64,000 bases of DNA from Winogradskyella sp. PC-19 (GTDB lineage Bacteria > Bacteroidota > Bacteroidia > Flavobacteriales > Flavobacteriaceae): assembly GCF_002163855.1 (NCBI RefSeq), contig NZ_CP019332.1:971145-1035144 (forward strand), given 5' to 3'. This document shows positions 1-64,000 of the stretch, one piece after another. Both the position numbers and the translations under genes were made by a program. How positions within the stretch are numbered: the stretch's first letter is position 1; every line of letters begins with the position of its first letter. Under the pieces are notes generated by a model. It was given only the letters and a program-made list of their open reading frames with translations, was not told where the DNA came from and did not search any database.

Positions 1-972
1 TTGATTTTGAAAACTGAATCCTCTATTCTAGATATCGCAAAGTCTACAATAACTATGGAAAGCAATGCAATTGCTAACCTTGTTGACTTATTAACTGATG
101 ATTTTGCAAATGCTACCGAACTCATTTACAACTCCAAAGGCCGTGTTATTATTACCGGAATTGGAAAAAGCGCAATCATAGCCAATAAGATTGTCGCCAC
201 TTTAAACTCTACAGGAACGCCATCTGTTTTTATGCACGCCGCAGATGCAATACATGGAGATTTAGGACTAATCTTGGAAGATGATGTGGTCATTTGTATT
301 TCAAAAAGCGGAAATACACCAGAAATTAAAGTTTTAGTTCCTCTTATAAAAAATGCTAAGAATAAAATGATTGCTATTACAGGCAACAAAGATTCATTTT
401 TAGGACAGCAAGCCGATTATGTACTTAATGCTTATGTAGAACAAGAAGCTTGTCCAAACAACTTAGCACCTACCACAAGTACAACAGCGCAATTAGTTAT
501 TGGTGACGCTTTGGCTGTTTGTCTTTTAAAACTCCGTGGATTTTCGAGCAGAGATTTTGCAAAATACCATCCTGGTGGCGCATTAGGAAAACGTTTATAT
601 CTCAGAGTTAATGATTTGTCATCGGTAAATCAAAAACCTGAAGTGACATTAGATGCTAGCCTAAAAGAAGTTATCATAGAAATTTCTGAAAAAATGTTAG
701 GCGTCACTGCTGTTACACAAGACTCAAAAATAGTAGGCATAATTACTGATGGCGATTTGAGACGTATGCTTAGTAAAAGTGATGATATTGCACATTTGAC
801 TGCTAAAGAAATTATGGGTAGCAGCCCAAAAAGCATAAGCGAAGATGCCATGGCCGTAGACGCTAAGGAAGTTATGGAAGAGTTTGGTATTTCTCAATTA
901 TTAGTTGAAAAGGACGGAAAGTATGCTGGTGTTGTTCACTTACACGATTTAATAAAAGAAGGCATAATCTAA
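1..972 (+). CDS. kdsD: D-arabinose 5-phosphate isomerase, KpsF/GutQ family
   Basis: Converts ribulose 5-phosphate to arabinose 5-phosphate, the first step of Kdo synthesis for the LPS inner core. The protein (323 aa) has an N-terminal SIS domain (about residues 40-170) with the family motifs GIGKSA, HAADAIHGDLG, ISKSGNTPE and HPGGALGK, then two CBS repeats (about 210-323). The length is typical of KdsD. The start is a TTG at the first base of the window, so the true start could lie a few codons upstream; the next in-frame ATG is codon 19. The gene overlaps tatC by one base (TAATG), and lptB lies two genes downstream, consistent with an envelope operon. Confidence 0.93.
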   Translation: MILKTESSILDIAKSTITMESNAIANLVDLLTDDFANATELIYNSKGRVIITGIGKSAIIANKIVATLNSTGTPSVFMHAADAIHGDLGLILEDDVVICISKSGNTPEIKVLVPLIKNAKNKMIAITGNKDSFLGQQADYVLNAYVEQEACPNNLAPTTSTTAQLVIGDALAVCLLKLRGFSSRDFAKYHPGGALGKRLYLRVNDLSSVNQKPEVTLDASLKEVIIEISEKMLGVTAVTQDSKIVGIITDGDLRRMLSKSDDIAHLTAKEIMGSSPKSISEDAMAVDAKEVMEEFGISQLLVEKDGKYAGVVHLHDLIKEGII

Positions 973-1808
973 TGGCAAAAAAACCTGTTGACGAAATGTC
1001 TTTTCTTGACCATCTTGAAGATTTAAGGTGGCATCTTATTAGAATTACAATAGCTATTCTCATAGCTGGTATTGTAGCATTCTGTTTTCCTAAGATTCTG
1101 TTTGGTGTTATTATTTTCGGGCCAACAGAAATGACTTTCCCAACATACCAATGGTTATGTGAAATGTCACAGATGATGGGTATTCAAGATACGACCTTTT
1201 GTGCAGACAGGTTTCCATTTGACTTACAAAACAGAGCTGTTGCAGGACAATTCTCAACTCATATATGGACATCGATATATGCCGGTTTTATAATAGCATT
1301 TCCTTATGTCTTATATCAATTATGGCGATTTATTAGTCCAGGTTTAAAGAAAAATGAACGTAAAAATTCAAGAGGATTTATTATTGTTGCTTCTTTTTTA
1401 TTCTTTACAGGTGTCTTATTTGGATATTATGTCATTACACCGTTATCCTTTAACTTTTTAGCTAATTATAGCATAAGTGATTTGGTTGTTAACGACTTTG
1501 ATTTAGACTCTGTTATAGCTGTTGTAAAGTCTTCTTCGTTGGCTTCAGGATTAGTATTTGAACTTCCAATTATTGTTTATTTCTTGACTAAAGTCGGTTT
1601 AGTCACTCCTGAAATAATGAAAAAATACAGGAAATTCGCCCTAGTCATTGTATTAATAATATCAGCAGTAATTACTCCACCAGACCTTAATAGTCAGGTA
1701 ATTGTAGCTGTTCCAATTTTAATACTATATCAAGTTAGTATATTAATTTCGCGAATAGTTGTAAGGAATCAAAAAAGAAAAGAACGAAAACAGAAAGCAA
1801 AAGCATAA
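972..1808 (+). CDS. tatC: Sec-independent protein translocase TatC
   Basis: Core receptor subunit of the twin-arginine translocase, exporting folded proteins across the inner membrane. The N-terminus carries the TatC hallmark MSFLDHLEDLRWHLIR, followed by about six hydrophobic segments and a basic C-terminal tail. The 278 aa length fits Bacteroidota TatC, including an extended first periplasmic loop (about residues 50-90). The ATG shares a base with the kdsD stop, suggesting translational coupling. No tatA is present in the window, so it must be encoded elsewhere. Confidence 0.95.
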   Translation: MAKKPVDEMSFLDHLEDLRWHLIRITIAILIAGIVAFCFPKILFGVIIFGPTEMTFPTYQWLCEMSQMMGIQDTTFCADRFPFDLQNRAVAGQFSTHIWTSIYAGFIIAFPYVLYQLWRFISPGLKKNERKNSRGFIIVASFLFFTGVLFGYYVITPLSFNFLANYSISDLVVNDFDLDSVIAVVKSSSLASGLVFELPIIVYFLTKVGLVTPEIMKKYRKFALVIVLIISAVITPPDLNSQVIVAVPILILYQVSILISRIVVRNQKRKERKQKAKA

Positions 1809-1812
1809 AAAA

Positions 1813-2178
1813 ATGTCAGACGTTGTAAAAGAATTTAATGAGTACCGTTCTAAAATGAACGATAAAATATTAGCAGATAAAAATAAGATTGTAAGACGCA
1901 TCTTCAATTTAGACACCAATGCATTTGCAGCTGGTGCTTTAGATGTAAAAACAAAAGAACTACTTGGTCTGGTTGCCTCTACAGTATTGCGTTGTGATGA
2001 CTGTGTAAAGTATCATCTTGAAACAGCCTACAAAGAAGGTATTACAAAAGAAGAAGTAAGCGAGACTTTAGGTATTGCCACTTTAATTGGAGGGACAATT
2101 GTTATTCCTCATTTGAGACGTGCCCACGAGTATTGGGAAGCTCTAGAAAATTCTGATTTCGTTTCGCCTTCAAACTAA
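1813..2178 (+). CDS. carboxymuconolactone decarboxylase / AhpD-like protein
   Basis: A 121 aa all-helical AhpD-fold protein. Glu49, the redox pair Cys61-x-x-Cys64 and His68 reproduce the E...CxxCxxxH catalytic arrangement of AhpD-type alkylhydroperoxidases, so a thiol-dependent peroxidase or reductase role is likelier than true carboxymuconolactone decarboxylation. It starts 4 nt after tatC stops and is followed by lptB, so it is probably co-transcribed. The physiological substrate cannot be told from sequence. Confidence 0.85.
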   Translation: MSDVVKEFNEYRSKMNDKILADKNKIVRRIFNLDTNAFAAGALDVKTKELLGLVASTVLRCDDCVKYHLETAYKEGITKEEVSETLGIATLIGGTIVIPHLRRAHEYWEALENSDFVSPSN

Positions 2179-2217
2179 AATTGTATTTTTACCGTTCTAG
2201 AGTATAGAAAATAATAG

Positions 2218-2958
2218 ATGAAATTACACGCCGAAAATTTAATGAAGTCCTATAGTGGACGAAAAGTTGTAAAAGATGTCTCGCTTGAGGTTAATCAGGG
2301 AGAAATTGTAGGATTACTTGGACCAAATGGTGCTGGTAAAACGACTTCTTTTTACATGATTGTAGGTATTATAAAACCTAACGGCGGAAACATCTATCTT
2401 GAAGATAAAAACATCACCAATTATCCGATGTACAAACGTGCTCAAAATGGTATTGGCTATTTGGCACAAGAAGCTTCAGTTTTCAGAAAACTAAGTATTG
2501 AAGACAATATCTTAAGTGTTCTTCAAATGACAAAACTGAGCAAAAAAGAGCAGCACGATAAAATGGAATCACTAATTGAAGAATTTGGTTTGGGACATAT
2601 CCGTAAATCTCGCGGTGATTTGTTATCTGGTGGTGAACGTCGTCGAACAGAAATAGCCCGTGCTTTAGCTACCGACCCAAACTTTATTTTACTTGATGAA
2701 CCTTTTGCTGGTGTTGATCCAGTTGCAGTTGAGGATATTCAGCGAATTATTGCTAAACTGACTAAGAAAAATATTGGCATACTTATTACTGACCACAACG
2801 TACAAGAGACACTTGCTATTACTGATAGAACATACCTTATGTTTGAAGGTGGTATCCTAAAAGCTGGTATTCCTGAAGAACTTGCTGAAGACGAAATGGT
2901 GCGAAAAGTTTATCTTGGTAAAAACTTCGAGCTTCGTAAAAAGAAATTAGAATTCTAA
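2218..2958 (+). CDS. lptB: LPS export ABC transporter ATP-binding protein LptB
   Basis: ATPase that powers LptFG extraction of LPS from the inner membrane. The 246 aa protein has Walker A GPNGAGKT (35-42), the signature LSGGE (136-140) followed by the LptB-type [10 protein letters not shown], Walker [13 protein letters not shown] (157-168) and a switch histidine in TDHNVQ. The wording of the signature and Walker B segments is characteristic of LptB rather than other ABC ATPases. It lies with kdsD, so Kdo synthesis and LPS transport share an operon. It converges with terC, leaving only one base between the stops. Confidence 0.94.
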
Positions 2959-2959
2959 A

Positions 2960-3757
2960 TTACTTATTTGCTTCCTTCAATAATTTCTTCTGATATCGTC
3001 CTTGAACAATATCGACTATAACCAATACTACAATTACAAAATAGAAAGTAGTTTTACTCATTGGAACAATTTCTTCCCCAAAGATTTTTAGATGTGCTAA
3101 ATGGCCACCTTCTGTAACAAGCATTATCCCTACTATAAAAAGAATAAATAAGCCTAGCACTTCATACATTCTATTTTTTGCTAAAAATGTTGAAATACGG
3201 TCTGCTAAGAACAACATCAATAAACCACTAGCAACAATAGCGATAGCCATAACGATAAATGCTGTTGTTGAGTTTTCTATTTCGCTAGTCAAACCGATAG
3301 CCGCTAAAATAGAATCGAATGAAAACACTAGATTCATTATAACAATACTTACTATAACCGCATTTGACGACTTAGTACCTTTAGAAGCATCTTCTACATC
3401 AATAGTTAAATCTTTTAGAGAAATCATATGCCAAATTTCCTTTATTGCTGTGTAAATTATAAACCCGCCACCCGCAAGTACAATGAGACTATGACCATTA
3501 AAAGCAAACTCTAAAACATCTTCCATTTTTCCTGTTAAAAAAGAAAATGGACTTTGAAAATATCCTATCAATGACACCAACACAAAGAGCAATACAATCC
3601 TTAGAGCTATGGCTATTAGAATTCCAATTTTACGTACGCGTTTTCTATCCTTTTCAGGTGCTTTTTTTGACTCTAAAGAAATGTATAAAAGGTTGTCAAA
3701 ACCGAGAACTGCTTGTAACATAACAAGCATGAGTAGTGTGAAAATAACTTGAGCCAT
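2960..3757 (-). CDS. TerC family integral membrane protein
   Basis: A 265 aa membrane protein with about seven hydrophobic segments. The opening contains the TerC-family phrase VLGFDNLLYISLESKKAPEKDRKRVRKIG, quoted here as adjoining short pieces VLGFDNLLYISL and KAPEKDRKRVRKIG, and a second repeat-like half has NLVFSFDSILAAIGLT. Acidic residues in the FDN and FDS motifs are conserved in the family and thought to bind metal. TerC relatives have been linked to tellurium resistance, metal homeostasis and Mn export for secreted enzymes; which applies here is unknown. It lies 6 nt downstream of pssA and is probably co-transcribed. Confidence 0.85.
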   Translation of the reverse strand: MAQVIFTLLMLVMLQAVLGFDNLLYISLESKKAPEKDRKRVRKIGILIAIALRIVLLFVLVSLIGYFQSPFSFLTGKMEDVLEFAFNGHSLIVLAGGGFIIYTAIKEIWHMISLKDLTIDVEDASKGTKSSNAVIVSIVIMNLVFSFDSILAAIGLTSEIENSTTAFIVMAIAIVASGLLMLFLADRISTFLAKNRMYEVLGLFILFIVGIMLVTEGGHLAHLKIFGEEIVPMSKTTFYFVIVVLVIVDIVQGRYQKKLLKEANK

Positions 3758-3763
3758 AATAAT

Positions 3764-4516
3764 TTATGAGATTGATTTTTGTGTAAATATTGAAACTAAA
3801 ATGTAGGATAAAATGATTATTGGTATTGCAATAAACTTAAAAATTACTAATAAAATAATACTTGCAATTAAAAACAAGTAGCGGAGGACATTAGGTTTAA
3901 AGTCCCAAGTTTTGAATTTTAAAGCAAACAATTTAATATTAGCATTTAGTAGATAACAACTAATTATTGTCAAAGCTATCAAAAACCAAAGTTGACCAAA
4001 TAAATTAGCAATCGTAATAGAATATTGGTAATGCAAAATTAATGGCAAAGACAAAATCAGTAACGTATTTGCTGGAGTTGGTAGACCTTTAAAATAATTC
4101 TGTTGGTCTTCATCTATATTAAATTTAGCCAACCGATATGCGGATGCTACCGTTATTAATAAACCAATCAAAGCTACTGGAGTAATTTCTACTCCTACCC
4201 AACCAACAGTTTTATTCCATGTGTTATCAATGACAAAAGAACTGTCGCCGCCTAAGGCATCTTTAATTAAACCATACATTACTATACCTGGTACAACACC
4301 ACTAGTAACTACATCTGCTAAAGAATCTAATTGTAATCCCAACTCGCTTTGAACATTTAGTTTTCGTGCTAGAAGTCCATCAAAAAAATCAAAAAATATA
4401 CCCAAAAAGACAAATAAAGCAGTACCAACGTATTGTCCTTGAACTGCAAAAAGAATAGCTACACAGCCCGAAAATAAATTAAGACCCGTAACAATGTTAG
4501 GAATGTGTCGTTTCAT
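3764..4516 (-). CDS. pssA: CDP-diacylglycerol--serine O-phosphatidyltransferase
   Basis: Makes phosphatidylserine, the precursor of phosphatidylethanolamine, at the inner membrane. The CDP-alcohol phosphatidyltransferase signature is complete: Asp43, Asp46-Gly47, Ala50-Arg51, Gly60, Asp64 and Asp68, with the expected spacing. About six to eight hydrophobic segments make up the 250 aa protein. The N-terminus MKRHIPNIVTGLNLFSGC is typical of Bacteroidota PssA. It is the first gene of a pssA-terC pair and is divergent from porV2; the roughly 125-nt gap between them must hold both promoters. A TATTTTTA box on the minus strand at 4535-4542 is a weak -7 candidate. Confidence 0.92.
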   Translation of the reverse strand: MKRHIPNIVTGLNLFSGCVAILFAVQGQYVGTALFVFLGIFFDFFDGLLARKLNVQSELGLQLDSLADVVTSGVVPGIVMYGLIKDALGGDSSFVIDNTWNKTVGWVGVEITPVALIGLLITVASAYRLAKFNIDEDQQNYFKGLPTPANTLLILSLPLILHYQYSITIANLFGQLWFLIALTIISCYLLNANIKLFALKFKTWDFKPNVLRYLFLIASIILLVIFKFIAIPIIILSYILVSIFTQKSIS

Positions 4517-4641
4517 TCTATTAGTTAGTTTCTGTAAAAATAGAAAAGTATTTTAGTTCTAACCATATCGTATACAATAACTGCTAAGTTTTATAGTTTA
4601 ATAGAAACAAAATATTGTGCATCTTTGTAAAAAATTTGTTC

Positions 4642-5712
4642 TTGAAAAAGTACTACTTTATAGTCTTGGTCTTTGTTTCGCTTGCTATGTCGGGACAAAC
4701 CACAAGAAAATACTCCAATGAGTTTATGAATATTGGTGTGGATGCTGCAGCTCTAGGTATGAGTAATGCAGTAACTTCACATACCAGCAATGTAAATTCG
4801 GGGTATTGGAATCCCGCAGGTTTGGTAAATATAGAAGATAACCAACTCGCCTTAATGCACTCCAGCTATTTTGCAAATATTGCTAACTACAACTATATAG
4901 GCTATGCAATGCCTATAGATGATAGAAGCGCTGTTGCAATATCAGTGATAAGATTTGGGGTTGATGACATATTAGACACAACTCAATTAATTGATGACCA
5001 AGGTGTTATCAACTACGATAGAATAAACACATTTTCGACTGCAGATTATGGTGTGACTTTATCCTATGCGCGTAAACTACCGATTGATGGTCTAAATTAT
5101 GGTATTAATGCAAAAGTAATTCGTCGAGTTATTGGAGATTTTGCAACAGCTTGGGGATTTGGTTTTGATGTTGGTATTCAATTTGAAAGCAAAAACGATT
5201 GGAAATTTGGTTTTATGGCTCGTGATATTACAACAACTTATAATTCATGGGCAATTGACGAAGAGCAATTCGAAAAAATTAGTGGAGCAATTGATGGTCA
5301 AAATCAAACCTTACCAGAAAAGTCTGAATTGACATTACCTAAACTTGAGCTTGGTGTTTCAAAACTGTGGACTTTTCATTACGATTATACCTTATTAGCC
5401 GCTTTTAATCTTAACGCACGTTTCGCAGAAACTAATGATGTAATCTCTACGTCTTTTGCGAGTTTTGCACCTGCTTTAGGTTTTGAATTTGGCTATACAG
5501 ATTTAGTATTTCTAAGAGCTGGCGTAGGAAATTTTCAGAATGAATTACAAATAGATAACTCTGAAAACTTAACTTTTCAGCCAAACTTTGGTGTAGGTTT
5601 TAAATATAAGGGTATTGAAATCGATTACGCATTCACAGATATTGGAGACCAAAGTGCCGCATTATATTCTAATGTGTTTTCAGTGAAGCTAGATTTCAGT
5701 ATTTTTAGATAG
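4642..5712 (+). CDS. porV2: PorV2-like type IX secretion-associated outer-membrane beta-barrel protein
   Basis: A PorV/PorQ-type protein of about 356 aa, predicted to be an outer-membrane beta-barrel of the FadL-like fold. The mature N-terminus has the family pattern FMNIGVDAAALGMSNA followed by NSGYWNPAGL. A signal peptide (KKYYFIVLVFVSLAMSGQ) precedes it. No ATG is available; TTG codons lie at 4615, 4636 and 4642. I chose 4642 because it begins a clean signal peptide and because CATCTTTG (4620-4627) resembles the Bacteroidota -7 box, which would exclude 4615. It is followed 17 nt later by the DUF4105 gene. PorV-type proteins serve as shuttle or attachment partners of T9SS substrates; the role of this paralogue is inferred. 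Confidence 0.8.
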   Translation: MKKYYFIVLVFVSLAMSGQTTRKYSNEFMNIGVDAAALGMSNAVTSHTSNVNSGYWNPAGLVNIEDNQLALMHSSYFANIANYNYIGYAMPIDDRSAVAISVIRFGVDDILDTTQLIDDQGVINYDRINTFSTADYGVTLSYARKLPIDGLNYGINAKVIRRVIGDFATAWGFGFDVGIQFESKNDWKFGFMARDITTTYNSWAIDEEQFEKISGAIDGQNQTLPEKSELTLPKLELGVSKLWTFHYDYTLLAAFNLNARFAETNDVISTSFASFAPALGFEFGYTDLVFLRAGVGNFQNELQIDNSENLTFQPNFGVGFKYKGIEIDYAFTDIGDQSAALYSNVFSVKLDFSIFR

Positions 5713-5729
5713 AAATTCCAAACTTACTT

Positions 5730-6899
5730 ATGAAGCTTAATCTATACTTTCTCACTTTATTATTCTTTTTCAGTTTTAGTTTTTCTCAAAACATGCAGCT
5801 TTCTTCAAATGCAGAAATATCTGTATTAACTGTCGGTCAAGGCGACAATCTCAATGACGCTTTTGGTCATAGTGCCTTTAGAATAAAAGATAGAAATAGT
5901 GGACTTGATGTGGTTTATGGTTATGGAAGATATAATTTTAACACACCAAATTTTTATTTAAAATTTGCGCAAGGCAAGTTGAATTATTTAATGGGGAAAA
6001 GAAAGTTTTCAGATTTTTTTGAGTTATATCGTTTTTACGACAGAACAATCGAGGAGCAAAAATTAGACCTATCGCAGGAGCAAAAACAACGTCTTTACAA
6101 CTACCTTATTAATAATTACAAACCAGAAAATAGAGCTTATCTCTACGATTTTTTTTACGATAATTGTGCAACTAAAATTAGAGATGTCGCCAATGTCGCT
6201 AGCAATAGAACCATCATTTATCCCGAATTAAATAACGAAAATAAAAAGTCCTTCAGAAATCTAATACACGAAGAGGTAGGCCACAATACTTGGGGAAGTT
6301 TTGGGATTGATATAGCTTTGGGCTCAATTATAGATAAAACTGCAACACAAGAAGAGCAGATGTTTTTGCCAAAATACATTTTTGAAAGCTTCGGAAATGC
6401 AAACATAAATGGAAAACCATTAGTGAAAAGTACTAATACTATCTACAAATCTAAACATGGTGTAAGTTATAAGACTAGTTTTTTTATAAGTCCGATTTTT
6501 ATAATGTGTCTTATTGCTGCAGGTATACTATTTATAACTTATAAGGATAATAAAGGTAATAAAAGGTCTAATTGGCTAGACGTTATACTTTTTTCAATCT
6601 CTGGTATTTCGGGAGTTTTATTACTATTCTTATGGTTTGGTACTGACCATACAACTACAGGATACAACTATAATATACTATGGGCTTTTCCGCTAAATCT
6701 TTTTACTTTATTCCAATTTTTTAAAAAGACACCAAAAAAATGGTTTAGAAGTTATTTGAAATTTTTAATAATCTTACTCGTATTAATGTCAATGCATTGG
6801 ACAATTGGTGTGCAAGTATTTGCAATAGGTTTACTGCCACTTCTAATTGCGCTTATGGTTAGATATATTTATCTTATTAAATATTACAAAACTGTCTAG
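5730..6899 (+). CDS. DUF4105 / Lnb-like lipoprotein N-acyltransferase homologue
   Basis: A 389 aa membrane protein with a signal peptide (residues 1-19), a periplasmic DUF4105 domain and about five C-terminal membrane helices (from about residue 250). The DUF4105 landmarks are GHSAFRIKD with His47 and YDFFYDNCATKIRDV with Cys146, the presumed catalytic pair. Members of this family in Bacteroides were named Lnb, an N-acyltransferase that adds the third acyl chain to lipoproteins; equating this protein with Lnb is inference from family membership. It is co-oriented with porV2 and ends 3 nt from the convergent sugar transferase gene. Confidence 0.8.
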   Translation: MKLNLYFLTLLFFFSFSFSQNMQLSSNAEISVLTVGQGDNLNDAFGHSAFRIKDRNSGLDVVYGYGRYNFNTPNFYLKFAQGKLNYLMGKRKFSDFFELYRFYDRTIEEQKLDLSQEQKQRLYNYLINNYKPENRAYLYDFFYDNCATKIRDVANVASNRTIIYPELNNENKKSFRNLIHEEVGHNTWGSFGIDIALGSIIDKTATQEEQMFLPKYIFESFGNANINGKPLVKSTNTIYKSKHGVSYKTSFFISPIFIMCLIAAGILFITYKDNKGNKRSNWLDVILFSISGISGVLLLFLWFGTDHTTTGYNYNILWAFPLNLFTLFQFFKKTPKKWFRSYLKFLIILLVLMSMHWTIGVQVFAIGLLPLLIALMVRYIYLIKYYKTV

Positions 6900-6902
6900 C
6901 TA

Positions 6903-8297
6903 TTACTGTCCTCTGTAATATAAAACTGTACTTAAAGTTTTTAGTATGATATTTAAATCTAGGAATGGACTACGATGTTTTATGTAATATAAATCGTATT
7001 GCAATTTGGTAAGACTTTCTTCAACAGATCCTCCATATCGGCTATTCACTTGAGCCCAACCGGTAAGACCAGGTTTGACGATATGCCTAGTTTCGTAAAA
7101 TGGTATTGAACGAGATAATTCAGCCACAAAAAATGGACGCTCTGGTCGTGGTCCGATGATACTCATTTCACCTTTGAGTACATTAATAAATTGTGGAATT
7201 TCGTCCAAACGTGAACGCCTTAAAAACTTGCCAAAATATGTGACTCGCACATCGTCCTTAGTTGCCCATTGCGCTTTTTGCGATTCGGCATCAACAACCA
7301 TAGTTCTAAACTTAAAAATTGTAAATAGCGTACTATTTCTTCCAATACGTTCTTGAGTGTAAAATAAAGGTCCTTTATTCCCTATAGCATTTCCAATTAG
7401 TAAAAAAGGAATAATCGCTATCATAAATAATAGTCCAAAAAATGAAAAAATGATATCAAACGCACGTTGAAAAAACTTATATAGCTGATTTTCGTTGTTT
7501 CTACTAAATGGAAAGTATTTGTAAAAGTCTTTCCCTACATATTGAATAGGTACTTTATTAGTGACCTCTTCATAAACCTGAGTATACTCTCTGATTTTAA
7601 AACCACGCTCTAATAATAGCATCAATTCATGGTATAAATCTGGTGTAATATTTTCTGCATTATTAGCCGCAATTATAATCTCAGATATTTGTTCGTCAAT
7701 AATAACATTTGATAAGTGCTTAGTAGTATACTCTTTTAGACCTTTATACTTTATTGAATCGTTATTGTTTTTTTCACTATTGATAAATCCAATAAATCTA
7801 TAATTTGAGTCCGCCGACGTTAATGTGCTAACAACATTATCAATATTTGGTAATTCACCTACCAAAAGCACATGTTTATAAAAACGTGGTGAAGCAATAA
7901 GTATATTATATAATACACGCCATAAAAAAACGGACGCTATTAGCGCAATATAAAAATAGATGATTTGTAAACGTGCTTCTGGTAAAAAAGGGGTAATTAT
8001 TGGAGTCAGCAGATAAAAGAGTACTACTGTAGACATACATAAAACTATGTTTTTGAAACTGACATCTAGCTTACTAGCTTGCTGCAAATCATAGATTTCG
8101 AATATAGTTCCGAATATAGAAATATAAACGGCTAACACTATCAGAGGAACCGTATTTTCTATACCAATATTTAGATATTCGAATCCAAAATAGTTAGAGA
8201 GCACAAAAATGCCCAAAAATGCCATAATAATATCAATCAGTCGCAGTAATACCTTGCGCTCTGAAATCTCAAAGTGTATGGCACTATTTTGTTTCAT
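6903..8297 (-). CDS. polyprenyl glycosylphosphotransferase (WcaJ-type initiating enzyme)
   Basis: Transfers a sugar 1-phosphate to undecaprenyl phosphate to begin polysaccharide repeat-unit synthesis. The 464 aa protein has four N-terminal membrane segments, a central CoA-binding-like domain (about 140-260) and a C-terminal bacterial sugar transferase domain beginning with a membrane hairpin near 275. The catalytic Asp365-Glu366 lies in RLDEIPQFINVLKGEMS, followed by IIGPRPERP. This is the last gene of the polysaccharide locus and is separated from the glycosyltransferases by 60 nt carrying its own promoter-like sequence, so it may be expressed independently. Confidence 0.92.
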   Translation of the reverse strand: MKQNSAIHFEISERKVLLRLIDIIMAFLGIFVLSNYFGFEYLNIGIENTVPLIVLAVYISIFGTIFEIYDLQQASKLDVSFKNIVLCMSTVVLFYLLTPIITPFLPEARLQIIYFYIALIASVFLWRVLYNILIASPRFYKHVLLVGELPNIDNVVSTLTSADSNYRFIGFINSEKNNNDSIKYKGLKEYTTKHLSNVIIDEQISEIIIAANNAENITPDLYHELMLLLERGFKIREYTQVYEEVTNKVPIQYVGKDFYKYFPFSRNNENQLYKFFQRAFDIIFSFFGLLFMIAIIPFLLIGNAIGNKGPLFYTQERIGRNSTLFTIFKFRTMVVDAESQKAQWATKDDVRVTYFGKFLRRSRLDEIPQFINVLKGEMSIIGPRPERPFFVAELSRSIPFYETRHIVKPGLTGWAQVNSRYGGSVEESLTKLQYDLYYIKHRSPFLDLNIILKTLSTVLYYRGQ

Positions 8298-8320
8298 TAA
8301 TTAGGAGATAGTTGGTGTTG

Positions 8321-8349
8321 TAAAGATAAATCTCTTGAACAGAAAACAA
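8321..8349 (-). promoter_or_regulatory. candidate Bacteroidota promoter for the initiating sugar transferase
   Basis: On the minus strand a -33 TTG (8347-8349) is followed after 18 nt by TATCTTTA (8321-8328), matching seven of eight positions of the TAnnTTTG -7 box. It lies 24 nt before the ATG of the sugar transferase gene. This would let the initiating enzyme be transcribed apart from the upstream 27-kb gene run. Confidence 0.5.
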
Positions 8350-8357
8350 AACAAATC

Positions 8358-9374
8358 TTAAAGTGCTTTAAAAATAGCATGCCATTCATTTTTTAAAGAC
8401 TGCCAATCAAAACGTTCTGCGTTTTTCCTTGTATTAGTAGATAGCTTTACCCTTAATTTTTCGTCTTCAAAAATTCTAATAATGTTTTCTGCCATTGCCT
8501 CCGCATTATTTTTTGGTGACAAGAGACCTTCTTCTTCATTTTTTATCAAATAAGCAATACCGCCAACCTTTGTACTTACTAATGGAAAGCCTAATGCCAT
8601 TGCTTCAATAATACTTACCGGCATATTATCATAATTGGTAGTATTCATAAAAATATTGTAATCTTCAGAGATATTAATCCATTCTTTTTTTGTCAATTTA
8701 CCAGTAAACTTAATATTGACACCTGTCTTTTTTGCATATGCTTTAACTTTTTCCAAACTACCGTCCGTATCTGGTCCTACCATGCAAAGTTCTGCTTCAT
8801 GACCCAATTCTTTCAAACGTATCAACACCTCTATAGCCATAATAGGATTATAAATTTTTGAAAACGAACGCACCCAAAGCAACCTGATTGTATTAAATGA
8901 TTTAGGGTAAACTGCATAATTTTCTAACGAAATGCTATTAGGTATATATTCGACATTATCATATCCTTTTTCAGAAAAAGCATTTTTGAGATATATTGAA
9001 GGTGAAATATTTTTAAAACTATTATCAAATATTGAAGCAGATAATTTTGGGTTTTTATCTAAACGTTCTGGTAAATTTCCACCATGAAGTATAGGTAGAT
9101 AAGGAATATTAAATAATCGACACACTAAACTACAAGTGTAGGCATAATAAAAATTTTGCGTACTGTAAGTATCTATTAAAACTGCATCCGCCCATTTTGA
9201 ATTCCATATGCAACTCCATATCATATGCAGTAATCGAAGGAATTTATTCCTTTTCGAAGAAGCATAGCGCAAATTATAGCCTTCAGACTCAAGCAAAGCT
9301 CCTAAAACCTGTATTGATGATACATTGGTTTTTGAAGAGTCTAGGTTATTTCCTATGTAAAGAATTCTATACAT
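8358..9374 (-). CDS. glycosyltransferase family 4 protein
   Basis: A 338 aa GT-B fold glycosyltransferase, retaining type, presumably adding one sugar to the growing lipid-linked oligosaccharide on the cytoplasmic face. The C-terminal domain has the GT4 pattern with Asp249 and Glu257 (DNMPVSIIEAMALG) in place of the usual E-x7-E, followed by FPLVSTKVGG. The ATG overlaps the stop of the next upstream gene by one base. Donor and acceptor cannot be assigned. Confidence 0.85.
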   Translation of the reverse strand: MYRILYIGNNLDSSKTNVSSIQVLGALLESEGYNLRYASSKRNKFLRLLHMIWSCIWNSKWADAVLIDTYSTQNFYYAYTCSLVCRLFNIPYLPILHGGNLPERLDKNPKLSASIFDNSFKNISPSIYLKNAFSEKGYDNVEYIPNSISLENYAVYPKSFNTIRLLWVRSFSKIYNPIMAIEVLIRLKELGHEAELCMVGPDTDGSLEKVKAYAKKTGVNIKFTGKLTKKEWINISEDYNIFMNTTNYDNMPVSIIEAMALGFPLVSTKVGGIAYLIKNEEEGLLSPKNNAEAMAENIIRIFEDEKLRVKLSTNTRKNAERFDWQSLKNEWHAIFKAL

Positions 9375-10960
9375 TATAATTTATAAAGATATAAATCTCC
9401 TTCCTCATTTAGAATCTCTAAAGATTCTATTATTTTGTTGGTAACCATATGTGTTGCACCAATAGTCTTAACAAACTCTACTTTATTTTTATCATCATGA
9501 AAACTTTCTAAAATTTTTCTTCTATTGTACCAATTAATTAATCTTGCTGGATTTCCTTCTATCAGCATAGATGCTCCTTTAAAGTCTAAGATAACTGAAC
9601 GCTGTGACGACACTCTATACAAGTGACTTGCATAAATAACAGCATCTATATTTGTATGTGTTTTTATGAAGTATGCCATCTTATCTTGATTTGAAATGCT
9701 TTTAACTGACTTAGGTCTTAGGCTTAGGTTAGAAGGCAAAATAGTTCTAAAAATATCATCTCCAAATACAGGTATTTTATTAAATAAACTTATATGACAG
9801 ACTATTAAACTTACTACAAATACAATCGAAATTTTGAGCATATATTTATTAAAAACTTCATATTTTTCAAGTAAATAATCAATCAGAAAAAACATTGAAA
9901 GATAATATGGTATAATAACTAGTTTTTGTATTCTGATAAGTTGAAAGGACATCCTAATATTAGTATCCATCACTGAATTAATAACATCTTCTATATAGAC
10001 AGAAATATTTGGTAAAAAAATTAATGCTAGAGCTGAGAATAATATAAATTTTGCTCTTTTTCCTTCAGATTTATCACGGAGACATAATACGAGGTAACTA
10101 AGAAATGGGATATAAAAAAACAGATATTTTATATCCATCCATTGGTTTATATAATATATTGGTTTAGAGAATTTTAAAGAGATACGTTCGCTAAAAGCTG
10201 CTTCGAATAATTCTAAATCATAATCAATAGTTGAATTGGTATATGTGAAATATGTAATAATAAAAGGTATCATTCCAAGGATTACTGCCAAAAAACATAA
10301 TAGTATCAAATAGTAATTAACTTTCGAGTTGTCGTAATACATCTTAGCAATAGCATAAATCAAGAACAACAAAATACCTCCTAACCCACTTATGGGATGA
10401 AAGTTAAAAAGTAAACCTATTAAAAACGAAGCTAAAAAAATTCGTATCAATACATTTTTTTTAAATATTAAAAATGGTATGGGTATTAGGGTAAAATATA
10501 GTGTTCGCGGAAGTAATAAATCCAAATTAGAAACACCCCAAAACTCAAAGCCAGGTAGCCAAATGACACCTTTTAAAAGCAGAGAAAAAATAAGTGAAAG
10601 AAAAAATTTATTTGAAAAATTATAAAAAATATAAAACCATAAAATACCATATAGCAGGTGACTAAATGTGTTAAGAATATTTAATGCTAGAATATAATTC
10701 TGATTTACAAGATTTGAAATGAAGTGTAAACATTTTACAAAAAAAGGTGTGTAATATTCAACATTTTTAATGTCATTCAAATAAAGATCATTCTGAAATA
10801 AATTTGGATTATCTAATTTTTGAATTATTGGAATTATATTATGCAAATCAGTAGATAAATCACTGTATTTGTAATCTAACCCTTCAAAAAAATAACCTAC
10901 ACAAACAATTAAATTTAAGGCAATAACGATTAAAAAAATGTTTGTCTTCTTATGTTTCAT
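9374..10960 (-). CDS. polytopic membrane protein, GT-C-like with DUF6798-like C-terminus
   Basis: A 528 aa protein with about ten hydrophobic helices and a soluble C-terminal segment of about 100 residues. A periplasmic-loop-like stretch near residues 30-65 lies between the first two helices, and the C-terminal part contains YRVSSQRSVILDFKG and INWYNRRKI, a pattern reminiscent of DUF6798 domains at the end of GT-C-like proteins. It overlaps the GT2 gene upstream by 4 nt. A glycosyltransferase that uses polyprenyl-linked sugars in the periplasm is plausible given the neighbouring polyprenyl-sugar-type GT2, but this is inference. Very A/T-rich, even for this locus. Confidence 0.55.
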   Translation of the reverse strand: MKHKKTNIFLIVIALNLIVCVGYFFEGLDYKYSDLSTDLHNIIPIIQKLDNPNLFQNDLYLNDIKNVEYYTPFFVKCLHFISNLVNQNYILALNILNTFSHLLYGILWFYIFYNFSNKFFLSLIFSLLLKGVIWLPGFEFWGVSNLDLLLPRTLYFTLIPIPFLIFKKNVLIRIFLASFLIGLLFNFHPISGLGGILLFLIYAIAKMYYDNSKVNYYLILLCFLAVILGMIPFIITYFTYTNSTIDYDLELFEAAFSERISLKFSKPIYYINQWMDIKYLFFYIPFLSYLVLCLRDKSEGKRAKFILFSALALIFLPNISVYIEDVINSVMDTNIRMSFQLIRIQKLVIIPYYLSMFFLIDYLLEKYEVFNKYMLKISIVFVVSLIVCHISLFNKIPVFGDDIFRTILPSNLSLRPKSVKSISNQDKMAYFIKTHTNIDAVIYASHLYRVSSQRSVILDFKGASMLIEGNPARLINWYNRRKILESFHDDKNKVEFVKTIGATHMVTNKIIESLEILNEEGDLYLYKL

Positions 10961-11904
10961 TTGCTAGGCCTAGGAGAATTTTCAATATCATTATTAATTA
11001 CTTGTAACAGTAATTGAAAACCGAGAATAATACATAAAGTAATTATCATTATGGTGCCTGTAGGTGTAAAAATATCTCGAGATGAGTAATATATCCAATT
11101 GTAAACACCATATACTATACCGAATAAAAACAATGGCAAACCAAATATCAAATACACAGATGATATATTAAAGTCGTATATAAAATAGCGCTTAACGATT
11201 CTACTTATAAATAACCTTATAAGTTTAGGAAGAAAAACAAAAGGCATTTTCCACACTTTCATATTTGATGTCTCATCTCCATAAACCGCACTCATCGGCA
11301 CATCTACTATTCTTGCTTTCTGAAAATATAATTCTGACAAAATTGAGGTTTCAAAGAAATATCTGTTACTAAGTTTTTGAAAATTCATTTTTGTTAATGA
11401 AGCTGTTTTTATGGCAAAAAAACCATTTGTAGGATCAAACACATGCCAATATCCTGTCGCCGATTTTGTTAAAAATGACAATATTAAATTACCTATTTTC
11501 CTAATAAAGGGCATTTTACGCAACTTAGCAAAATCATGAAAACGATTCCCTTTTGCATAATCCGCAGTGCTTTGGATTAATGGTTTAAGTAAATCAGGAA
11601 TATATTTACTCTCCATTTGACCATCAGCATCCACTTTTATTAAATAGTCCATGTTATCAGTTATTCCAGCTATAAAACCTTTTTTAACTGCGCCACCAAC
11701 ACCAAGATTTACTTCACAATCAATGATTTTCACTTTTAAAAAAGTGTTAACCTGACTAGGTATTTCTTCTAAGCTTGCATCGTTAACCAAATAGATTGTA
11801 TCTATATATTCTGGTAAATTCTTAATAACATCTGCAATAAAGTCTTTAGCATTATAATAAGGGATTATGACACCAATTCTATAATTATTTAAATCAAAAT
11901 CCAT
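10957..11904 (-). CDS. GT2 glycosyltransferase with C-terminal membrane helices (polyprenyl-phosphate sugar synthase-like)
   Basis: A 315 aa protein with a GT-A domain: IGVIIPYYNA at the N-terminus, LVNDAS near residue 40 and the metal-binding Asp92-x-Asp94 in VDADGQM. Two hydrophobic helices at about 245-265 and 280-305 follow, the layout of DPM1/GtrB-type enzymes that charge polyprenyl phosphate with a single sugar. Such a product would feed the adjacent GT-C-like membrane protein, which overlaps it by 4 nt. This pairing is inferred from order and domain layout. Confidence 0.8.
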   Translation of the reverse strand: MDFDLNNYRIGVIIPYYNAKDFIADVIKNLPEYIDTIYLVNDASLEEIPSQVNTFLKVKIIDCEVNLGVGGAVKKGFIAGITDNMDYLIKVDADGQMESKYIPDLLKPLIQSTADYAKGNRFHDFAKLRKMPFIRKIGNLILSFLTKSATGYWHVFDPTNGFFAIKTASLTKMNFQKLSNRYFFETSILSELYFQKARIVDVPMSAVYGDETSNMKVWKMPFVFLPKLIRLFISRIVKRYFIYDFNISSVYLIFGLPLFLFGIVYGVYNWIYYSSRDIFTPTGTIMIITLCIILGFQLLLQVINNDIENSPRPSK

Positions 11905-13213
11905 ACTTAAAATATCTCGGTGAAATTAATAATGCTACTACAAATAAAAATAAGCCTAATAATGCGAACACTGGTCTAAAAATATATAAATGCTCTCCAA
12001 ATAACAAGGTTACCATCATTGCCAAAACTACGGCTTTTAAAAAAACACCCAAGGTTTTATAAGTTTTAAAGTTTATGAATAGATAACCCAAAAGCCAAAT
12101 TACATAAAAAAATAATCCAACTAAACCAACTTCGTTAATGAGCGTCAAATACATATTATGAGGCGAATTACCTGGAAATAGCATTCTATTATTAAAACCA
12201 GCTCCAAAAGGCACAACATATAAATTATCCTTTAAACTCAGTAAAAAACGTGTTTGTAATTCTTTTCTTCCAGCACCCAAATCCTCATATAACTCAGTTA
12301 CGTTACTATCTCTAAGTTGTTCTTTATTACTTATTCGTGATTCAATTCTATACTGATAAACTTCAACTATTTTATTCCTTATTTCTGGCACAAAAAATGT
12401 AATTCCAAATAATAAAACTAAAGAAACACCTAAGCTTACTAGCATTTTACCAGGTTTAAATAGAAGTACTATTGCTAAAAGAATACCAAGGGCTAAATAA
12501 GATGTTCGTGATCCAGAAATTAATAGGTTTACTACAGACAGAGATATAGCTATAAAAGCTAAAGTTCTATTAATTTTTATACGCTTCTCTAGGGATAAAG
12601 CTAGAAGTGCCGCAATTGATAAAAACATTGTTAGCCCCAATACAATTTTATTTGGCCCTAAAGTACCAGACAAAAAACCAAGATAATCTCTTCTGTCTAT
12701 TTCGCCCCATAAAAAATCTATAAAGCCAAAATTCTGAAGTAAAACAATAGCATTTTCAAAAATAACTAGCCCAATAAAAAAAGTAACAATTTGCTTATAG
12801 AACTTTTTTTCTCTTAAAAATACGAGAAAGAATAAATAAGCCGTTGAGAATACAAAAAGATGATACATAAACAGAATTGTACGTAAAATCCAAATTATTT
12901 TATTGATATAAATGCTAAAAATAAAAGTAAAAATCATTGTAATTAAAGCCCAAAAAATAAATAAAAACAGCCTATACAGATAAGGTTTTGCCTTTATATA
13001 TAACATAAAATATGTTCTATATTTTATTAGGTAATAGAGCAAAAACAAACCTGTAAAATCATACAATCGTAACTCGTTTTGACCAGTTAAACTGTAGCCC
13101 ATAACTTTTAGGTTGTAGAAATAACTCAACAATGTTAAAAACAAAATAATACGCAGGGTTTTATTTTTCCTGATGTAAACCATAAATGCTTTTAGCTGAT
13201 TGTAATCACTCAT
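11894..13213 (-). CDS. O-antigen ligase / polymerase family membrane protein (Wzy/WaaL-like)
   Basis: A 439 aa protein with about ten to twelve membrane helices and a large periplasmic loop (about 265-340) ending in PHNMYLTLINEVGLVGLFFY, the conserved His-containing region of the O-antigen ligase (Wzy_C) family. The segment LGPNKIVLGLTMFLSI and ISGSRTSYLALGI match typical family positions. It could polymerise repeat units (Wzy) or ligate polysaccharide to lipid A-core (WaaL); the ABC exporter in this locus makes ligase somewhat more attractive. It overlaps its neighbours by 11 and 4 nt. Confidence 0.82.
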   Translation of the reverse strand: MSDYNQLKAFMVYIRKNKTLRIILFLTLLSYFYNLKVMGYSLTGQNELRLYDFTGLFLLYYLIKYRTYFMLYIKAKPYLYRLFLFIFWALITMIFTFIFSIYINKIIWILRTILFMYHLFVFSTAYLFFLVFLREKKFYKQIVTFFIGLVIFENAIVLLQNFGFIDFLWGEIDRRDYLGFLSGTLGPNKIVLGLTMFLSIAALLALSLEKRIKINRTLAFIAISLSVVNLLISGSRTSYLALGILLAIVLLFKPGKMLVSLGVSLVLLFGITFFVPEIRNKIVEVYQYRIESRISNKEQLRDSNVTELYEDLGAGRKELQTRFLLSLKDNLYVVPFGAGFNNRMLFPGNSPHNMYLTLINEVGLVGLFFYVIWLLGYLFINFKTYKTLGVFLKAVVLAMMVTLLFGEHLYIFRPVFALLGLFLFVVALLISPRYFKYGF

Positions 13214-14346
13214 ATGGCAGCACTGGTTAATATACCTTCTACTATTTTGGAATTATAATTGTCATAAGAGAACTTTAAGACTAAATCTTGATTAGTCATT
13301 TTAAAAGTTAGATTATCGGGTTTATCAGACAATAAATCTGCTAAGACTTCCTCTAATTTTTCAGCAGTTACTTCAGACAACAATATCCCATTATCTCTGT
13401 CAATAACGTATTGTGCTATAGATGAGATATTTGAAACTACAGGAATGCATCCAAAATTCATTGCTTCGGCAATTACCTTCGGAAAACCTTCAGATGCAGT
13501 TGTAGGCATCAAGAAAAAATGTGACTTTTTATAAATATCAAAAACATCTTTTCTATCTAAAAAACCATAAAATTTAAAGTTAATCTTACTATCATTAGCT
13601 AAGTCTAAAAACTTTGATTTTTCTGTACCATCACCAACCAAATGAACTGCTTCCACTCTATCCTTTAATGAAGGCTCTAAATTTTTGAAAGCATTAATAA
13701 TTCTACCCACACCTTTTGGTGTTTCCAAACGACCAACATAACAGAAACTCAATTTTCCGTTCGTTTTTTTTGATGCTGTAATGGATTTTCCTTCATTTAT
13801 ATTATCCTCAGTTAAGCATGGGTTTTCAAATGTTATACAATGTGCAGGTTGATTTTTCCATTCTCCATTAATGGTCACTTTCCGTCTTTGATATTTTAAC
13901 AAAAAACGTTGCAAAGCATAACTCAAAGGCGCATCATTTTGATTCCAATTACCTGCATACTTATACCAACCTTGCTTTTTAGAAAACAATGTCAAATAAG
14001 GAATTAAATATGTACCAATACCTGTGGGTGTACGCAACTGAAAATAATCTACCTTCTTTAGAATTGTAGATATAATACCAATAGTTTTAGGCGCGTTAAA
14101 AATAATTCTAAATTTATCTGTAAAAGTTTTTCCACCTGAAGATGGTATTTCAATAAATTTAATTTTATTCGATTTATAAGCCATTGTACTGGCCGGCGCA
14201 ACACCATGATAAAGCATAGATGCATGATAAATTTCATCAAAAATATCTAATAAATGATTAATTTCATTTACAGTCGGAGCCCAACCTAAAATTTGTCCAT
14301 CAGTGGACATATAATGTTCGGTATGTGAAATTATTAAAAGTTTCAA
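13210..14346 (-). CDS. glycosyltransferase family 4 protein
   Basis: A 378 aa GT-B enzyme. The C-terminal donor domain begins near residue 195 with FCYVGRLETPKGV and contains the E-x7-E motif at Glu286/Glu294 (EGFPKVIAE). The N-terminal acceptor domain starts MKLLIISHTEHYM, with FQLRTP near residue 105. It is coupled to both neighbours by 4-nt ATGA overlaps. Sugar specificity is unknown. Confidence 0.85.
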   Translation of the reverse strand: MKLLIISHTEHYMSTDGQILGWAPTVNEINHLLDIFDEIYHASMLYHGVAPASTMAYKSNKIKFIEIPSSGGKTFTDKFRIIFNAPKTIGIISTILKKVDYFQLRTPTGIGTYLIPYLTLFSKKQGWYKYAGNWNQNDAPLSYALQRFLLKYQRRKVTINGEWKNQPAHCITFENPCLTEDNINEGKSITASKKTNGKLSFCYVGRLETPKGVGRIINAFKNLEPSLKDRVEAVHLVGDGTEKSKFLDLANDSKINFKFYGFLDRKDVFDIYKKSHFFLMPTTASEGFPKVIAEAMNFGCIPVVSNISSIAQYVIDRDNGILLSEVTAEKLEEVLADLLSDKPDNLTFKMTNQDLVLKFSYDNYNSKIVEGILTSAAI

Positions 14347-15449
14347 GATTTTATAAAAGATATGTAACGTTTAATTATTTGACTCCATTGATGTTTTTCT
14401 GCCCAAATTTTAGCTTTAACTTTATAATGTGGTAAGTTATTAAGTATTTGAAATATTGCGTTCTCAAACTCTTTAATTTTAGAAGAATCCACCAATAATC
14501 CCGAATTTTGATGATTAATAGCGTCTTCAATCCCACAATTTCTTGACCCAATTGTCGGTAGTCTAAAATAATTAGCTTCTATCAAAGCTATACCGAAACC
14601 TTCTATATCACCTGATGCAGTATTTTGACTTAGCATTACAAAAATATCAGAACTACGATAAAAATCATGAAGTTTCTCTACACCAACATGACCATGAAAT
14701 GTAACATATTTAGAGACACCTAAGTTGTCACAAAGACGTCTGTATTTATCAATTTCAGTTTTTAAACCTACACAATGGTAATGTAAATCTGGATATTTTT
14801 TAATAAGACTAGGTAAATATTCAATAACTTTAGCTTGTCCTTTGCGTTCTGTCAAATTTCCGACAGTCAATAAACTTGGTGAACCTTTTAAATTTATAAT
14901 TGAGGCTGCACTCGATGAAAAATTTGAAATTTCAAATCCATTTGGTATGACCATGGTGTTTTTTAACTTCAAATGTGAAACTAAATTTTTTGTATAATTA
15001 GAAACTGCTATAACTTTGTCAAACCGCTGTAATGAAATACTTATCGATTTTTTTAGATTTTGATTTGAAAAATTAACTTCTGTTCCATGAATTACAGCTA
15101 TAACTTTAGCCTTAATAATTGGCTTTAAAACAGCACCTATCCACAATGGAAACTTACCAGAACAGATTAATACATCCGCAGACTTTGACAGTTTAAAAGA
15201 TAACCAAATGCGTTTTAGATACATTAAAGAACGTATCGACACTTTTTTTACACGGTATATTTTACTTTTTAAACTCTTATCAAATATAACTTCTTGATTT
15301 GAATCTGCACGTTGGTCTGCAATGACAGAAACTCTATAACCAGACACTGTAAGATTCTCTGCCAAATTACAAGCATGATTTCCTATTCCACCAGGTAGCG
15401 GAGGAAATTCCGAAGTTAAAATTACAATGTGCTCTTTCTTATCAGACAT
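14343..15449 (-). CDS. glycosyltransferase family 4 protein
   Basis: A 368 aa GT-B enzyme with an N-terminal glycine loop (PPLPGGIGNH, about residues 16-25) and the retaining GT4 E-x7-E motif at Glu283/Glu291 (EGFGIALIE). LTVGNLTERKGQ near residue 195 marks the start of the donor-binding domain. The start shares a base with the stop of the upstream GT2 gene. Its role in the pathway order cannot be set from sequence. Confidence 0.87.
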   Translation of the reverse strand: MSDKKEHIVILTSEFPPLPGGIGNHACNLAENLTVSGYRVSVIADQRADSNQEVIFDKSLKSKIYRVKKVSIRSLMYLKRIWLSFKLSKSADVLICSGKFPLWIGAVLKPIIKAKVIAVIHGTEVNFSNQNLKKSISISLQRFDKVIAVSNYTKNLVSHLKLKNTMVIPNGFEISNFSSSAASIINLKGSPSLLTVGNLTERKGQAKVIEYLPSLIKKYPDLHYHCVGLKTEIDKYRRLCDNLGVSKYVTFHGHVGVEKLHDFYRSSDIFVMLSQNTASGDIEGFGIALIEANYFRLPTIGSRNCGIEDAINHQNSGLLVDSSKIKEFENAIFQILNNLPHYKVKAKIWAEKHQWSQIIKRYISFIKS

Positions 15450-16774
15450 TACAAACGCTCAATCTTAGGACCTATTTTAAGTTTCCTTGTTGCCAAATTC
15501 CAAGATTTTATAATCTGATATATTAGAATTGGTGCTATCAATATAGCCAAAAACGCCCCTAAAACAGATAAAATTTTGTTTCGTTTAAGCCTGTAAGGTA
15601 ACACTGAAGCTGGAATTGTTTTTATTAAAGCTAATTTAGAAAGCTTATTACCAAAATAAAATCTAAAATAATAAAGAACACTTGGGATAGGCCTTGGTAC
15701 AAACCAATTTTGAGTTCTAAATGCATCCCAAGCTCCAAATTCTCTTAAACCACCTATTGGTGCTTTTACATCTAAGCAATAAGCTTTTGGATTAGAAACG
15801 CTCTTATAGCCCTCTAAAAAACAACGTAAGCCAAAAGCGCCATCTCCCATTCTACCTTTCTCAAACTGTCTATCAAATAAGCCGACAGTTTTAAATATGT
15901 CTTTTGATAACATCGCATTACCTGTCGCAAATTGCTCTGAAATAGTAAAAAAATCTTTATCCTTTGAAATAGACTCATTCTCAGGGAAAAATATCCCAGC
16001 CGAAATATCTGCATTGAAATAATCTAAACATTTTAAATGTTCGGATAACCAATCTGGCTTAATACGCACATCATCTTCAGAAAAAGCTATTAAACTACCA
16101 TTAGCTTCTTTAATAGCCGTATTCCTTGCTAACCACAAAGCTTTTTCATCTTGATATATTACAATTATTTTTAAACTGAAATCATTATAAAATTCTTTTG
16201 TAAAGCCGTCAGATTGGTCTACCACAATAATCTCAAAATTTTTGTATGTCTGCTTTTCAAAATCTCTTAAAACCCTATTTAAATAATCATATCTATTTAA
16301 AGTTGGGATAACAACGCTGATTAAAGGCTGCTTATCGTGAAACTTAGATTTGAAATTCTCAGGAATTTTGGAGTGAAACGGAACTTTGTACAGTGAAATT
16401 GGATTTATTTTTTGTGATTTTAAAAAAGCTTTTATCTCATTTATTGGATTTTTAAAGCTTAATAATCGCAGTACTAGAATATAAATCAACCAATGCTTTT
16501 TATAATATTTAGCAATAAAATTATATTCATCTTGAATACTTAATTCATCAAATGTCTTGTAGAATTCAGCTTGACCTAAAAAACCTCTTTTATAAGCTTG
16601 CCAAGACAGGTCGTAATTTTTGGCAGTTTTAGAACTGTAATTAACATCTTCATTTAAAAGAACCTTTATTTCTTCTGATAAGGAACTGACAATGGGAAAA
16701 ACAGAATTTCCATTTATGTCGTACCTCATAAAATAACTCGTAGGTTGTATGTATTTTAAAAATGAAAATATCAT
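15449..16774 (-). CDS. GT2 glycosyltransferase with long N-terminal extension and C-terminal membrane anchor
   Basis: The GT-A domain begins only at residue 150 (LISVVIPTLNRYDYL) and carries the acidic motif Glu233-Asp234-Asp235 (SEDDVRIKPDW), which replaces the usual DxD. Residues 1-145 form an extension with a conserved-looking acidic/aromatic make-up that matches nothing I recognise. A hydrophobic segment at about 405-425 suggests membrane attachment. At 441 aa it is clearly longer than its GT2 neighbours. Family membership is firm, specificity is not. Confidence 0.82.
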   Translation of the reverse strand: MIFSFLKYIQPTSYFMRYDINGNSVFPIVSSLSEEIKVLLNEDVNYSSKTAKNYDLSWQAYKRGFLGQAEFYKTFDELSIQDEYNFIAKYYKKHWLIYILVLRLLSFKNPINEIKAFLKSQKINPISLYKVPFHSKIPENFKSKFHDKQPLISVVIPTLNRYDYLNRVLRDFEKQTYKNFEIIVVDQSDGFTKEFYNDFSLKIIVIYQDEKALWLARNTAIKEANGSLIAFSEDDVRIKPDWLSEHLKCLDYFNADISAGIFFPENESISKDKDFFTISEQFATGNAMLSKDIFKTVGLFDRQFEKGRMGDGAFGLRCFLEGYKSVSNPKAYCLDVKAPIGGLREFGAWDAFRTQNWFVPRPIPSVLYYFRFYFGNKLSKLALIKTIPASVLPYRLKRNKILSVLGAFLAILIAPILIYQIIKSWNLATRKLKIGPKIERL

Positions 16775-16795
16775 TTATTCTATTTGAAACATTAA

Positions 16796-17983
16796 TTACT
16801 TTGACAATATATTAAAGAATCTTACAAACTGTTTCTGCTGTTTTTTAATTGTAAAATTTAACTTTACACGTTGCTGTGCATAACTTCTTATACTAAACAT
16901 TTTTTTATCGGATAGCTTAATTACTTCCTCTATTTTTTCTGCCAGTGCTTTAGGGTTTCGTTTTGGAATAACCCAACCACTTTTTGAGTGTTCTATATTT
17001 TCCGGCAAACCTTCGGCATCCGAAACTATGCATAACAAACCCATAGATTGAGCTTCTAATGCAGCATTACAAAATCCTTCAGTTATGCTATATTGAATAA
17101 AAACATGAGATTTCTTATAAAGATTAATGACATCGTCTTTTGCCTTTTTGCCAACTAAATGTATATTCTCGGTCAAATCAAGCTGATGAATTGCATAAGT
17201 AACTTCCTCGAGCAATGGGCCATCTCCCACTATAGTATATTTAAAATTAATGCCTTTAGATTTTAATAATGCTAATGCTTCTAATGTATAAGAAAAACCT
17301 TTTTTCCAATGTAATCTTGAAACACTAATTAGGTTTACAAAACCATTATCCTTTTTAAAATCCGTTAACTCAACAGTAAAAAAATCTGTATCAATTGCTG
17401 GCGTAATCTTTTCTATTGGGATGTGTTTGGGCAAACCTTCAGCTCTTAATTTTAAAATTAAATCATCAGAAATAGCATGCACTTTATCTACATTTTCCCA
17501 TAACAACGTATAACATCCAGGATGTTTTACAGGATAAATACATATATCAAAGCCTCTGATACTTACACCCATTTTTGCTCCAATAGCTTTTGCTAAATGT
17601 TTTTTTTGTAATGCTAAAGTTGCAAATCCGAAATGCAACCAATTTAAATCCGCACTTAAAATATGGACATTCAGGTATATTTTCTTAAGTATATTTAATA
17701 AAGATGTATGTGCGTTTTTTTCTAATTGATAAAAATTTTTGATTCTTGGGAAATTTGAAATAACAAGCCAAAAAACAGAAAACAGATTTATTAGAACAAT
17801 AAATAGATTTTTACTTTTAGCTTTTGCAACTTTAACTGCGCACAAATCAAAATCTTTATTTTTATGTTGAACAAATAGTGTTATATCTGCACCGGCATCT
17901 TGCAACCCTTTTATTTTCGAAATAAAAAAGGTTTCAGAATAACCTGGTGTTTGCGACAGAACAATTCCTATTTTTTTACTCAT
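16796..17983 (-). CDS. glycosyltransferase family 4 protein (colanic-acid WcaL-like)
   Basis: A 395 aa GT-B enzyme. SETFFISKI near residues 16-24 and the HFG/ATLA region around 117-125 are features of the WcaL/AmsK subgroup; the E-x7-E motif is Glu302/Glu310 (EGFCNAALE), followed by GLPENIEHSKSGWVIP. It sits between a GT2 and a DUF6625-like gene with short gaps (21 and 32 nt). The subgroup label rests on resemblance only. Confidence 0.85.
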   Translation of the reverse strand: MSKKIGIVLSQTPGYSETFFISKIKGLQDAGADITLFVQHKNKDFDLCAVKVAKAKSKNLFIVLINLFSVFWLVISNFPRIKNFYQLEKNAHTSLLNILKKIYLNVHILSADLNWLHFGFATLALQKKHLAKAIGAKMGVSIRGFDICIYPVKHPGCYTLLWENVDKVHAISDDLILKLRAEGLPKHIPIEKITPAIDTDFFTVELTDFKKDNGFVNLISVSRLHWKKGFSYTLEALALLKSKGINFKYTIVGDGPLLEEVTYAIHQLDLTENIHLVGKKAKDDVINLYKKSHVFIQYSITEGFCNAALEAQSMGLLCIVSDAEGLPENIEHSKSGWVIPKRNPKALAEKIEEVIKLSDKKMFSIRSYAQQRVKLNFTIKKQQKQFVRFFNILSK

Positions 17984-18015
17984 TTTATTGACTGAATAGT
18001 CATTTAAAAGTTTCT

Positions 18016-18966
18016 TTATTTAAATAGTTTTTTTATTACCAAATCTAGCTTTACACTTAAAACTCTCAAATAGTAATGGGTTATATTCTTATGAAATCCA
18101 TATTTAGAAATATAAAATTTATCAGAACTAATGTCCCAATTGGGATACTTAAAAAATTTGCTTCGTTTTTCTGAAATGTAATGATAATGTAAAAACCTCT
18201 CTTTATTAGTTAAATTTGATTTTCCTGATTTAAATACTTCTATTGTTCCTTTCTCATATTTAATTAGCATCCCATAATCTATCGACTCTTTTATTAGGGT
18301 TTTAAAATGTACATACAAATTAGATTTAAGAAGCACTTTAGTAAAACTTTCAATCTCAGTAGGTATACTTAATAAATCTTCACCTTTCATCAAAGCTCCA
18401 AAAATTGAAAATCCTTTTATATTTGCTCTAGAACATTCATCAAACCCAAGGTAAGTTGGTGTTTCAAAAACTCTTTTCCAATCCTTAGACTTTTTAAATA
18501 AAGAGTTTACAACTTCTACATTTTTATACAATGCAAATGAACCAGAAAGCCATTCTTGTCGGAAAGATAAAACCTCATAGTTTTCAAGTGTTGGGTCATC
18601 ATATAAAAAATGGTTTAAATTCCCAAGTACCAAATCAATATCTATATGTCCCCAAAAGTCAACCTCTTTAATATAATCTTGAAAAATATATCCATAACAA
18701 GGTTTTAAGTCACAAAGTTTATAAGCATTATCGAACTCAGTATTTATACCAATTTTCTCCTTAATTAGAGTGGTTAATTCCCTTAAACTAAATGGTATAA
18801 TTTTAAAGTTACTGGGCACAGTTTTTTTGTAAACGATATTGGTAAAACAGAGAAAATCATAGTCTGGATTGTATTTTACCGAATTTAGAAATAGGGGAAA
18901 ATACTTTGGGAAATTTTTACCAAAATATGGGATTATAAATGTTATTTTCTTTCTACTTGACAACAC
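18016..18966 (-). CDS. DUF6625-like protein, probable glycosyltransferase
   Basis: A 316 aa protein starting ITFIIPYFGKNFPKYFPLFL, a beta-strand opening similar to GT-A folds. Residues 85-112 read LCDLKPCYGYIFQDYI then DFWGHIDIDLVLG, with Asp109-x-Asp111 placed like a nucleotide-sugar-binding DxD. I recognise the sequence as DUF6625-like; the family is found in polysaccharide loci but has no assigned reaction that I know of. It overlaps the next upstream GT2 by 14 nt, which ties it to the pathway. Confidence 0.65.
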   Translation of the reverse strand: MLSSRKKITFIIPYFGKNFPKYFPLFLNSVKYNPDYDFLCFTNIVYKKTVPSNFKIIPFSLRELTTLIKEKIGINTEFDNAYKLCDLKPCYGYIFQDYIKEVDFWGHIDIDLVLGNLNHFLYDDPTLENYEVLSFRQEWLSGSFALYKNVEVVNSLFKKSKDWKRVFETPTYLGFDECSRANIKGFSIFGALMKGEDLLSIPTEIESFTKVLLKSNLYVHFKTLIKESIDYGMLIKYEKGTIEVFKSGKSNLTNKERFLHYHYISEKRSKFFKYPNWDISSDKFYISKYGFHKNITHYYLRVLSVKLDLVIKKLFK

Positions 18967-19969
18967 TAAAATTTGTCTTATAAGATTTAACGATTAATTT
19001 CAAAGCGATTTTAAGCACAAAATCACTAGCAGATAGGACCAATATTGAAATAAGAAACTGAAGCCAAATAGGTATATTTAATGGTGATATTTCAGCTTTT
19101 AATCTAGTATTAAGTTGTTGTCTGCTTTTAAAACCTTGTTTTCTTTTTATCATTTTTACAAACGATGCAAATACCTTTCTTTTTAATATAGTTTTAAATA
19201 TTTCTAGCCTCTCATGATTTTGATAATAAGGTATATAGTGCTTAACATATTGTTCCCAATAGGTGTATAAATAATCCTGCTTATTGTGAATTCGGGACAC
19301 AGTAGAATCGGGATGTCTGTTATAGAAATAAACTAAACGATTGACGTAACCGATATTTTTAAACAAACCTAACCTTATATGAAAAGCGGCATCTTCTCCA
19401 ATTAAAATTTCTTCTGGAAAAAATCCAATATCATCAAAAACTTTTTTTCTGTGTAAAAAAGCAGGTGGACCAACTAATTTTGAGAAGTGTGTAAACCAAA
19501 GTAGTCCTTGTTTGGGCTTTTGAATTTGCTTTGGGTTATATATATCTCCTTTTGTTATGAAATTTTCTAATTGATATATATCTCGCGTTAAATCCCCAAA
19601 AACACTATCCAAATTTGGATATTTAACCAATATTTCTATCAACACATTAATTGCATCTGGAAAAAGTCTATCATCGACATCAAAAAAATAAATAAAATTA
19701 CCTGTAGCTTCTTCTATGCCTTTATTTCTAGCAGCACCAGCACCTTGAGTTTTTGCTCTAAATAGATGAACTCTATTGTCTTGTGCAATAATATCTTTGA
19801 TTTCAGATTTAGAATTATCTGTAGAATTGTTGTCTACAAAAATTAATTCAAAAGGTAATTTGATCTCTTGCCTAATAATCTCGTTATACGCAGGTTTTAT
19901 ATAGCTTTCGCCATTAAATACAGGTATGATAACTGAACACTTATTAATATTTCCTTGGTCTTTTATCAT
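18953..19969 (-). CDS. GT2 glycosyltransferase
   Basis: A 338 aa GT-A enzyme with CSVIIPVFNGESYI (11-24), FVDNNSTDNS near 44-53 and the metal-binding motif Asp97-x-Asp99-Asp100 (FFDVDDRLFP). A weakly hydrophobic stretch at about 300-320 may associate with the membrane. It starts directly after the upstream GT4 stop, with no gap. The sequence beyond residue 200 is variable, as expected for acceptor recognition. Confidence 0.87.
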   Translation of the reverse strand: MIKDQGNINKCSVIIPVFNGESYIKPAYNEIIRQEIKLPFELIFVDNNSTDNSKSEIKDIIAQDNRVHLFRAKTQGAGAARNKGIEEATGNFIYFFDVDDRLFPDAINVLIEILVKYPNLDSVFGDLTRDIYQLENFITKGDIYNPKQIQKPKQGLLWFTHFSKLVGPPAFLHRKKVFDDIGFFPEEILIGEDAAFHIRLGLFKNIGYVNRLVYFYNRHPDSTVSRIHNKQDYLYTYWEQYVKHYIPYYQNHERLEIFKTILKRKVFASFVKMIKRKQGFKSRQQLNTRLKAEISPLNIPIWLQFLISILVLSASDFVLKIALKLIVKSYKTNFSVVK

Positions 19970-21061
19970 TTATTTAAGCATTGAAGCATATAAATTTTCA
20001 TGATTTTTAATAAACACACCAATGCTATAATTTTGAACAATATGTTGACGCATTAATGTTGCTACTTCCTGATGATTACTTTCGTCTAAATTTAATACTT
20101 GCTCAATTTTTTCTTTTAAACTTTTTGTATCTCCTTCAAAAATAAACTTATTAAATGGTCTTAATATATCTTTTATTCCAGAAACGTTTGACCCTATTAC
20201 CAAACACTGAGACGACATAGCTTCAACTAGAGCTATAGGAAAACCTTCGCCTTTTTTTAATGTTGGTATAACAAATAAATCTGCCATATTTAGATACGGT
20301 CTAACATCCTGTTGTGCTCCTAAAAAACGAATATTATTAGCTTTGTATAGTGACTTTAAGTTTTTTGCGTAGTCATTAGTGTCGCTTCCTATTATAAGTA
20401 GTATAATATTACGGTTTTTTATGTTTATAACAGCCTCTAACAAGCGTTCAATTCCTTTTACTCTGACTAAATTTGCAACAGAAATTATAACAAAGTCCGA
20501 TGGTTGTATACCCAATTCAGTTTTTAATTCATTATTAAGCTGTAAAGGTTTAAAATAGCTAGTAGCTACACCTAGAGGCATGTAAATAACTTTATCTAAA
20601 TAAGGTTTAAAAAACTCTGAAAGCATATCTTGATTAATAGCTACTACTTTGGTGCTTAATTTTGTACGCCAACGCCAAGATTTATTACCCCAACCCATAG
20701 CTTTTTTTGTATATATAAAAGGAATACCAGCCAACTTTGCCGCCACTGGTTCTGTAAAATCAGAACTCCAATGCCATGAATGAATCACATCAAAATTATG
20801 CTTTTTAAAAAAGTTTTTTATTTTTAAAATACGTTGCGGTAAAGTAATTAGGGGTTTGTAGTTTTCGGCTACTGTAAAAATATGAATTGGAACGTTTAAG
20901 GCTTCTACTTCTTTAAAAAAACTACCGCGATCATGGTTGCAACACACATGTGGTTCGAACTTTGAAGTGTCTATGTGTTTTACCAAATCATAAACTACTC
21001 TTCCGCTACCTGCTGTGTCAAAATTAGGAATTGTGAATACTATTTTTATTCGTTTATTCAA
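19970..21061 (-). CDS. glycosyltransferase family 4 protein
   Basis: A 363 aa GT-B enzyme with the N-terminal loop DTAGSGRVVYDL (15-26), SWHWSSDFTEPVAAKLAG around 95-112 and the E-x7-E pair Glu272/Glu280 (EGFPIALVE) followed by GSNVSGIKDIL. Its start overlaps the asparagine-synthetase-like gene by 8 nt. A sugar-transfer role in the same pathway is expected; the donor is unknown. Confidence 0.87.
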   Translation of the reverse strand: MNKRIKIVFTIPNFDTAGSGRVVYDLVKHIDTSKFEPHVCCNHDRGSFFKEVEALNVPIHIFTVAENYKPLITLPQRILKIKNFFKKHNFDVIHSWHWSSDFTEPVAAKLAGIPFIYTKKAMGWGNKSWRWRTKLSTKVVAINQDMLSEFFKPYLDKVIYMPLGVATSYFKPLQLNNELKTELGIQPSDFVIISVANLVRVKGIERLLEAVINIKNRNIILLIIGSDTNDYAKNLKSLYKANNIRFLGAQQDVRPYLNMADLFVIPTLKKGEGFPIALVEAMSSQCLVIGSNVSGIKDILRPFNKFIFEGDTKSLKEKIEQVLNLDESNHQEVATLMRQHIVQNYSIGVFIKNHENLYASMLK

Positions 21062-22439
21062 AATTTGAGTTTTGGTTAAATTTGGCTAAAACTAACAGCA
21101 TATTTAATGCATGTGCATTGTTTAAAGCATCTTCATTATAAAAGGCTTTTAGATATTTTTGAATGAGTGGTTTTGGAATTAGATTTGATAATGAAGATTC
21201 ATTAATCGTATTTAATAATTTTTTTTTGTTTTCTTCTCCCAAAAATTGAAGTTCCCAATTACGTTGGACATACTGTTTTCCTAGTACAGATTTAAAACTG
21301 CGAGTGATTTTATTATTTATTTTATATGACCATGTTTTAATATGGTTTTTATTATTGTAATTAAAGAGATTATAAGGTCGCTTATCTTGCCAAATGACAT
21401 TTGCTAATTCTGGATTTCGTTGTTTTATATATTCTATCTGAATTTTACGACCTGCTAAATAGTCTTCTGGAATTGTACATATAAATTCGCACATTCTATC
21501 ATCATAATATGGTAATGTTATGGGTTTAGCTTCCTTAAAAACAGAAAGATTAACTGATGTCCATCGTGGTGCCCAATATTTAGATTTAAAAGCACGTAAT
21601 CTCGCATTGGTATTTTCAATGTCTATTTTGTTTAGGCTTTCTGACAATCTAAAATGCAAATACAACTTAAAATCCCCTTTTAGATGCCATGATTGCCATA
21701 ACTGTTCGGCAAAATCTAAACCGCCCCGTTTTAGTAGTTTTTTAGTTAAAAGTTGAACTTGTTCTTTATGAGATAAGTTATCTAAGTTATAATTATCAAA
21801 TAAGACGTCACCCCAATGACCAAGCGAAAAAACATCTCCCATTTTAGAAAACTGTTCAATAACGGCCATTTGTCTTGAGCTTGTAAAATCAGAATAGCAC
21901 TTATTTATTTGTGCTAAATCGTTTATTTTATCCCATAAATAACCTTTCTTTATTTCAAAAGCTTCAAAATTAAAATTACAAACCTCAGCAATTTTTTTTG
22001 CCAATTTTGTTTCTGCATATCCGTTGATAAACTCGTAACTATAAGAAGACACATCTGCATTTAAATGTTTTAATGCTGCAGCCTGACTCCTACTGTCTAA
22101 TCCGCCAGACAATGGTAAGATAACTTTTTTACCATCTGTTTGTTCTTTAACAATAGTTTCAAAAAGTGTTGCAAACTCATCAAGTGCTTGAGAAAATGTA
22201 ATGTTTCTAGGTGTATAATGCCAATTAAAGTAGCTTTCTGATTTTTGAAGTTTGTTCTCTTCTAATAAAGTGTTTTCTGTTGCTGGCCGTAGTACTTTTC
22301 TGTTTGTAAAATAGGTGTCATCTTCTAAAAAAAATCCTATTGCCGCAAATATGCATATTGCTTTATAATCAAGTTCTGAATCACCACCAGTATTAACTTC
22401 GATTTGATGTATTGGTATAATTGGAGATTTGATTTGCAT
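21054..22439 (-). CDS. asparagine-synthetase-like amidotransferase lacking a glutaminase domain
   Basis: The ATP-pyrophosphatase loop is intact (LPLSGGLDSRSQAAAL, SGGLDS at 111-116), followed by SYEF and YDDRMCEFICTIPEDYLAGRKIQIEYIK, typical of the asparagine synthetase C-terminal domain. The N-terminal about 80 residues are much too short for a glutamine amidotransferase domain and there is no Cys2. Relatives in O-antigen loci amidate or otherwise modify uronic-acid or aminosugar residues, using ammonia or a partner glutaminase. Modification of a sugar carboxylate in this locus is therefore a reasonable inference, but not shown. Confidence 0.75.
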   Translation of the reverse strand: MQIKSPIIPIHQIEVNTGGDSELDYKAICIFAAIGFFLEDDTYFTNRKVLRPATENTLLEENKLQKSESYFNWHYTPRNITFSQALDEFATLFETIVKEQTDGKKVILPLSGGLDSRSQAAALKHLNADVSSYSYEFINGYAETKLAKKIAEVCNFNFEAFEIKKGYLWDKINDLAQINKCYSDFTSSRQMAVIEQFSKMGDVFSLGHWGDVLFDNYNLDNLSHKEQVQLLTKKLLKRGGLDFAEQLWQSWHLKGDFKLYLHFRLSESLNKIDIENTNARLRAFKSKYWAPRWTSVNLSVFKEAKPITLPYYDDRMCEFICTIPEDYLAGRKIQIEYIKQRNPELANVIWQDKRPYNLFNYNNKNHIKTWSYKINNKITRSFKSVLGKQYVQRNWELQFLGEENKKKLLNTINESSLSNLIPKPLIQKYLKAFYNEDALNNAHALNMLLVLAKFNQNSNFE

Positions 22440-22467
22440 AACGTTTACTCAGACTAATATATGATTT

Positions 22468-23643
22468 TTAGTTCATGACTGACTTATACAAATTAATAAA
22501 CTGGGCAATATTTTCTTTAGTATTAAACTCAGACTTTATAAGTTCATTTGCATTTTTTACAATATTACTTAATTCTTTATTTGAAGTTTGTGAATAGTCT
22601 ATTACAGCATCTGCGATGGCTTTTGGGTTACGAATTGGAACTAACCAACCTGTTTCCCTATGTTTTACAACTTCTGACATACCGCCACAGTCTGATGAAA
22701 TTACTGGTAAAGACATCGCCATGGCTTCTAAAACCACATTAGCAATACCTTCATTTAGACTTGGTAAAAGAAGCAAATTTGATGTTGCCATTAGGCTAAA
22801 TACATCTTGCTGAGAAAGACCGTTAATAATTGTTACACTGTCTTGAAGATTTAACTGATTGATTTGAAACAATAATTCTTCATTATTACTATGCATAGCA
22901 ACAATAGTATAATCAACTAAAATGTTATTATCCTTAAGAATTTTTATAGCATCTAAGGCATATCGATATCCTTTTATCCAATGATATCGACCAACTGATA
23001 GTATTTTTATTTTTTTTGATTTAATACCAGAATTACTTGTCTTGACGAATAATTCTTCTGACAATATAGAATGAATCACTTGAGTTTTGCTCTCTAAAGC
23101 TCCATATTTAATAGCTTCTTGGGAAATTGCATGTGACACAGCATGAAATTTATCTACTTTCGGAAAATTATCTCTGTAGGATTGTGCTAAAACTTTGTCC
23201 TTAATTGGTGAGTAATTAATATGAGAACCTAATAAACTAAGAACGATTTTCACATCTAACTGCTCTTTTAAAAATAGCCATTTTTCTAAATCTTTTGCCC
23301 ATTGTATATGGAAAACATCTGGTAAATGAAGCATTACACCAGCAGCTTTTGAAACAAAAATAAATTTTGAATACCTAGACTCATATTTATTATGCTCTTT
23401 AAATATCACCTTTATTCTATTAGGATACTTAAGTAGTACTAACAATAATCTGAAAGCTGTTACAGTAAGTTTACCAATTTTAGACTTGTAGTTATATACT
23501 ATCTTAGTATTCTGGTTTATATTATTGTATTCTCCATTTTTGGTACCAAATAAATAAACTGTATTATTTTTAGAAATACCTTTTATTAGGTTTTCTATAA
23601 ACGTTGTACTTGGTATTGCTCCTGAATATATTGCTACTTTCAC
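22468..23643 (-). CDS. glycosyltransferase family 4 protein
   Basis: A 391 aa GT-B enzyme. SVGRYHWIKGYRYALDA (216-232) opens the donor domain and the E-x7-E motif is Glu298/Glu306 (EGIANVVLE), followed by SSDCGGMSEVVKHRETGWLVP. HLPDVFHIQWAKDLE near 106-120 is typical of GT4 acceptor domains. Gaps of 28 and 38 nt separate it from its neighbours, without promoter-like sequence that I can see. Confidence 0.86.
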   Translation of the reverse strand: MKVAIYSGAIPSTTFIENLIKGISKNNTVYLFGTKNGEYNNINQNTKIVYNYKSKIGKLTVTAFRLLLVLLKYPNRIKVIFKEHNKYESRYSKFIFVSKAAGVMLHLPDVFHIQWAKDLEKWLFLKEQLDVKIVLSLLGSHINYSPIKDKVLAQSYRDNFPKVDKFHAVSHAISQEAIKYGALESKTQVIHSILSEELFVKTSNSGIKSKKIKILSVGRYHWIKGYRYALDAIKILKDNNILVDYTIVAMHSNNEELLFQINQLNLQDSVTIINGLSQQDVFSLMATSNLLLLPSLNEGIANVVLEAMAMSLPVISSDCGGMSEVVKHRETGWLVPIRNPKAIADAVIDYSQTSNKELSNIVKNANELIKSEFNTKENIAQFINLYKSVMN

Positions 23644-23681
23644 CCTAGACTTTTTTGGCTTTAATTTAAGCTATTAGATAA

Positions 23682-24440
23682 TTAATATTCTTGTTTCTCT
23701 AAAACACACATGATACTTGATGAAAACCATTTTGAAGGATAGCGCTCTACATATTTATCAAAAAAAAACTTAAAAGCTAGCCGATGTAATTTATAAATAA
23801 CTTTTTGAAAAAAATTATGCTTTTGATGTACATTGTAAGGAAATGTCCCAAAATAAGAGAGATGTTTTATTTTCAAATTATTTCGCTCTGCAAACTTTTT
23901 AAAAACCTTTAAGGACATAATTTTTAGGTTATGCGTCTTCAAATTATTGTAATCATTAACGTATTTGTACCATTTTATGTAACCTCGCATATTTGGTAAC
24001 ATAATAAGCATACTACCATTGGGTTTTAAATATTGCATGTGTAAATCTAGGATTTTATCATAATTCTCAAAATGCTCAACAAATCCATTTGATGTTACAT
24101 AATCGTATTTTTTTTGGGGTATATATGTTGTGAAATCTTTTTTTAAAATTTCATATTCGTTAATTCCCATAACATTATAGCAACCTTTTATCTGCTCGGT
24201 ATCAGAATTATAATCTAGACAGGTTGTGTGAATCTTATATCTCCATGATAAATAAGCCAAAAACCGGCCTGGATACCCACCAATCTCAATAAGGTTTTTT
24301 TCTGGTTCAATATCACTTAATAATATATTCCAGTACTTTTCGTAAGGTTTACAGACATAAATAATTTTCTCCTTATTGGCGTAACCTTTTGCATAGTACT
24401 TTTCCCAGTATTCTTTTGTGGTAAGTAAAGAGTCTTTCAA
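23682..24440 (-). CDS. class I SAM-dependent methyltransferase
   Basis: A 252 aa protein with a Rossmann glycine motif IEIGGYPGRFLAYLS (51-65), an acidic residue at the end of strand 2 (CLDYNSD) and NGFVEHFENYDKIL, the motif-II region of methyltransferase family 11-type enzymes. It is coupled to the upstream GT2 by an ATGA overlap. It probably methylates a sugar or a sugar-bound group in the polysaccharide; chain-terminating methylation is one possibility in ABC-exported glycans. Confidence 0.8.
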   Translation of the reverse strand: MKDSLLTTKEYWEKYYAKGYANKEKIIYVCKPYEKYWNILLSDIEPEKNLIEIGGYPGRFLAYLSWRYKIHTTCLDYNSDTEQIKGCYNVMGINEYEILKKDFTTYIPQKKYDYVTSNGFVEHFENYDKILDLHMQYLKPNGSMLIMLPNMRGYIKWYKYVNDYNNLKTHNLKIMSLKVFKKFAERNNLKIKHLSYFGTFPYNVHQKHNFFQKVIYKLHRLAFKFFFDKYVERYPSKWFSSSIMCVLEKQEY

Positions 24441-25342
24441 AATAATGTTTTTAATTTTCGTTTTACTTTAGCAATGAACCCATGAGATTTTATTTGAGAT
24501 TTAAAAAAATAACGATTGTTTTTTATAATTTCTGGGAAACGTCTTTTAATTCGTCTATAGTACATATCCTTACTACCTTCAATGTAAAGATTAGGTTCGT
24601 CGATATATATTGATTTTAAATGGTCTTGCATCAACTTAAACGAATCAATCTTTGCTTGTACTTTTTTTGCTGTTTCAGAACTTACATTTCCTTTCGTGTG
24701 ATGTCTATATAATACTCTTGCATCCTTAACAAACTTAACTTCTGTACAGTTAAGTAAAACCCTAACAAAATATTCGGCATCTTGGTTGATAATTATCGAT
24801 TCATCCCAAAAACCTGCCATATCAATTAATCGTCTTGGAACCAAATAACATAATGGCGGAATCCATTTTTTACCAAGTGCATTTAAATATAGTTTTGCTG
24901 ACGAAAAATTTTTAGCATAGGGCAAAAGTTTTTTAAAATTCGCTTCTGAAACATCAGAATGAAACCTATCCCAATCACAAATTGCCACAGTAGTATTACT
25001 AGACTGATTTAAAATATTTACTTGCAATCTTAATTTTTCAGAATCCATATAATCATCAGAATCTAAAAACTGAACGTAGTCACCTTTACTATTAGTTATC
25101 CCCAAATTACGGCACGGATTTGCGCCTTTGGTTATATCAATTGGTCTTTCTATAAAAGTAAATCTACTATCTTTTGATTGATATTCTTTTAGTATAGATT
25201 TTGTACCATCACTAGACCCATCATCAATCATCAAGCATTCCCAATTTGTGTAAGTCTGGTTCAATACAGAATTAAGAGTATCGTTTATTAAATCTACTCT
25301 ATTAAATACTGGAATTATGATTGAGACCAAGGGTTGTTTCAT
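24437..25342 (-). CDS. GT2 glycosyltransferase
   Basis: A 301 aa GT-A enzyme with VSIIIPVFNRVDLI (6-19), IDDGSSDGT (39-47) and the catalytic-metal motif Asp94-x-Asp96-Asp97 (FLDSDDYMD). INQDAEYFVRVLLN later in the sequence carries the acidic residue common in GT2 acceptor sites. It lies between the two methyltransferase genes. Confidence 0.88.
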   Translation of the reverse strand: MKQPLVSIIIPVFNRVDLINDTLNSVLNQTYTNWECLMIDDGSSDGTKSILKEYQSKDSRFTFIERPIDITKGANPCRNLGITNSKGDYVQFLDSDDYMDSEKLRLQVNILNQSSNTTVAICDWDRFHSDVSEANFKKLLPYAKNFSSAKLYLNALGKKWIPPLCYLVPRRLIDMAGFWDESIIINQDAEYFVRVLLNCTEVKFVKDARVLYRHHTKGNVSSETAKKVQAKIDSFKLMQDHLKSIYIDEPNLYIEGSKDMYYRRIKRRFPEIIKNNRYFFKSQIKSHGFIAKVKRKLKTLF

Positions 25343-25351
25343 CGTATCAAA

Positions 25352-26293
25352 TTAATGAGATTTTACAAAATACAACGCTGTATGATCATGACTAGGTTTC
25401 ATAACTCTATTATAAATAGACTTTAAAGTTTTTATGCTAGCATTTTTTAATGAGTTTTGGTGTGTGTGGTATAATGGCAATTCAACAGGTCTCAACTTAC
25501 ATAAAGCTGCCATTTTGATGATACTTGCCGAAGAAAAACAATTGATATGCTCTAACGGTGCTACAGAGTTTAGAGAGTTTATACTTCCTTTTGGCGCTTG
25601 CCAGTCATTTTTTGCAAGTCTTGATTTTATATCACCTCCATTTGGTACACTTATTTTTATAATACCATCTTTTTTAAGTGCATTAACTAATAGTTTTAAA
25701 TCAGTCAATGGATTTGGAATATGTTCAAAAACTTGTTCTGTATGGATATAGTCAAATTTTGAGTTATACAAATCATCCCAGGCTATAAGTTTAATTCCAT
25801 TTGCTTTTGCCAACTCAATTTTCTTATCCGATAATTCTAGGCCATATGCGTTTGCGCCCATGGCTTTAACCATCTGTATCCATTTGCCCCAACCCATTCC
25901 AAAATCCAAAATATCTAAGGCTTTGGGCTTTTTATTGAAGTGTCTTAAGATGCTTATAACTTCAGTAGCAATTTGATTAAAATATGAGAATCCAAAATTT
26001 TCGGTTCTTTCGAGTGTCTTTTCTGGATTTATCCAATGATTATAAAGCGTAAACATTAATTCGTCATTTGGAATATATTCCTGATAAACCAAATCACATG
26101 TATTACAGTTTAAAAGATTAAAATTTTGGTCTTTTAAATAATTTAAATCTATCTCACCACCTTGAGACGTGTAAAAGTTAGTTAGGTATTCTTTCAAAAC
26201 AACATCTTCGTAAGGCAAACTGTAAATTACCTTAGAGTCATTGGTATGACAAGCTGGACAAATTTCTCTTTTTACAATATACTTACTTGCCAT
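25352..26293 (-). CDS. class I SAM-dependent methyltransferase with N-terminal zinc-ribbon-like motif
   Basis: A 313 aa protein with two CxxC pairs (Cys12/Cys15 and Cys63/Cys66) forming a probable zinc knuckle, then a SAM-binding domain with LDFGMGWGKWIQMVKAMG from residue 129 and YIHTEQVFEHIPNP. This layout resembles C-methyltransferases of deoxysugar pathways, whose N-terminal zinc domain is followed by a methyltransferase fold, but the usual extra C-terminal domain is missing. A sugar or lipid-linked glycan is the likely substrate. Confidence 0.8.
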   Translation of the reverse strand: MASKYIVKREICPACHTNDSKVIYSLPYEDVVLKEYLTNFYTSQGGEIDLNYLKDQNFNLLNCNTCDLVYQEYIPNDELMFTLYNHWINPEKTLERTENFGFSYFNQIATEVISILRHFNKKPKALDILDFGMGWGKWIQMVKAMGANAYGLELSDKKIELAKANGIKLIAWDDLYNSKFDYIHTEQVFEHIPNPLTDLKLLVNALKKDGIIKISVPNGGDIKSRLAKNDWQAPKGSINSLNSVAPLEHINCFSSASIIKMAALCKLRPVELPLYHTHQNSLKNASIKTLKSIYNRVMKPSHDHTALYFVKSH

Positions 26294-26306
26294 AACGGTG
26301 ATGAAA

Positions 26307-27233
26307 TTACAGATAATTTGGTCCTATTAGAGCATTTATTTCTCTGCTTTTTTGTATCTCTTTAAATATTTCCTTAATTAGATATCTCTGCTTTAAATAG
26401 CCATTAAATGTAGCTATTTCAAATTTAATAAACGCTTTGATAGCGCGTTTAAAATATTTATTTCTCTCGTAATTAATATCAGATTTGCTTACTGTTAGAT
26501 TTAAATCTGCATATTTCATTTTTAGATTTTTCTCAAAGCTATCAAAATATGATTTTGAAAAAGGTTTTACGTTCTTTTTACTTCGGTTTTCTCTATCATG
26601 CCGAATGTAATTATTTGTTACTACACCTATTTTTAATCCATGGTATTTCAAGCGTTGGCAATAATTATCATCTTCTCTATAATGAAAAAAAATAGGGTCA
26701 AAACCACCAATTTTCTGTAATGTTTGATTTGGAATTAACCATGCTGCCGCATTAACAAATGGTAGGTCGAAGATTTTTGACAACTTATTATTATCTAAAA
26801 TAGTAGCCTCTAGCTCTCGGTTTGCTTTTATAAATACCGAAAACCAATGATCTAATTTTAAACCTTCTCCATTTAAATGAACTGGGCTAATAATACCATA
26901 ATCCTTATTCTCAGTAGCTAATTGGACTAGATTTTTTAGCGTATTCTTCTCTAAATACGCATCCTGATTAAGTAAAAAAACAAAATCAGTTCTCAATTCA
27001 AGCGCTTTTTTTATGCCTAGATTATTAGCTTGACCAAATCCAAGGTTTTTATTTTGAGATAAGACGATACATTGAGGAAAGTGTGTTGCTATATACGTCA
27101 ATGTATTGTCTTTACTATTATTATCTATTATAATAATGTCTGACTGTTGGGTTGACTTTAATATACTTTGCAAGCATTTGTCAATCCACGGCATAGCATT
27201 ATATGTTACAACTATCGTAAACACCTTAGTCAT
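26307..27233 (-). CDS. GT2 glycosyltransferase (rhamnosyltransferase-like)
   Basis: A 308 aa GT-A enzyme with FTIVVTYNAMPWID (5-18), IIDNNSKDNT (35-44), NLGFGQANNLGI and Asn89-Gln-Asp91 in FLLNQDAYL, the pattern of the WbbL/RfbN rhamnosyltransferase-type group. PFVNAAAWLIP and FHYREDDNYCQRL are the later conserved segments. It overlaps the next upstream gene by 8 nt. The rhamnose label is only a subgroup resemblance. Confidence 0.85.
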   Translation of the reverse strand: MTKVFTIVVTYNAMPWIDKCLQSILKSTQQSDIIIIDNNSKDNTLTYIATHFPQCIVLSQNKNLGFGQANNLGIKKALELRTDFVFLLNQDAYLEKNTLKNLVQLATENKDYGIISPVHLNGEGLKLDHWFSVFIKANRELEATILDNNKLSKIFDLPFVNAAAWLIPNQTLQKIGGFDPIFFHYREDDNYCQRLKYHGLKIGVVTNNYIRHDRENRSKKNVKPFSKSYFDSFEKNLKMKYADLNLTVSKSDINYERNKYFKRAIKAFIKFEIATFNGYLKQRYLIKEIFKEIQKSREINALIGPNYL

Positions 27234-28062
27234 AACGTTTGTCTTTTAATGTTCCGTCAGTAGATAGTCGCCACGAACTTGAGGCATTGCAACTATTCAT
27301 AAAAAATTGAGTCTCTTTGGATAGATTATCGGTATCTATATACCAACTTAGGTGTTTTGCTATATAAGGAGAGGCAGTTCTTATGCCGCTTAAAAACCTA
27401 CCATCTTTTGCATGATATTTTGGTCTGTACATTGCAAATGTAGTATCTATGTTGGCTTCGTAAAGCTCTGCAGATAAGGGTTTGAGCCACCATTGTGTTT
27501 CCCATTCAATAATTTTTAATTTATTTTTATTTGTGTTAGGAATATCATCAATTTTAAGGCTTAAACCTACTTTGGTAGCTTTACTGTTTGTATTTAATAT
27601 TTTTATAAATAGATTCATAAAATTTTCAGCATTTTCATGAAGTGGCAAAATATCTGGGTCTGTAACTACGTAATAACCGCCAGCGTACTTTTTGTAAACT
27701 TCAGGAACTTCCCAAAATACCTTATGACCGTAATTTTTTTTCAATCTTTTAATCGCTACAACAGATTTGATTTCATTAAAATAATCTAATAAGGGCTTGT
27801 AAGTAGAATTGTTGTCAATAATTATAATATTTCTAAAACCAGAGGAAAGTAAATAATCAATGAGTTGTTTTAAATAAGTAAGTTGATTAAAACTGATAAT
27901 TATAATTGGTATTGATAAAACATTTTTCTCTTGTGCTATTGCAAGTCTATTAAAATAACGATTTACCAATTGATTATAAGCAAATTTAAAAACCAACTGA
28001 AGCTGACTTAATGTACTATAAGCACCTAGTTTTTTAGATATGTTTCTCAGTAGACTTTTCAT
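27226..28062 (-). CDS. divergent GT2-like glycosyltransferase
   Basis: A 278 aa protein with a GT-A-like core starting late, at residue 51 (IPIIIISFNQLTYLKQLI), then IIIDNNSTY and Asp135-Pro-Asp137 (VVTDPDILPLHE) as the probable metal-binding DxD. The end of the protein contains YIDTDNLSKETQFFM. The first 45 residues are basic/hydrophobic and may be a membrane-associating helix. Assignment to glycosyltransferases is confident from fold motifs; the subfamily is not clear. Confidence 0.72.
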   Translation of the reverse strand: MKSLLRNISKKLGAYSTLSQLQLVFKFAYNQLVNRYFNRLAIAQEKNVLSIPIIIISFNQLTYLKQLIDYLLSSGFRNIIIIDNNSTYKPLLDYFNEIKSVVAIKRLKKNYGHKVFWEVPEVYKKYAGGYYVVTDPDILPLHENAENFMNLFIKILNTNSKATKVGLSLKIDDIPNTNKNKLKIIEWETQWWLKPLSAELYEANIDTTFAMYRPKYHAKDGRFLSGIRTASPYIAKHLSWYIDTDNLSKETQFFMNSCNASSSWRLSTDGTLKDKRYD

Positions 28063-28091
28063 TATAAATCAAACCTTAATCTCATTAAGGG

Positions 28092-29021
28092 CTATTTAAA
28101 TTTTAAAGGATTATAGTATTTTTTAAATTTCAGTAATTTAGGATATTTGGAGACTAAACTTATCCAATAAAACATATCAGAAATATAGCTTTTTTTCAGA
28201 GATTTTCTGTTTCTCCATAAACAAGTCCAAAGTTTAAAAAATCTGTAATCGTTAATATTTTTTTTAAAAGACCAATTTAAAAGAGACTCATACATTAATT
28301 TTCTGTTTTTGATATATAATGCCTCATTACCTCTAAAAACATTAGTATCATGCACGCCACGCAAAGCAACTGGCGTATCAATTACTCCTCCAATTAATTT
28401 ACATTGTAAAGCCATTTTAAGATACAATTCTGTATCCTCGGCAACACTCAATTTTGGATTAAAAAAACCTACACTGTCAAAAACTCGACGATGTACGGTG
28501 AGTCCATCTCCTGAAAAATAACCTTTATGCCCAATTGGTGTCATTGACTCAAATAATTTTTCTGGAGGAATAACTTCCCATACAGAAAGTAGTTTTAATT
28601 TTTCTTTTTCTTCAATACTACAATCTATATAAAAATGCGAGCCAATTGCATTATAAACACCATCTACGGAATTGTCATTATTAAAGATTTTCTTATCCAT
28701 ATCAAAGCGATGTGGTAAGTAAAAATCATCTGCATCTAAAAAAGCTATGTAAGTACTTTTAGCATTTTGTATACCAAGATTTCTACTTTTAGAGCGACCT
28801 TTATTAACACCATACTGATGTCTTAAAACGACCAACCTTGGCTCTTTTTTTTGAATTTTATATAGCAAATCTAAAGTACTGTCTGTACTACCATCTTCAA
28901 CAACAACAACCTCTACTACATCTTTTTGACTAAAAGCAGATTCTATGGCTTTTTCAATGTATTTTTCGCCATTGTAAACCGGTATAATAACAGAGATGTT
29001 GAAAATCTTGAGATTACTCAT
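28092..29021 (-). CDS. GT2 glycosyltransferase
   Basis: A 309 aa GT-A enzyme with ISVIIPVYNGEKYI, VVEDGSTDST and the Asp-Ala-Asp-Asp motif in FLDADDFYLPHR. I chose the ATG at 29021 over the one at 29036 because it gives a 4-nt ATGA overlap with the pyruvyltransferase stop, the coupling used repeatedly in this locus; the longer form would add MSFCN. VAEDTELYLKMAL is the conserved acceptor-side segment. Confidence 0.87.
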   Translation of the reverse strand: MSNLKIFNISVIIPVYNGEKYIEKAIESAFSQKDVVEVVVVEDGSTDSTLDLLYKIQKKEPRLVVLRHQYGVNKGRSKSRNLGIQNAKSTYIAFLDADDFYLPHRFDMDKKIFNNDNSVDGVYNAIGSHFYIDCSIEEKEKLKLLSVWEVIPPEKLFESMTPIGHKGYFSGDGLTVHRRVFDSVGFFNPKLSVAEDTELYLKMALQCKLIGGVIDTPVALRGVHDTNVFRGNEALYIKNRKLMYESLLNWSFKKNINDYRFFKLWTCLWRNRKSLKKSYISDMFYWISLVSKYPKLLKFKKYYNPLKFK

Positions 29022-29833
29022 ATTGCAAAAGGACAAACATTCAATAAACCTGAAGAGAGCTCATTTACGACTTCTGGCTTTGGCAAAGCAATATCGCTGT
29101 AGTGCTCAAAAAAGGTATTTATATCGGTATTATTAAGTTTTGACTTAGAAATTATAATTGGCTCAGGATAATCTAAACCAACGGAATTAAAATAATCATA
29201 AAACTTAATATCATCACCATATAAGTTATCTGAAAATTTTATCCATAACGCAGGAATACCATATGAATGAGCAACAATTACACCATGTAAAGATGATGAT
29301 ATAATTTTGTCACATTCAACGATTTTATCAACTGTATTTTCAATATTATTTGTTAAGAAGTTTATCAGACCTATATTTTTATTTAAAAACTCATTTTTTT
29401 CGAAGATTTTGTTATCAACATAATGTGGAATAATACCTACATCATAACGCTTTTCTAATTTTGGATTATACAATTTTGGCAACAAAATTGCTGGATCACC
29501 ATAAACTTCTGGCACACTATAATTCTTTTGTAAAAGATATTGTCTGGTTTGCGGACCTCTTACAGCAAGAAATGTTGCGTTTTTGACTTCGTCTGTTTTA
29601 CTAATAATTCCGCTTCCCCAAACAATTGATTTTTCTGTAGCCACAGTTATTATACTACCGATTGCTAAATAATGTTTTGGCGTGATTAAACGTTTTTTAT
29701 TGGGGTTAAACCATTTTACTTCTTTGCCAGAAATTTTTTGAACTATATATTTTGATAATAAGTCTCCAAAATTTTCAGGCTCATCTAAACTGAGTTTTGA
29801 TTTTGACCACCAATATAAATTTAAATGTCCCAT
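29018..29833 (-). CDS. polysaccharide pyruvyl transferase family protein
   Basis: A 271 aa protein with the family opening NLYWWSKSKLSLDEPENFGDLLSKYI, given here as the pieces NLYWWSK and PENFGDLLSKYI, WGSGI and FLAVRGPQTRQYL, then YGDPAILLP and SSSLHGVIVAHSYGIPALWIKF (SSSLHGVIVAHSYG). These match the CsaB/WcaK-type enzymes that transfer pyruvate from phosphoenolpyruvate to sugar hydroxyls as ketals. A pyruvylated residue would add negative charge to the polymer. It begins one base away from the acyltransferase stop. Confidence 0.87.
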   Translation of the reverse strand: MGHLNLYWWSKSKLSLDEPENFGDLLSKYIVQKISGKEVKWFNPNKKRLITPKHYLAIGSIITVATEKSIVWGSGIISKTDEVKNATFLAVRGPQTRQYLLQKNYSVPEVYGDPAILLPKLYNPKLEKRYDVGIIPHYVDNKIFEKNEFLNKNIGLINFLTNNIENTVDKIVECDKIISSSLHGVIVAHSYGIPALWIKFSDNLYGDDIKFYDYFNSVGLDYPEPIIISKSKLNNTDINTFFEHYSDIALPKPEVVNELSSGLLNVCPFAI

Positions 29834-30433
29834 TTATACTTCTGATTTAAGAGGATTTAAATTTAAATCTGTGAAGAATAATAATTTATTTTTTTCAATT
29901 TCGGATTTTGACATATGCCACCATTCTAAATTTTCTAGATATAAAATGGTTTCTTCATTAAATCTGTTTTTAATCTTTTTGGCTGGAACTCCAGCGTATA
30001 TTGCATAATGTTCAACATCCTTGGAAACTACACTTCCTGCACCTATACATGCACCGTTTCCTATTTTTACTCCCGGTAATATAGTAACATTATCTCCAAT
30101 CCACACATCATGTCCAATAGTTATTGATAAATGGTTTGGGTCTTGTATTTTATAGGGTAATTCCTTAAAATTATTTCTATAAAATGTATATTGGATTGAA
30201 GCAAAATTATAATTATGGTTAGATTTTATTAAAGTAATATTTCTACCAAAAGCACAATAGTTACCAATTTTTATAATTCCTTGGCCACGTATTATAAAAC
30301 CACCATTGTGATAAGTTTCGATACCAGTCGATAAAAACTCTGAATTACTTATTAAAAAAGGTGGCTTTTTTACCACAGTTTCTCCAATCAGATACTTTTT
30401 AAAATATTTTTTTAATGTTCTTTTAACTCCCAT
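29834..30433 (-). CDS. hexapeptide-repeat O-acetyltransferase (CatB/WbbJ-like)
   Basis: A 199 aa left-handed beta-helix acyltransferase. Hexapeptide repeats run through GIIKIGNYCAFGRNITLI and IGHDVWIGDNVTILPGVKIG (about 110-130), then GNGACIGAGSVVSKDV and the closing YAGVPAKKIKNRF. SNHN around residue 72 may provide the catalytic His. It probably acetylates a sugar hydroxyl. Its ATG lies 22 nt inside the end of the upstream wzt-like gene, so the two are tightly coupled. Confidence 0.86.
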   Translation of the reverse strand: MGVKRTLKKYFKKYLIGETVVKKPPFLISNSEFLSTGIETYHNGGFIIRGQGIIKIGNYCAFGRNITLIKSNHNYNFASIQYTFYRNNFKELPYKIQDPNHLSITIGHDVWIGDNVTILPGVKIGNGACIGAGSVVSKDVEHYAIYAGVPAKKIKNRFNEETILYLENLEWWHMSKSEIEKNKLLFFTDLNLNPLKSEV

Positions 30434-31689
30434 TTTGCATGATTGTATGTTAAATATCCTCCAAAGGGAATTTTTCCAGTCTTAAACACGTCACTTTCTT
30501 GTATAACAAAACTTAATGCATTCTCAATAATTTCAATTGTTTCATTTGAATTAGCCAAAGCAAAAGTTAATATATACTCGCCTGGCATCAAATTAAAGTC
30601 ATCGATCTTAACATTCAATATAAAATTACTTTTAGCTTCTAAACTATGGTTAAGCATTTCATGAGAACGTATTGCACTTACCTTAATATCGTTACTATTT
30701 TTGATTATTATACTTGCCTTAATATTATTTAACTTAATCGCGTTACTTATGAAAAGTTCAAAATGGATAGCTTCTCCCATGTAGAATAGATCCGTTAATT
30801 TTTTTTGCGAATTATAAAGGTTGACTTCTTTTAAGTGAGTATCTTTTTTCTTTAAATCTAAAGTTAACTTTCCATTATTTCGACTATTAAGCTGATTTGA
30901 CTTTAAATATTGCTTAATAACTTCACTAACATCTCCGTTCTTAACTACATTTCCATTTTCAATTAATAATGCTCTAGTACACAGACTATCTATAGCCACC
31001 ATATTATGACTTACAAATAGCACTGTACGACCTTCACCTCTGCTTATATCTTGCATTTTACCAACCGCCTTTTTCTGAAACTCGGCATCACCAACAGCCA
31101 AAACCTCATCAATGACCAAAATATCTGGCTCTAAAAATGCAGCTACAGCAAAAGCCAACCGCACTGTCATTCCGCTACTGTAACGTTTTACAGGTGTATC
31201 TATGTATCGCTCACATCCAGAAAATTCTATAATTTCATCTAGTTTATCTGAAATTTCGGATTTGGTCATTCCTAATATAGCGCCATTTAAAAACACATTT
31301 TCTCTACCTGTCAATTCCTGATGAAAACCGGTACCTACTTCCAACAATGAGGCAATGCGACCATTAAACTGCACTTTGCCAGTTGTTGGCGCCGTAACTC
31401 GAGATAATATTTTTAATAGTGTAGATTTTCCGGCACCGTTCTTACCAATAATCCCTAATACTTCGCCTCGATTGACTTCAAAATTTATGTCTTTTAAAGC
31501 CCAAACATAATCGCTATTTCCTTTTGAAGACCTATCATTATCGTCACCAATTTTCAGAAATGGATTTTCTTTACCACGAACTCTATACCAAAATCGTTTT
31601 AAATCATCAACAAGCGTACTCGCACCAACTAATCCTAAGCGATACTGTTTACTTAAATTACTGACTTTCAAAATTATTTCGCTACTCAT
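30412..31689 (-). CDS. wzt: polysaccharide ABC exporter ATPase with C-terminal glycan-recognition domain (Wzt-like)
   Basis: ATPase of an ABC-2 type exporter for undecaprenyl-linked polysaccharide. Walker A GKNGAGKST (82-90), signature YSSGM (170-174), Walker B ILVIDE (190-195), and H-loop His228 are all present; the segment RIASLLEVGTGFHQELTGREN is typical of Wzt/TagH ATPases. Residues about 280-425 form an extra beta-rich domain like Wzt_C, which in O9a/O8 systems reads the terminal modification of the finished chain. With 425 aa it matches extended Wzt proteins. The methyltransferases in this locus could supply such a cap, by analogy. Confidence 0.92.
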   Translation of the reverse strand: MSSEIILKVSNLSKQYRLGLVGASTLVDDLKRFWYRVRGKENPFLKIGDDNDRSSKGNSDYVWALKDINFEVNRGEVLGIIGKNGAGKSTLLKILSRVTAPTTGKVQFNGRIASLLEVGTGFHQELTGRENVFLNGAILGMTKSEISDKLDEIIEFSGCERYIDTPVKRYSSGMTVRLAFAVAAFLEPDILVIDEVLAVGDAEFQKKAVGKMQDISRGEGRTVLFVSHNMVAIDSLCTRALLIENGNVVKNGDVSEVIKQYLKSNQLNSRNNGKLTLDLKKKDTHLKEVNLYNSQKKLTDLFYMGEAIHFELFISNAIKLNNIKASIIIKNSNDIKVSAIRSHEMLNHSLEAKSNFILNVKIDDFNLMPGEYILTFALANSNETIEIIENALSFVIQESDVFKTGKIPFGGYLTYNHAKWELKEH

Positions 31690-31694
31690 AATAA

Positions 31695-32564
31695 TTATAC
31701 GGTATCAATAAACGTTTTTTCAGTTTTATTAAAAATAACTATTCCTAAGAATAAAACACATAATGTTACTAATCCCGAAATTAAAAGACCTTGCAGCGAT
31801 ATTTCTCCAGAAGATAAAAGCATATATCTTGCTGCTTCAATAAAATAAGCTATTGGGTTATACTCAACTAACCAAGCAAAATTTGGTAATTTTTCTCGCA
31901 TTAACGCTATCGGGTACATTACCGCAGAAATATACATTAAAAGTTGAATTCCAAAATTGAGTAAATATTTTAAGTCGCGGTATTTAGTTACCATAGAAGA
32001 AATTATCATACCCAATCCTAAACTTAGCATTGCCATAAAGATTATTAAAACTGGAAACAAAAATGCACTTTTATGGAGTGCTATAGAAGCACCTGCAAAA
32101 TAGTAATAAACATAAAATGCCATAAAAATAAGCAGCTGAATACCAAACTTAAATAAATTGGATATTACCGTAGACATAGGAGAAATTATTCTCGGAAAAT
32201 AAACCTTACTAAAAATATTAGCGTTGGACGTAAACGTGTTAGACGTTGTTGTAAGGCAATTTTTAAAATAGTTCCAAACAGTTACACCTGCTAGGTTGAA
32301 TAAAAATGGAGGCACAGTTCCTGTTCCAATATTTGCTACTTTATTAAAAATTAAAGTAAATGTTAGTGCCGTAAATAAAGGCTGAATGAGATACCATAAT
32401 GGCCCTAAAATGGTTTGCTTATATACAGTAACTATGTCTCTTTTTACAAAAAGCAACAACAAATCACGATACTGCCACATTTCCTTAAAATTAAAGTCAA
32501 TGAGTTTTCGTTTTGCAGAAATTGTATAAAGCCACTTATGAGTTTGATTGGTTTTCAACGACAA
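31695..32564 (-). CDS. wzm: polysaccharide ABC exporter permease (Wzm-like)
   Basis: Inner-membrane channel subunit of the ABC-2 family; 289 aa with six membrane helices and the signature ILGPLWYLIQPLFTALTFT near residue 50. AGVTVWNYFKNCL and NPIAYFIEAARYMLL are also family landmarks. The start is TTG at 32564; a second in-frame TTG lies 6 nt later and the next ATG is only at codon 29, inside the conserved amphipathic region. A 90-nt gap separates it from wzc, the largest in this part of the locus, so an internal promoter there is possible. Confidence 0.9.
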   Translation of the reverse strand: MSLKTNQTHKWLYTISAKRKLIDFNFKEMWQYRDLLLLFVKRDIVTVYKQTILGPLWYLIQPLFTALTFTLIFNKVANIGTGTVPPFLFNLAGVTVWNYFKNCLTTTSNTFTSNANIFSKVYFPRIISPMSTVISNLFKFGIQLLIFMAFYVYYYFAGASIALHKSAFLFPVLIIFMAMLSLGLGMIISSMVTKYRDLKYLLNFGIQLLMYISAVMYPIALMREKLPNFAWLVEYNPIAYFIEAARYMLLSSGEISLQGLLISGLVTLCVLFLGIVIFNKTEKTFIDTV

Positions 32565-32654
32565 CTTTTAATTTTAGATTAGCAAGTACAATTTTAATTA
32601 ATATCACTCTGCAGATACACCAAAGTATATAAACATTAGGTTATAGTAAAATAA

Positions 32655-35129
32655 TTATTTTCCTCTAAAAAAACGCTTTATGCGTTTTGACCAACGCTTA
32701 TTTTCTTTTTCATGATAAGCATCTCCATAACTTCCATAACCATAGCCATAACCATAGCCATTGCCATAACCATAGGCACTTCCTGTTTTATGGCGATAAA
32801 AATTAAGCAAAAAGTTAACGTTTTTTAGTTCTCCTTTTTTCACTTTAGAATTAACCAAAGCCAACATACCTTTTTTTGTGTAGTTTAATCGTACCACAAA
32901 AATAGTAGCATCTACATACTGAGTTAGTTCTAATGCATCAGTCACCAAACCTAATGGTGGCGTATCTAAAACAACAATATCATATTTCTCTTTTAACTCT
33001 CCTATAAACGTATCCATACGCTCACCAATTAATAATTCTGAAGGGTTTGGTGGTATTGGGCCAGATAGAATTAAGTCTAAATTTGGAATGTGGGTTTTAT
33101 GTGTAATATCATCTAAGTCACTATCATTAATCAAATAATTTACAGCACCTTTGTCGTTCTTAACCTCAAAATCTTCAAATATTTTTGGTTTTCTTAAATC
33201 CAAACCAACCAAAACTGTTTTTTTGCCTGACAATCCAAAAACAGTAGCTATATTAATTGATGAGAACGTTTTGCCTTCGCCACTAACAGAAGATGTAAAT
33301 AGCATTGTTTTGGCAAGGCTCTTTTTATTGTCACCATAAACAAATCTTAAACTAGAGCGTATAGCTCTAAAAGATTCTGCAACGGCTGACTTTGACTTCT
33401 CAAAAGCTACAAGATTATTTTTGTACGCATACTTACCAACCAGTCCAATGATTGGAATGTTTGATAATTGCTCGACATCATCCACAGAGTGAATATTACG
33501 ATCCAAAATAAAAATTAAAAGAATAACTAAAACAGGTAAGATAAACCCAAACATAAATGCTGTTGCATAATTTAAAGATTTCTTGGGACCAATCGGACCA
33601 TTACCAACATCCTTGGCAGGATCAATCATTGTAATGTCAGATATATTAGCTGCTTTAACTATTTCGGCTTCAGATTTTTTTGCTTGGTAAACATTATAAG
33701 CCTCTTGACTAATATCTAATTTACGCTGTATTTTTAAAAAATCTTGTTGCTCCTGAGGTAACTTTTTTAATTTACCTCTTAAATCTCCAATCATACCATT
33801 TAGAGAACTTAACTGTAAGTTAATTCCTCGCCTAGCTGCACTGATGAGTTCGAATGCTATGGCTTTTTCCGTATCAATTTGTGCATCTAAACGGCGTATA
33901 AGTATTGAACCTTCTCGTGCAGTTTTTTCTTGGTTTTGACGTTGCGTTGCTAAAGCATTCAATTTACTTATGCTATTTAACAAACCAGACTCGTCAATAC
34001 CTACCGAAGATGGTGCAGCAATCTTTGATAAGTCTGTTTTAGTCTGTAAATAATTCTCAAGATTATTTAAGTAGTTGATTTTTGTTCGTTCAAACTGTCT
34101 ATCAGCCTCATACTGTTTTAGCTGCTCTGAAGTATTTGAGATATCATCAGGTACATTAAATACTTTGTTAGAAGACCTAAACTTATTCAATTCTTTATTT
34201 ACATCATTAATAGTATTCGATACATTACCTAAAGTACTATCAATAAAAGCTATTGTATTTGTTGCATATAAATTTTTGGTTCGCAATTCTGTATCTCGTA
34301 AAATTTCTACTGTAGCATTGAGATAATCAACAATTTTAGATTTATTATAACCAGACTGAGCCAAGGTTAAAACAGTAGAACTTCCTTTAAAAAAACTAAC
34401 TTTTACACTATTTTGAAATCCTGATACTAATGCATCAAAATTTAAAAAATTAATAAAATATTGCTTAGAAGTGTCTGCATTTCTACCTTCTCTTTTTGTA
34501 ACTACACCATTAAAAAATGGTAGAGATACTGTTTCACCGTAAGCGAATTTTTGTTTGAATACACCTGGTGATACTTTAATAGTTTTCACTATTCGGTCTG
34601 AAAAACGTTGTCCTTTGACTGAGGTGAGTTCTTGAAAATTATAAACTAGCTCAAAATTATAATCATCAATAGATTTAATCTCAATTGGTTTACCTAACAT
34701 TTGAAATTGCTTCTTATCTATATTAACCTCAAATGGAGAATTTTTATATATATCAAGCAAGTGGTATTCTCCTTGCTGTAAATATTGTTTGTAAAACTGA
34801 AGTGAGTCAACAACTAGTTCATTATGCCTTCTAGTCGCTAGTGTGGTCATTACCTTATCAGTTTTACCTGTAACTCCTCCCCAATTAAAGGAAATACTAG
34901 TGTTTGAGGTAAAAAAAGGATTTTGTTCAGTTTCTACAGATACTAAAGCGTTCAATCTATAAATATTCTGCTTTCTTACATTAAAATAGTAGGCAATACA
35001 GATTCCAATACCAATTGAAATAAGAATAAAAAACCAATTCTTTAAAATTTTAAATAAGAATCCCCTAAAATCAAAATTTAATTTACTTACTAAATCTTCA
35101 GAACCAAAATCATCTTCAAAACCTGCCAT
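32655..35129 (-). CDS. wzc: polysaccharide co-polymerase / tyrosine autokinase (Wzc-like)
   Basis: An 824 aa inner-membrane protein: Wzz domain with membrane helices near 35-55 and 520-540, a long periplasmic coiled-coil region, and a cytoplasmic BY-kinase with Walker A GEGKT (617-621), Walker A' GLDLRKP (642-648) and Walker B VVLDTPP (719-725). The tail from residue 786 is a Gly-Tyr ladder with eight tyrosines in about 20 residues, the expected autophosphorylation cluster. BY-kinases control chain length and export in Wza-Wzc systems. It lies 3 nt after wza. Confidence 0.93.
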   Translation of the reverse strand: MAGFEDDFGSEDLVSKLNFDFRGFLFKILKNWFFILISIGIGICIAYYFNVRKQNIYRLNALVSVETEQNPFFTSNTSISFNWGGVTGKTDKVMTTLATRRHNELVVDSLQFYKQYLQQGEYHLLDIYKNSPFEVNIDKKQFQMLGKPIEIKSIDDYNFELVYNFQELTSVKGQRFSDRIVKTIKVSPGVFKQKFAYGETVSLPFFNGVVTKREGRNADTSKQYFINFLNFDALVSGFQNSVKVSFFKGSSTVLTLAQSGYNKSKIVDYLNATVEILRDTELRTKNLYATNTIAFIDSTLGNVSNTINDVNKELNKFRSSNKVFNVPDDISNTSEQLKQYEADRQFERTKINYLNNLENYLQTKTDLSKIAAPSSVGIDESGLLNSISKLNALATQRQNQEKTAREGSILIRRLDAQIDTEKAIAFELISAARRGINLQLSSLNGMIGDLRGKLKKLPQEQQDFLKIQRKLDISQEAYNVYQAKKSEAEIVKAANISDITMIDPAKDVGNGPIGPKKSLNYATAFMFGFILPVLVILLIFILDRNIHSVDDVEQLSNIPIIGLVGKYAYKNNLVAFEKSKSAVAESFRAIRSSLRFVYGDNKKSLAKTMLFTSSVSGEGKTFSSINIATVFGLSGKKTVLVGLDLRKPKIFEDFEVKNDKGAVNYLINDSDLDDITHKTHIPNLDLILSGPIPPNPSELLIGERMDTFIGELKEKYDIVVLDTPPLGLVTDALELTQYVDATIFVVRLNYTKKGMLALVNSKVKKGELKNVNFLLNFYRHKTGSAYGYGNGYGYGYGYGSYGDAYHEKENKRWSKRIKRFFRGK

Positions 35130-35132
35130 AAA

Positions 35133-35927
35133 CTATAGTCTATCTATCAATAAAATTGTACTTGTTATAACTGTTACAACGCCTAAGATTGCAGTAAATG
35201 TTTGCAAACCATTTGTACCTGTACCCAATGATTTTTGCACTAAGGGATCTACAATAATAACATCATTTGGTTGTATGTAATAGTAAGGCGATTTCATAAC
35301 ATTAATGTCCGTTAAATCTAAACGATGTATTTCTTGACCATGTGGATATTGCCTAAGTATACGTACCGATTTACGATTTCCTTCAATGGGAATATCACCA
35401 GCATTAGCAACAGCTTCTAAAATAGTAGCACGTTCTTGAAATATGACCTGTGATCCCGTTGAATTTATTTCTCCTAAAGTCGTGTAACGTAAACCAGCTA
35501 GTTTTGCCGTGACAAATATTTGTGCAAACTCATTGAATTCCTTTTCTAAAAGACGTTGATTTACAAGCACCTCGATATCTTCAAGTGTCATATTAAGCAC
35601 TTCAAAATCACCTAATTGCGGTATTTTTATTTTACCTCTCAAATCGACAGTAAAACCATCAAAATATGCACGTTCCTGTGAACTTGCCTCTAACACACCT
35701 TCTCCTGTAGGATTAAAAATCGTAGCGTTTTCTTGATTTAATACCTTGATTCTAATGTTTAAGATATCATTAATCTGTACACGATAAGGTTTTTGTTGTT
35801 CTACTAAACTTGGTATACTATCGTTAGAATTGCCTTTATCTTGAAGGTAAATCAAATCCTTTTGAGGTACACAGGACGTACATAAAAAAAGGCCTAAGCA
35901 AATAACAGCCAACAAATACCGAGTCAT
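35133..35927 (-). CDS. wza: outer-membrane polysaccharide export lipoprotein (Wza-like)
   Basis: A 264 aa lipoprotein with signal peptide MTRYLLAVICLGLFLCTSC and lipidated Cys19. It contains the Poly_export domain (PYRVQINDILNIRI, residues about 48-61) and an SLBB domain (TLGEINSTGSQVIF, TILEAVANAG), then a C-terminal hydrophobic segment. An upstream GTG at 35948 would add seven residues, but the -7 promoter box overlaps it, so the ATG at 35927 is preferred. First gene of the polysaccharide operon. Shorter than E. coli Wza (about 380 aa), as is usual in Bacteroidota. Confidence 0.92.
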   Translation of the reverse strand: MTRYLLAVICLGLFLCTSCVPQKDLIYLQDKGNSNDSIPSLVEQQKPYRVQINDILNIRIKVLNQENATIFNPTGEGVLEASSQERAYFDGFTVDLRGKIKIPQLGDFEVLNMTLEDIEVLVNQRLLEKEFNEFAQIFVTAKLAGLRYTTLGEINSTGSQVIFQERATILEAVANAGDIPIEGNRKSVRILRQYPHGQEIHRLDLTDINVMKSPYYYIQPNDVIIVDPLVQKSLGTGTNGLQTFTAILGVVTVITSTILLIDRL

Positions 35928-35947
35928 ATATAAAATAGGTTTACTCA

Positions 35948-35976
35948 CAAATATAATCTAACGCTAGAAATAACAA
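35948..35976 (-). promoter_or_regulatory. candidate Bacteroidota promoter of the polysaccharide operon
   Basis: On the minus strand, TTG (35974-35976), 18 nt, then a perfect TAnnTTTG -7 box (TATATTTG, 35948-35955). Transcription would begin about 6 nt downstream, just ahead of the ATG at 35927. This is the best promoter match in the window and stands at the head of the 29-kb minus-strand locus. Confidence 0.7.
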
Positions 35977-36030
35977 AACTATTGAGTTGCTTTTTGGATT
36001 AATTCTCATATTTGCAAAAAACAATACAAC

Positions 36031-37893
36031 TTGAATTATCTTAACGTTGAAAATATATCAAAATCTTATGGCGAGCTAGAATTGTTTAGTAACATTTCAT
36101 TTAGTATCCATAAAGACCAAAAGATTGCTTTTGTTGCCAAAAATGGTAGTGGAAAATCATCAATCTTGAATATTTTATCCGGAAAGGACACACCTGATTC
36201 TGGACAAGTTGTAGTACGTAAAGGTTTACGGTTAGCTTTCTTAGACCAAGAACCCAATCTCGATGGAAATCTTACTATCGAAGAAACTATTTTTGCAAGT
36301 GATTTACCAATACTTAAGGTTATAGAAACTTATGAGAAAGCACTTCAAAATCCTGAAGATACAGAAGCTTATCAAGATGCTTTTGAAGCCATGGACAGAC
36401 ATAATGCCTGGGAATTTGAGACGCAGTTTCAACAAATATTGTCTCAATTAAAGTTAGATGATTTAAAGGCTAAAATTAGTATGCTTTCTGGTGGACAAAA
36501 AAAGCGATTATCATTAGCACAAGCACTAATTAGTAAACCTGATATTTTAATATTAGACGAGCCTACAAACCATCTTGATTTAGAAATGATAGAATGGTTA
36601 GAGGATTACTTTGCTAAAACACAGCAGACCTTATTTATGGTAACACACGACCGTTATTTTTTAGAACGTGTCTGTAACGAAATCGTTGAACTAGACCATG
36701 GTAAAATGTATACCTACAAAGGCAATTACTCTTATTACTTAGAAAAAAAAGAAGAACGCATTGCTAACGAGCAAACCGAAGTCGGTAAAGCCAAACAGTT
36801 ATTTAAGAAAGAATTAGATTGGATGCGTCGCCAACCTAAAGCCAGAACTACAAAATCTAAAAGTCGTATTGAAGATTTTTTTGAAATAAAATCAAAAGCG
36901 CATCAGAGACGAAAAGACCAAACCATTGAGCTCGAAATCAATATGGAACGTTTGGGCAGCAAAATTGTAGAAATGCATAATGTATCAAAATCATTTAAAG
37001 ACAAAGTGATTTTGAATGGTTTTGATTACAACTTCAAAAAAGGAGAACGTATTGGTATTATCGGAAAAAATGGTACCGGAAAATCTACTTTTCTGAATAT
37101 GCTAACACAATCCATGCAACCAGATGGTGGAAAAATTGTAATTGGAGAAACTGTAAAATTTGGTTATTACACTCAAGGTGGCATCAAAGCAAAACCAAAT
37201 CAAAAAGTGATTGATGTCGTTAGGGATTATGGAGATTACATTCCTTTAGCCAAAGGACGACAAATTAGTGCTCAACAATTATTAGAACGTTTTTTATTCG
37301 ACCGAAAAAAGCAATACGATTTTGTTGAAAAATTAAGTGGTGGCGAACAAAAACGTTTATACCTGTGTACCGTTTTAATTCAGAATCCAAACTTTCTGAT
37401 TCTTGATGAGCCGACAAATGACTTAGATATTGTAACGTTGAATGTATTAGAAAGTTTTCTGATGGATTTCCCTGGTTGCTTACTTGTTGTATCTCACGAC
37501 CGATATTTTATGGATAAAATTGTAGATCATTTGTTTGTTTTTCAAGGTGAAGGCGTTGTCGATGATTTCCCAGGTAACTATTCTGATTATCGTGCTTATG
37601 AAAGCAGCCAGCCAAAACAAGAGACTAAAGTTGAGAAAGCAGAAAGTATTACAGTCGTAAAGCAAAATCAGACCAATAAACTATCTTACAACGAGCAGAA
37701 GGAATATAAAAACTTAGAATCAAAAATACGCTCATTAGAATTGGATAAAAAAACTAAAGAAGCTGAGTTTTTAAATCCTGATTTATCCCAAGAAAAAATC
37801 GCTAAACTTTCTGAAGAATTACAAGTTATAATAGACACTATTGAAGAAAAAGAAATACGTTGGTTTGAATTAGCTGAGAAGTTTGAGAGTTAA
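36031..37893 (+). CDS. ABC-F family ribosome-associated ATPase (Uup-like)
   Basis: A 620 aa soluble protein with two ABC domains and no membrane segments. Domain 1 has Walker A AKNGSGKSS (36-44), signature MLSGGQKKRLSLA and LILDEPTNHLDLEMIEWLEDY; domain 2 has GKNGTGKST, LSGGEQKRLYLC and LILDEPTNDLDIVTLNVLE. A linker rich in charged residues (about 245-300) and a C-terminal coiled coil (about 555-620) match Uup-type ABC-F proteins, which act on ribosomes. Start is TTG at 36031; the next suitable codon would truncate the first strand. Divergent from wza with a short shared upstream region. Confidence 0.9.
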   Translation: MNYLNVENISKSYGELELFSNISFSIHKDQKIAFVAKNGSGKSSILNILSGKDTPDSGQVVVRKGLRLAFLDQEPNLDGNLTIEETIFASDLPILKVIETYEKALQNPEDTEAYQDAFEAMDRHNAWEFETQFQQILSQLKLDDLKAKISMLSGGQKKRLSLAQALISKPDILILDEPTNHLDLEMIEWLEDYFAKTQQTLFMVTHDRYFLERVCNEIVELDHGKMYTYKGNYSYYLEKKEERIANEQTEVGKAKQLFKKELDWMRRQPKARTTKSKSRIEDFFEIKSKAHQRRKDQTIELEINMERLGSKIVEMHNVSKSFKDKVILNGFDYNFKKGERIGIIGKNGTGKSTFLNMLTQSMQPDGGKIVIGETVKFGYYTQGGIKAKPNQKVIDVVRDYGDYIPLAKGRQISAQQLLERFLFDRKKQYDFVEKLSGGEQKRLYLCTVLIQNPNFLILDEPTNDLDIVTLNVLESFLMDFPGCLLVVSHDRYFMDKIVDHLFVFQGEGVVDDFPGNYSDYRAYESSQPKQETKVEKAESITVVKQNQTNKLSYNEQKEYKNLESKIRSLELDKKTKEAEFLNPDLSQEKIAKLSEELQVIIDTIEEKEIRWFELAEKFES

Positions 37894-37904
37894 TAAAACA
37901 GAGA

Positions 37905-37981
37905 TGTCATTCGGAGCGATAGTGAAGAATCTCATTAATTAAACCATCAGACTCTTCAGTCCCTCGTCCTTCTGAATGACA
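37905..37981. repeat. inverted pair of interspersed repeat arms (TGTCATTC...GAATGACA)
   Basis: Perfect 8-bp outer inverted repeats TGTCATTC (37905-37912) and GAATGACA (37974-37981). Each arm contains a version of the same unit, TGTCATTC followed by ...GAAGAATCTCA on the left and, read on the other strand, ...GAAGAGTCTGA on the right, so two copies face each other. The left unit resembles the single copy at 44295-44323. It lies in the 94-nt space after the ABC-F gene and runs into the first ATG of the next ORF. Confidence 0.7.
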
Positions 37982-37987
37982 AAAAAT

Positions 37988-38758
37988 ATGTACCAAATAA
38001 TTACATACATAAAATTCCTTTTAAAATCAACAAACCAACATGGTGTGCATTCTCCTTTTATGTATGATTTTGTAACCAAATGCCTTTACGATAAAAAAAA
38101 ATACGATACCTATCTTGATTTAAAAGCTTACAGGAACGGGTTATTAAATTCTGAAAAATCTCTTGAAATCACTGATTTTGGAGCTGGCTCAAAACTATTG
38201 GATGCCAATAAGCGTAAAGTCTCTAAAATGGTAAACATCTCTAGTAGTAGTTTTAAAGACACTAAATTATTATACAGAATATCTCAATATTTTAAGTTTA
38301 AAAACACTTTAGAACTTGGCACATCGTTAGGTGTTGGTACACAAGCTTTAGCTTTAGGAAATCCTAGTAACCAAATCACAACAATTGAAGGATGCCCTAA
38401 TACATTTCGGTTTTCTGAAGGTAAATTCAAAAAACTACATCTATCAAATATAATATGCATCAATTCAGATTTTGAATCGGCAATTAATAAATTAGAAGCA
38501 GAACATTTTGACTGTATATTCTTCGATGGGCATCACAAAAAAGACGCTACTTTAGAGTATTTCAACTTACTTTTAACAAAAGCGCATAACGATTCCGTTT
38601 TTATTTTTGACGATATCTATTGGTCCAAGGACATGACGCAAGCGTGGGAATTGATTATTTCAAACTCTAAAGTCACAGCATCAATAGATTGCTATAATTT
38701 TGGCTTTATTTTTTTCCGAAAAGAACAACCTAAACAACATTTTAGAATCAGGCTGTAA
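37988..38758 (+). CDS. class I SAM-dependent (O-)methyltransferase-like protein
   Basis: A 256 aa protein. The SAM-binding loop is NTLELGTSLGVGTQALALG, an acidic residue follows in TTIEGCPNTF and motif II is HFDCIFFDGHHKKDATLEYF, a pattern of catechol-O-methyltransferase-like enzymes. HGVHSPFMYDFVTKCLY near the start is a recurrent opening in Bacteroidota homologues. The ATG at 37976 lies inside the inverted repeat (its first bases belong to GAATGACA), so I prefer the ATG at 37988. Substrate unknown; it is not part of the polysaccharide operon. Confidence 0.8.
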   Translation: MYQIITYIKFLLKSTNQHGVHSPFMYDFVTKCLYDKKKYDTYLDLKAYRNGLLNSEKSLEITDFGAGSKLLDANKRKVSKMVNISSSSFKDTKLLYRISQYFKFKNTLELGTSLGVGTQALALGNPSNQITTIEGCPNTFRFSEGKFKKLHLSNIICINSDFESAINKLEAEHFDCIFFDGHHKKDATLEYFNLLLTKAHNDSVFIFDDIYWSKDMTQAWELIISNSKVTASIDCYNFGFIFFRKEQPKQHFRIRL

Positions 38759-38844
38759 CAACATTCAGATTTTAACGTCTTATTCAGATAACAGCTTTCA
38801 AATTCTTTTATCTTGCAAAAGATTTAGCCAAAACACTAACAAAC

Positions 38845-39531
38845 ATGAGTGACAACGTTATTGAAATCAGAAATATAATCAGAGATTTTAAACTCGGTCA
38901 AGAAACCGTACATGTACTTAAAGGTATTGACTTAGACATAAAACGTGGTGAATATGTAGCCATTATGGGACCTTCAGGTTCTGGAAAATCTACTTTAATG
39001 AATCTTTTAGGTTGTTTAGATACACCTACAGCTGGTTCATATTTATTAAGTGGTAACGATGTCAGTGAAATGACAGACGATGAATTGGCTGAAATCAGAA
39101 ATACAGAAATTGGTTTTGTTTTTCAAACCTTTAATCTTTTGCCAAGAACTACAGCCTTGGATAATGTTGCCTTACCTATGATTTATGCAGGTGCTTCAAA
39201 AAAAGAGCGTGTTAACAGAGCATCAGAAGTACTTACCGATGTAGGCCTTGACGACCGAATGGACCACAAACCAAATCAACTTTCTGGTGGTCAACGCCAA
39301 CGTGTTGCTGTTGGACGTGCATTAGTCAATAGACCATCTATTATTCTTGCAGATGAGCCAACAGGAAACCTTGATTCTAAGACTGGTACCGAAATCATGG
39401 CACTTTTTGATGAAATCCATGCCAAAGGAAATACGGTAATTATGGTAACACATGAAGAAGATATTGCTGCACACGCAAAACGTGTTATTCGTTTACGTGA
39501 CGGAATTATAGAAAGCGATACTTTTAATTAG
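38845..39531 (+). CDS. ABC transporter ATPase of the LolD/MacB type
   Basis: A 228 aa ATPase with GPSGSGKST Walker [16 protein letters not shown] signature, [14 protein letters not shown] after Walker B, and the MacB/LolD hallmark [24 protein letters not shown]. These ATPases drive mechanotransmission-type complexes for lipoproteins, antibiotics or peptides. No FtsX-like permease lies on either side, so its membrane partner must be encoded elsewhere. Confidence 0.9.
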
Positions 39532-39620
39532 AAAACACTTCTAATCCTAAAATTAGGTTTCGTTACAATGTCTTTTTTCTTAAGTAAAACCTCTACAACT
39601 TGACGAAGAGATAAATTCAT
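39528..39620 (-). CDS. possible 30-residue small ORF
   Basis: On the minus strand, ATG at 39620 opens a 30-codon frame with the composition of a real peptide (begins [17 protein letters not shown], ends RIRSVF) and stops beside the ABC ATPase stop. It fills half of an otherwise empty 215-nt gap. I do not recognise it and the reading frame could be chance. Confidence 0.2.
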
Positions 39621-39746
39621 TGATTCTTACTAAAAGAAAAAAAAACGAAAACTCCAAAAATAATTTCTATTCGTTTTACTTTATTTAAAGTTAAAACTTA
39701 TAAAATAAGTGGTAATCTTTAACACTGAAATTCATAAATTTGATTT

Positions 39747-40322
39747 ATGAAAATCTACACTAAAACAGGTGACAAAGGCACCACTGCCCTATTCGGAGGA
39801 ACTCGTGTTCCTAAACATCATATACGCATAGAAAGCTATGGTACTATTGATGAGCTCAACTCTCACATAGGTTTAATTAGAGACCAAGCTATTGACCCTA
39901 TGCATAAAAAAGTTTTGATGGAAATCCAAGACCGTTTATTTACGGTTGGCGCTATTTTAGCAACTGACCCAGAGAAAGCCACTTTAAAAAATGGTAAAGA
40001 CCGCTTAAATATTCCTAAAATTTCAGAAGCAGATATAAAACTTCTAGAAGAAAACATGGATAGTATGAATGCAACTTTACCACCGATGACACATTTTGTT
40101 TTACCTGGCGGACATCAAACCGTGTCATTCTGTCACATAGCTAGAACTGTATGTCGTCGTGCAGAGCGTTTAGCGAGTCACCTTAATGATTTAGAACCTT
40201 TTCAACCTGAAACATTAATGTATATCAACCGACTATCTGACTATCTATTTGTATTGGCACGAAAGTTGTCTCATGAGTTACAAGCAGATGAAGTAAAATG
40301 GATTCCTAAAAAAGAATCTTAA
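39747..40322 (+). CDS. cob(I)alamin adenosyltransferase, PduO type
   Basis: Transfers adenosyl from ATP to cob(I)alamin, producing coenzyme B12. The 191 aa four-helix protein has the ATP-binding N-terminus KIYTKTGDKGTTALFGG, then ESYGTIDELNSHIG, PGG and the arginine motif RTVCRRAERLAS. Cobalamin-dependent methylmalonyl-CoA mutase would be a natural client, and its chaperone MeaB is encoded about 9 kb away. A TAAATTTG box (39735-39742) lies only 4 nt before the ATG, which would imply a nearly leaderless transcript. Confidence 0.93.
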   Translation: MKIYTKTGDKGTTALFGGTRVPKHHIRIESYGTIDELNSHIGLIRDQAIDPMHKKVLMEIQDRLFTVGAILATDPEKATLKNGKDRLNIPKISEADIKLLEENMDSMNATLPPMTHFVLPGGHQTVSFCHIARTVCRRAERLASHLNDLEPFQPETLMYINRLSDYLFVLARKLSHELQADEVKWIPKKES

Positions 40323-40467
40323 GTTTCATTTGCCTAGGATTTGCAAATGCAATACGCTAATCCGAAAAGGTATAAGATTATACGTTCTTTTATAGTAATG
40401 AAAAACAGGATTATGAATCGTTTTTAAAACTAAATTCATAACAAGCATTAAATAATTTGATTTTTTC

Positions 40468-40497
40468 TTGACTTTTTAAACTAAAAAATTATTTTTG
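40468..40497 (+). promoter_or_regulatory. candidate Bacteroidota promoter of the DUF2795 gene
   Basis: TTG (40468-40470), 19 nt, then a perfect TAnnTTTG box, TATTTTTG (40490-40497). The ATG of the small DUF2795 gene is 23 nt downstream. Confidence 0.6.
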
Positions 40498-40520
40498 CAA
40501 AAATTAAAACGCAATAGCAA

Positions 40521-40742
40521 ATGTATTGGACACTAGAATTAGCATCGCATTTAAGTGATGCACCATGGCCAGCAACTAAAGATGAGTTAATCGATTATGC
40601 GATTAGAACAGGTGCACCTTTAGAGGTTACTGAAAACTTACAAGCTATAGAAGACGAAGGTGATTCTTACGATTCTATAGAAGAAATTTGGCCAGATTAT
40701 CCAACTGACGAAGATTACCTCTGGAACGAGGACGAATATTAA
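40521..40742 (+). CDS. DUF2795 domain-containing small acidic protein
   Basis: A 73 aa protein: MYWTLELASHLSDAPWPATKDELIDYAIRTGAP (given as MYWTLELASHL and WPATKDELIDYAIRTGAP) matches DUF2795, a small helical domain of unknown function. The second half is strongly acidic with several Trp and Tyr. It has its own promoter and a strong terminator, so it is an independent, probably well expressed unit just upstream of secA. Confidence 0.82.
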   Translation: MYWTLELASHLSDAPWPATKDELIDYAIRTGAPLEVTENLQAIEDEGDSYDSIEEIWPDYPTDEDYLWNEDEY

Positions 40743-40759
40743 TATTATAAAAATATACT

Positions 40760-40802
40760 AAAAAAAGTCTCTTTCGTTTTTAACGATATTGAGACTTTTT
40801 TT
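40760..40802 (+). terminator. intrinsic terminator after the DUF2795 gene
   Basis: Perfect 12-bp stem, AAAAAAAGTCTC (40760-40771) and GAGACTTTTTTT (40791-40802), around a 19-nt loop; the right arm supplies the T-run. Placed 18 nt after the stop codon. Confidence 0.8.
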
Positions 40803-40837
40803 GGTTAATAAGGTTTTATCAAACCTAATACAAACCG

Positions 40838-40845
40838 TATATTTG
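40838..40845 (+). promoter_or_regulatory. candidate -7 box upstream of secA
   Basis: TATATTTG fits TAnnTTTG exactly. No clear TTG is found at the -33 distance. It gives a leader of about 70 nt before the secA ATG at 40923. Confidence 0.4.
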
Positions 40846-40922
40846 AAATCCTTTCGAGGGACAAATAAAAGACTAACATAAAAGCACCTTTTTTAGGTAG
40901 CTTTTTACAAAATATAACCAAA

Positions 40923-43900
40923 ATGGGATTACTAGATTCAGTACTTAAGGTATTTGTTGGAGACAAATCCAAACAAGACGTTAAGTCTATATCGCCTATC
41001 GTAAATCAAATAAAAACTTTTGAAAAAGCTTTGGAAGCCTTATCTCATGACGAGTTAAGAGTTAAGACTACAGAATTTAAAGCCAAAATAGCCGATGCTC
41101 GCGCTTCATTTAACGCACAAATTGATGAGCTTAACATCAAAGCAGAAAATACTGAAGATATTGATGAGCGTGAAGATATCTATCAAGAAATTGATAGTAT
41201 AAAAGACGAAATCTACACAGTAACAGAAGACGTCTTAAACGAAATACTTCCTGAAGCTTTTGCTGTAGTTAAAGAAACTGCAAAACGCTTTGTAAACAAC
41301 ACACAAATAGAAGTTACCGCTAACGCTTTTGATCGCGAAATTTCTGGTGATAATGATTATGTAACTCTTGATGGAGATAACGCACTTTGGGCAAACTCTT
41401 GGGATGCTGCAGGTAAACCTATTACTTGGGACATGATTCACTATGACGTACAGCTCATTGGTGGTATTGCAATGCACCAAGGAAAAATTGCAGAGATGCA
41501 GACTGGTGAAGGTAAAACACTTGTAGCAACACTTCCTGTTTACTTAAACGCATTAGCTGGTCGTGGTGTACACTTAGTAACAGTAAATGATTATTTAGCA
41601 AAACGTGATAGTGCTTGGATGGCACCATTGTTTCAATTTCATGGGTTAAGTGTAGATTGTATTGATTATCACAGACCAAACTCTGATGAACGTCGCAAAG
41701 CTTACAACGCAGACATTACATACGGGACAAACAACGAATTTGGTTTTGATTACCTACGTGATAATATGGCACATTCACCAGATGATTTGGTACAGCGTCC
41801 ACACCATTATGCAATTGTCGATGAGGTCGATTCTGTATTAATTGATGATGCACGTACTCCATTAATTATTTCTGGACCTATACCAAAAGGAGACGAGCAC
41901 GAGTTTGATGAACTAAAACCAAAAGTTCAACAAATCGAAGAAGTACAGCGTAAATATTTAGTTGGTGTTTTGGCAGAAGCAAAAAAACTAATTGCTGCTG
42001 GAGATACTAAAGAAGGTGGATTCCAATTATTACGTGTTTACAGAGGTATTCCAAAAAATAAGGCATTAATTAAGTTCCTATCTGAAGAAGGTATTAAACA
42101 ACTCCTTCAAAAAACAGAAAACTTTTATATGCAAGATAACAATAGAGAAATGCCAAAAGTTGATGCAGAACTCTATTATGTTATTGACGAAAAAAATAAC
42201 CAGGTTGAATTATCTGATAAAGGTGTAGAATTTTTATCTGGTAAAGACGACCCAAATTTCTTTGTGATGCCAGAAATGGGAACCGAGATTGCAAAGATTG
42301 AAAATAAAGGCTTATCCTCAGAAGAAGAAGCTGCTGAAAAAGAAGTATTATTCCGTGATTTCTCAGTAAAATCTGAGCGTATACATACTCTAAATCAGTT
42401 ATTAAAAGCATACGCTCTTTTCGAAAAAGATACGCAGTATGTCGTTATGGACAACAAAGTAATGATTGTCGATGAGCAAACAGGTCGTATCATGGATGGT
42501 CGACGTTATTCAGACGGATTACACCAAGCGATTGAAGCTAAGGAAAATGTAAAGATTGAAGATGCTACACAAACATTTGCTACAGTAACACTTCAAAATT
42601 ACTTCCGTATGTACCGCAAACTATCTGGTATGACTGGTACTGCAGTTACAGAAGCTGGCGAGCTTTGGGAAATCTACAAATTAGATGTTGTAGAGATTCC
42701 GACAAACAGACCAATTGCACGTGATGACCGTGAAGATTTAGTTTACAAAACAAAGCGTGAAAAATATAACGCTGTTGTAGACGAAGTAACCAAATTATCA
42801 CAATCTGGTCGTCCAGTATTAATTGGTACAACATCAGTAGATATTTCTGAATTACTAGGGAAAATATTAGCGCAACGTAAAATCTCACATAACGTTTTAA
42901 ACGCAAAGCAACATAAACGCGAAGCGGATATTGTTGCAGAAGCAGGAAATGCGGGACAAGTAACGATTGCTACAAACATGGCAGGTCGTGGTACAGATAT
43001 TAAATTGTCTGATGAGGTTAAAGCTGCTGGTGGTTTGGCTATTGTTGGTACAGAACGTCACGATTCGCGTCGTGTAGACAGACAATTACGTGGTCGTGCT
43101 GGTCGTCAAGGAGATCCAGGAAGTTCACAATTCTATGTATCTCTTGAAGATAATTTAATGCGTCTTTTTGGTAGTGAGCGTATTGCTAAAATGATGGATA
43201 AAATGGGCCTTAAAGAAGGTGAAGTTATTCAGCATAGTATGATATCCAAATCTATTGAACGTGCACAGAAAAAAGTAGAAGAAAACCAGTTTGGTGTTCG
43301 TAAGCGTTTACTAGAGTATGATGATGTCATGAACGCTCAGCGTGAGGTTGTTTACAAACGTCGTCGTCATGCATTAAACGGTGTTAGACTTCGTGTGGAC
43401 TTAGCCAATATGATTTTTGATACTTCAGAAATTATTACAGAGGCAAATAAAGAAGCCAACGATTATAAGAATTTTGAGTTCGAGTTGATTCGTTATTTCT
43501 CAATGCCATCACCAATTTCTGAAGCTGAATTCAATAAAATGGGTGCTCAAGAAATCGCAGGTATCGTTTATAAAGAAGCTTTTGCACATTACAGAGAAAA
43601 AATGCAACGTGCAGCAGACTTGGCTTATCCAGTAATCGAAAACGTATATAATACGCAACGTGACAAATACAAGCGTGTCGTTGTACCTTTTACTGATGGT
43701 ACAAAAACATTGCAAGTTGTCACAGACTTAGAAAAGTCTTATGAAACAAAAGGAAAGCAGCTAATTAACGATTTCGAAAAAAATATTTCTTTAGCCATAG
43801 TTGATGATGCATGGAAAACGCATCTTCGTAAAATGGATGAACTTAAGCAGTCTGTACAATTAGCTGTACACGAGCAAAAAGACCCATTACTAATTTATAA

Positions 43901-44282
43901 GTTTGAAGCTTTCGAATTGTTCAAAGTCATGATTGACCAAGTAAATAAAGATGTCATTTCTTTCTTATTTAAAGGTGAGATTCCTCAAGACACTGCGAAC
44001 AATCTTCAAGAAGCTAAAGCGCGTAAGCAAGTAAAAACACAAGAGCAAAAAGAAGAAATCCAAAACATGGATGAGCGTGCTGCAGAAAGCCGTTCTGTCG
44101 GTGAAGGCGCATCTCGCCGTCAACAACAAGTCGTAGAGACTATTGTACGCGACCAACCAAAAATTGGGCGTAATGACCGTGTCACAATAAAACATGTCAT
44201 GAGTGGTGAAGCCAAAACTGTAAAGTACAAACAAGCCATACCTTTAATTGATAAAGGCGAATGGGTTTTGGTAGATGACTAA
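40923..44282 (+). CDS. secA: preprotein translocase ATPase SecA
   Basis: Motor ATPase of the Sec pathway. At 1119 aa it is much longer than E. coli SecA (901 aa), due to insertions in the N-terminal region (about residues 60-165, before EMQTGEGKT 191-199) and in the region after DDARTPLIISGPIP. Motor motifs include VDEVDSVLIDDARTP, MAGRGTDI and GRAGRQGDPG. The C-terminus ends KYKQAIPLIDKGEWVLVDD and lacks the Cys-rich zinc-binding SecB/ribosome tail. Large insertions and loss of the zinc tail are common in Bacteroidota SecA. Single-gene unit with promoter and terminator. Confidence 0.97.
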   Translation: MGLLDSVLKVFVGDKSKQDVKSISPIVNQIKTFEKALEALSHDELRVKTTEFKAKIADARASFNAQIDELNIKAENTEDIDEREDIYQEIDSIKDEIYTVTEDVLNEILPEAFAVVKETAKRFVNNTQIEVTANAFDREISGDNDYVTLDGDNALWANSWDAAGKPITWDMIHYDVQLIGGIAMHQGKIAEMQTGEGKTLVATLPVYLNALAGRGVHLVTVNDYLAKRDSAWMAPLFQFHGLSVDCIDYHRPNSDERRKAYNADITYGTNNEFGFDYLRDNMAHSPDDLVQRPHHYAIVDEVDSVLIDDARTPLIISGPIPKGDEHEFDELKPKVQQIEEVQRKYLVGVLAEAKKLIAAGDTKEGGFQLLRVYRGIPKNKALIKFLSEEGIKQLLQKTENFYMQDNNREMPKVDAELYYVIDEKNNQVELSDKGVEFLSGKDDPNFFVMPEMGTEIAKIENKGLSSEEEAAEKEVLFRDFSVKSERIHTLNQLLKAYALFEKDTQYVVMDNKVMIVDEQTGRIMDGRRYSDGLHQAIEAKENVKIEDATQTFATVTLQNYFRMYRKLSGMTGTAVTEAGELWEIYKLDVVEIPTNRPIARDDREDLVYKTKREKYNAVVDEVTKLSQSGRPVLIGTTSVDISELLGKILAQRKISHNVLNAKQHKREADIVAEAGNAGQVTIATNMAGRGTDIKLSDEVKAAGGLAIVGTERHDSRRVDRQLRGRAGRQGDPGSSQFYVSLEDNLMRLFGSERIAKMMDKMGLKEGEVIQHSMISKSIERAQKKVEENQFGVRKRLLEYDDVMNAQREVVYKRRRHALNGVRLRVDLANMIFDTSEIITEANKEANDYKNFEFELIRYFSMPSPISEAEFNKMGAQEIAGIVYKEAFAHYREKMQRAADLAYPVIENVYNTQRDKYKRVVVPFTDGTKTLQVVTDLEKSYETKGKQLINDFEKNISLAIVDDAWKTHLRKMDELKQSVQLAVHEQKDPLLIYKFEAFELFKVMIDQVNKDVISFLFKGEIPQDTANNLQEAKARKQVKTQEQKEEIQNMDERAAESRSVGEGASRRQQQVVETIVRDQPKIGRNDRVTIKHVMSGEAKTVKYKQAIPLIDKGEWVLVDD

Positions 44283-44294
44283 TAAAACATATAA

Positions 44295-44323
44295 TGTCAT
44301 TCTGAGCACAGCGAAGAATCTCA
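44295..44323 (+). repeat. interspersed hairpin repeat, single copy
   Basis: TGTCATTCTGAGCACAGCGAAGAATCTCA, here given as arms ATTCT (44299-44303) and AGAAT (44315-44319) around the 11-nt interior GAGCACAGCGA. The outer TGTCATTC and GAAGAATCTCA match the left arm of the pair at 37905. Confidence 0.7.
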
Positions 44324-44330
44324 CATAATT

Positions 44331-44361
44331 AAAATCCTGATACCTTACGTATCAGGATTTT
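44331..44361. terminator. bidirectional terminator between secA and the M23 peptidase gene
   Basis: Perfect 13-bp stem AAAATCCTGATAC (44331-44343) and GTATCAGGATTTT (44349-44361) with a 5-nt loop CTTAC. It has A-run and T-run ends on both strands and lies between convergent genes. Confidence 0.8.
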
Positions 44362-44411
44362 ATGCTTATAGTTGACTTTGTCATTTTAAAACCCGAACTT
44401 CGTTTAACGCT

Positions 44412-44442
44412 TGATAAAAAACATTGAAACGATTTTTTATCA
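44412..44442. repeat. TGATAAAAAA hairpin repeat, copy 1
   Basis: TGATAAAAAA (44412-44421) pairs with TTTTTTATCA (44433-44442) around CATTGAAACGA. It is flanked by CTTCGTTTAA on the left and CATTAAACGAA on the right, which also pair in part. A near-copy is at 62764-62793. Confidence 0.6.
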
Positions 44443-44468
44443 GTGGAACATTAAACGAAATCCTCTAT

Positions 44469-45173
44469 TTACTCCAACCTCAACAACAAATTTGGATTTG
44501 GGCAATTGGTTTTATAAAACTCTAAATCTTTCTGATTAGAAACACCAGGATAATCGCCAATGTAATCTTCGATATCTTTTATAACCTGAAAATGTAGATG
44601 TGGTGGATAATCACCGTTAACTTTGGCTGTACCCAAAGTAGCAATTTGCTGTCCTTTTTCTATCTTTTCTCCTACTCTTTTTTCATTCAGAGAACTTTTG
44701 CTTAAATGCCCATAAAGTGTATAAAACTCTAAAGCATCTATACTGTGTTTTAGTATTAGTGTTGGTCCATAATTTCCAAATCCAAAATTATCTTTAAAAC
44801 TATGTAATTCGGCATCTAATGGCGTATAAATTGGCGTATTGACTTCAATCCATAAATCTATGCCTAAATGGATGTTACGTTCTGTTTCTTTATTTTGTTG
44901 ATTAAAATGGGAGCTCCGATTGTAAATACCTCGTTTTTCGATATAGCCACCATAGGCTATTTTTGCTTTTGATGTTTTTATATGATTCCAGATATACGTT
45001 TCCAAATCTTCAGAAGAAGATACATTGACTGCTTGTAAATCAGGATTATTTACACATAAATCTAATGGTACATAATCGTCGTTTGCATATGCTTCTCCAA
45101 GAACTGGAAAAGTGTCTAAAGATTGTAATACACTATCAAAAGGTGAAGTGGGCATAAATAAAAAATTTCCCAT
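44469..45173 (-). CDS. M23 family metallopeptidase domain protein
   Basis: A 234 aa protein with a LytM-type zinc site: His102 and Asp106 in IHLGIDLWI, plus the His192-x-His194 motif in PPHLHFQVI. YGHLSKSSL and EKIEKGQQIATLGTAKVNG are the usual M23 beta-sheet segments. These enzymes cleave peptidoglycan cross-links, but no signal peptide is visible: the N-terminus MGNFLFMPTSPFDSVLQSL is not one. Either export uses another route, the start is misjudged, or the substrate is not mature murein. An alternative ATG is at 45155. Confidence 0.82.
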   Translation of the reverse strand: MGNFLFMPTSPFDSVLQSLDTFPVLGEAYANDDYVPLDLCVNNPDLQAVNVSSSEDLETYIWNHIKTSKAKIAYGGYIEKRGIYNRSSHFNQQNKETERNIHLGIDLWIEVNTPIYTPLDAELHSFKDNFGFGNYGPTLILKHSIDALEFYTLYGHLSKSSLNEKRVGEKIEKGQQIATLGTAKVNGDYPPHLHFQVIKDIEDYIGDYPGVSNQKDLEFYKTNCPNPNLLLRLE

Positions 45174-45229
45174 AAAAATACAAATCTATTCTATGGAAAA
45201 CAGGAAAGAAAAATTGTAATTGTGAGGAT

Positions 45230-45257
45230 GAGATGCTGAATCTAGTTCAGCATGACA
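45230..45257 (-). repeat. interspersed hairpin repeat, divergent copy
   Basis: On the minus strand the arms ATGCT and AGCAT enclose the 11-nt interior GAACTAGATTC, which can itself pair GAA with TTC to give an 8-bp stem. TGTCAT precedes and CTCA follows, as in the copy at 44295. It lies just after the stop of the W/E/K repeat protein gene and may act in termination. Confidence 0.6.
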
Positions 45258-45265
45258 AACTCTTT

Positions 45266-46870
45266 TTAATCTACATTAACATTACTATACTTTGCATTAA
45301 TGACGATAGATTTACCAGAATTGCCATTAACGGTTTTTGTTTTTGTGATTTCGTTATTAAATTTTGAACGCTCGCCTCTAAACATTAAGCTATAATCTAC
45401 CTTTGGTAATTTTACCCAAGCATCACTATTTTCTAATACGATATTAAGGTTACTAAATGTTTCTAGGATATTGTGTATCGCTAGTTCTCCAAAACTTCCA
45501 TCAATAATATTATTACCCGATAAATAATCGATATTAATATTAGACGAGTTTGAATTTAGAGTTAATCCTTGTACATTTTTTAATAGTGCATCTTTAACGT
45601 ATTTAAGGCTAAGTGTGCCGTTTTTCCAGTCGTTAACCAAAACTTTAGAGTAAGAAGCATTGATGGAAGTGTCACTTCCATCAATGTCTTGTGCTAATAA
45701 AGTTGTGTGAGATAAATTGCCTTTTGCATTGTGTATTAATGAAGCAATTTTGAGTTCTCCATGTCTTACATTAAGCATAAGTTTTGCCTTTTTTGGCATC
45801 TTAATTTTTATGACACGTTTTACTTGACTGTTACCACCTGAGCTGTAACCTCTTGCAAAAACAGATTCTCTTCTATTACGCATCTCATCTCTTCTACTTT
45901 CTAATTCTGCTCTACGCTCTAATAAGGCTTGTTTTCTGACTTCATTTCGTTCTAATAAAGCTTCTTTTCTATCTTGTTGACGCTCTGCTAATTCTTGCTC
46001 TCTTTTGGCTCTATACTGCTCTTTTCTTTTGGCATCTTGTTCCATTTGTTTTTCAAAACGCTCTCCAAATTCCTCGCCCCATTTCTCCATGTCTTTACCG
46101 AATTTCTCACCAAACTCTTCACCCCATTTTTCCATATCCTTTTCAAAACGTTTCCCGAATTTCTCTCCCCATTTCTCCATGTCTTTTGCCCATTTACCTT
46201 CAAAACGCTTACCGTATTCTTCGCCCCATTTAGCCATTTTTTCTTCATAACCTGAGTCCGCAAACTTCTTAGCCCATTCTTCCATGCGTTTCTGTAATTC
46301 TTTTCCGCCTTCTTTTTCATATTTTTTGCTCCATTCAGCTAAATATTTCTCACCATCATTCTGATACTTATCGTAATCGAACTTAATAGTATTTACACCT
46401 TCTGGTAATTCTGGAAGCTCAGGAAATTCAGGCATCTCAGGAAGTTCTGGCATTTCAGCTAGGCTTAACATTTCTGGTAAATTCTTAAGCGCTGGCATCT
46501 CTGGTAAATCTGCTAAATTAAACTCTAAATCTTTTAGGATATCATCATAAGAACCTTCTGCAAATAATACTGGTCTTCTTCCACCTTCTGATGATATGAT
46601 TACATTATCCATTGAAGCATCGATATTGAGATTCCAAGCTTTTAAAGACTTCTTCAATTCTTCGTCAGACAATTTTGTGCTTTCAACATAAGCTTCGACT
46701 TCTACAACATCTTTGTTCCATGTTTCGATTTCAATTTCGACATAATTGGTATTTAAGTCTACGACTACATCTTTATTAACTTTAATAGTCTGAGATGTTT
46801 TACTTTGCTTCTTTTGTGCAAAACCTATAGTGGTGATTAAGCACAAGGTTAAAATTCTAAGTGTGTTCAT
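45266..46870 (-). CDS. secreted repeat protein with Pro-Glu and 15-residue W/E/K repeats
   Basis: 534 aa with a signal peptide (1-18). Regions: beta-strand-like N-domain (20-120); a Pro-Glu zone of PEM/PEL/PEF triplets (122-158); charged helical repeats, with three near-identical 15-mers (DMEKWGEEFGERFEK type, residues 230-274) preceded by degenerate units (about 180-229); an Arg/Glu-rich coiled coil (275-337); and a C-terminal domain (350-534) with repeated beta strands (VKRVIKIKMPKKAKLMLNVRHGEL in part), like the DUF4097 adhesin-type beta-helix. It is the third gene of a sigma/anti-sigma operon, so likely a target or sensor of that system. Function unknown. Confidence 0.75.
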   Translation of the reverse strand: MNTLRILTLCLITTIGFAQKKQSKTSQTIKVNKDVVVDLNTNYVEIEIETWNKDVVEVEAYVESTKLSDEELKKSLKAWNLNIDASMDNVIISSEGGRRPVLFAEGSYDDILKDLEFNLADLPEMPALKNLPEMLSLAEMPELPEMPEFPELPELPEGVNTIKFDYDKYQNDGEKYLAEWSKKYEKEGGKELQKRMEEWAKKFADSGYEEKMAKWGEEYGKRFEGKWAKDMEKWGEKFGKRFEKDMEKWGEEFGEKFGKDMEKWGEEFGERFEKQMEQDAKRKEQYRAKREQELAERQQDRKEALLERNEVRKQALLERRAELESRRDEMRNRRESVFARGYSSGGNSQVKRVIKIKMPKKAKLMLNVRHGELKIASLIHNAKGNLSHTTLLAQDIDGSDTSINASYSKVLVNDWKNGTLSLKYVKDALLKNVQGLTLNSNSSNINIDYLSGNNIIDGSFGELAIHNILETFSNLNIVLENSDAWVKLPKVDYSLMFRGERSKFNNEITKTKTVNGNSGKSIVINAKYSNVNVD

Positions 46871-46915
46871 TTTGTTTGGTTTTAAAACTGTTCGTTTTTT
46901 GATTTATAATTGTGA

Positions 46916-47488
46916 TTAGATACTTACTTCTTTAAAAGTGTCTTCGCTAAACTCTTGTAATTTTTCCTTTAGTTGCATAACTAGATTCAATCTAAATTTT
47001 AGATTATCAATTAATGCGTCCAACGTTTCTTCGTTAGGTCCATTATCGTTTAGCTCTACAGTTAAGTTGTCATATTCTGAATTTAATTCTTTAAGTCTTG
47101 CTATGTATCCGTCTACAAGACCTTTGTTATCTGGCGTTAGATTAACTTTAGATAGTTCTAGATTGATACTAGCTAGATAATAATCTTCGACTTTTTTTAG
47201 GTCTGGAGAAATGTCTCCCATTGTTTTTATCTTATCAGTTGTTACAACTTCTGTTGGCTCTATTGTTGGGTCTACAGGTGTATTAAAAAACTGAAAAGCG
47301 CCATAACTTAATCCTAGTAACACAATAACACTTGCTGCAATATTTAAAAATCCGAAATGGCTAGATTTCTTTTTCTGCGGTAACGCATCGTCTAGCTTAT
47401 CTAAAAAGCGTGCTTCGTGTCCTTGAGACATTTTTATGCTCTCGTCTTTAGGCTGATTTTTAAATAGGTCTTTAAGATTCTGTCCCAT
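46916..47488 (-). CDS. putative anti-sigma factor, single-pass membrane protein
   Basis: A 190 aa protein with a soluble N-terminus (1-45), one transmembrane helix (about 47-67, FLNIAASVIVLLGLSYGAF) and a periplasmic helical part (about 100-185). The start overlaps the sigma factor gene by 17 nt. Position, topology and coupling point to an anti-sigma factor, but no zinc-binding anti-sigma motif (HxxxCxxC) is seen, so this is inferred from context. Confidence 0.65.
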   Translation of the reverse strand: MGQNLKDLFKNQPKDESIKMSQGHEARFLDKLDDALPQKKKSSHFGFLNIAASVIVLLGLSYGAFQFFNTPVDPTIEPTEVVTTDKIKTMGDISPDLKKVEDYYLASINLELSKVNLTPDNKGLVDGYIARLKELNSEYDNLTVELNDNGPNEETLDALIDNLKFRLNLVMQLKEKLQEFSEDTFKEVSI

Positions 47489-48017
47489 TTTTTTGTGTAT
47501 TTAATAATTCTTTTAATTTTCCTTTTCCTCTCGACAGTTGCGTTCTTGAAGCAACTTCAGAGATGTTCAATATTTCTGATATTTCTTGATGATCATAACC
47601 TTCGATTAAATACAACATCAATACATATTTATATTTTTCTGGTAATTGTTGCATGGCTGTTTTTACATCTTCGATAGTAACATTATAATCAACAGACCAA
47701 TTATCATCTTCTTCAACCACTTTGAGTTGTACGTCTTCCAAATCAACCAATCTCTGCTTTTTAGATTTTAGTAGGTCAATACTTTTGTTAACTACTATTC
47801 TCTTTAACCAAGCTCCAAAAGTTACTTCGGCTTTATACTGCTCTAGTTTTGTAAATGCTTTTATAAAAGACTCTTGAACAACATCTTCTGCTTCCATAGT
47901 ATTCTTTACAAAACGCTGTGCCACGATAAGCATACCATTACAATATTGGTTATACAGTTTTAACTGCGCCTTTCGGTCGTTTTTCCTACATTTTTCAATA
48001 ATGTCTACTTGAAACAT
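47472..48017 (-). CDS. ECF-type RNA polymerase sigma factor
   Basis: A 181 aa sigma-70 family protein with region 2 (MEAEDVVQESFIKAFTKLEQY) and region 4 (LPEKYKYVLMLYLIEGYDHQEISEILNI in part, then ASRTQLSRGKGKLKELL). No region 3, as in extracytoplasmic-function sigma factors. I chose the ATG at 48017 (MFQVDIIEKCRKN) over one at 48086, because the extra 23 residues are unlike the family. It heads a three-gene operon with the putative anti-sigma factor and the repeat protein. Confidence 0.92.
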   Translation of the reverse strand: MFQVDIIEKCRKNDRKAQLKLYNQYCNGMLIVAQRFVKNTMEAEDVVQESFIKAFTKLEQYKAEVTFGAWLKRIVVNKSIDLLKSKKQRLVDLEDVQLKVVEEDDNWSVDYNVTIEDVKTAMQQLPEKYKYVLMLYLIEGYDHQEISEILNISEVASRTQLSRGKGKLKELLNTQKNGTES

Positions 48018-48202
48018 GTTTGGTTTGATATTGGTTGTTTTTGATTGGTTTGTATTAAAGACGACACAAAAAAATGAATGTTGCAAAAAATTGAAAAAAA
48101 ACTCAAAATAATTTATTTGTCTTAAAATTAAATAGCCTTAGTTCATAAATTTAGGGATTTCGATTATCTTTAATTTTTTAAAATTATGACCTCTATAGAT
48201 TT

Positions 48203-48793
48203 ATGTTGAAACGCATCCTGATTTTTCTATCCATAGCAACCGTTGCTTTATTACTGTATTCTGTTTTTGTAGAAAATATTTTTTCGCCACCATTAAGTCC
48301 AAAAGACTCTGCAGCAATAGAACTTAATGACCTAAAGCTTGAAGTTGAGTACAATAGACCATCAAAAAGAGAACGCGAAATTTTTGGTGCCTTAGTACCT
48401 TTTGATCAAGTTTGGAGAACTGGTGCAAATGAAGCTACTACTTTTTCTTCTAATAAAGATTTAGTTATACAAGGTATGCTTTTGCCAAAAGGCAAGTATA
48501 CTTTATGGACTGTACCAATGGAAAATTCTTGGAAAGTGATGTTTAATTCAGGGCAATATAAATGGGGTGTTGACGAAAAAATGGAACCAATGTGGGATCC
48601 AAATTACGATGTTATAGAATTAGAAGTCCCAACAGAAAAAGTAGATGGTACAGTCGAAAAATTTACTATAGCTTTTGATAATACTACTGGAAATCTAAAA
48701 CTAACTCTAGCTTGGGATGCTACTAAAATTGAAGTCCCAATACAAGAAGCCAGTTTAGGAAATAATACAAATAGTATGAAACGCAGACAATAA
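48203..48793 (+). CDS. DUF2911 domain-containing membrane-anchored protein
   Basis: A 196 aa protein with an N-terminal hydrophobic anchor or signal (4-24) and a DUF2911 domain: VEYNRPSKREREIFGALVPFDQVWRTGANEATTF (as VEYNRPSKREREIFG and VWRTGANEATTF), LPKGKYTLWTVP and FAFD-like IAFDNTTGNLKLTLAWD. Function of the domain is unknown. It lies 10 nt before meaB. TATCTTTA (48165-48172) is a possible -7 box. Confidence 0.85.
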   Translation: MLKRILIFLSIATVALLLYSVFVENIFSPPLSPKDSAAIELNDLKLEVEYNRPSKREREIFGALVPFDQVWRTGANEATTFSSNKDLVIQGMLLPKGKYTLWTVPMENSWKVMFNSGQYKWGVDEKMEPMWDPNYDVIELEVPTEKVDGTVEKFTIAFDNTTGNLKLTLAWDATKIEVPIQEASLGNNTNSMKRRQ

Positions 48794-48803
48794 CGAAATC
48801 GAA

Positions 48804-49883
48804 GTGGCAAAATCTGATACATCCAAAACATCTGTATTAAACGAAAAGGAAGGTATTAAAGCACCAAATTCTTTAAGTTCAGTTTCTGCCAAAGCCATTA
48901 AATCAAAACGTCAAAAACAACCTTCTGTCGATGATTTAGTTAAGGGAATTATAGACGGAAATATCACAGCATTAAGTCGCGCTATTACCCTAGTAGAAAG
49001 TACTAACCCTAAACATTCCAAAAAAGCAAATAAAATTGTAACCGCATGTTTACCTTACGCTAATAATTCTATTAGAGTTGGTATTACTGGTGTACCTGGT
49101 GTTGGTAAGAGTACGTTTATTGAAGCCTTAGGTAAGTATTTAACCCATCAAAATAAAAAAGTTGCAGTCTTAGCTGTTGACCCAAGTAGTTCGTTGAGCA
49201 AAGGCAGTATTTTGGGCGACAAAACGCGCATGGAAGATTTGGTAAAAATCAAAAATGCATTTATCAGACCTTCGCCTTCGGGAGATTCACTTGGTGGTGT
49301 TGCACGTAAAACTCGCGAAACTATTATTCTTTGTGAAGCTGCAGGTTTTGATACGCTTTTGATTGAAACTGTTGGCGTAGGACAGAGTGAAACAGCTGTA
49401 CATAGTATGGTCGATTTCTTTTTGTTATTAAAACTTGCTGGTGCTGGAGACGAACTTCAAGGTATAAAACGTGGTATTATCGAAATGGCAGATGCTATTG
49501 TCATTAACAAAGCTGATGGAGAAAACGTAAAAGCAGCAAAATCTGCTAAGCTAGAGTTTAATCGGGCATTACACTTATATCCGGAAAAAGCCTCGGGTTG
49601 GACTCCAAAAACAGCTTTATGTAGCGCATTACATAATGAAGGCATCTCTGAAGTTTGGGAAATGATAACCAATTATGTTTCTAACACTAAAGAGACTAAT
49701 TATTTTGATAGTCATCGCACTGAACAAAATAAATTCTGGTTACTACAAACCATAGAAGAACGCTTAAAGTCTAACTTCTATAATAAATCTGAAATAAAAT
49801 CCGAACTACAAAAACAGATTGAACTTATCGAATCTGGAAAGACAACACCTTTTAATGCTGCTGAGTACTTATTAGGACTATAA
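48804..49883 (+). CDS. meaB: methylmalonyl-CoA mutase-associated GTPase MeaB
   Basis: G3E-family GTPase chaperone that protects and reloads adenosylcobalamin-dependent methylmalonyl-CoA mutase. The 359 aa protein has the P-loop GITGVPGVGKSTFIEALG, AVDPSSSLSKGSILGDKTRM, PSPSGDSLGGVARKT and the NKADGEN guanine-recognition motif. Start is GTG at 48804. No mutase gene is in the window. With the adenosyltransferase at 39747 it shows a B12-dependent propionate or methylmalonyl pathway in this organism. It converges with the epimerase gene, leaving 3 nt. Confidence 0.94.
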   Translation: MAKSDTSKTSVLNEKEGIKAPNSLSSVSAKAIKSKRQKQPSVDDLVKGIIDGNITALSRAITLVESTNPKHSKKANKIVTACLPYANNSIRVGITGVPGVGKSTFIEALGKYLTHQNKKVAVLAVDPSSSLSKGSILGDKTRMEDLVKIKNAFIRPSPSGDSLGGVARKTRETIILCEAAGFDTLLIETVGVGQSETAVHSMVDFFLLLKLAGAGDELQGIKRGIIEMADAIVINKADGENVKAAKSAKLEFNRALHLYPEKASGWTPKTALCSALHNEGISEVWEMITNYVSNTKETNYFDSHRTEQNKFWLLQTIEERLKSNFYNKSEIKSELQKQIELIESGKTTPFNAAEYLLGL

Positions 49884-49886
49884 ACC

Positions 49887-50828
49887 CTAAAGAAAATTTT
49901 CCTGAAACCATTTAACCTGAGCCTCAACACTTTCTAATAAAGTTGTTTGTGGATTATAACCTAAAAGATTTCTAGCTTTATCAATATTAGCTTTTGTTCG
50001 GAGTTGGTCTCCAGCTCGTTTTGGCTTAATATCTATCTCGATAGGTTTTCCTAAAACTTTAGAAACTGCATCAATACCATCTTGTGTGGTATGCTCTACC
50101 TCTGTACCAAGGTTGATAATCTCGCCATCTACCTTGGCTTCATTACCCACAACACTTACAATACCATCAATAATATCGCCTACATAGGTAAAACTTCTTA
50201 GATGTTTATCGCTTCCTTCAAATAGAGGAAAAGCTTGACCCTTTATACCTAAATCAATAAGTTTAGTATACATCTTTTCAGGTCGTTCTCTTGGACCAAT
50301 GACAGAATATAATCGTAAACTACAAGCTTGCATTTGATTTTCTCTACTTTTTTGAAGTACCAATTGTTCAGCTGCGAGTTTAGTAACACCATAATGCGAC
50401 GCTGGTTTTGGAGCAACATCTTCCGAAAAAGTTGCTTGTAGACCATAAATTGAGGATGTTCCAATATTTACAAAAAGTTTAAGCGACTTACAGCTTAATG
50501 CAAAATCAACAAGATTTTTTGTAGCGATTACATTATTAGAAAAATAATCTTCAAAAGTTGAAGTTTGAGAAATCCCAGGTTGAGCGGCGAAATGAAATAT
50601 ATAATCGAAATCAGTATCTAATGTCTTTCCAAAATCTTCGGAACGCAAGTCCGTTTTTATAATCTTTGCGCCTTTTGTTTCAACAGCGTTTGCGTTTAGT
50701 GTTTTTAAGTCTAGACTGTAATAGTCTGAAAAATTATCAATTCCGACTACAGAATGTCCTAAATCCAAAAAACGCTCAGCACAATGCGAACCAATAAAAC
50801 CAGCAACTCCGGTAATTAATATTTTCAT
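49887..50828 (-). CDS. NAD-dependent epimerase/dehydratase family protein
   Basis: A 313 aa extended SDR enzyme. NAD-binding motif Gly7-x-x-Gly10-x-x-Gly13 (GVAGFIGS), catalytic Ser125, Tyr146 and Lys150 (YGVTK), and IDNFSDYYSLDLK, a segment seen in nucleotide-sugar epimerases such as UDP-glucuronate or UDP-glucose 4-epimerases. It probably makes an activated sugar. It is outside the polysaccharide locus but divergent from a GT2 gene. Confidence 0.85.
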   Translation of the reverse strand: MKILITGVAGFIGSHCAERFLDLGHSVVGIDNFSDYYSLDLKTLNANAVETKGAKIIKTDLRSEDFGKTLDTDFDYIFHFAAQPGISQTSTFEDYFSNNVIATKNLVDFALSCKSLKLFVNIGTSSIYGLQATFSEDVAPKPASHYGVTKLAAEQLVLQKSRENQMQACSLRLYSVIGPRERPEKMYTKLIDLGIKGQAFPLFEGSDKHLRSFTYVGDIIDGIVSVVGNEAKVDGEIINLGTEVEHTTQDGIDAVSKVLGKPIEIDIKPKRAGDQLRTKANIDKARNLLGYNPQTTLLESVEAQVKWFQENFL

Positions 50829-50937
50829 GTTGACTTAAACTATGCGTTACAAAGTAACAGCTTTTTTTTGTTTTAATCCTATGCTCCAAAAAGTAAACTA
50901 AAAAGAATATTTTTATCGTAATAAAGTTGAATCTAAA

Positions 50938-51642
50938 ATGAGTCGCACATTTACAATTATAATTCCTGTTTATAATGAGGAAGATAACCTAGAACGCCTT
51001 GAGATGGCATTATTAAACTTTCTCAATAGAGTATCTATACCTACTTCTATACTCTTTGTAAATGATGGGTCTACGGATAATAGTAAAACAATGATTGAAT
51101 CTATTTGTTTACGTAACAATGCGTTTAACTTTATCTCCATTAAAACAAATAAAGGTCTAAGCACTGCATTAAAAGCAGGTTTTGATTTTGTTGACAGCGA
51201 TTTGATTGGGTATATGGATGCTGACCTTCAAACATCACCAGAAGACTTTAATTTATTACTTAAGCACATTGACGATTATCACCTAATAACTGGAGTTAGA
51301 TTAAGTAGAAAGGATACTTTTTTTAAAAAAATAACTTCAAAAACAGCTAATGTTGTTAGACGCATTTTTACGCGAGATGGCATGGATGACACCGGTTGTC
51401 CGTTAAAAGTTATTCATTCAGACTACGCAAAACGCATCCCAATGTTTAGAGGACTACATCGTTTCTTACCTGCTATGATATTACTACAAAATGGAAAAAT
51501 AAAACAAGTACCTATCAGGCACTTTTCAAGGATTAAAGGGAAATCAAAATTTAGTCTAAGGAATAGATTTTTTGGACCATTAATAGATTGTTTTGCTTAT
51601 CTATGGATGAAAAAAAAATATGTCAACTATACTATTGAGTAG
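50938..51642 (+). CDS. GT2 glycosyltransferase (dolichyl-phosphate mannose synthase-like)
   Basis: A 234 aa GT-A enzyme with FTIIIPVYNEEDNLERL, FVNDGSTDNS and Asp94-x-Asp96 in GYMDADLQTSPEDF; DDTGCPLKVI and RFLPAMIL are typical of the DPM1/GtrB group. No C-terminal membrane helix is present. It probably charges polyprenyl phosphate with a sugar. Its last 11 nt overlap the tail of the convergent PAP2 gene. Confidence 0.87.
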   Translation: MSRTFTIIIPVYNEEDNLERLEMALLNFLNRVSIPTSILFVNDGSTDNSKTMIESICLRNNAFNFISIKTNKGLSTALKAGFDFVDSDLIGYMDADLQTSPEDFNLLLKHIDDYHLITGVRLSRKDTFFKKITSKTANVVRRIFTRDGMDDTGCPLKVIHSDYAKRIPMFRGLHRFLPAMILLQNGKIKQVPIRHFSRIKGKSKFSLRNRFFGPLIDCFAYLWMKKKYVNYTIE

Positions 51643-52219
51643 AAGAAGTCATCGGAAAATACTTTTTGGCAATAACACCATAAAGTTTATAAAAACCAAA
51701 ACCAGAAATAGCTCCGAATGTCATACCACAAATGATATCAATAGGAAAATGCACTCCAACATATATGCGGCTGTAAGCTACTGTTGCACTCCAAAATAAA
51801 AGTATAAATATTAAATTTTTATAATACGGTCTTAATATAAGTCCACCAAATACAGCAGCTGCCATCGAATTAGAAGCATGTCCTGAGAAAAAGCTACGAT
51901 TTGTACTACAACGCTCTGCAATATAACGTATGGTATCCATTATTTCTTCGCAAGCACATGGCCTAAATCGCAATACCGAACGCTTAACAACATTTGTCAT
52001 CTGATCTGTAAATGTTATCATAGCTGCAATTACAACTGCCATAACTAATAGCTTTTGCCAACCATATTTCCTATAAATAAGAGTTAGTAATATGGCGTAA
52101 AGTGGTATGAAGGTTAATTTATCTGTTATGACCAACCATAGTCCATCCCATGTTTCACTTCCTAAACTGTTTAGAAAAACAAATAATTGAGTATCGTAAT
52201 CTAATAATTGCTCTAACAT
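51632..52219 (-). CDS. PAP2 family phosphatase
   Basis: A 195 aa membrane protein with five or six helices and the three PAP2 motifs: K-x6-RP (KRSVLRFRP), FFSGHASNSMAA and SRIYVGVHFPIDI. Bacterial relatives dephosphorylate undecaprenyl pyrophosphate or phosphatidyl-glycerol phosphate. The TAATG overlap with the small gene upstream suggests coupling. A role in recycling the lipid carrier is plausible but not shown. Confidence 0.88.
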   Translation of the reverse strand: MLEQLLDYDTQLFVFLNSLGSETWDGLWLVITDKLTFIPLYAILLTLIYRKYGWQKLLVMAVVIAAMITFTDQMTNVVKRSVLRFRPCACEEIMDTIRYIAERCSTNRSFFSGHASNSMAAAVFGGLILRPYYKNLIFILLFWSATVAYSRIYVGVHFPIDIICGMTFGAISGFGFYKLYGVIAKKYFPMTSSTQ

Positions 52220-52446
52220 TAATCGTCGTATCTAGCTACTTCTCTATCGTAAAAATCTGTGGCTTGCTGAATATAATTTTCAGTCTCAGTTTCAAGTTCC
52301 TTTTGATCGTGCTGATCAAATTCTTCAAACCACTCGACTTCATCGTTTTCAAGATTAATTATAAATCTTGGAAACTCTGTATGAATGATAAATATAGCGT
52401 TTGGATAATCTGTATTATCGCCAAGTATAAATTTTGGTAACTCCAT
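52219..52446 (-). CDS. small acidic protein of unknown function
   Basis: A 75 aa protein (begins MELPKFILGDNTDYPNAIF) with no membrane segment. The second half is rich in Asp, Glu and Gln. It sits between the MATE gene (4-nt gap) and PAP2 (1-nt overlap) in one transcription unit. I do not recognise a named domain; the order and coupling suggest a real gene. Confidence 0.7.
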   Translation of the reverse strand: MELPKFILGDNTDYPNAIFIIHTEFPRFIINLENDEVEWFEEFDQHDQKELETETENYIQQATDFYDREVARYDD

Positions 52447-52450
52447 AATT

Positions 52451-53830
52451 TTAATTTACGTTTTTTAATATTAAACGCTTTGTCAAATATACAAACCTTA
52501 TGTATAATAAAATCGCTGCAGAAGTTAATCCTGCTAATAATCCAATCCATATACCCAAGCTACCATAAGCGTCTGCCTTTCCTAAAAAATAACTAATAGG
52601 AAAACCTATTAACCAATAAGCAATAAAAGTTATTATAGTTGGTATATAAACGTCTTGAAGTCCACGTAACGCTCCTAAAACTATAACTTGTAAACTGTCT
52701 GTAATTTGGAATACAGCAGCAGCTAATAATAAAGTCGCAGCAATTTTAACAACTTCAGCAGTATCCAAAGCGTTAACTGGGTCATCAAAATCTACATACA
52801 GATTAGGCAGCATACTATTAAAGATTACAAAGACCAAAGCAAATATTACAGCGAAAATAAAACCTAGGAAAAATATAGATTCGGCTATTCTTTTTAAGGC
52901 TTTAAAATCCTTAAGTCCTTTTTGATTTCCTACACGAATCATTGCCGCTACACTTAATCCCATAGCAACCATAAATGTCATTGAAGATAAGTTAAGCGCT
53001 ATCTGATTAGCTGCTTGAGCGTTTCGACCTAATGTTCCGCTAAGCCAAATAGCTGCAGTAAATATTCCTACTTCAAAAAACATTTGCATAGCACTTGGCA
53101 AGCCTAAATTGGTAAGTTTTTTCAGAGCTTGCTTTGTTAATGTGAAGAAATTTATCCCAGTAACATAAAGTCTAGATTTTTCACGCTTAGACAATAAAAA
53201 CCATAAATAAAATAGCATTACAAAACGTGACACTAATGTTCCAACTGCTGCTCCAACAATTCCCATTTGAGGAAAACCAAACTTTCCAAAAATCAATATA
53301 TAATTGATTATTACATTTAACACATTAGCAATTATAGTAGCATACATCGGATATTTTGTCAAGGACATACCATCACTAAACTGCTTAAATGCTTGAAAAA
53401 TAATTAATGGCACTAATGAAAAAGCAACCAAATCTAAATAAGGTAATGCCAGAACAACCACTTCTTCAGGTTGATCCATAATGTACATTAGGGGCTTGGC
53501 AAATAATAGTAATACAAAAAGTATAAGTGATAAAAGTGTACATAAAAATAAGCCGTGTTTGAAGGCTGATTTTCCTTTCTCAAAATTTCCTTCGGTATCT
53601 GCTTCTGCTACTAATGGTGTAATTGCAGTTGAAAAACCGATACCAATTGACATAGCAATAAAAATAAAACTATTACCCAAAGATACTGCTGCTAATTCTG
53701 CAGCACCCAATTGACCTACCATAACGTTATCCACGAAACTGACAAACGTATGACCAAGCATACCCAAAATCACTGGTGTTGCTAACTTTAAGTTGTATGA
53801 AAATTCTTTGGTGTAGTTGCTTAAAACCAT
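52451..53830 (-). CDS. MATE family multidrug/Na+ antiporter
   Basis: A 459 aa protein with about twelve helices in two MatE halves: TPVILGMLGHTFVSFVDNVMVGQLGAAELAAVSLG near the start (given as PVILGMLGHTFV and FVDNVMVGQLGAAELAA) and GLPSAMQMFFEVG / AAMIRVGNQKG in the second. NorM-type drug or metabolite efflux is the usual role. It is not a Wzx flippase: the sequence belongs with the MATE family proper. Confidence 0.9.
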   Translation of the reverse strand: MVLSNYTKEFSYNLKLATPVILGMLGHTFVSFVDNVMVGQLGAAELAAVSLGNSFIFIAMSIGIGFSTAITPLVAEADTEGNFEKGKSAFKHGLFLCTLLSLILFVLLLFAKPLMYIMDQPEEVVVLALPYLDLVAFSLVPLIIFQAFKQFSDGMSLTKYPMYATIIANVLNVIINYILIFGKFGFPQMGIVGAAVGTLVSRFVMLFYLWFLLSKREKSRLYVTGINFFTLTKQALKKLTNLGLPSAMQMFFEVGIFTAAIWLSGTLGRNAQAANQIALNLSSMTFMVAMGLSVAAMIRVGNQKGLKDFKALKRIAESIFFLGFIFAVIFALVFVIFNSMLPNLYVDFDDPVNALDTAEVVKIAATLLLAAAVFQITDSLQVIVLGALRGLQDVYIPTIITFIAYWLIGFPISYFLGKADAYGSLGIWIGLLAGLTSAAILLYIRFVYLTKRLILKNVN

Positions 53831-53886
53831 GGCGCAAAAGTAGCAGTTTTGCTTTTAGAAAAATACGCATTATAAATCTATTTATA

Positions 53887-54828
53887 TTACAGAATAGCAA
53901 TACACTTCTTAGCCTCCTCAAATTCAGCAACCATTTCCTCAACAATTTTAGAAACAGGTTTTATATCATGAATTAATCCTGCAATTTGACCAATCTCCAA
54001 TTCACCATCTTCTAAATCGCCTTCAAACATACCCCGTTTGGCGCGTGCACGCCCAAGTAATTCTTTTAGTTGCTCTGGTGTTGGTCCAGTCTTATATAAT
54101 TCTTGAACCTCATTATAGAATTTATTTTTTATCAAACGTACTGGCGCTAATTCTTTTAAGGTCAGCTGCGTATCACCTTCTTTAGCATCAACAACAACTT
54201 CCTTAAAAGCTTTGTGCGCAGAAGATTCGTCACTAGCGACAAAACGACTTCCAACTTGTACGCCATCTGCTCCTAAAATCATAGTAGCTAACATAGCTTT
54301 ACCAGTAGCAATACCACCAGCTGCAATAAGCGGAATACTTAACTGCTCTTTTACCATTGGAATTAATGTCAGTGTTGTTGTTTCGTCACGGCCATTGTGA
54401 CCACCAGCTTCAAAACCTTCTGCAACTATAGCATCCACACCTGCTGCTTCTGCCTTAAGTGCAAATTTGACACTGCTTACCACATGAACAACAGTTATAC
54501 CTCTATCCTGTAACCACTTGGTCCATGTCTTTGGATTGCCCGCAGAAGTAAAAACAATCTTGACGCCTTCTTCTAGAATGATATCCATAATCTCTTCAAT
54601 ATTTGGATATAGCATAGGTACATTGACTCCAAAAGGTTTATCTGTTGCTACTTTACATTTTTGAATATGTTCTCGTAAGACATCTGGGTACATTGAACCT
54701 GCACCAATAAGACCTAATATTCCTGAATTACTAGCAGCAGAAGCTAAACGCCAGCCACTATTCCAAATCATACCAGCTTGAATGATTGGATATTTTATAT
54801 TAAAAAGTTCAGTGATTTTATTTGCCAT
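53887..54828 (-). CDS. nitronate monooxygenase-like FMN-dependent TIM-barrel oxidoreductase
   Basis: A 313 aa protein. IIQAGMIWNSGWRLASAASNSGILGLIGAGS (IIQAGM, then NSGILGLIGAGS) and the phosphate-binding segment PLIAAGGIATGKAMLATMILGADGVQVGSRF (in pieces IAAGGIATGKAM, GADGVQVGSRF) match the NPD/2-nitropropane dioxygenase family. EGFEAGGHNGR carries the conserved His. Members oxidise nitronates or act as enoyl reductases; which applies here cannot be told. Confidence 0.88.
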   Translation of the reverse strand: MANKITELFNIKYPIIQAGMIWNSGWRLASAASNSGILGLIGAGSMYPDVLREHIQKCKVATDKPFGVNVPMLYPNIEEIMDIILEEGVKIVFTSAGNPKTWTKWLQDRGITVVHVVSSVKFALKAEAAGVDAIVAEGFEAGGHNGRDETTTLTLIPMVKEQLSIPLIAAGGIATGKAMLATMILGADGVQVGSRFVASDESSAHKAFKEVVVDAKEGDTQLTLKELAPVRLIKNKFYNEVQELYKTGPTPEQLKELLGRARAKRGMFEGDLEDGELEIGQIAGLIHDIKPVSKIVEEMVAEFEEAKKCIAIL

Positions 54829-54864
54829 TAATTTGATTATTTAATGGCATAAAGTTAAGGAAAA

Positions 54865-54887
54865 GATACTTCGACAAGCTCAGTATC
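54865..54887 (-). repeat. interspersed hairpin repeat with 6-bp arms
   Basis: On the minus strand, arms GATACT and AGTATC enclose the 11-nt interior GAGCTTGTCGA. It lies in the gap between the nitronate-monooxygenase-like gene and mnmA. Confidence 0.75.
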
Positions 54888-54911
54888 GTATTAAATTATA
54901 AGCTTGAAATA

Positions 54912-56105
54912 TTATGAAATAACACCCGAACCAATTAATTCGTCATCTAGATACCAAGCTACAAATTGTCCTTCTGTAATTGCGGATTGTTTATTTTCAA
55001 ATTCAACATATAAACCTGATGCTACTTTGTGAAGTGTAGCATTTTCTAAAACTTGACGATAACGAATACGAGCTTTGACTTGCATGTTTTCGCCATCTGA
55101 TAATTGTAAATCTTCACGAACCCAATGTAACTCTTCATTTTTTACAAATAAAACAGAACGGTATAATCCAGGATGTTTATTTCCTTGCCCTGTGTAAATA
55201 ACATTTTCGTTGACATCGGTATCTATTACAAAAAGAGGCTCTACAGTTCCACCAACTGCCAAACCTTTGCGTTGTCCTTTGGTAAAATAATGTGCGCCTT
55301 GATGCTTACCAACAACTTTACCGTCAGAAGTAGAATACTGTATTTTATTAGCATGAAAAGCGAGCTCACTCTCTTTAGAATCAAAGCGAGGAATAGATTT
55401 ATGGTATGCTTCTAAATTTTCTGGAATTTCGATAATAACACCTTCTTTTGGCTTTAATTTTTGTTGTAAAAACTCTGGAAGTCTTACTTTTCCAATAAAA
55501 CAAAGTCCTTGAGAATCTTTTTTATCGGCTGTTATTAAATCTTGCGTTTTTGCAATTTCTCTAACCTCGGGCTTAGTTAACTCTCCTATTGGAAATAAAG
55601 CCTTTGCGAGTTGAGCTTGCGATAACTGACACAAAAAATAAGATTGGTCCTTATTGTTATCAACACCTGATAATAATTGATGTACTTTTTCTCCACTTTT
55701 TTCAATCGTTGCTTTACGGCAATAATGTCCGGTTGCCACATAATCAGCTCCCAATTCTAAGGCGATATCCATAAAGACATCAAATTTAATTTCGCGATTA
55801 CATAATACGTCTGGGTTTGGTGTGCGTCCGTTTTCGTATTCTTTAAAGATGTAATCTACAATGCGTTCTTTGTATTGCACACTTAAATCAACTGTTTGAA
55901 AAGGTATACCTAACTTATCTGCCACTAACATAGCGTCATTGCTATCTTCTAACCATGGACATTCATCAGAAATAGTTACAGAATCGTCATGCCAATTTTT
56001 CATAAATAACCCAATGACCTCATAACCTTGTTCTTTTAGAAGGTATGCTGCTACACTTGAATCTACGCCTCCAGAAAGGCCTACTATGACACGTTTATTA
56101 TTCAT
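54912..56105 (-). CDS. mnmA: tRNA 2-thiouridine(34) synthase MnmA
   Basis: Thiolates U34 of Lys, Glu and Gln tRNAs. The 397 aa protein has the PP-loop [15 protein letters not shown] (9-23), catalytic Cys102 in [12 protein letters not shown] and persulfide-forming Cys202 in [16 protein letters not shown] and the beta-barrel end are also typical. A flavobacterial insertion of about 15 residues follows the strand around [18 protein letters not shown]. Single gene, no operon partners apparent. Confidence 0.95.
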
Positions 56106-56202
56106 TATAATCTATAACTTAAAGTGGTGCAAATTTAAAAAATAAATGCCCATAATGGGCAGTTATTGTATTGGAAAGATGAATCTAATGTATTGATATA
56201 AT

Positions 56203-56913
56203 CTATTGCTTTTTAAAGAGAACCTTATTGTCATCATGGTCTACTTTTCTAACTAGTTTTCCATTCTTGAAATATTCCCAATTACCAGTTTTTAGATTAA
56301 CTTTAAAGCTCCCAACAGCTTCAAGATTACCATCCAAATCGAAGTATGTTGTTTTGCCGTCTAACTTATCATTTTTATAAAAGGACTCTTGTAAAACTTT
56401 ATTAGACTCAGAATAAATTTTTAGTACTCCATTTTTCATTCCGCCTTTGTATTGTGCTTCTTCAGCTAATACTCCATTAATAAAGAAAACTTTTCGATTA
56501 CCTTCTAACTGACCATTTGGATTGTAGCTTTCTTCAATCATAACAACATCAGAGTTTTTATGAAAAAACAGCCATTGACCGATAAACTTTTTACCATTCA
56601 TGTTACCCTTACTAATGACATTGCCATTAGAAGTCATAAAAGTAACATTTGCCTTATTGTCTTTGAGATTAAAAACTTTTACAGCACTCAAGACACTTTT
56701 CTTTCTTTTGAGTTTATAATACTTAAAAGTATCTATTTCTTTTCCATGATTAAATTTACCTTGATACCGAACTTGGTCAGTATTTGGGTAGTTTTTCTTC
56801 CAAATACCGTGTCTTTTACCATTTTCATCGAACTTATTAACTTCATTCTGAGACGATACCGATGTTAAAGTTATTGTAAAAAAAATAGCCAGAAGTATGT
56901 TTTGTTTAATCAT
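56203..56913 (-). CDS. secreted YwqK/MORN-repeat protein
   Basis: A 236 aa protein starting MIKQNILLAIFFTITLTSVSSQ, a signal peptide, and then about seven MORN-like repeats (for example KRHGIWKK, GNMNGKKFIGQW, GQLEGNRKVFFING, KNGVLKIYSES, KLDGKTTYFDLDG, KTGNWEYFKNG). Annotated by others as toxin-antitoxin YwqK antitoxin, but in Bacteroidota these are exported proteins and no toxin lies here. I chose the ATG at 56913 (signal peptide begins there) over 56943. Confidence 0.8.
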   Translation of the reverse strand: MIKQNILLAIFFTITLTSVSSQNEVNKFDENGKRHGIWKKNYPNTDQVRYQGKFNHGKEIDTFKYYKLKRKKSVLSAVKVFNLKDNKANVTFMTSNGNVISKGNMNGKKFIGQWLFFHKNSDVVMIEESYNPNGQLEGNRKVFFINGVLAEEAQYKGGMKNGVLKIYSESNKVLQESFYKNDKLDGKTTYFDLDGNLEAVGSFKVNLKTGNWEYFKNGKLVRKVDHDDNKVLFKKQ

Positions 56914-56917
56914 TTTA

Positions 56918-56925
56918 TATTTTTG
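56918..56925 (+). promoter_or_regulatory. candidate -7 box of the fasciclin lipoprotein gene
   Basis: TATTTTTG matches TAnnTTTG; the ATG is 46 nt downstream. No clear -33 TTG at the usual spacing. The box lies just outside the divergent YwqK start. Confidence 0.4.
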
Positions 56926-56970
56926 CTGAACAATCATGAACAAGAATTATTAATTTAAAAACTCAAAAAA

Positions 56971-58008
56971 ATGAAAATTATTTCAAAAACTTTCAAGTTA
57001 TTAACAGTATTTTTATTGGTTTTAGGAATTACTGGATGTAGCGACGATGATGACAACACTCCTACAAGAACTACTGTAGTAGACTTAGCTGTCGCAAACG
57101 GATACACATCACTTGCAGCTGCATTACAAGCAACTGATTTAGTAACTACACTTCAATTAGATGGCGCTTACACAGTATTTGCACCTTCAAATGATGCTTT
57201 TACTGATTTATTAAATGCAACAGGATTAGATTTAGCTAATTTATCTACTGCTGAAGAAGAATTAGTTAGACAAATACTATTAAACCATGTAATCATAGGC
57301 ACTGAAGTTCCTTCATCAGCCATTACTGCAACTGGAATATATGCAAATACTGGAGCTGATGCCCCAGGAAATAACAATTTGAGTATATATGCAAGAAACA
57401 ATAACGGAGCTTTTGAAATAAATGGAGGTACAACAACTACTGCTGGTGCAAACGTTGTTTTAGCTGAAGCAAACCAACAAGCTGATAACGGTATTATACA
57501 CGGTATTGATAAGGTATTAGCTTTACCAACTGTAGTCGATATGGCATTAGCTAATCCAGAATTTGGAAGCTTAGTGGCATCATTATTAGAGGCTGATGGT
57601 AGTTCTGCTAATCCAATGTATATAGCTACACTATCAACTGCCAATGGTACAACTCCGGCTCCATTTACAGTATTTGCTCCAACAAATGCAGCATTTCAAG
57701 CATTATTGGACTCTAACATGATGTGGAATACACCTGCAGATATTGATGATGATTTATTAAATGCTGTACTGGCTCATCATGTATTGGCTGCACAAAACGT
57801 ACAGTCTGGTGATTTAAACCAAACAGGTACTACAAGCCCAACAACTTTACAAGGACAAACAATAGACATAACACTACCTGGTACAAATGGCAACATCGCA
57901 GATGTTGTTGATGGTGCCGGAAACGACGCAGGAATTATTGCTGTAGATGTACAAACATCAAACGGTGTAATACACGTTGTAAATGCTGTTTTATTACCAG
58001 CATCTTAA
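56971..58008 (+). CDS. fasciclin (FAS1) domain surface lipoprotein
   Basis: A 345 aa protein with a lipoprotein signal (LTVFLLVLGITGC, Cys23) followed at once by SDDDDN, an acidic run like the export signal that sends Bacteroidota lipoproteins to the cell surface. Two FAS1 domains follow (about 34-178 and 180-344), each with the YTVFAPSNDAF / FTVFAPTNAAF H1 motif and a closing NGVIHVVNAVL or NGIIHGIDKVL H2 motif. FAS1 proteins mediate adhesion. The gene has its own terminator. Confidence 0.9.
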   Translation: MKIISKTFKLLTVFLLVLGITGCSDDDDNTPTRTTVVDLAVANGYTSLAAALQATDLVTTLQLDGAYTVFAPSNDAFTDLLNATGLDLANLSTAEEELVRQILLNHVIIGTEVPSSAITATGIYANTGADAPGNNNLSIYARNNNGAFEINGGTTTTAGANVVLAEANQQADNGIIHGIDKVLALPTVVDMALANPEFGSLVASLLEADGSSANPMYIATLSTANGTTPAPFTVFAPTNAAFQALLDSNMMWNTPADIDDDLLNAVLAHHVLAAQNVQSGDLNQTGTTSPTTLQGQTIDITLPGTNGNIADVVDGAGNDAGIIAVDVQTSNGVIHVVNAVLLPAS

Positions 58009-58062
58009 ATTCGGAAAATCGAGGCTGATTACCTCATTTTTATATTGATTGATTTAGTTAGT

Positions 58063-58090
58063 AAAAGCCTTCCTCCTCGGGAAGGCTTTT
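58063..58090 (+). terminator. intrinsic terminator after the fasciclin gene
   Basis: Perfect 11-bp stem AAAAGCCTTCC (58063-58073) and GGAAGGCTTTT (58080-58090) with loop TCCTCG, ending in a T-rich stretch. Confidence 0.85.
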
Positions 58091-58128
58091 CTTTTGTATT
58101 ATATTTATCTAAACTATTAGTATTACAA

Positions 58129-58566
58129 ATGACAGACTCCAATAAAGAATTAACTACAAAAAAACTTTACAAAACAAAATCTATTACTCTTGCTACCTTT
58201 TTTGGTGGACCATTAGCAGCTGGATATTTAATAGGAGAAAATTTTAAGGCATTAGGCGAAAGAGATAAAGGTCTTAAATCTAAAATAATTGGAGTAATAG
58301 CAACTTTAATACTTTTTACAACAATATTCTCAATACCAGAAAAAGTAATGAGTAAAGTACCTAATTCTATAATCCCCATAATTTACACTGGACTTATTTG
58401 GTTTTATGTAGAATGGTCTCAGGGAGAATTTCTTAAAAAACATGAAGAAAACGATAAGTCTTTCTTTTCTGGTTGGAGGGCAAGTGGAATAGGTTTAATT
58501 TGTCTTTTAATTATTTCTGCTGGTATTTTTAGTTATATCTATATAGATTCTAATAATCCAGCATAA
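58129..58566 (+). CDS. membrane protein, N-terminal part of a split gene
   Basis: 145 aa with three hydrophobic segments (about 25-40, 55-75, 120-140 of the ORF) and the phrase GGPLAAGYLIGENFKALGE. The TTG at 58045 used for the longest frame runs across the fasciclin terminator, so the ATG at 58129 is the sensible start. The same frame continues past the TAA (58564-58566) for 115 more codons, see the next entry. I do not recognise the family by name. Confidence 0.65.
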   Translation: MTDSNKELTTKKLYKTKSITLATFFGGPLAAGYLIGENFKALGERDKGLKSKIIGVIATLILFTTIFSIPEKVMSKVPNSIIPIIYTGLIWFYVEWSQGEFLKKHEENDKSFFSGWRASGIGLICLLIISAGIFSYIYIDSNNPA

Positions 58567-58914
58567 GATATTTATGACACAAAAATTTCTGCATTTTCTA
58601 CTAATGAAGAAGAGTCTCTAGAATTTTATAATAATATTGAAAGAAAAGGAAGAATATCTCTTTTAAAAGAATTAGATAATAAAGTTATACCAGCATGGGA
58701 AGACAATATCAAAATAATAAATGAAATTAAGACTATTGAAGGCTTACCATCTGATTTATTAGAAAATAATAAAATTCTTTTGAAGTATTCGGAATTACGA
58801 CTTGAACTATTTTCACTAACAAGAAAGGCTATTAACGAAGACACAAACAAATACGACTTTAAAATCGGTACATTAAATTCAGAAATAAATAGCACTATAG
58901 GTCAATTGGAATAG
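58567..58914 (+). pseudogene. in-frame continuation of the split gene (C-terminal part)
   Basis: After the TAA at 58564-58566 the frame reads DIYDTKISAFSTNEEESLEF... through RLELFSLTRKAINEDTNKY to a TAG at 58912-58914, 115 codons with protein-like composition (helical, acidic). No in-frame ATG or GTG is present and the only TTG is late, so it cannot easily be translated alone. A terminator follows 12 nt later. A nonsense mutation, read-through of TAA or a sequencing error are all possible. Confidence 0.6.
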
Positions 58915-58926
58915 ATTAATAAAAAT

Positions 58927-58958
58927 AAAAAAGCCACAACAGATGTTGTGGCTTTTTT
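58927..58958. terminator. bidirectional terminator between the split gene and yidC
   Basis: Perfect 14-bp stem AAAAAAGCCACAAC (58927-58940) and GTTGTGGCTTTTTT (58945-58958) with a 4-nt loop. A-run and T-run ends on both strands serve the convergent genes. Confidence 0.85.
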
Positions 58959-58977
58959 ATTTTTATTAAATGGCAAA

Positions 58978-60894
58978 TTACTTTTTCTTATTACGTTGCT
59001 GCATTTGCTTTTGTTGCTCTGCCTGCTCCATCATATCAGCCATTTTTTTCTGGAAACGATTCTGCTTTTTAGGTTTGCTCTTACTAACCTGAATCTTAGC
59101 TAATACTTTTTCTTCATCGATGATGTAGTTTTTAATAACTAACATAATACCAATACTAATTAGGTTAGAGATAAAGTAATATAAACTCAATCCTGAAGCA
59201 TAATTATTAAAGAATACTAACATTAATAGTGGCGAAAAGTATATCATATACTTCATCATTTTACTCATATCTGGCATACCTTCTTGAGTTGGTTGGTTTG
59301 CCATTTGCTGACCTGTTGTCATTTTCATGTAGAAGAAAATGGCAATAGCAGCTAATATTGGAAATAAACTTACATGATCTCCATAAAATGGAATATTAAA
59401 GCCTAAATCTAATACAGAATCATAAGAACTTAAATCATCAGCCCAAAGAAAACTTTTTTGACGTAAATCAAATGCCGTTGGGAAGAACATAAACAAGGCG
59501 TAAAATACTGGTATCTGCATTAAACCTGGTAAACAACCACTCAGCGGACTTGCACCTGCTTTGCTTTGTAGTGCCATTGTTTCTTGCTGTGCTTTTAGCT
59601 TATTGTCTTTATGCTTTGCTCTAATAGCATCTAATTCCGGCTTTAAAATTTTCATTTTTGCTTGAGACAAAAACTGCTTATACTGTACAAAAGATAATAC
59701 AATCTTCACCAAAATAGTCATCACTATAATAGCAATACCATAAGGTAAGAAACCACTTAAAAAGCCAAATAATGGAATAAAAATAGTTTTGTTAATCCAT
59801 CCAAAAATACCCCAACCAAATGGTATACTTTCTTCTAGATTTTTATCGTATTCTTTCAGAACTTTAGCATCTGTTGGACCATAATATAATCCCATTGATG
59901 TGTCAAAATTGCCACCGCTTAAATTTAATGGAAACTTAGATGCGTATAATTTTGTGTAAACAGAATCTACTTCTTCATCTAAAACCAAGTCTTTAGAAGA
60001 CATATTTACCAATTTTAATGGAGAATCTGGAACTAAAATGCTACTAAAAAAGTGTTGTCTATAGGATAACCAAGCGACATCAGAAACCACTTCTTCATCG
60101 TCTTTCATCTGAGCAAGCTTATCTATTTTATCGCCATCGTGTTGGTAAGTTAAGCGTGTATATCTGTTTTCGTAAGTAATACTTTGGTCATGACTGTAAC
60201 CTTTGAGTTTCCAATCTAAGCTCATCTCTTGAGAGCTATTGACTACATTGTCTAAACCTTGAGATTTGATTGACAAATCAATCATATAATCATTAGGCTT
60301 TAACTCATATCTATACTCTAAATATTGAGACTCAGACACCTTTAATTTCATCGAAACAATAGTGTTATCTCCGCTTTTGGTAACACTAGGCTGAAAGTAT
60401 AAACTTTCAGTATTTAAAATACGGTTGTCTGTCGTTGCAAAATTAATATTGAAATTAGTATTACCGTCTTTCACCAAATAAATTGGTTCATCATTATGGT
60501 CAACAAATGGTTTAAGTCTTACTTCCGATAGGTGACCACCTTTGTTATTAAATTTTAATGCCAAAAGCTCAGTCTCTACATCTGTTGTGGCATCTGTAGC
60601 TGATGGTAGTGTTGATGCATACGCAAACGACCCTAACTTATTCTGAAGTGCAACGCGCTGTAAAGAATCAGTTGCAGAAGCATTAGAGTAATCTTCAGAA
60701 GTTGTCACTTTAGTTGTTAAAGCTTGTTCTACTTCTTTTGCCTTCTTGTCAGCTTCAATTTTTTCTGTCTCTGCTTGTTTTTGTGCTTCTAACTCTTCTG
60801 GTGTTGGCTGGTTTTGCCAAAAATACCAAAGCATAATTCCAAAAAGGAGTACAAATCCTATGATTGAGTTAATGTCAAATTTCTTTTCTTCCAT
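58978..60894 (-). CDS. yidC: membrane protein insertase YidC
   Basis: Inserts and folds inner-membrane proteins, alone or with Sec. The 638 aa protein has an N-terminal helix (about 12-28), a large periplasmic beta-sandwich (about 90-360) and a conserved five-helix core (MTILVKIVLSFVQYKQFLSQAKM, GCLPGLMQIPVFYALFMFF). The basic tail (KSKPKKQNRFQKK ... QQRNKKK) is expected to touch the ribosome. It is 92 nt downstream of pyrG. Confidence 0.96.
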   Translation of the reverse strand: MEEKKFDINSIIGFVLLFGIMLWYFWQNQPTPEELEAQKQAETEKIEADKKAKEVEQALTTKVTTSEDYSNASATDSLQRVALQNKLGSFAYASTLPSATDATTDVETELLALKFNNKGGHLSEVRLKPFVDHNDEPIYLVKDGNTNFNINFATTDNRILNTESLYFQPSVTKSGDNTIVSMKLKVSESQYLEYRYELKPNDYMIDLSIKSQGLDNVVNSSQEMSLDWKLKGYSHDQSITYENRYTRLTYQHDGDKIDKLAQMKDDEEVVSDVAWLSYRQHFFSSILVPDSPLKLVNMSSKDLVLDEEVDSVYTKLYASKFPLNLSGGNFDTSMGLYYGPTDAKVLKEYDKNLEESIPFGWGIFGWINKTIFIPLFGFLSGFLPYGIAIIVMTILVKIVLSFVQYKQFLSQAKMKILKPELDAIRAKHKDNKLKAQQETMALQSKAGASPLSGCLPGLMQIPVFYALFMFFPTAFDLRQKSFLWADDLSSYDSVLDLGFNIPFYGDHVSLFPILAAIAIFFYMKMTTGQQMANQPTQEGMPDMSKMMKYMIYFSPLLMLVFFNNYASGLSLYYFISNLISIGIMLVIKNYIIDEEKVLAKIQVSKSKPKKQNRFQKKMADMMEQAEQQKQMQQRNKKK

Positions 60895-60986
60895 ATGTGT
60901 TATGTCGCAAGAGCGACGCTATATTGATTAGTTGTATTGCATAACCCAAAAAGCTATCCAAAAATCTTACTTGTGCCAAACTGACA

Positions 60987-62609
<1,623 letters not shown>

Positions 62610-62623
62610 CTATTAAACGCAGG

Positions 62624-62631
62624 CAAATGTA
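62624..62631 (-). promoter_or_regulatory. candidate -7 box of the pyrG-yidC unit
   Basis: TACATTTG on the minus strand matches TAnnTTTG and is 20 nt before the ATG of pyrG. No TTG at the usual -33 distance. Confidence 0.45.
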
Positions 62632-62739
62632 CGAAATAAAACCACTTATTTGATAATTGTTTTGGGTTTGTTTTGATGAATTAATCGGAGGTAACATACT
62701 TGACTTTATAGATTTTTTCATCTAACTTCGTTTATGTTA

Positions 62740-62758
62740 GACTGAGCTAGTCGAAGTC
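62740..62758 (+). repeat. interspersed hairpin repeat with 4-bp arms
   Basis: Arms GACT and AGTC enclose the 11-nt interior GAGCTAGTCGA. It lies in the gap upstream of pyrG, beside the second TGATAAAAAA hairpin. Confidence 0.7.
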
Positions 62759-62763
62759 ATGTC

Positions 62764-62793
62764 TGATAAAAAATATTAAAAGGATTTTTATCA
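62764..62793. repeat. TGATAAAAAA hairpin repeat, copy 2
   Basis: TGATAAAAAA (62764-62773) and TTTTTATCA (62785-62793) pair around TATTAAAAGGA. It shares with the copy at 44412 the CTTCGTTTA to its left and the GAAAT to its right (here GAAATTTC), so these are two copies of one element, the second carrying a 19-nt hairpin repeat between CTTCGTTTA and TGATAAA. Confidence 0.6.
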
Positions 62794-62816
62794 ACGAAGC
62801 ATCATTTGAAATTTCT

Positions 62817-63305
62817 ATGAAAACACTATTTGAAAATTATATAACCAAAATTAACTTGAATAGATTAATGAAAGACATATTTATTAACGCTCCTATCTCA
62901 GCTTTAATATTTAGTTTATTTATATCTATTCTGACATGGACAAAACCGAATATTAATCAAATATTGATTTTTATATTAGTCTTCGCGATATTAAAATCAT
63001 TCAAAACTCTAAAACATAATTACAGAAATCACTTAGAGAGAATTTTACTTGACTATGAGAATGGAAAAATAATTATTAATCAAATAAGACCATCAATAAA
63101 AAAGACTGAGACAATAATTAATTATAAAGAAATAAGGATATCTGAAATTAGACATATACCTATTTCTTGGTTTTCTTTTGAAAACTATTTTTGGATCTCT
63201 GACAAGTATTCAAAAATTAAAATCTCTACTGCTAGTAATGAAAATAGAGAAATCAATATAAATGAAATTTACTCTGAATTAAAGAACCTTCAACAACGTG
63301 GATAA
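62817..63305 (+). CDS. membrane protein of unknown function, PH-like C-terminus
   Basis: 162 aa: two close hydrophobic helices (about 26-45 and 50-62), then a basic loop and a beta-rich C-terminal part with YENGKIIINQIRPS and NYKEIRISEIRHI, a pattern like small bacterial PH-like domains. The ATG lies 24 nt after the TGATAAAAAA hairpin. The codon use is A/T-rich, like its neighbours. Not recognised by name. Confidence 0.6.
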   Translation: MKTLFENYITKINLNRLMKDIFINAPISALIFSLFISILTWTKPNINQILIFILVFAILKSFKTLKHNYRNHLERILLDYENGKIIINQIRPSIKKTETIINYKEIRISEIRHIPISWFSFENYFWISDKYSKIKISTASNENREININEIYSELKNLQQRG

Positions 63306-63375
63306 TTCATTGCTAGTTTAGTTACTGAAACACTCAGCTAAATTATACTCATAATCATTAAACGAATCTAAAAAA

Positions 63376-63597
63376 TCAAAACTCTCTGCGTATCGTATAA
63401 ATCAACTCCTCTAACCCATTTACTTTGATTTCATACATCTGTTGCATCATATTACCTAGCTTTCCTTTCGGGAAGCCTTTTTGTTTAAACCAGGTATAAT
63501 AAAATTCTGGTATATCCACTAGGTATTGGTCTTTGTACTTACCAAAGGGCATTTTGTATTTAGCGAGTTCTATTAAGGCTTGTTTATTAGGCTGCAT
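63376..63597 (-). CDS. DUF3820 family small protein
   Basis: A 73 aa protein with the DUF3820 core KMPFGKYKDQYLVDIPEFYYTWF (as MPFGKYKDQYLVDIP and YYTWF) followed by KGFPKGKLG. Family members are nuclease-associated in some phages and bacteria, but the function of this one is unknown. Confidence 0.85.
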   Translation of the reverse strand: MQPNKQALIELAKYKMPFGKYKDQYLVDIPEFYYTWFKQKGFPKGKLGNMMQQMYEIKVNGLEELIYTIRREF

Positions 63598-63602
63598 AAA
63601 AA

Positions 63603-63623
63603 ACGCTTCGACAAGCTCAGCGT
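63603..63623 (-). repeat. interspersed hairpin repeat with 5-bp arms
   Basis: On the minus strand, arms ACGCT and AGCGT enclose the 11-nt interior GAGCTTGTCGA. It lies between the DUF922 and DUF3820 genes, downstream of the first. Confidence 0.75.
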
Positions 63624-63651
63624 AATATTTAGTTTTAATTTTTATCTTTTG

Positions 63652-64000
63652 TTATTGAGCTTTAAAATCTTCGAGTTTTTTGAGCTCAGCAACTATATAA
63701 TCGTCCCACTTTTTTTGTTGCACTTTGTCAATGGAGTGATTTGTTTCTTCGTCGTATAAATTCTGCATAAGCGAAGATGCTTTGCTAATTTCCTTATACA
63801 AATTATTAAGTTGACCTCTTAATCGTGATGATGCTTTGAGTTGACTTATCTGCTGTCTAAACTTACGTGCATGTAATTCTGTAATGTCAAAATGCAATTG
63901 TTCATGTCTTAGTATATGTGCATTAGCATCTTCAATTTTGTACCAAGACTCTGTTGGATAAAATATACACTCGACATCTGCTGTAAAACCCGTAATCCTA
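63652..64000 (-). CDS. DUF922-type putative zinc protease, C-terminal part
   Basis: The frame is open to the window edge and enters with codons for TGFTADVECIFYPTESW, so the gene starts outside. HEQLHFDITELHARKFR carries the HEQxH zinc-protease motif of DUF922. A shorter TTG-started frame at 63897 would begin in the middle of this motif and is not the true start. Only about 115 residues are visible. The end is helical, with KKWDDYIVAELKKLEDFKAQ. Confidence 0.75.
   Translation of the reverse strand, partial: RITGFTADVECIFYPTESWYKIEDANAHILRHEQLHFDITELHARKFRQQISQLKASSRLRGQLNNLYKEISKASSLMQNLYDEETNHSIDKVQQKKWDDYIVAELKKLEDFKAQ

Follow-up and report, generated by a model that had tools for sequence, protein, structure and literature searches.

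How does a finished glycan reach the cell surface from a locus that encodes an ABC-2 exporter beside Wza and Wzc and carries no Wzx flippase? The question is raised by a locus of Winogradskyella sp. PC-19 that lies in the window, the 64,000-nucleotide stretch of DNA analysed here. Twenty-six ORFs, all on the minus strand, fill positions 6903-35948 and run from Wza, Wzc, Wzm and Wzt through to a WcaJ-type starter (Table 1). An earlier sequence-only reading had described a one-strand, 26-gene glycan locus in which Wzm/Wzt with a Wzt_C domain stands beside Wza and a BY-kinase Wzc, and both statements were borne out by Pfam matches to Poly_export, GNVR plus AAA_31, ABC2_membrane, ABC_tran plus Wzt_C, Wzy_C and Bac_transf and by the motifs of Wzc. 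The ABC-2 permease (PF01061) adjoins its cognate ATPase (PF00005/PF14524) within the biosynthesis locus. None of the 26 proteins matched the Pfam families of Wzb-type phosphatases or of KpsS/KpsC (Capsule_synth, PF05159).

Table 1. Genes of the glycan locus, listed from wza to the starter (positions in the window)
Feature	Position	Strand	Evidence and remarks
Wza-type OPX protein, 271 aa	35133..35948	-	Poly_export PF02563 1.2e-10; SLBB weak; hydrophobic C-terminal helix 250-268
Wzc-type polysaccharide co-polymerase, BY-kinase domain, PCP-2a-like, 824 aa	32655..35129	-	GNVR, AAA_31; TIGR01007 above cut-off
Wzm, ABC-2 permease, type I exporter	31695..32564	-	PF01061 1.3e-19; Winogradskyella haliclonae counterpart 80% identical
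Wzt, ABC ATPase with C-terminal Wzt_C domain	30412..31689	-	PF00005 8.9e-24; PF14524 8.4e-12
Hexapeptide acyltransferase	29834..30433	-	PF00132
Polysaccharide pyruvyl transferase	29018..29833	-	PF04230 1e-16
GT2 glycosyltransferase	28092..29036	-	PF00535
Weak GT2-like protein	27226..28062	-	PF00535 4e-4, below cut-off
GT2 glycosyltransferase	26307..27233	-	PF00535
Methyltransferase	25352..26293	-	PF13489 5.8e-16
GT2 glycosyltransferase	24437..25342	-	PF00535 5.5e-30
Methyltransferase	23682..24440	-	PF13489 4.4e-15
GT4 glycosyltransferase	22468..23643	-	PF00534 1.7e-33
Asparagine-synthase-like amidotransferase	21054..22439	-	PF00733 4.5e-9; 64-66% identity in three nearest genomes
GT4 glycosyltransferase	19970..21061	-	PF00534
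GT2 glycosyltransferase	18953..19969	-	PF00535
DUF6625 protein	18016..18966	-	PF20330 4.8e-54
GT4 glycosyltransferase	16796..17983	-	PF00534 5.6e-37
GT2 glycosyltransferase, partly conserved	15449..16774	-	PF00535; reciprocal match in 13/20 relatives, 12 at >=49%
GT4 glycosyltransferase, partly conserved	14343..15449	-	PF00534; 14/20 relatives: 10 at >=47%, 4 at 23-25%
GT4 glycosyltransferase, largely conserved	13210..14346	-	PF00534; 20/20 relatives: 14 at 36-58%, 6 only 24-29%
Wzy_C-family protein, rarer kind, 439 aa, 10 predicted TM	11894..13213	-	PF04932 1.9e-8
GT2, polyprenyl-phosphate sugar synthase-like, alternative cassette	10957..11904	-	PF00535; AglJ/PpgS-like far below cut-offs
9-TM protein, 528 aa, GT-C-like by inference, alternative cassette	9374..10960	-	No Pfam or NCBIfam family
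GT4 glycosyltransferase, conserved; probably an early step in chain assembly	8358..9374	-	PF00534; 18/20 relatives
WcaJ-type polyprenyl-phosphate sugar-phosphate transferase (starter)	6903..8297	-	PF02397 7.4e-65; TIGR03025 above cut-off; 19/20 relatives

The window Wza matched PF02563 above the Pfam cut-off and SLBB_2 below it. It shares a hydrophobic C-terminal helix with the Wza proteins of 49 of 60 relatives; a simple lipobox rule fitted 43 of 60 family Wza proteins and did not fit that of the window, and no Pfam beta-barrel family was matched within five genes of the window wza. The features of a PCP-2a BY-kinase (two TM segments, GNVR, Walker A and B motifs and a C-terminal Tyr cluster) are united in a single window Wzc protein, which carries SGEGKT and IVVLDTPP together with a Tyr-rich tail. 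Across the family, Wzc has Walker A in 60/60 proteins, a Walker-B-like motif in 59/60 and a median of 11 Tyr in the last 60 aa, against 3.1 expected (n = 60).

The absence of a flippase from the locus, also claimed by the earlier reading, held when we searched with Pfam, which found no MOP flippase there, and with a Wzx profile that recovered 24 of 24 seeds in leave-one-out runs. The profile was judged in this way because 6 of the 20 control pieces ended short of the Wzx gene. Its sole match in the window was a MatE drug-efflux protein (52451-53830), which we rejected as the missing flippase because it scores above the cut-off of the MATE efflux model TIGR00797 and lies outside the locus. The 528-aa membrane protein (9374-10960) was likewise rejected as a hidden Wzx: it matched neither the Wzx profile nor a MOP family, it has a GT2 and the rarer Wzy_C alongside, and acidic residues in its first loop are invariant. 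No Wzx was found among 17 other ORFs of more than 330 aa with at least six predicted TM segments in 80 loci; one of these ORFs belonged to no family and one, from a locus whose Wza was weaker, was MurJ. A search of the rest of the genome for a Wzx homologue had also been proposed; run in relatives, it returned none in the island locus, but Wzx-family genes are present elsewhere in the nearest genomes.

The arrangement is not an assembly accident or a one-off, since its synteny was kept in all 20 relatives fetched, and it recurs in dozens of genomes. When 60 of 90 Wza loci were sampled at even steps, 53 proved to be orthologous Wza-Wzc loci, and Wzm plus Wzt lay within ~18 kb in 46 of these and Wzx in none. 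In the other seven of the 53, a Wzm match (five strong, two weak) was present at a greater distance or on a different contig, and the remaining seven of the 60 loci had a weaker Wza, with neither Wzm nor Wzx seen. The exporters of the 46 loci comprised 32 of type I and 14 of type II; across the family, one ABC subfamily has been exchanged for the other, but no flippase has taken the exporter's place. A count in relatives pointed the same way: among the matches listed, 128 Wza genes in 60 relatives had Wzm/Wzt within 45 kb in 34 cases (in two of which Wzm was more distant, at 18-30 kb), a Wzx-family gene in 39 and both in none (one match list, E cut-off 1e-8; Fisher 5e-7, phylogeny ignored). 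"Wzx-family" here, and in the 37-genome count below, means any PF13440 or PF01943 match.

The two settings of Wza also differ in lineage. The Wza proteins of ABC loci, including that of the window, formed one clade apart from the Wza proteins of Wzx loci (100/100), and 10 genomes contributed both types. The window Wzc had a median pairwise identity, calculated with no tree, of 57% to the Wzc proteins of 20 ABC loci versus 26% to those of 12 Wzx loci. These results bear on the idea that the island Wza and Wzc serve in trans to export what a Wzx/Wzy locus elsewhere makes, their position beside Wzm/Wzt being only historical. Each of the five nearest genomes has a single Poly_export gene, located in the island locus, and the Wzx-family loci examined there have no Wza of their own, so that a Wza-free Wzx/Wzy_C locus could borrow the island Wza/Wzc; this counts against the explanation that we prefer. 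Nevertheless, the 39 other Wza genes near a Wzx-family gene, of which the 20 tested fell in the separate clade, and the association of the island Wza with Wzm and Wzy_C make such borrowing very improbable.

We next consider what Wzm/Wzt would carry. In type I Wzt proteins, median identity was 81% for the ATPase part and 16% for the C-terminal part (n = 51), the pattern to be expected were Wzt to recognise the ends of finished chains that vary; the hypervariable C-terminal domain thus fits recognition of such chains. The usual Wzy_C of the island had 54% identity, whereas Wzy-like proteins from Wzx loci had 15% and 18% in two control sets, one chosen by length and TM count and the other Pfam-positive and of only seven proteins. 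In a tree with the Pfam-positive set of seven, the controls formed long branches outside the two kinds of Wzy_C. Conservation at 54% seems too high for a repeat-specific polymerase, which suggests that the island Wzy_C is probably a reducing-end transferase. A PDB sequence search gave one chance-level match for one kind of Wzy_C and none for the other, and no convincing relative.

It could instead be supposed that Wzm/Wzt flips large lipid-linked repeat units, which Wzy_C polymerises in the periplasm under the control of Wzc before export by Wza, making the system a Wzy pathway in which an ABC pump has replaced Wzx. Wzy systems typically have Wzc and Wza, an ABC pump does stand in the place of the missing Wzx and the many glycosyltransferases of the locus would suit a long repeat. 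A Wzy_C so conserved while the glycosyltransferases vary, set against the divergent Wzy-like proteins of Wzx loci, and a Wzt C-terminal domain that fits the reading of finished chains nevertheless render this proposal improbable, if less so than export in trans.

The window itself carries the rarer of two kinds of Wzy_C. The O-antigen ligase/polymerase named by the sequence-only reading is present, but its Wzy_C match is weak (34.7 bits for a cut-off of 31.7, compared with 66 bits for the usual kind), and the protein, only ~22% identical to the Wzy_C that the locus usually carries, is rejected as its orthologue. Relatives of the rarer kind were found in 12 of 397 family genomes, adjoined by a polyprenyl-phosphate sugar synthase-like GT2 in 12/12, and the 9-TM protein was present in all six cassettes checked, with invariant Asp residues in its first loop. 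That protein (9374-10960) matched no Pfam or NCBIfam family, its DUF matches all being sub-threshold, and by its sequence looks more like a GT-C enzyme than like Wzx.

Wzy_C of either kind was found in 85 of 90 genomes with Wza versus 2 of 59 without, and in 80/80 genomes with a strong Wza (identity of at least 46%); the rarer kind may be undercounted among these 149 genomes, as it was sought in a sample of 397 genomes whose overlap with them was listed in part. A plain count of Wzm matches placed Wza in 76 of the 77 genomes that had such a match and in 14 of the 72 that had none; a tally including 14 type II genomes from Wza-fetched loci was circular and was set aside. These counts are inflated by linkage and shared descent, and the tests ignore phylogeny. 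One genome (G149) has retained Wzy_C, although 1.09 Mb separates it from Wza and Wzm. In four others (G193, G064, G095 and G109), Wza is far from Wzm and Wzy_C but is matched only weakly (35-42%), which makes these genomes poor evidence against hitchhiking.

The strongest competitor, which takes up the ligation to lipid A that the earlier reading offered as its other option, is an ABC-dependent O-antigen, in which Wzm/Wzt exports the finished chain, Wzy_C acts as a WaaL-type ligase to lipid A-core and Lpt carries the product out, while what Wza and Wzc export is a second, capsule version of that polymer or else a different glycan. A Wzt with a hypervariable C-terminal domain and an in-locus Wzy_C are the usual ABC O-antigen kit, and the locus has both. 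Its Wzy_C is conserved like a ligase, no KpsS/KpsC family was matched in the locus and the in-locus WaaL-like enzyme, being what an O-antigen would need, counts against our preferred explanation. However, a general LPS ligase should not follow Wza as tightly as Wzy_C does, and Wza and Wzc would be superfluous for LPS. Furthermore, in 33 of the 37 genomes taken from the 60 relatives, a locus combining a Wzx-family gene with Wzy_C is found apart from every Wza among the matches listed, providing another O-antigen candidate; its separation from those Wza genes means that it may make a different glycan. We regard an O-antigen as unlikely, though deserving more weight than the two proposals above.

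Our preferred explanation, to which we assign a probability of roughly 55%, is that Wzm/Wzt feeds a dedicated Wza/BY-kinase Wzc channel in a hybrid of two textbook pathways. An ABC exporter feeding Wza directly was one option of the earlier reading, and it has gained comparative support from the separate Wza clade, the presence of Wzm/Wzt in 46 of 53 loci and of Wzx in none, and the co-occurrence of Wza, Wzm and Wzy_C. The WcaJ-type enzyme would start a capsule-like surface polysaccharide on undecaprenyl phosphate, neighbouring glycosyltransferases (8358 and 13210) would add a conserved first section, and variable glycosyltransferases would build the chain to full length in the cytoplasm, followed by decoration or capping. 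The Wzt C-terminal domain would then read the chain end, and Wzm/Wzt would export the finished chain into a dedicated trans-envelope channel in which a short Wza that has a C-terminal helix of its own sits on the BY-kinase Wzc. The Wzy_C-family enzyme would work at the conserved reducing end, in transfer or release from the lipid carrier, rather than as a repeat-unit polymerase; in the window, a three-gene cassette comprising another Wzy_C, the polyprenyl-phosphate-sugar synthase-like GT2 and the GT-C-like membrane protein takes the place of its usual form. We infer every biochemical step, including the hand-over from Wzm/Wzt to Wzc/Wza, from gene identity, conservation, co-occurrence and the absence of Wzx from the locus.

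Several known systems share parts of this design. As the available part of a review describes them, group 2-type ABC capsules (KpsM/KpsT, KpsE, KpsD) likewise have an ABC-2 exporter, whose partners are an OPX protein and a co-polymerase of the inner membrane (PMC12220298). The island co-polymerase differs in having a BY-kinase (PCP-2a-like), whereas that of Kps is a kinase-less PCP-3, and the island has a Wzt with a C-terminal Wzt_C, a WcaJ-type starter and no KpsS/KpsC family match. With ABC-dependent O-antigens (Wzm/Wzt/WaaL) it shares Wzm, Wzt with Wzt_C, an in-locus Wzy_C/O-antigen-ligase family protein and an undecaprenyl-phosphate-type starter, but its separate type of Wza and BY-kinase Wzc go with the island. 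Group 1 or Wzx-Wzy capsules (Wza-Wzb-Wzc) have Wza, a BY-kinase Wzc and a PHPT starter in common with it; in contrast, the island lacks Wzx at all 53 orthologous loci, the conservation of its Wzy_C is not that of a repeat-specific enzyme and the Wzb family is unmatched in the 26 proteins. In Vibrio cholerae O31 NRT36S, wzm, wzt, wza, wzb and wzc lie in one region and a wzm insertion abolished the capsule, but that region, as presented in the portion available for this one strain, additionally has wzx and a putative wzy (PMC1847822). In Synechocystis, EPS was affected by KpsM/KpsT and Wza/Wzb/Wzc homologues alike, and the authors suggested that the pathways are possibly not separate; the available parts of these papers deal with mutants of individual genes in one strain and with gene counts across the phylum, and not with a clustered, co-inherited module (PMC7885315, PMC4594306). 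Short Bacteroidetes OPX proteins resemble the window Wza in length (up to 280 aa) and C-terminal helix, and the available part of that account makes no link between them and ABC export involving a BY-kinase (PMC9601211). Our literature search, whose coverage of subscription papers and figures was poor, found no description of the island.

Taken together, these results suggest that marine flavobacteria have what appears to be a conserved surface-glycan island in which an ABC pump hands finished chains to the kinase-gated channel of another assembly line. More tentatively, and at somewhat less than even odds, this may be a third natural export wiring, in which the ABC exporter passes undecaprenyl-linked finished chains to Wza-BY-kinase Wzc, the kinase cycle governs export and not polymerisation, and the reducing end of the chain is where a conserved, swappable Wzy_C acts, either removing the chain or transferring it. 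For flavobacterial glycan loci, an annotation rule suggests itself, namely that the Wza clade predicts the inner-membrane route, and the Wzy_C swap provides two natural kinds with which to ask whether the enzyme acts as a ligase and on which acceptor. Wzc-type kinases are held, in the part of the review available, to determine chain length as Wzy polymerises and to act with the Wza channel in export (PMC12220298), roles that are hard to separate in Wzy systems. Were an ABC pump to deliver finished chains to such a channel, the Wzc kinase could be studied with polymerisation removed, and its two jobs could be told apart.

The sequence-only reading had described a one-strand locus of 26 genes, with Wza, Wzc, Wzm, Wzt, an O-antigen ligase/polymerase and a WcaJ-type starter, and had seen no flippase in it. 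ORF calls and family assignments over the island bore out this gene content, with small gaps between the ORFs, and neither Pfam nor a Wzx profile (24 of 24 seeds recovered in leave-one-out trials) found a Wzx among the 26 proteins. The window Wzc has the kinase motifs and a Tyr-rich tail. The window Wza is a 271-aa protein with a hydrophobic helix at its C terminus; short Wza proteins of this kind, as treated by Schwabe et al. (PMC9601211), come mostly from Bacteroidetes and are expected to act like Wza. It does not fit a simple lipobox rule that 43 of 60 relatives' Wza proteins fit.

Features of the island and of the window around it
Feature	Coordinates	Strand	Content
Island	6903-35948	minus	26 ORFs
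Island, start (transcription order)		minus	wza, wzc, wzm, wzt, then acyl- and pyruvyl transferases
Island, middle		minus	GT2/GT4 glycosyltransferases, two methyltransferases, asparagine-synthase-like protein, DUF6625
Island, end		minus	Wzy_C protein, GT2, unassigned 9-TM protein, GT4, WcaJ-type starter
Asparagine-synthase-like protein	21054-22439	minus	no glutaminase-domain match; counterpart in 4/20 relatives
DUF6625 protein	18016-18966	minus	part of the variable middle; the stretches fetched from 20 relatives (parts of islands) gave no reciprocal match
GT 13210	13210-14346	minus	GT4
Window Wzy_C	11894-13213	minus	first gene of three-gene cassette
9-TM protein	9374-10960	minus	528 aa
GT 8358	8358-9374	minus	GT4
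PorV-like and Lnb genes	4615-6899		adjoin far end of island
Group outside island	49887-53830		NAD-dependent sugar epimerase, GT2, PAP2 phosphatase (undecaprenyl-diphosphatase-like, under model cut-offs), MATE efflux protein; no other ORFs ≥120 aa listed between the four

The window has a GC content of 32% and belongs to a Flavobacteriaceae member near Winogradskyella: its SecA, ABC-F ATPase and CobO are 89 to 98% identical to those of the four Winogradskyella loci whose stretch has all three. Anything said here of the wider genome is drawn from relatives. In all 20 relatives fetched for synteny, wza, wzc, wzm and wzt had a single gene order; two of these relatives have Wzm and Wzt at just 23 to 43% identity. 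The starter was matched in 19, GT 8358 in 18 and GT 13210 in 20 (six at 24 to 29% only), and the middle genes varied. ABC-F flanked the island in 20/20, with PorV and Lnb at the opposite end in 19/20. The arrangement is real, general and conserved. Five relatives' loci carry a 431/325-aa gene pair (sizes slightly variable) between wzc and wzm, usually with a short PHPT; it was seen in Winogradskyella-like islands and is missing from the window. Two PHPTs within one island could mean two glycans.

A survey of 60 relatives yielded 128 Poly_export genes, of which 34 had Wzm or Wzt within 45 kb and at least 39, among the matches listed, a Wzx-family match (PF13440 or PF01943) at that distance. Among the matches listed, none of the 128 had both, and at least 27 of the 34 Wzm/Wzt-associated genes also had a Wzy_C gene nearby. 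In a Wza tree, the window and 20 loci with Wzm/Wzt (ABC loci) separated with full support from 20 loci with a Wzx-family gene (Wzx loci), and ten genomes supplied Wza to both clades. For Wzc, median identity to the window protein was 57% in 20 ABC loci and 26% in 12 Wzx loci. From these comparisons, we infer that the Wza-Wzc pair is dedicated to the island. Many of the Wzx loci (L149 to L168) have a polytopic protein of ~363 to 377 aa beside Wza, perhaps, at a guess, a WecA-like starter.

At E ≤ 1e-40, the window Wza matched 90 of 149 Flavobacteriaceae genomes, and we fetched 60 of these 90 loci, 53 orthologous by score and 7 weaker. Both Wzm and Wzt lay within ~18 kb in 46 of the 53, with exporters of two subfamilies (32 and 14), and no Wzx lay within ~18 kb of Wza in any of the 53. 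The other seven had a Wzm match farther off or on a different contig (five strong, two weak); the weaker loci had neither Wzm nor Wzx inside the fetched stretch. Seventeen leftover ORFs of >330 aa with at least six TM segments, from 80 loci, included no Wzx: they were ten acyltransferases, two PMT-like and two DCC1-like proteins, an SBF transporter, a MurJ (from a weaker-Wza locus) and one without family. By its motifs, the kinase is intact across the family: Walker A was present in 60/60 Wzc proteins and a Walker-B-like motif in 59/60. The second exporter subfamily, which scores ~60 to 95 bits to the Wzm profile, occupies the Wzm/Wzt place in two relatives' loci and 14 family loci.

At the island's other end, the usual Wzy_C of relatives was present in 20/20, and immediately ahead of GT 8358 in the 8/8 laid out gene by gene. 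The window has three genes in this place, namely, another Wzy_C (~22% identical to the usual one), a GT2 and the 9-TM protein, so that two cassettes alternate at one place. The stretches fetched from the 20 relatives contained no match to any of the three. The GT2 followed the rarer Wzy_C in 12/12 genomes, and the 9-TM protein and then GT 8358 came next in 6/6 cassettes checked. The cassette GT2 resembles polyprenyl-phosphate sugar synthases, far under model cut-offs, and invariant acidic residues in the first loop of the 9-TM family suggest a GT-C enzyme using a polyprenyl sugar.

Among the 20 relatives, identity was 54% for the usual Wzy_C, 54% for GT 8358 and 76% for the starter; Wzy-like proteins of Wzx loci showed 15% (22 proteins) or 18% (7 Pfam-positive proteins). 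A polymerase specific for one repeat would be expected to change along with it, but the usual Wzy_C behaves like the conserved end genes, which makes a reducing-end transferase the more likely guess.

The usual Wzy_C occurred, always as a single copy, in 82/149 genomes and the window kind in 5/149 (12/397 in a wider search), with no genome of the 149 common to both. One or the other was present in 85/90 genomes with a Wza match versus 2/59 without (Fisher 1e-32, uncorrected for descent); among the 80 with a Wza match of at least 46% identity, 75 had the usual Wzy_C and the remaining 5 the window kind. Wza was found in 76/77 genomes with a Wzm match versus 14/72 without. Linkage explains much of this co-occurrence. 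One genome retains Wzy_C although it lies 1.09 Mb from Wza and Wzm, and four others have Wza >100 kb or one contig apart from Wzm and Wzy_C. The argument that these unlinked genomes offer against hitchhiking is thin because the Wza matches of the four are weak (35 to 42%). For this reason, we lowered from 0.58 to about 0.55 the probability of the best-supported reading, in which the Wzm/Wzt ABC exporter would feed the Wza/Wzc channel.

In ABC O-antigen systems, the Wzt C-domain recognizes the end of the finished chain. Median pairwise identity among 51 type I Wzt proteins was 81% in the ATPase part and 16% in the C-terminal part, as expected if the C-domain reads a variable finished-chain end. 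That the island makes an ABC O-antigen is the second-ranked reading, and we consider it unlikely. A Wzx-family and Wzy_C locus apart from any listed Wza was present in 33/37 relatives. The five nearest genomes have three or four MOP-family proteins each by PF13440 (one has five matches, two sharing one frame); their sole Poly_export gene sits in the island, and Wzx-family loci without Wza were seen among the 17 stretches examined. The simplest assignment would give the O-antigen or another glycan to the Wza-free locus and a capsule-like glycan to the island. In four near genomes, paired 9-11 TM proteins (~422 to 437 aa) lie with a 599-aa protein in stretches that have no Wza match.

Export from Wzm/Wzt through Wza/Wzc would depart from the textbook schemes, as outlined in PMC12220298, which pair ABC exporters with PCP-3 and BY-kinase PCP-2a proteins with Wzx/Wzy; here, a BY-kinase Wzc sits beside an ABC exporter. 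Known mixed cases, as reported in the sources cited, give precedents for a hybrid: in V. cholerae O31, a wzm insertion abolished the capsule, although the region has wza, wzb, wzc and wzx (PMC1847822), and Synechocystis exopolysaccharide needs both KpsM and Wza/Wzc homologues (PMC7885315). In P. gingivalis, as described in PMC3684754, both types of LPS depend on the Wzx homologue; mutants of wzt and of wza-wzc-wzb were also constructed. The literature searched gave no earlier description of a Wzx-free ABC-Wza/Wzc module. What the genomes add is a module inherited together across the family and free of Wzx, whose Wza forms a clade of its own and whose Wzc kinase is intact. Hybrids have precedents; what would surprise a specialist is that Wza clades split by inner-membrane route and that the kinase stays intact in an ABC pathway.
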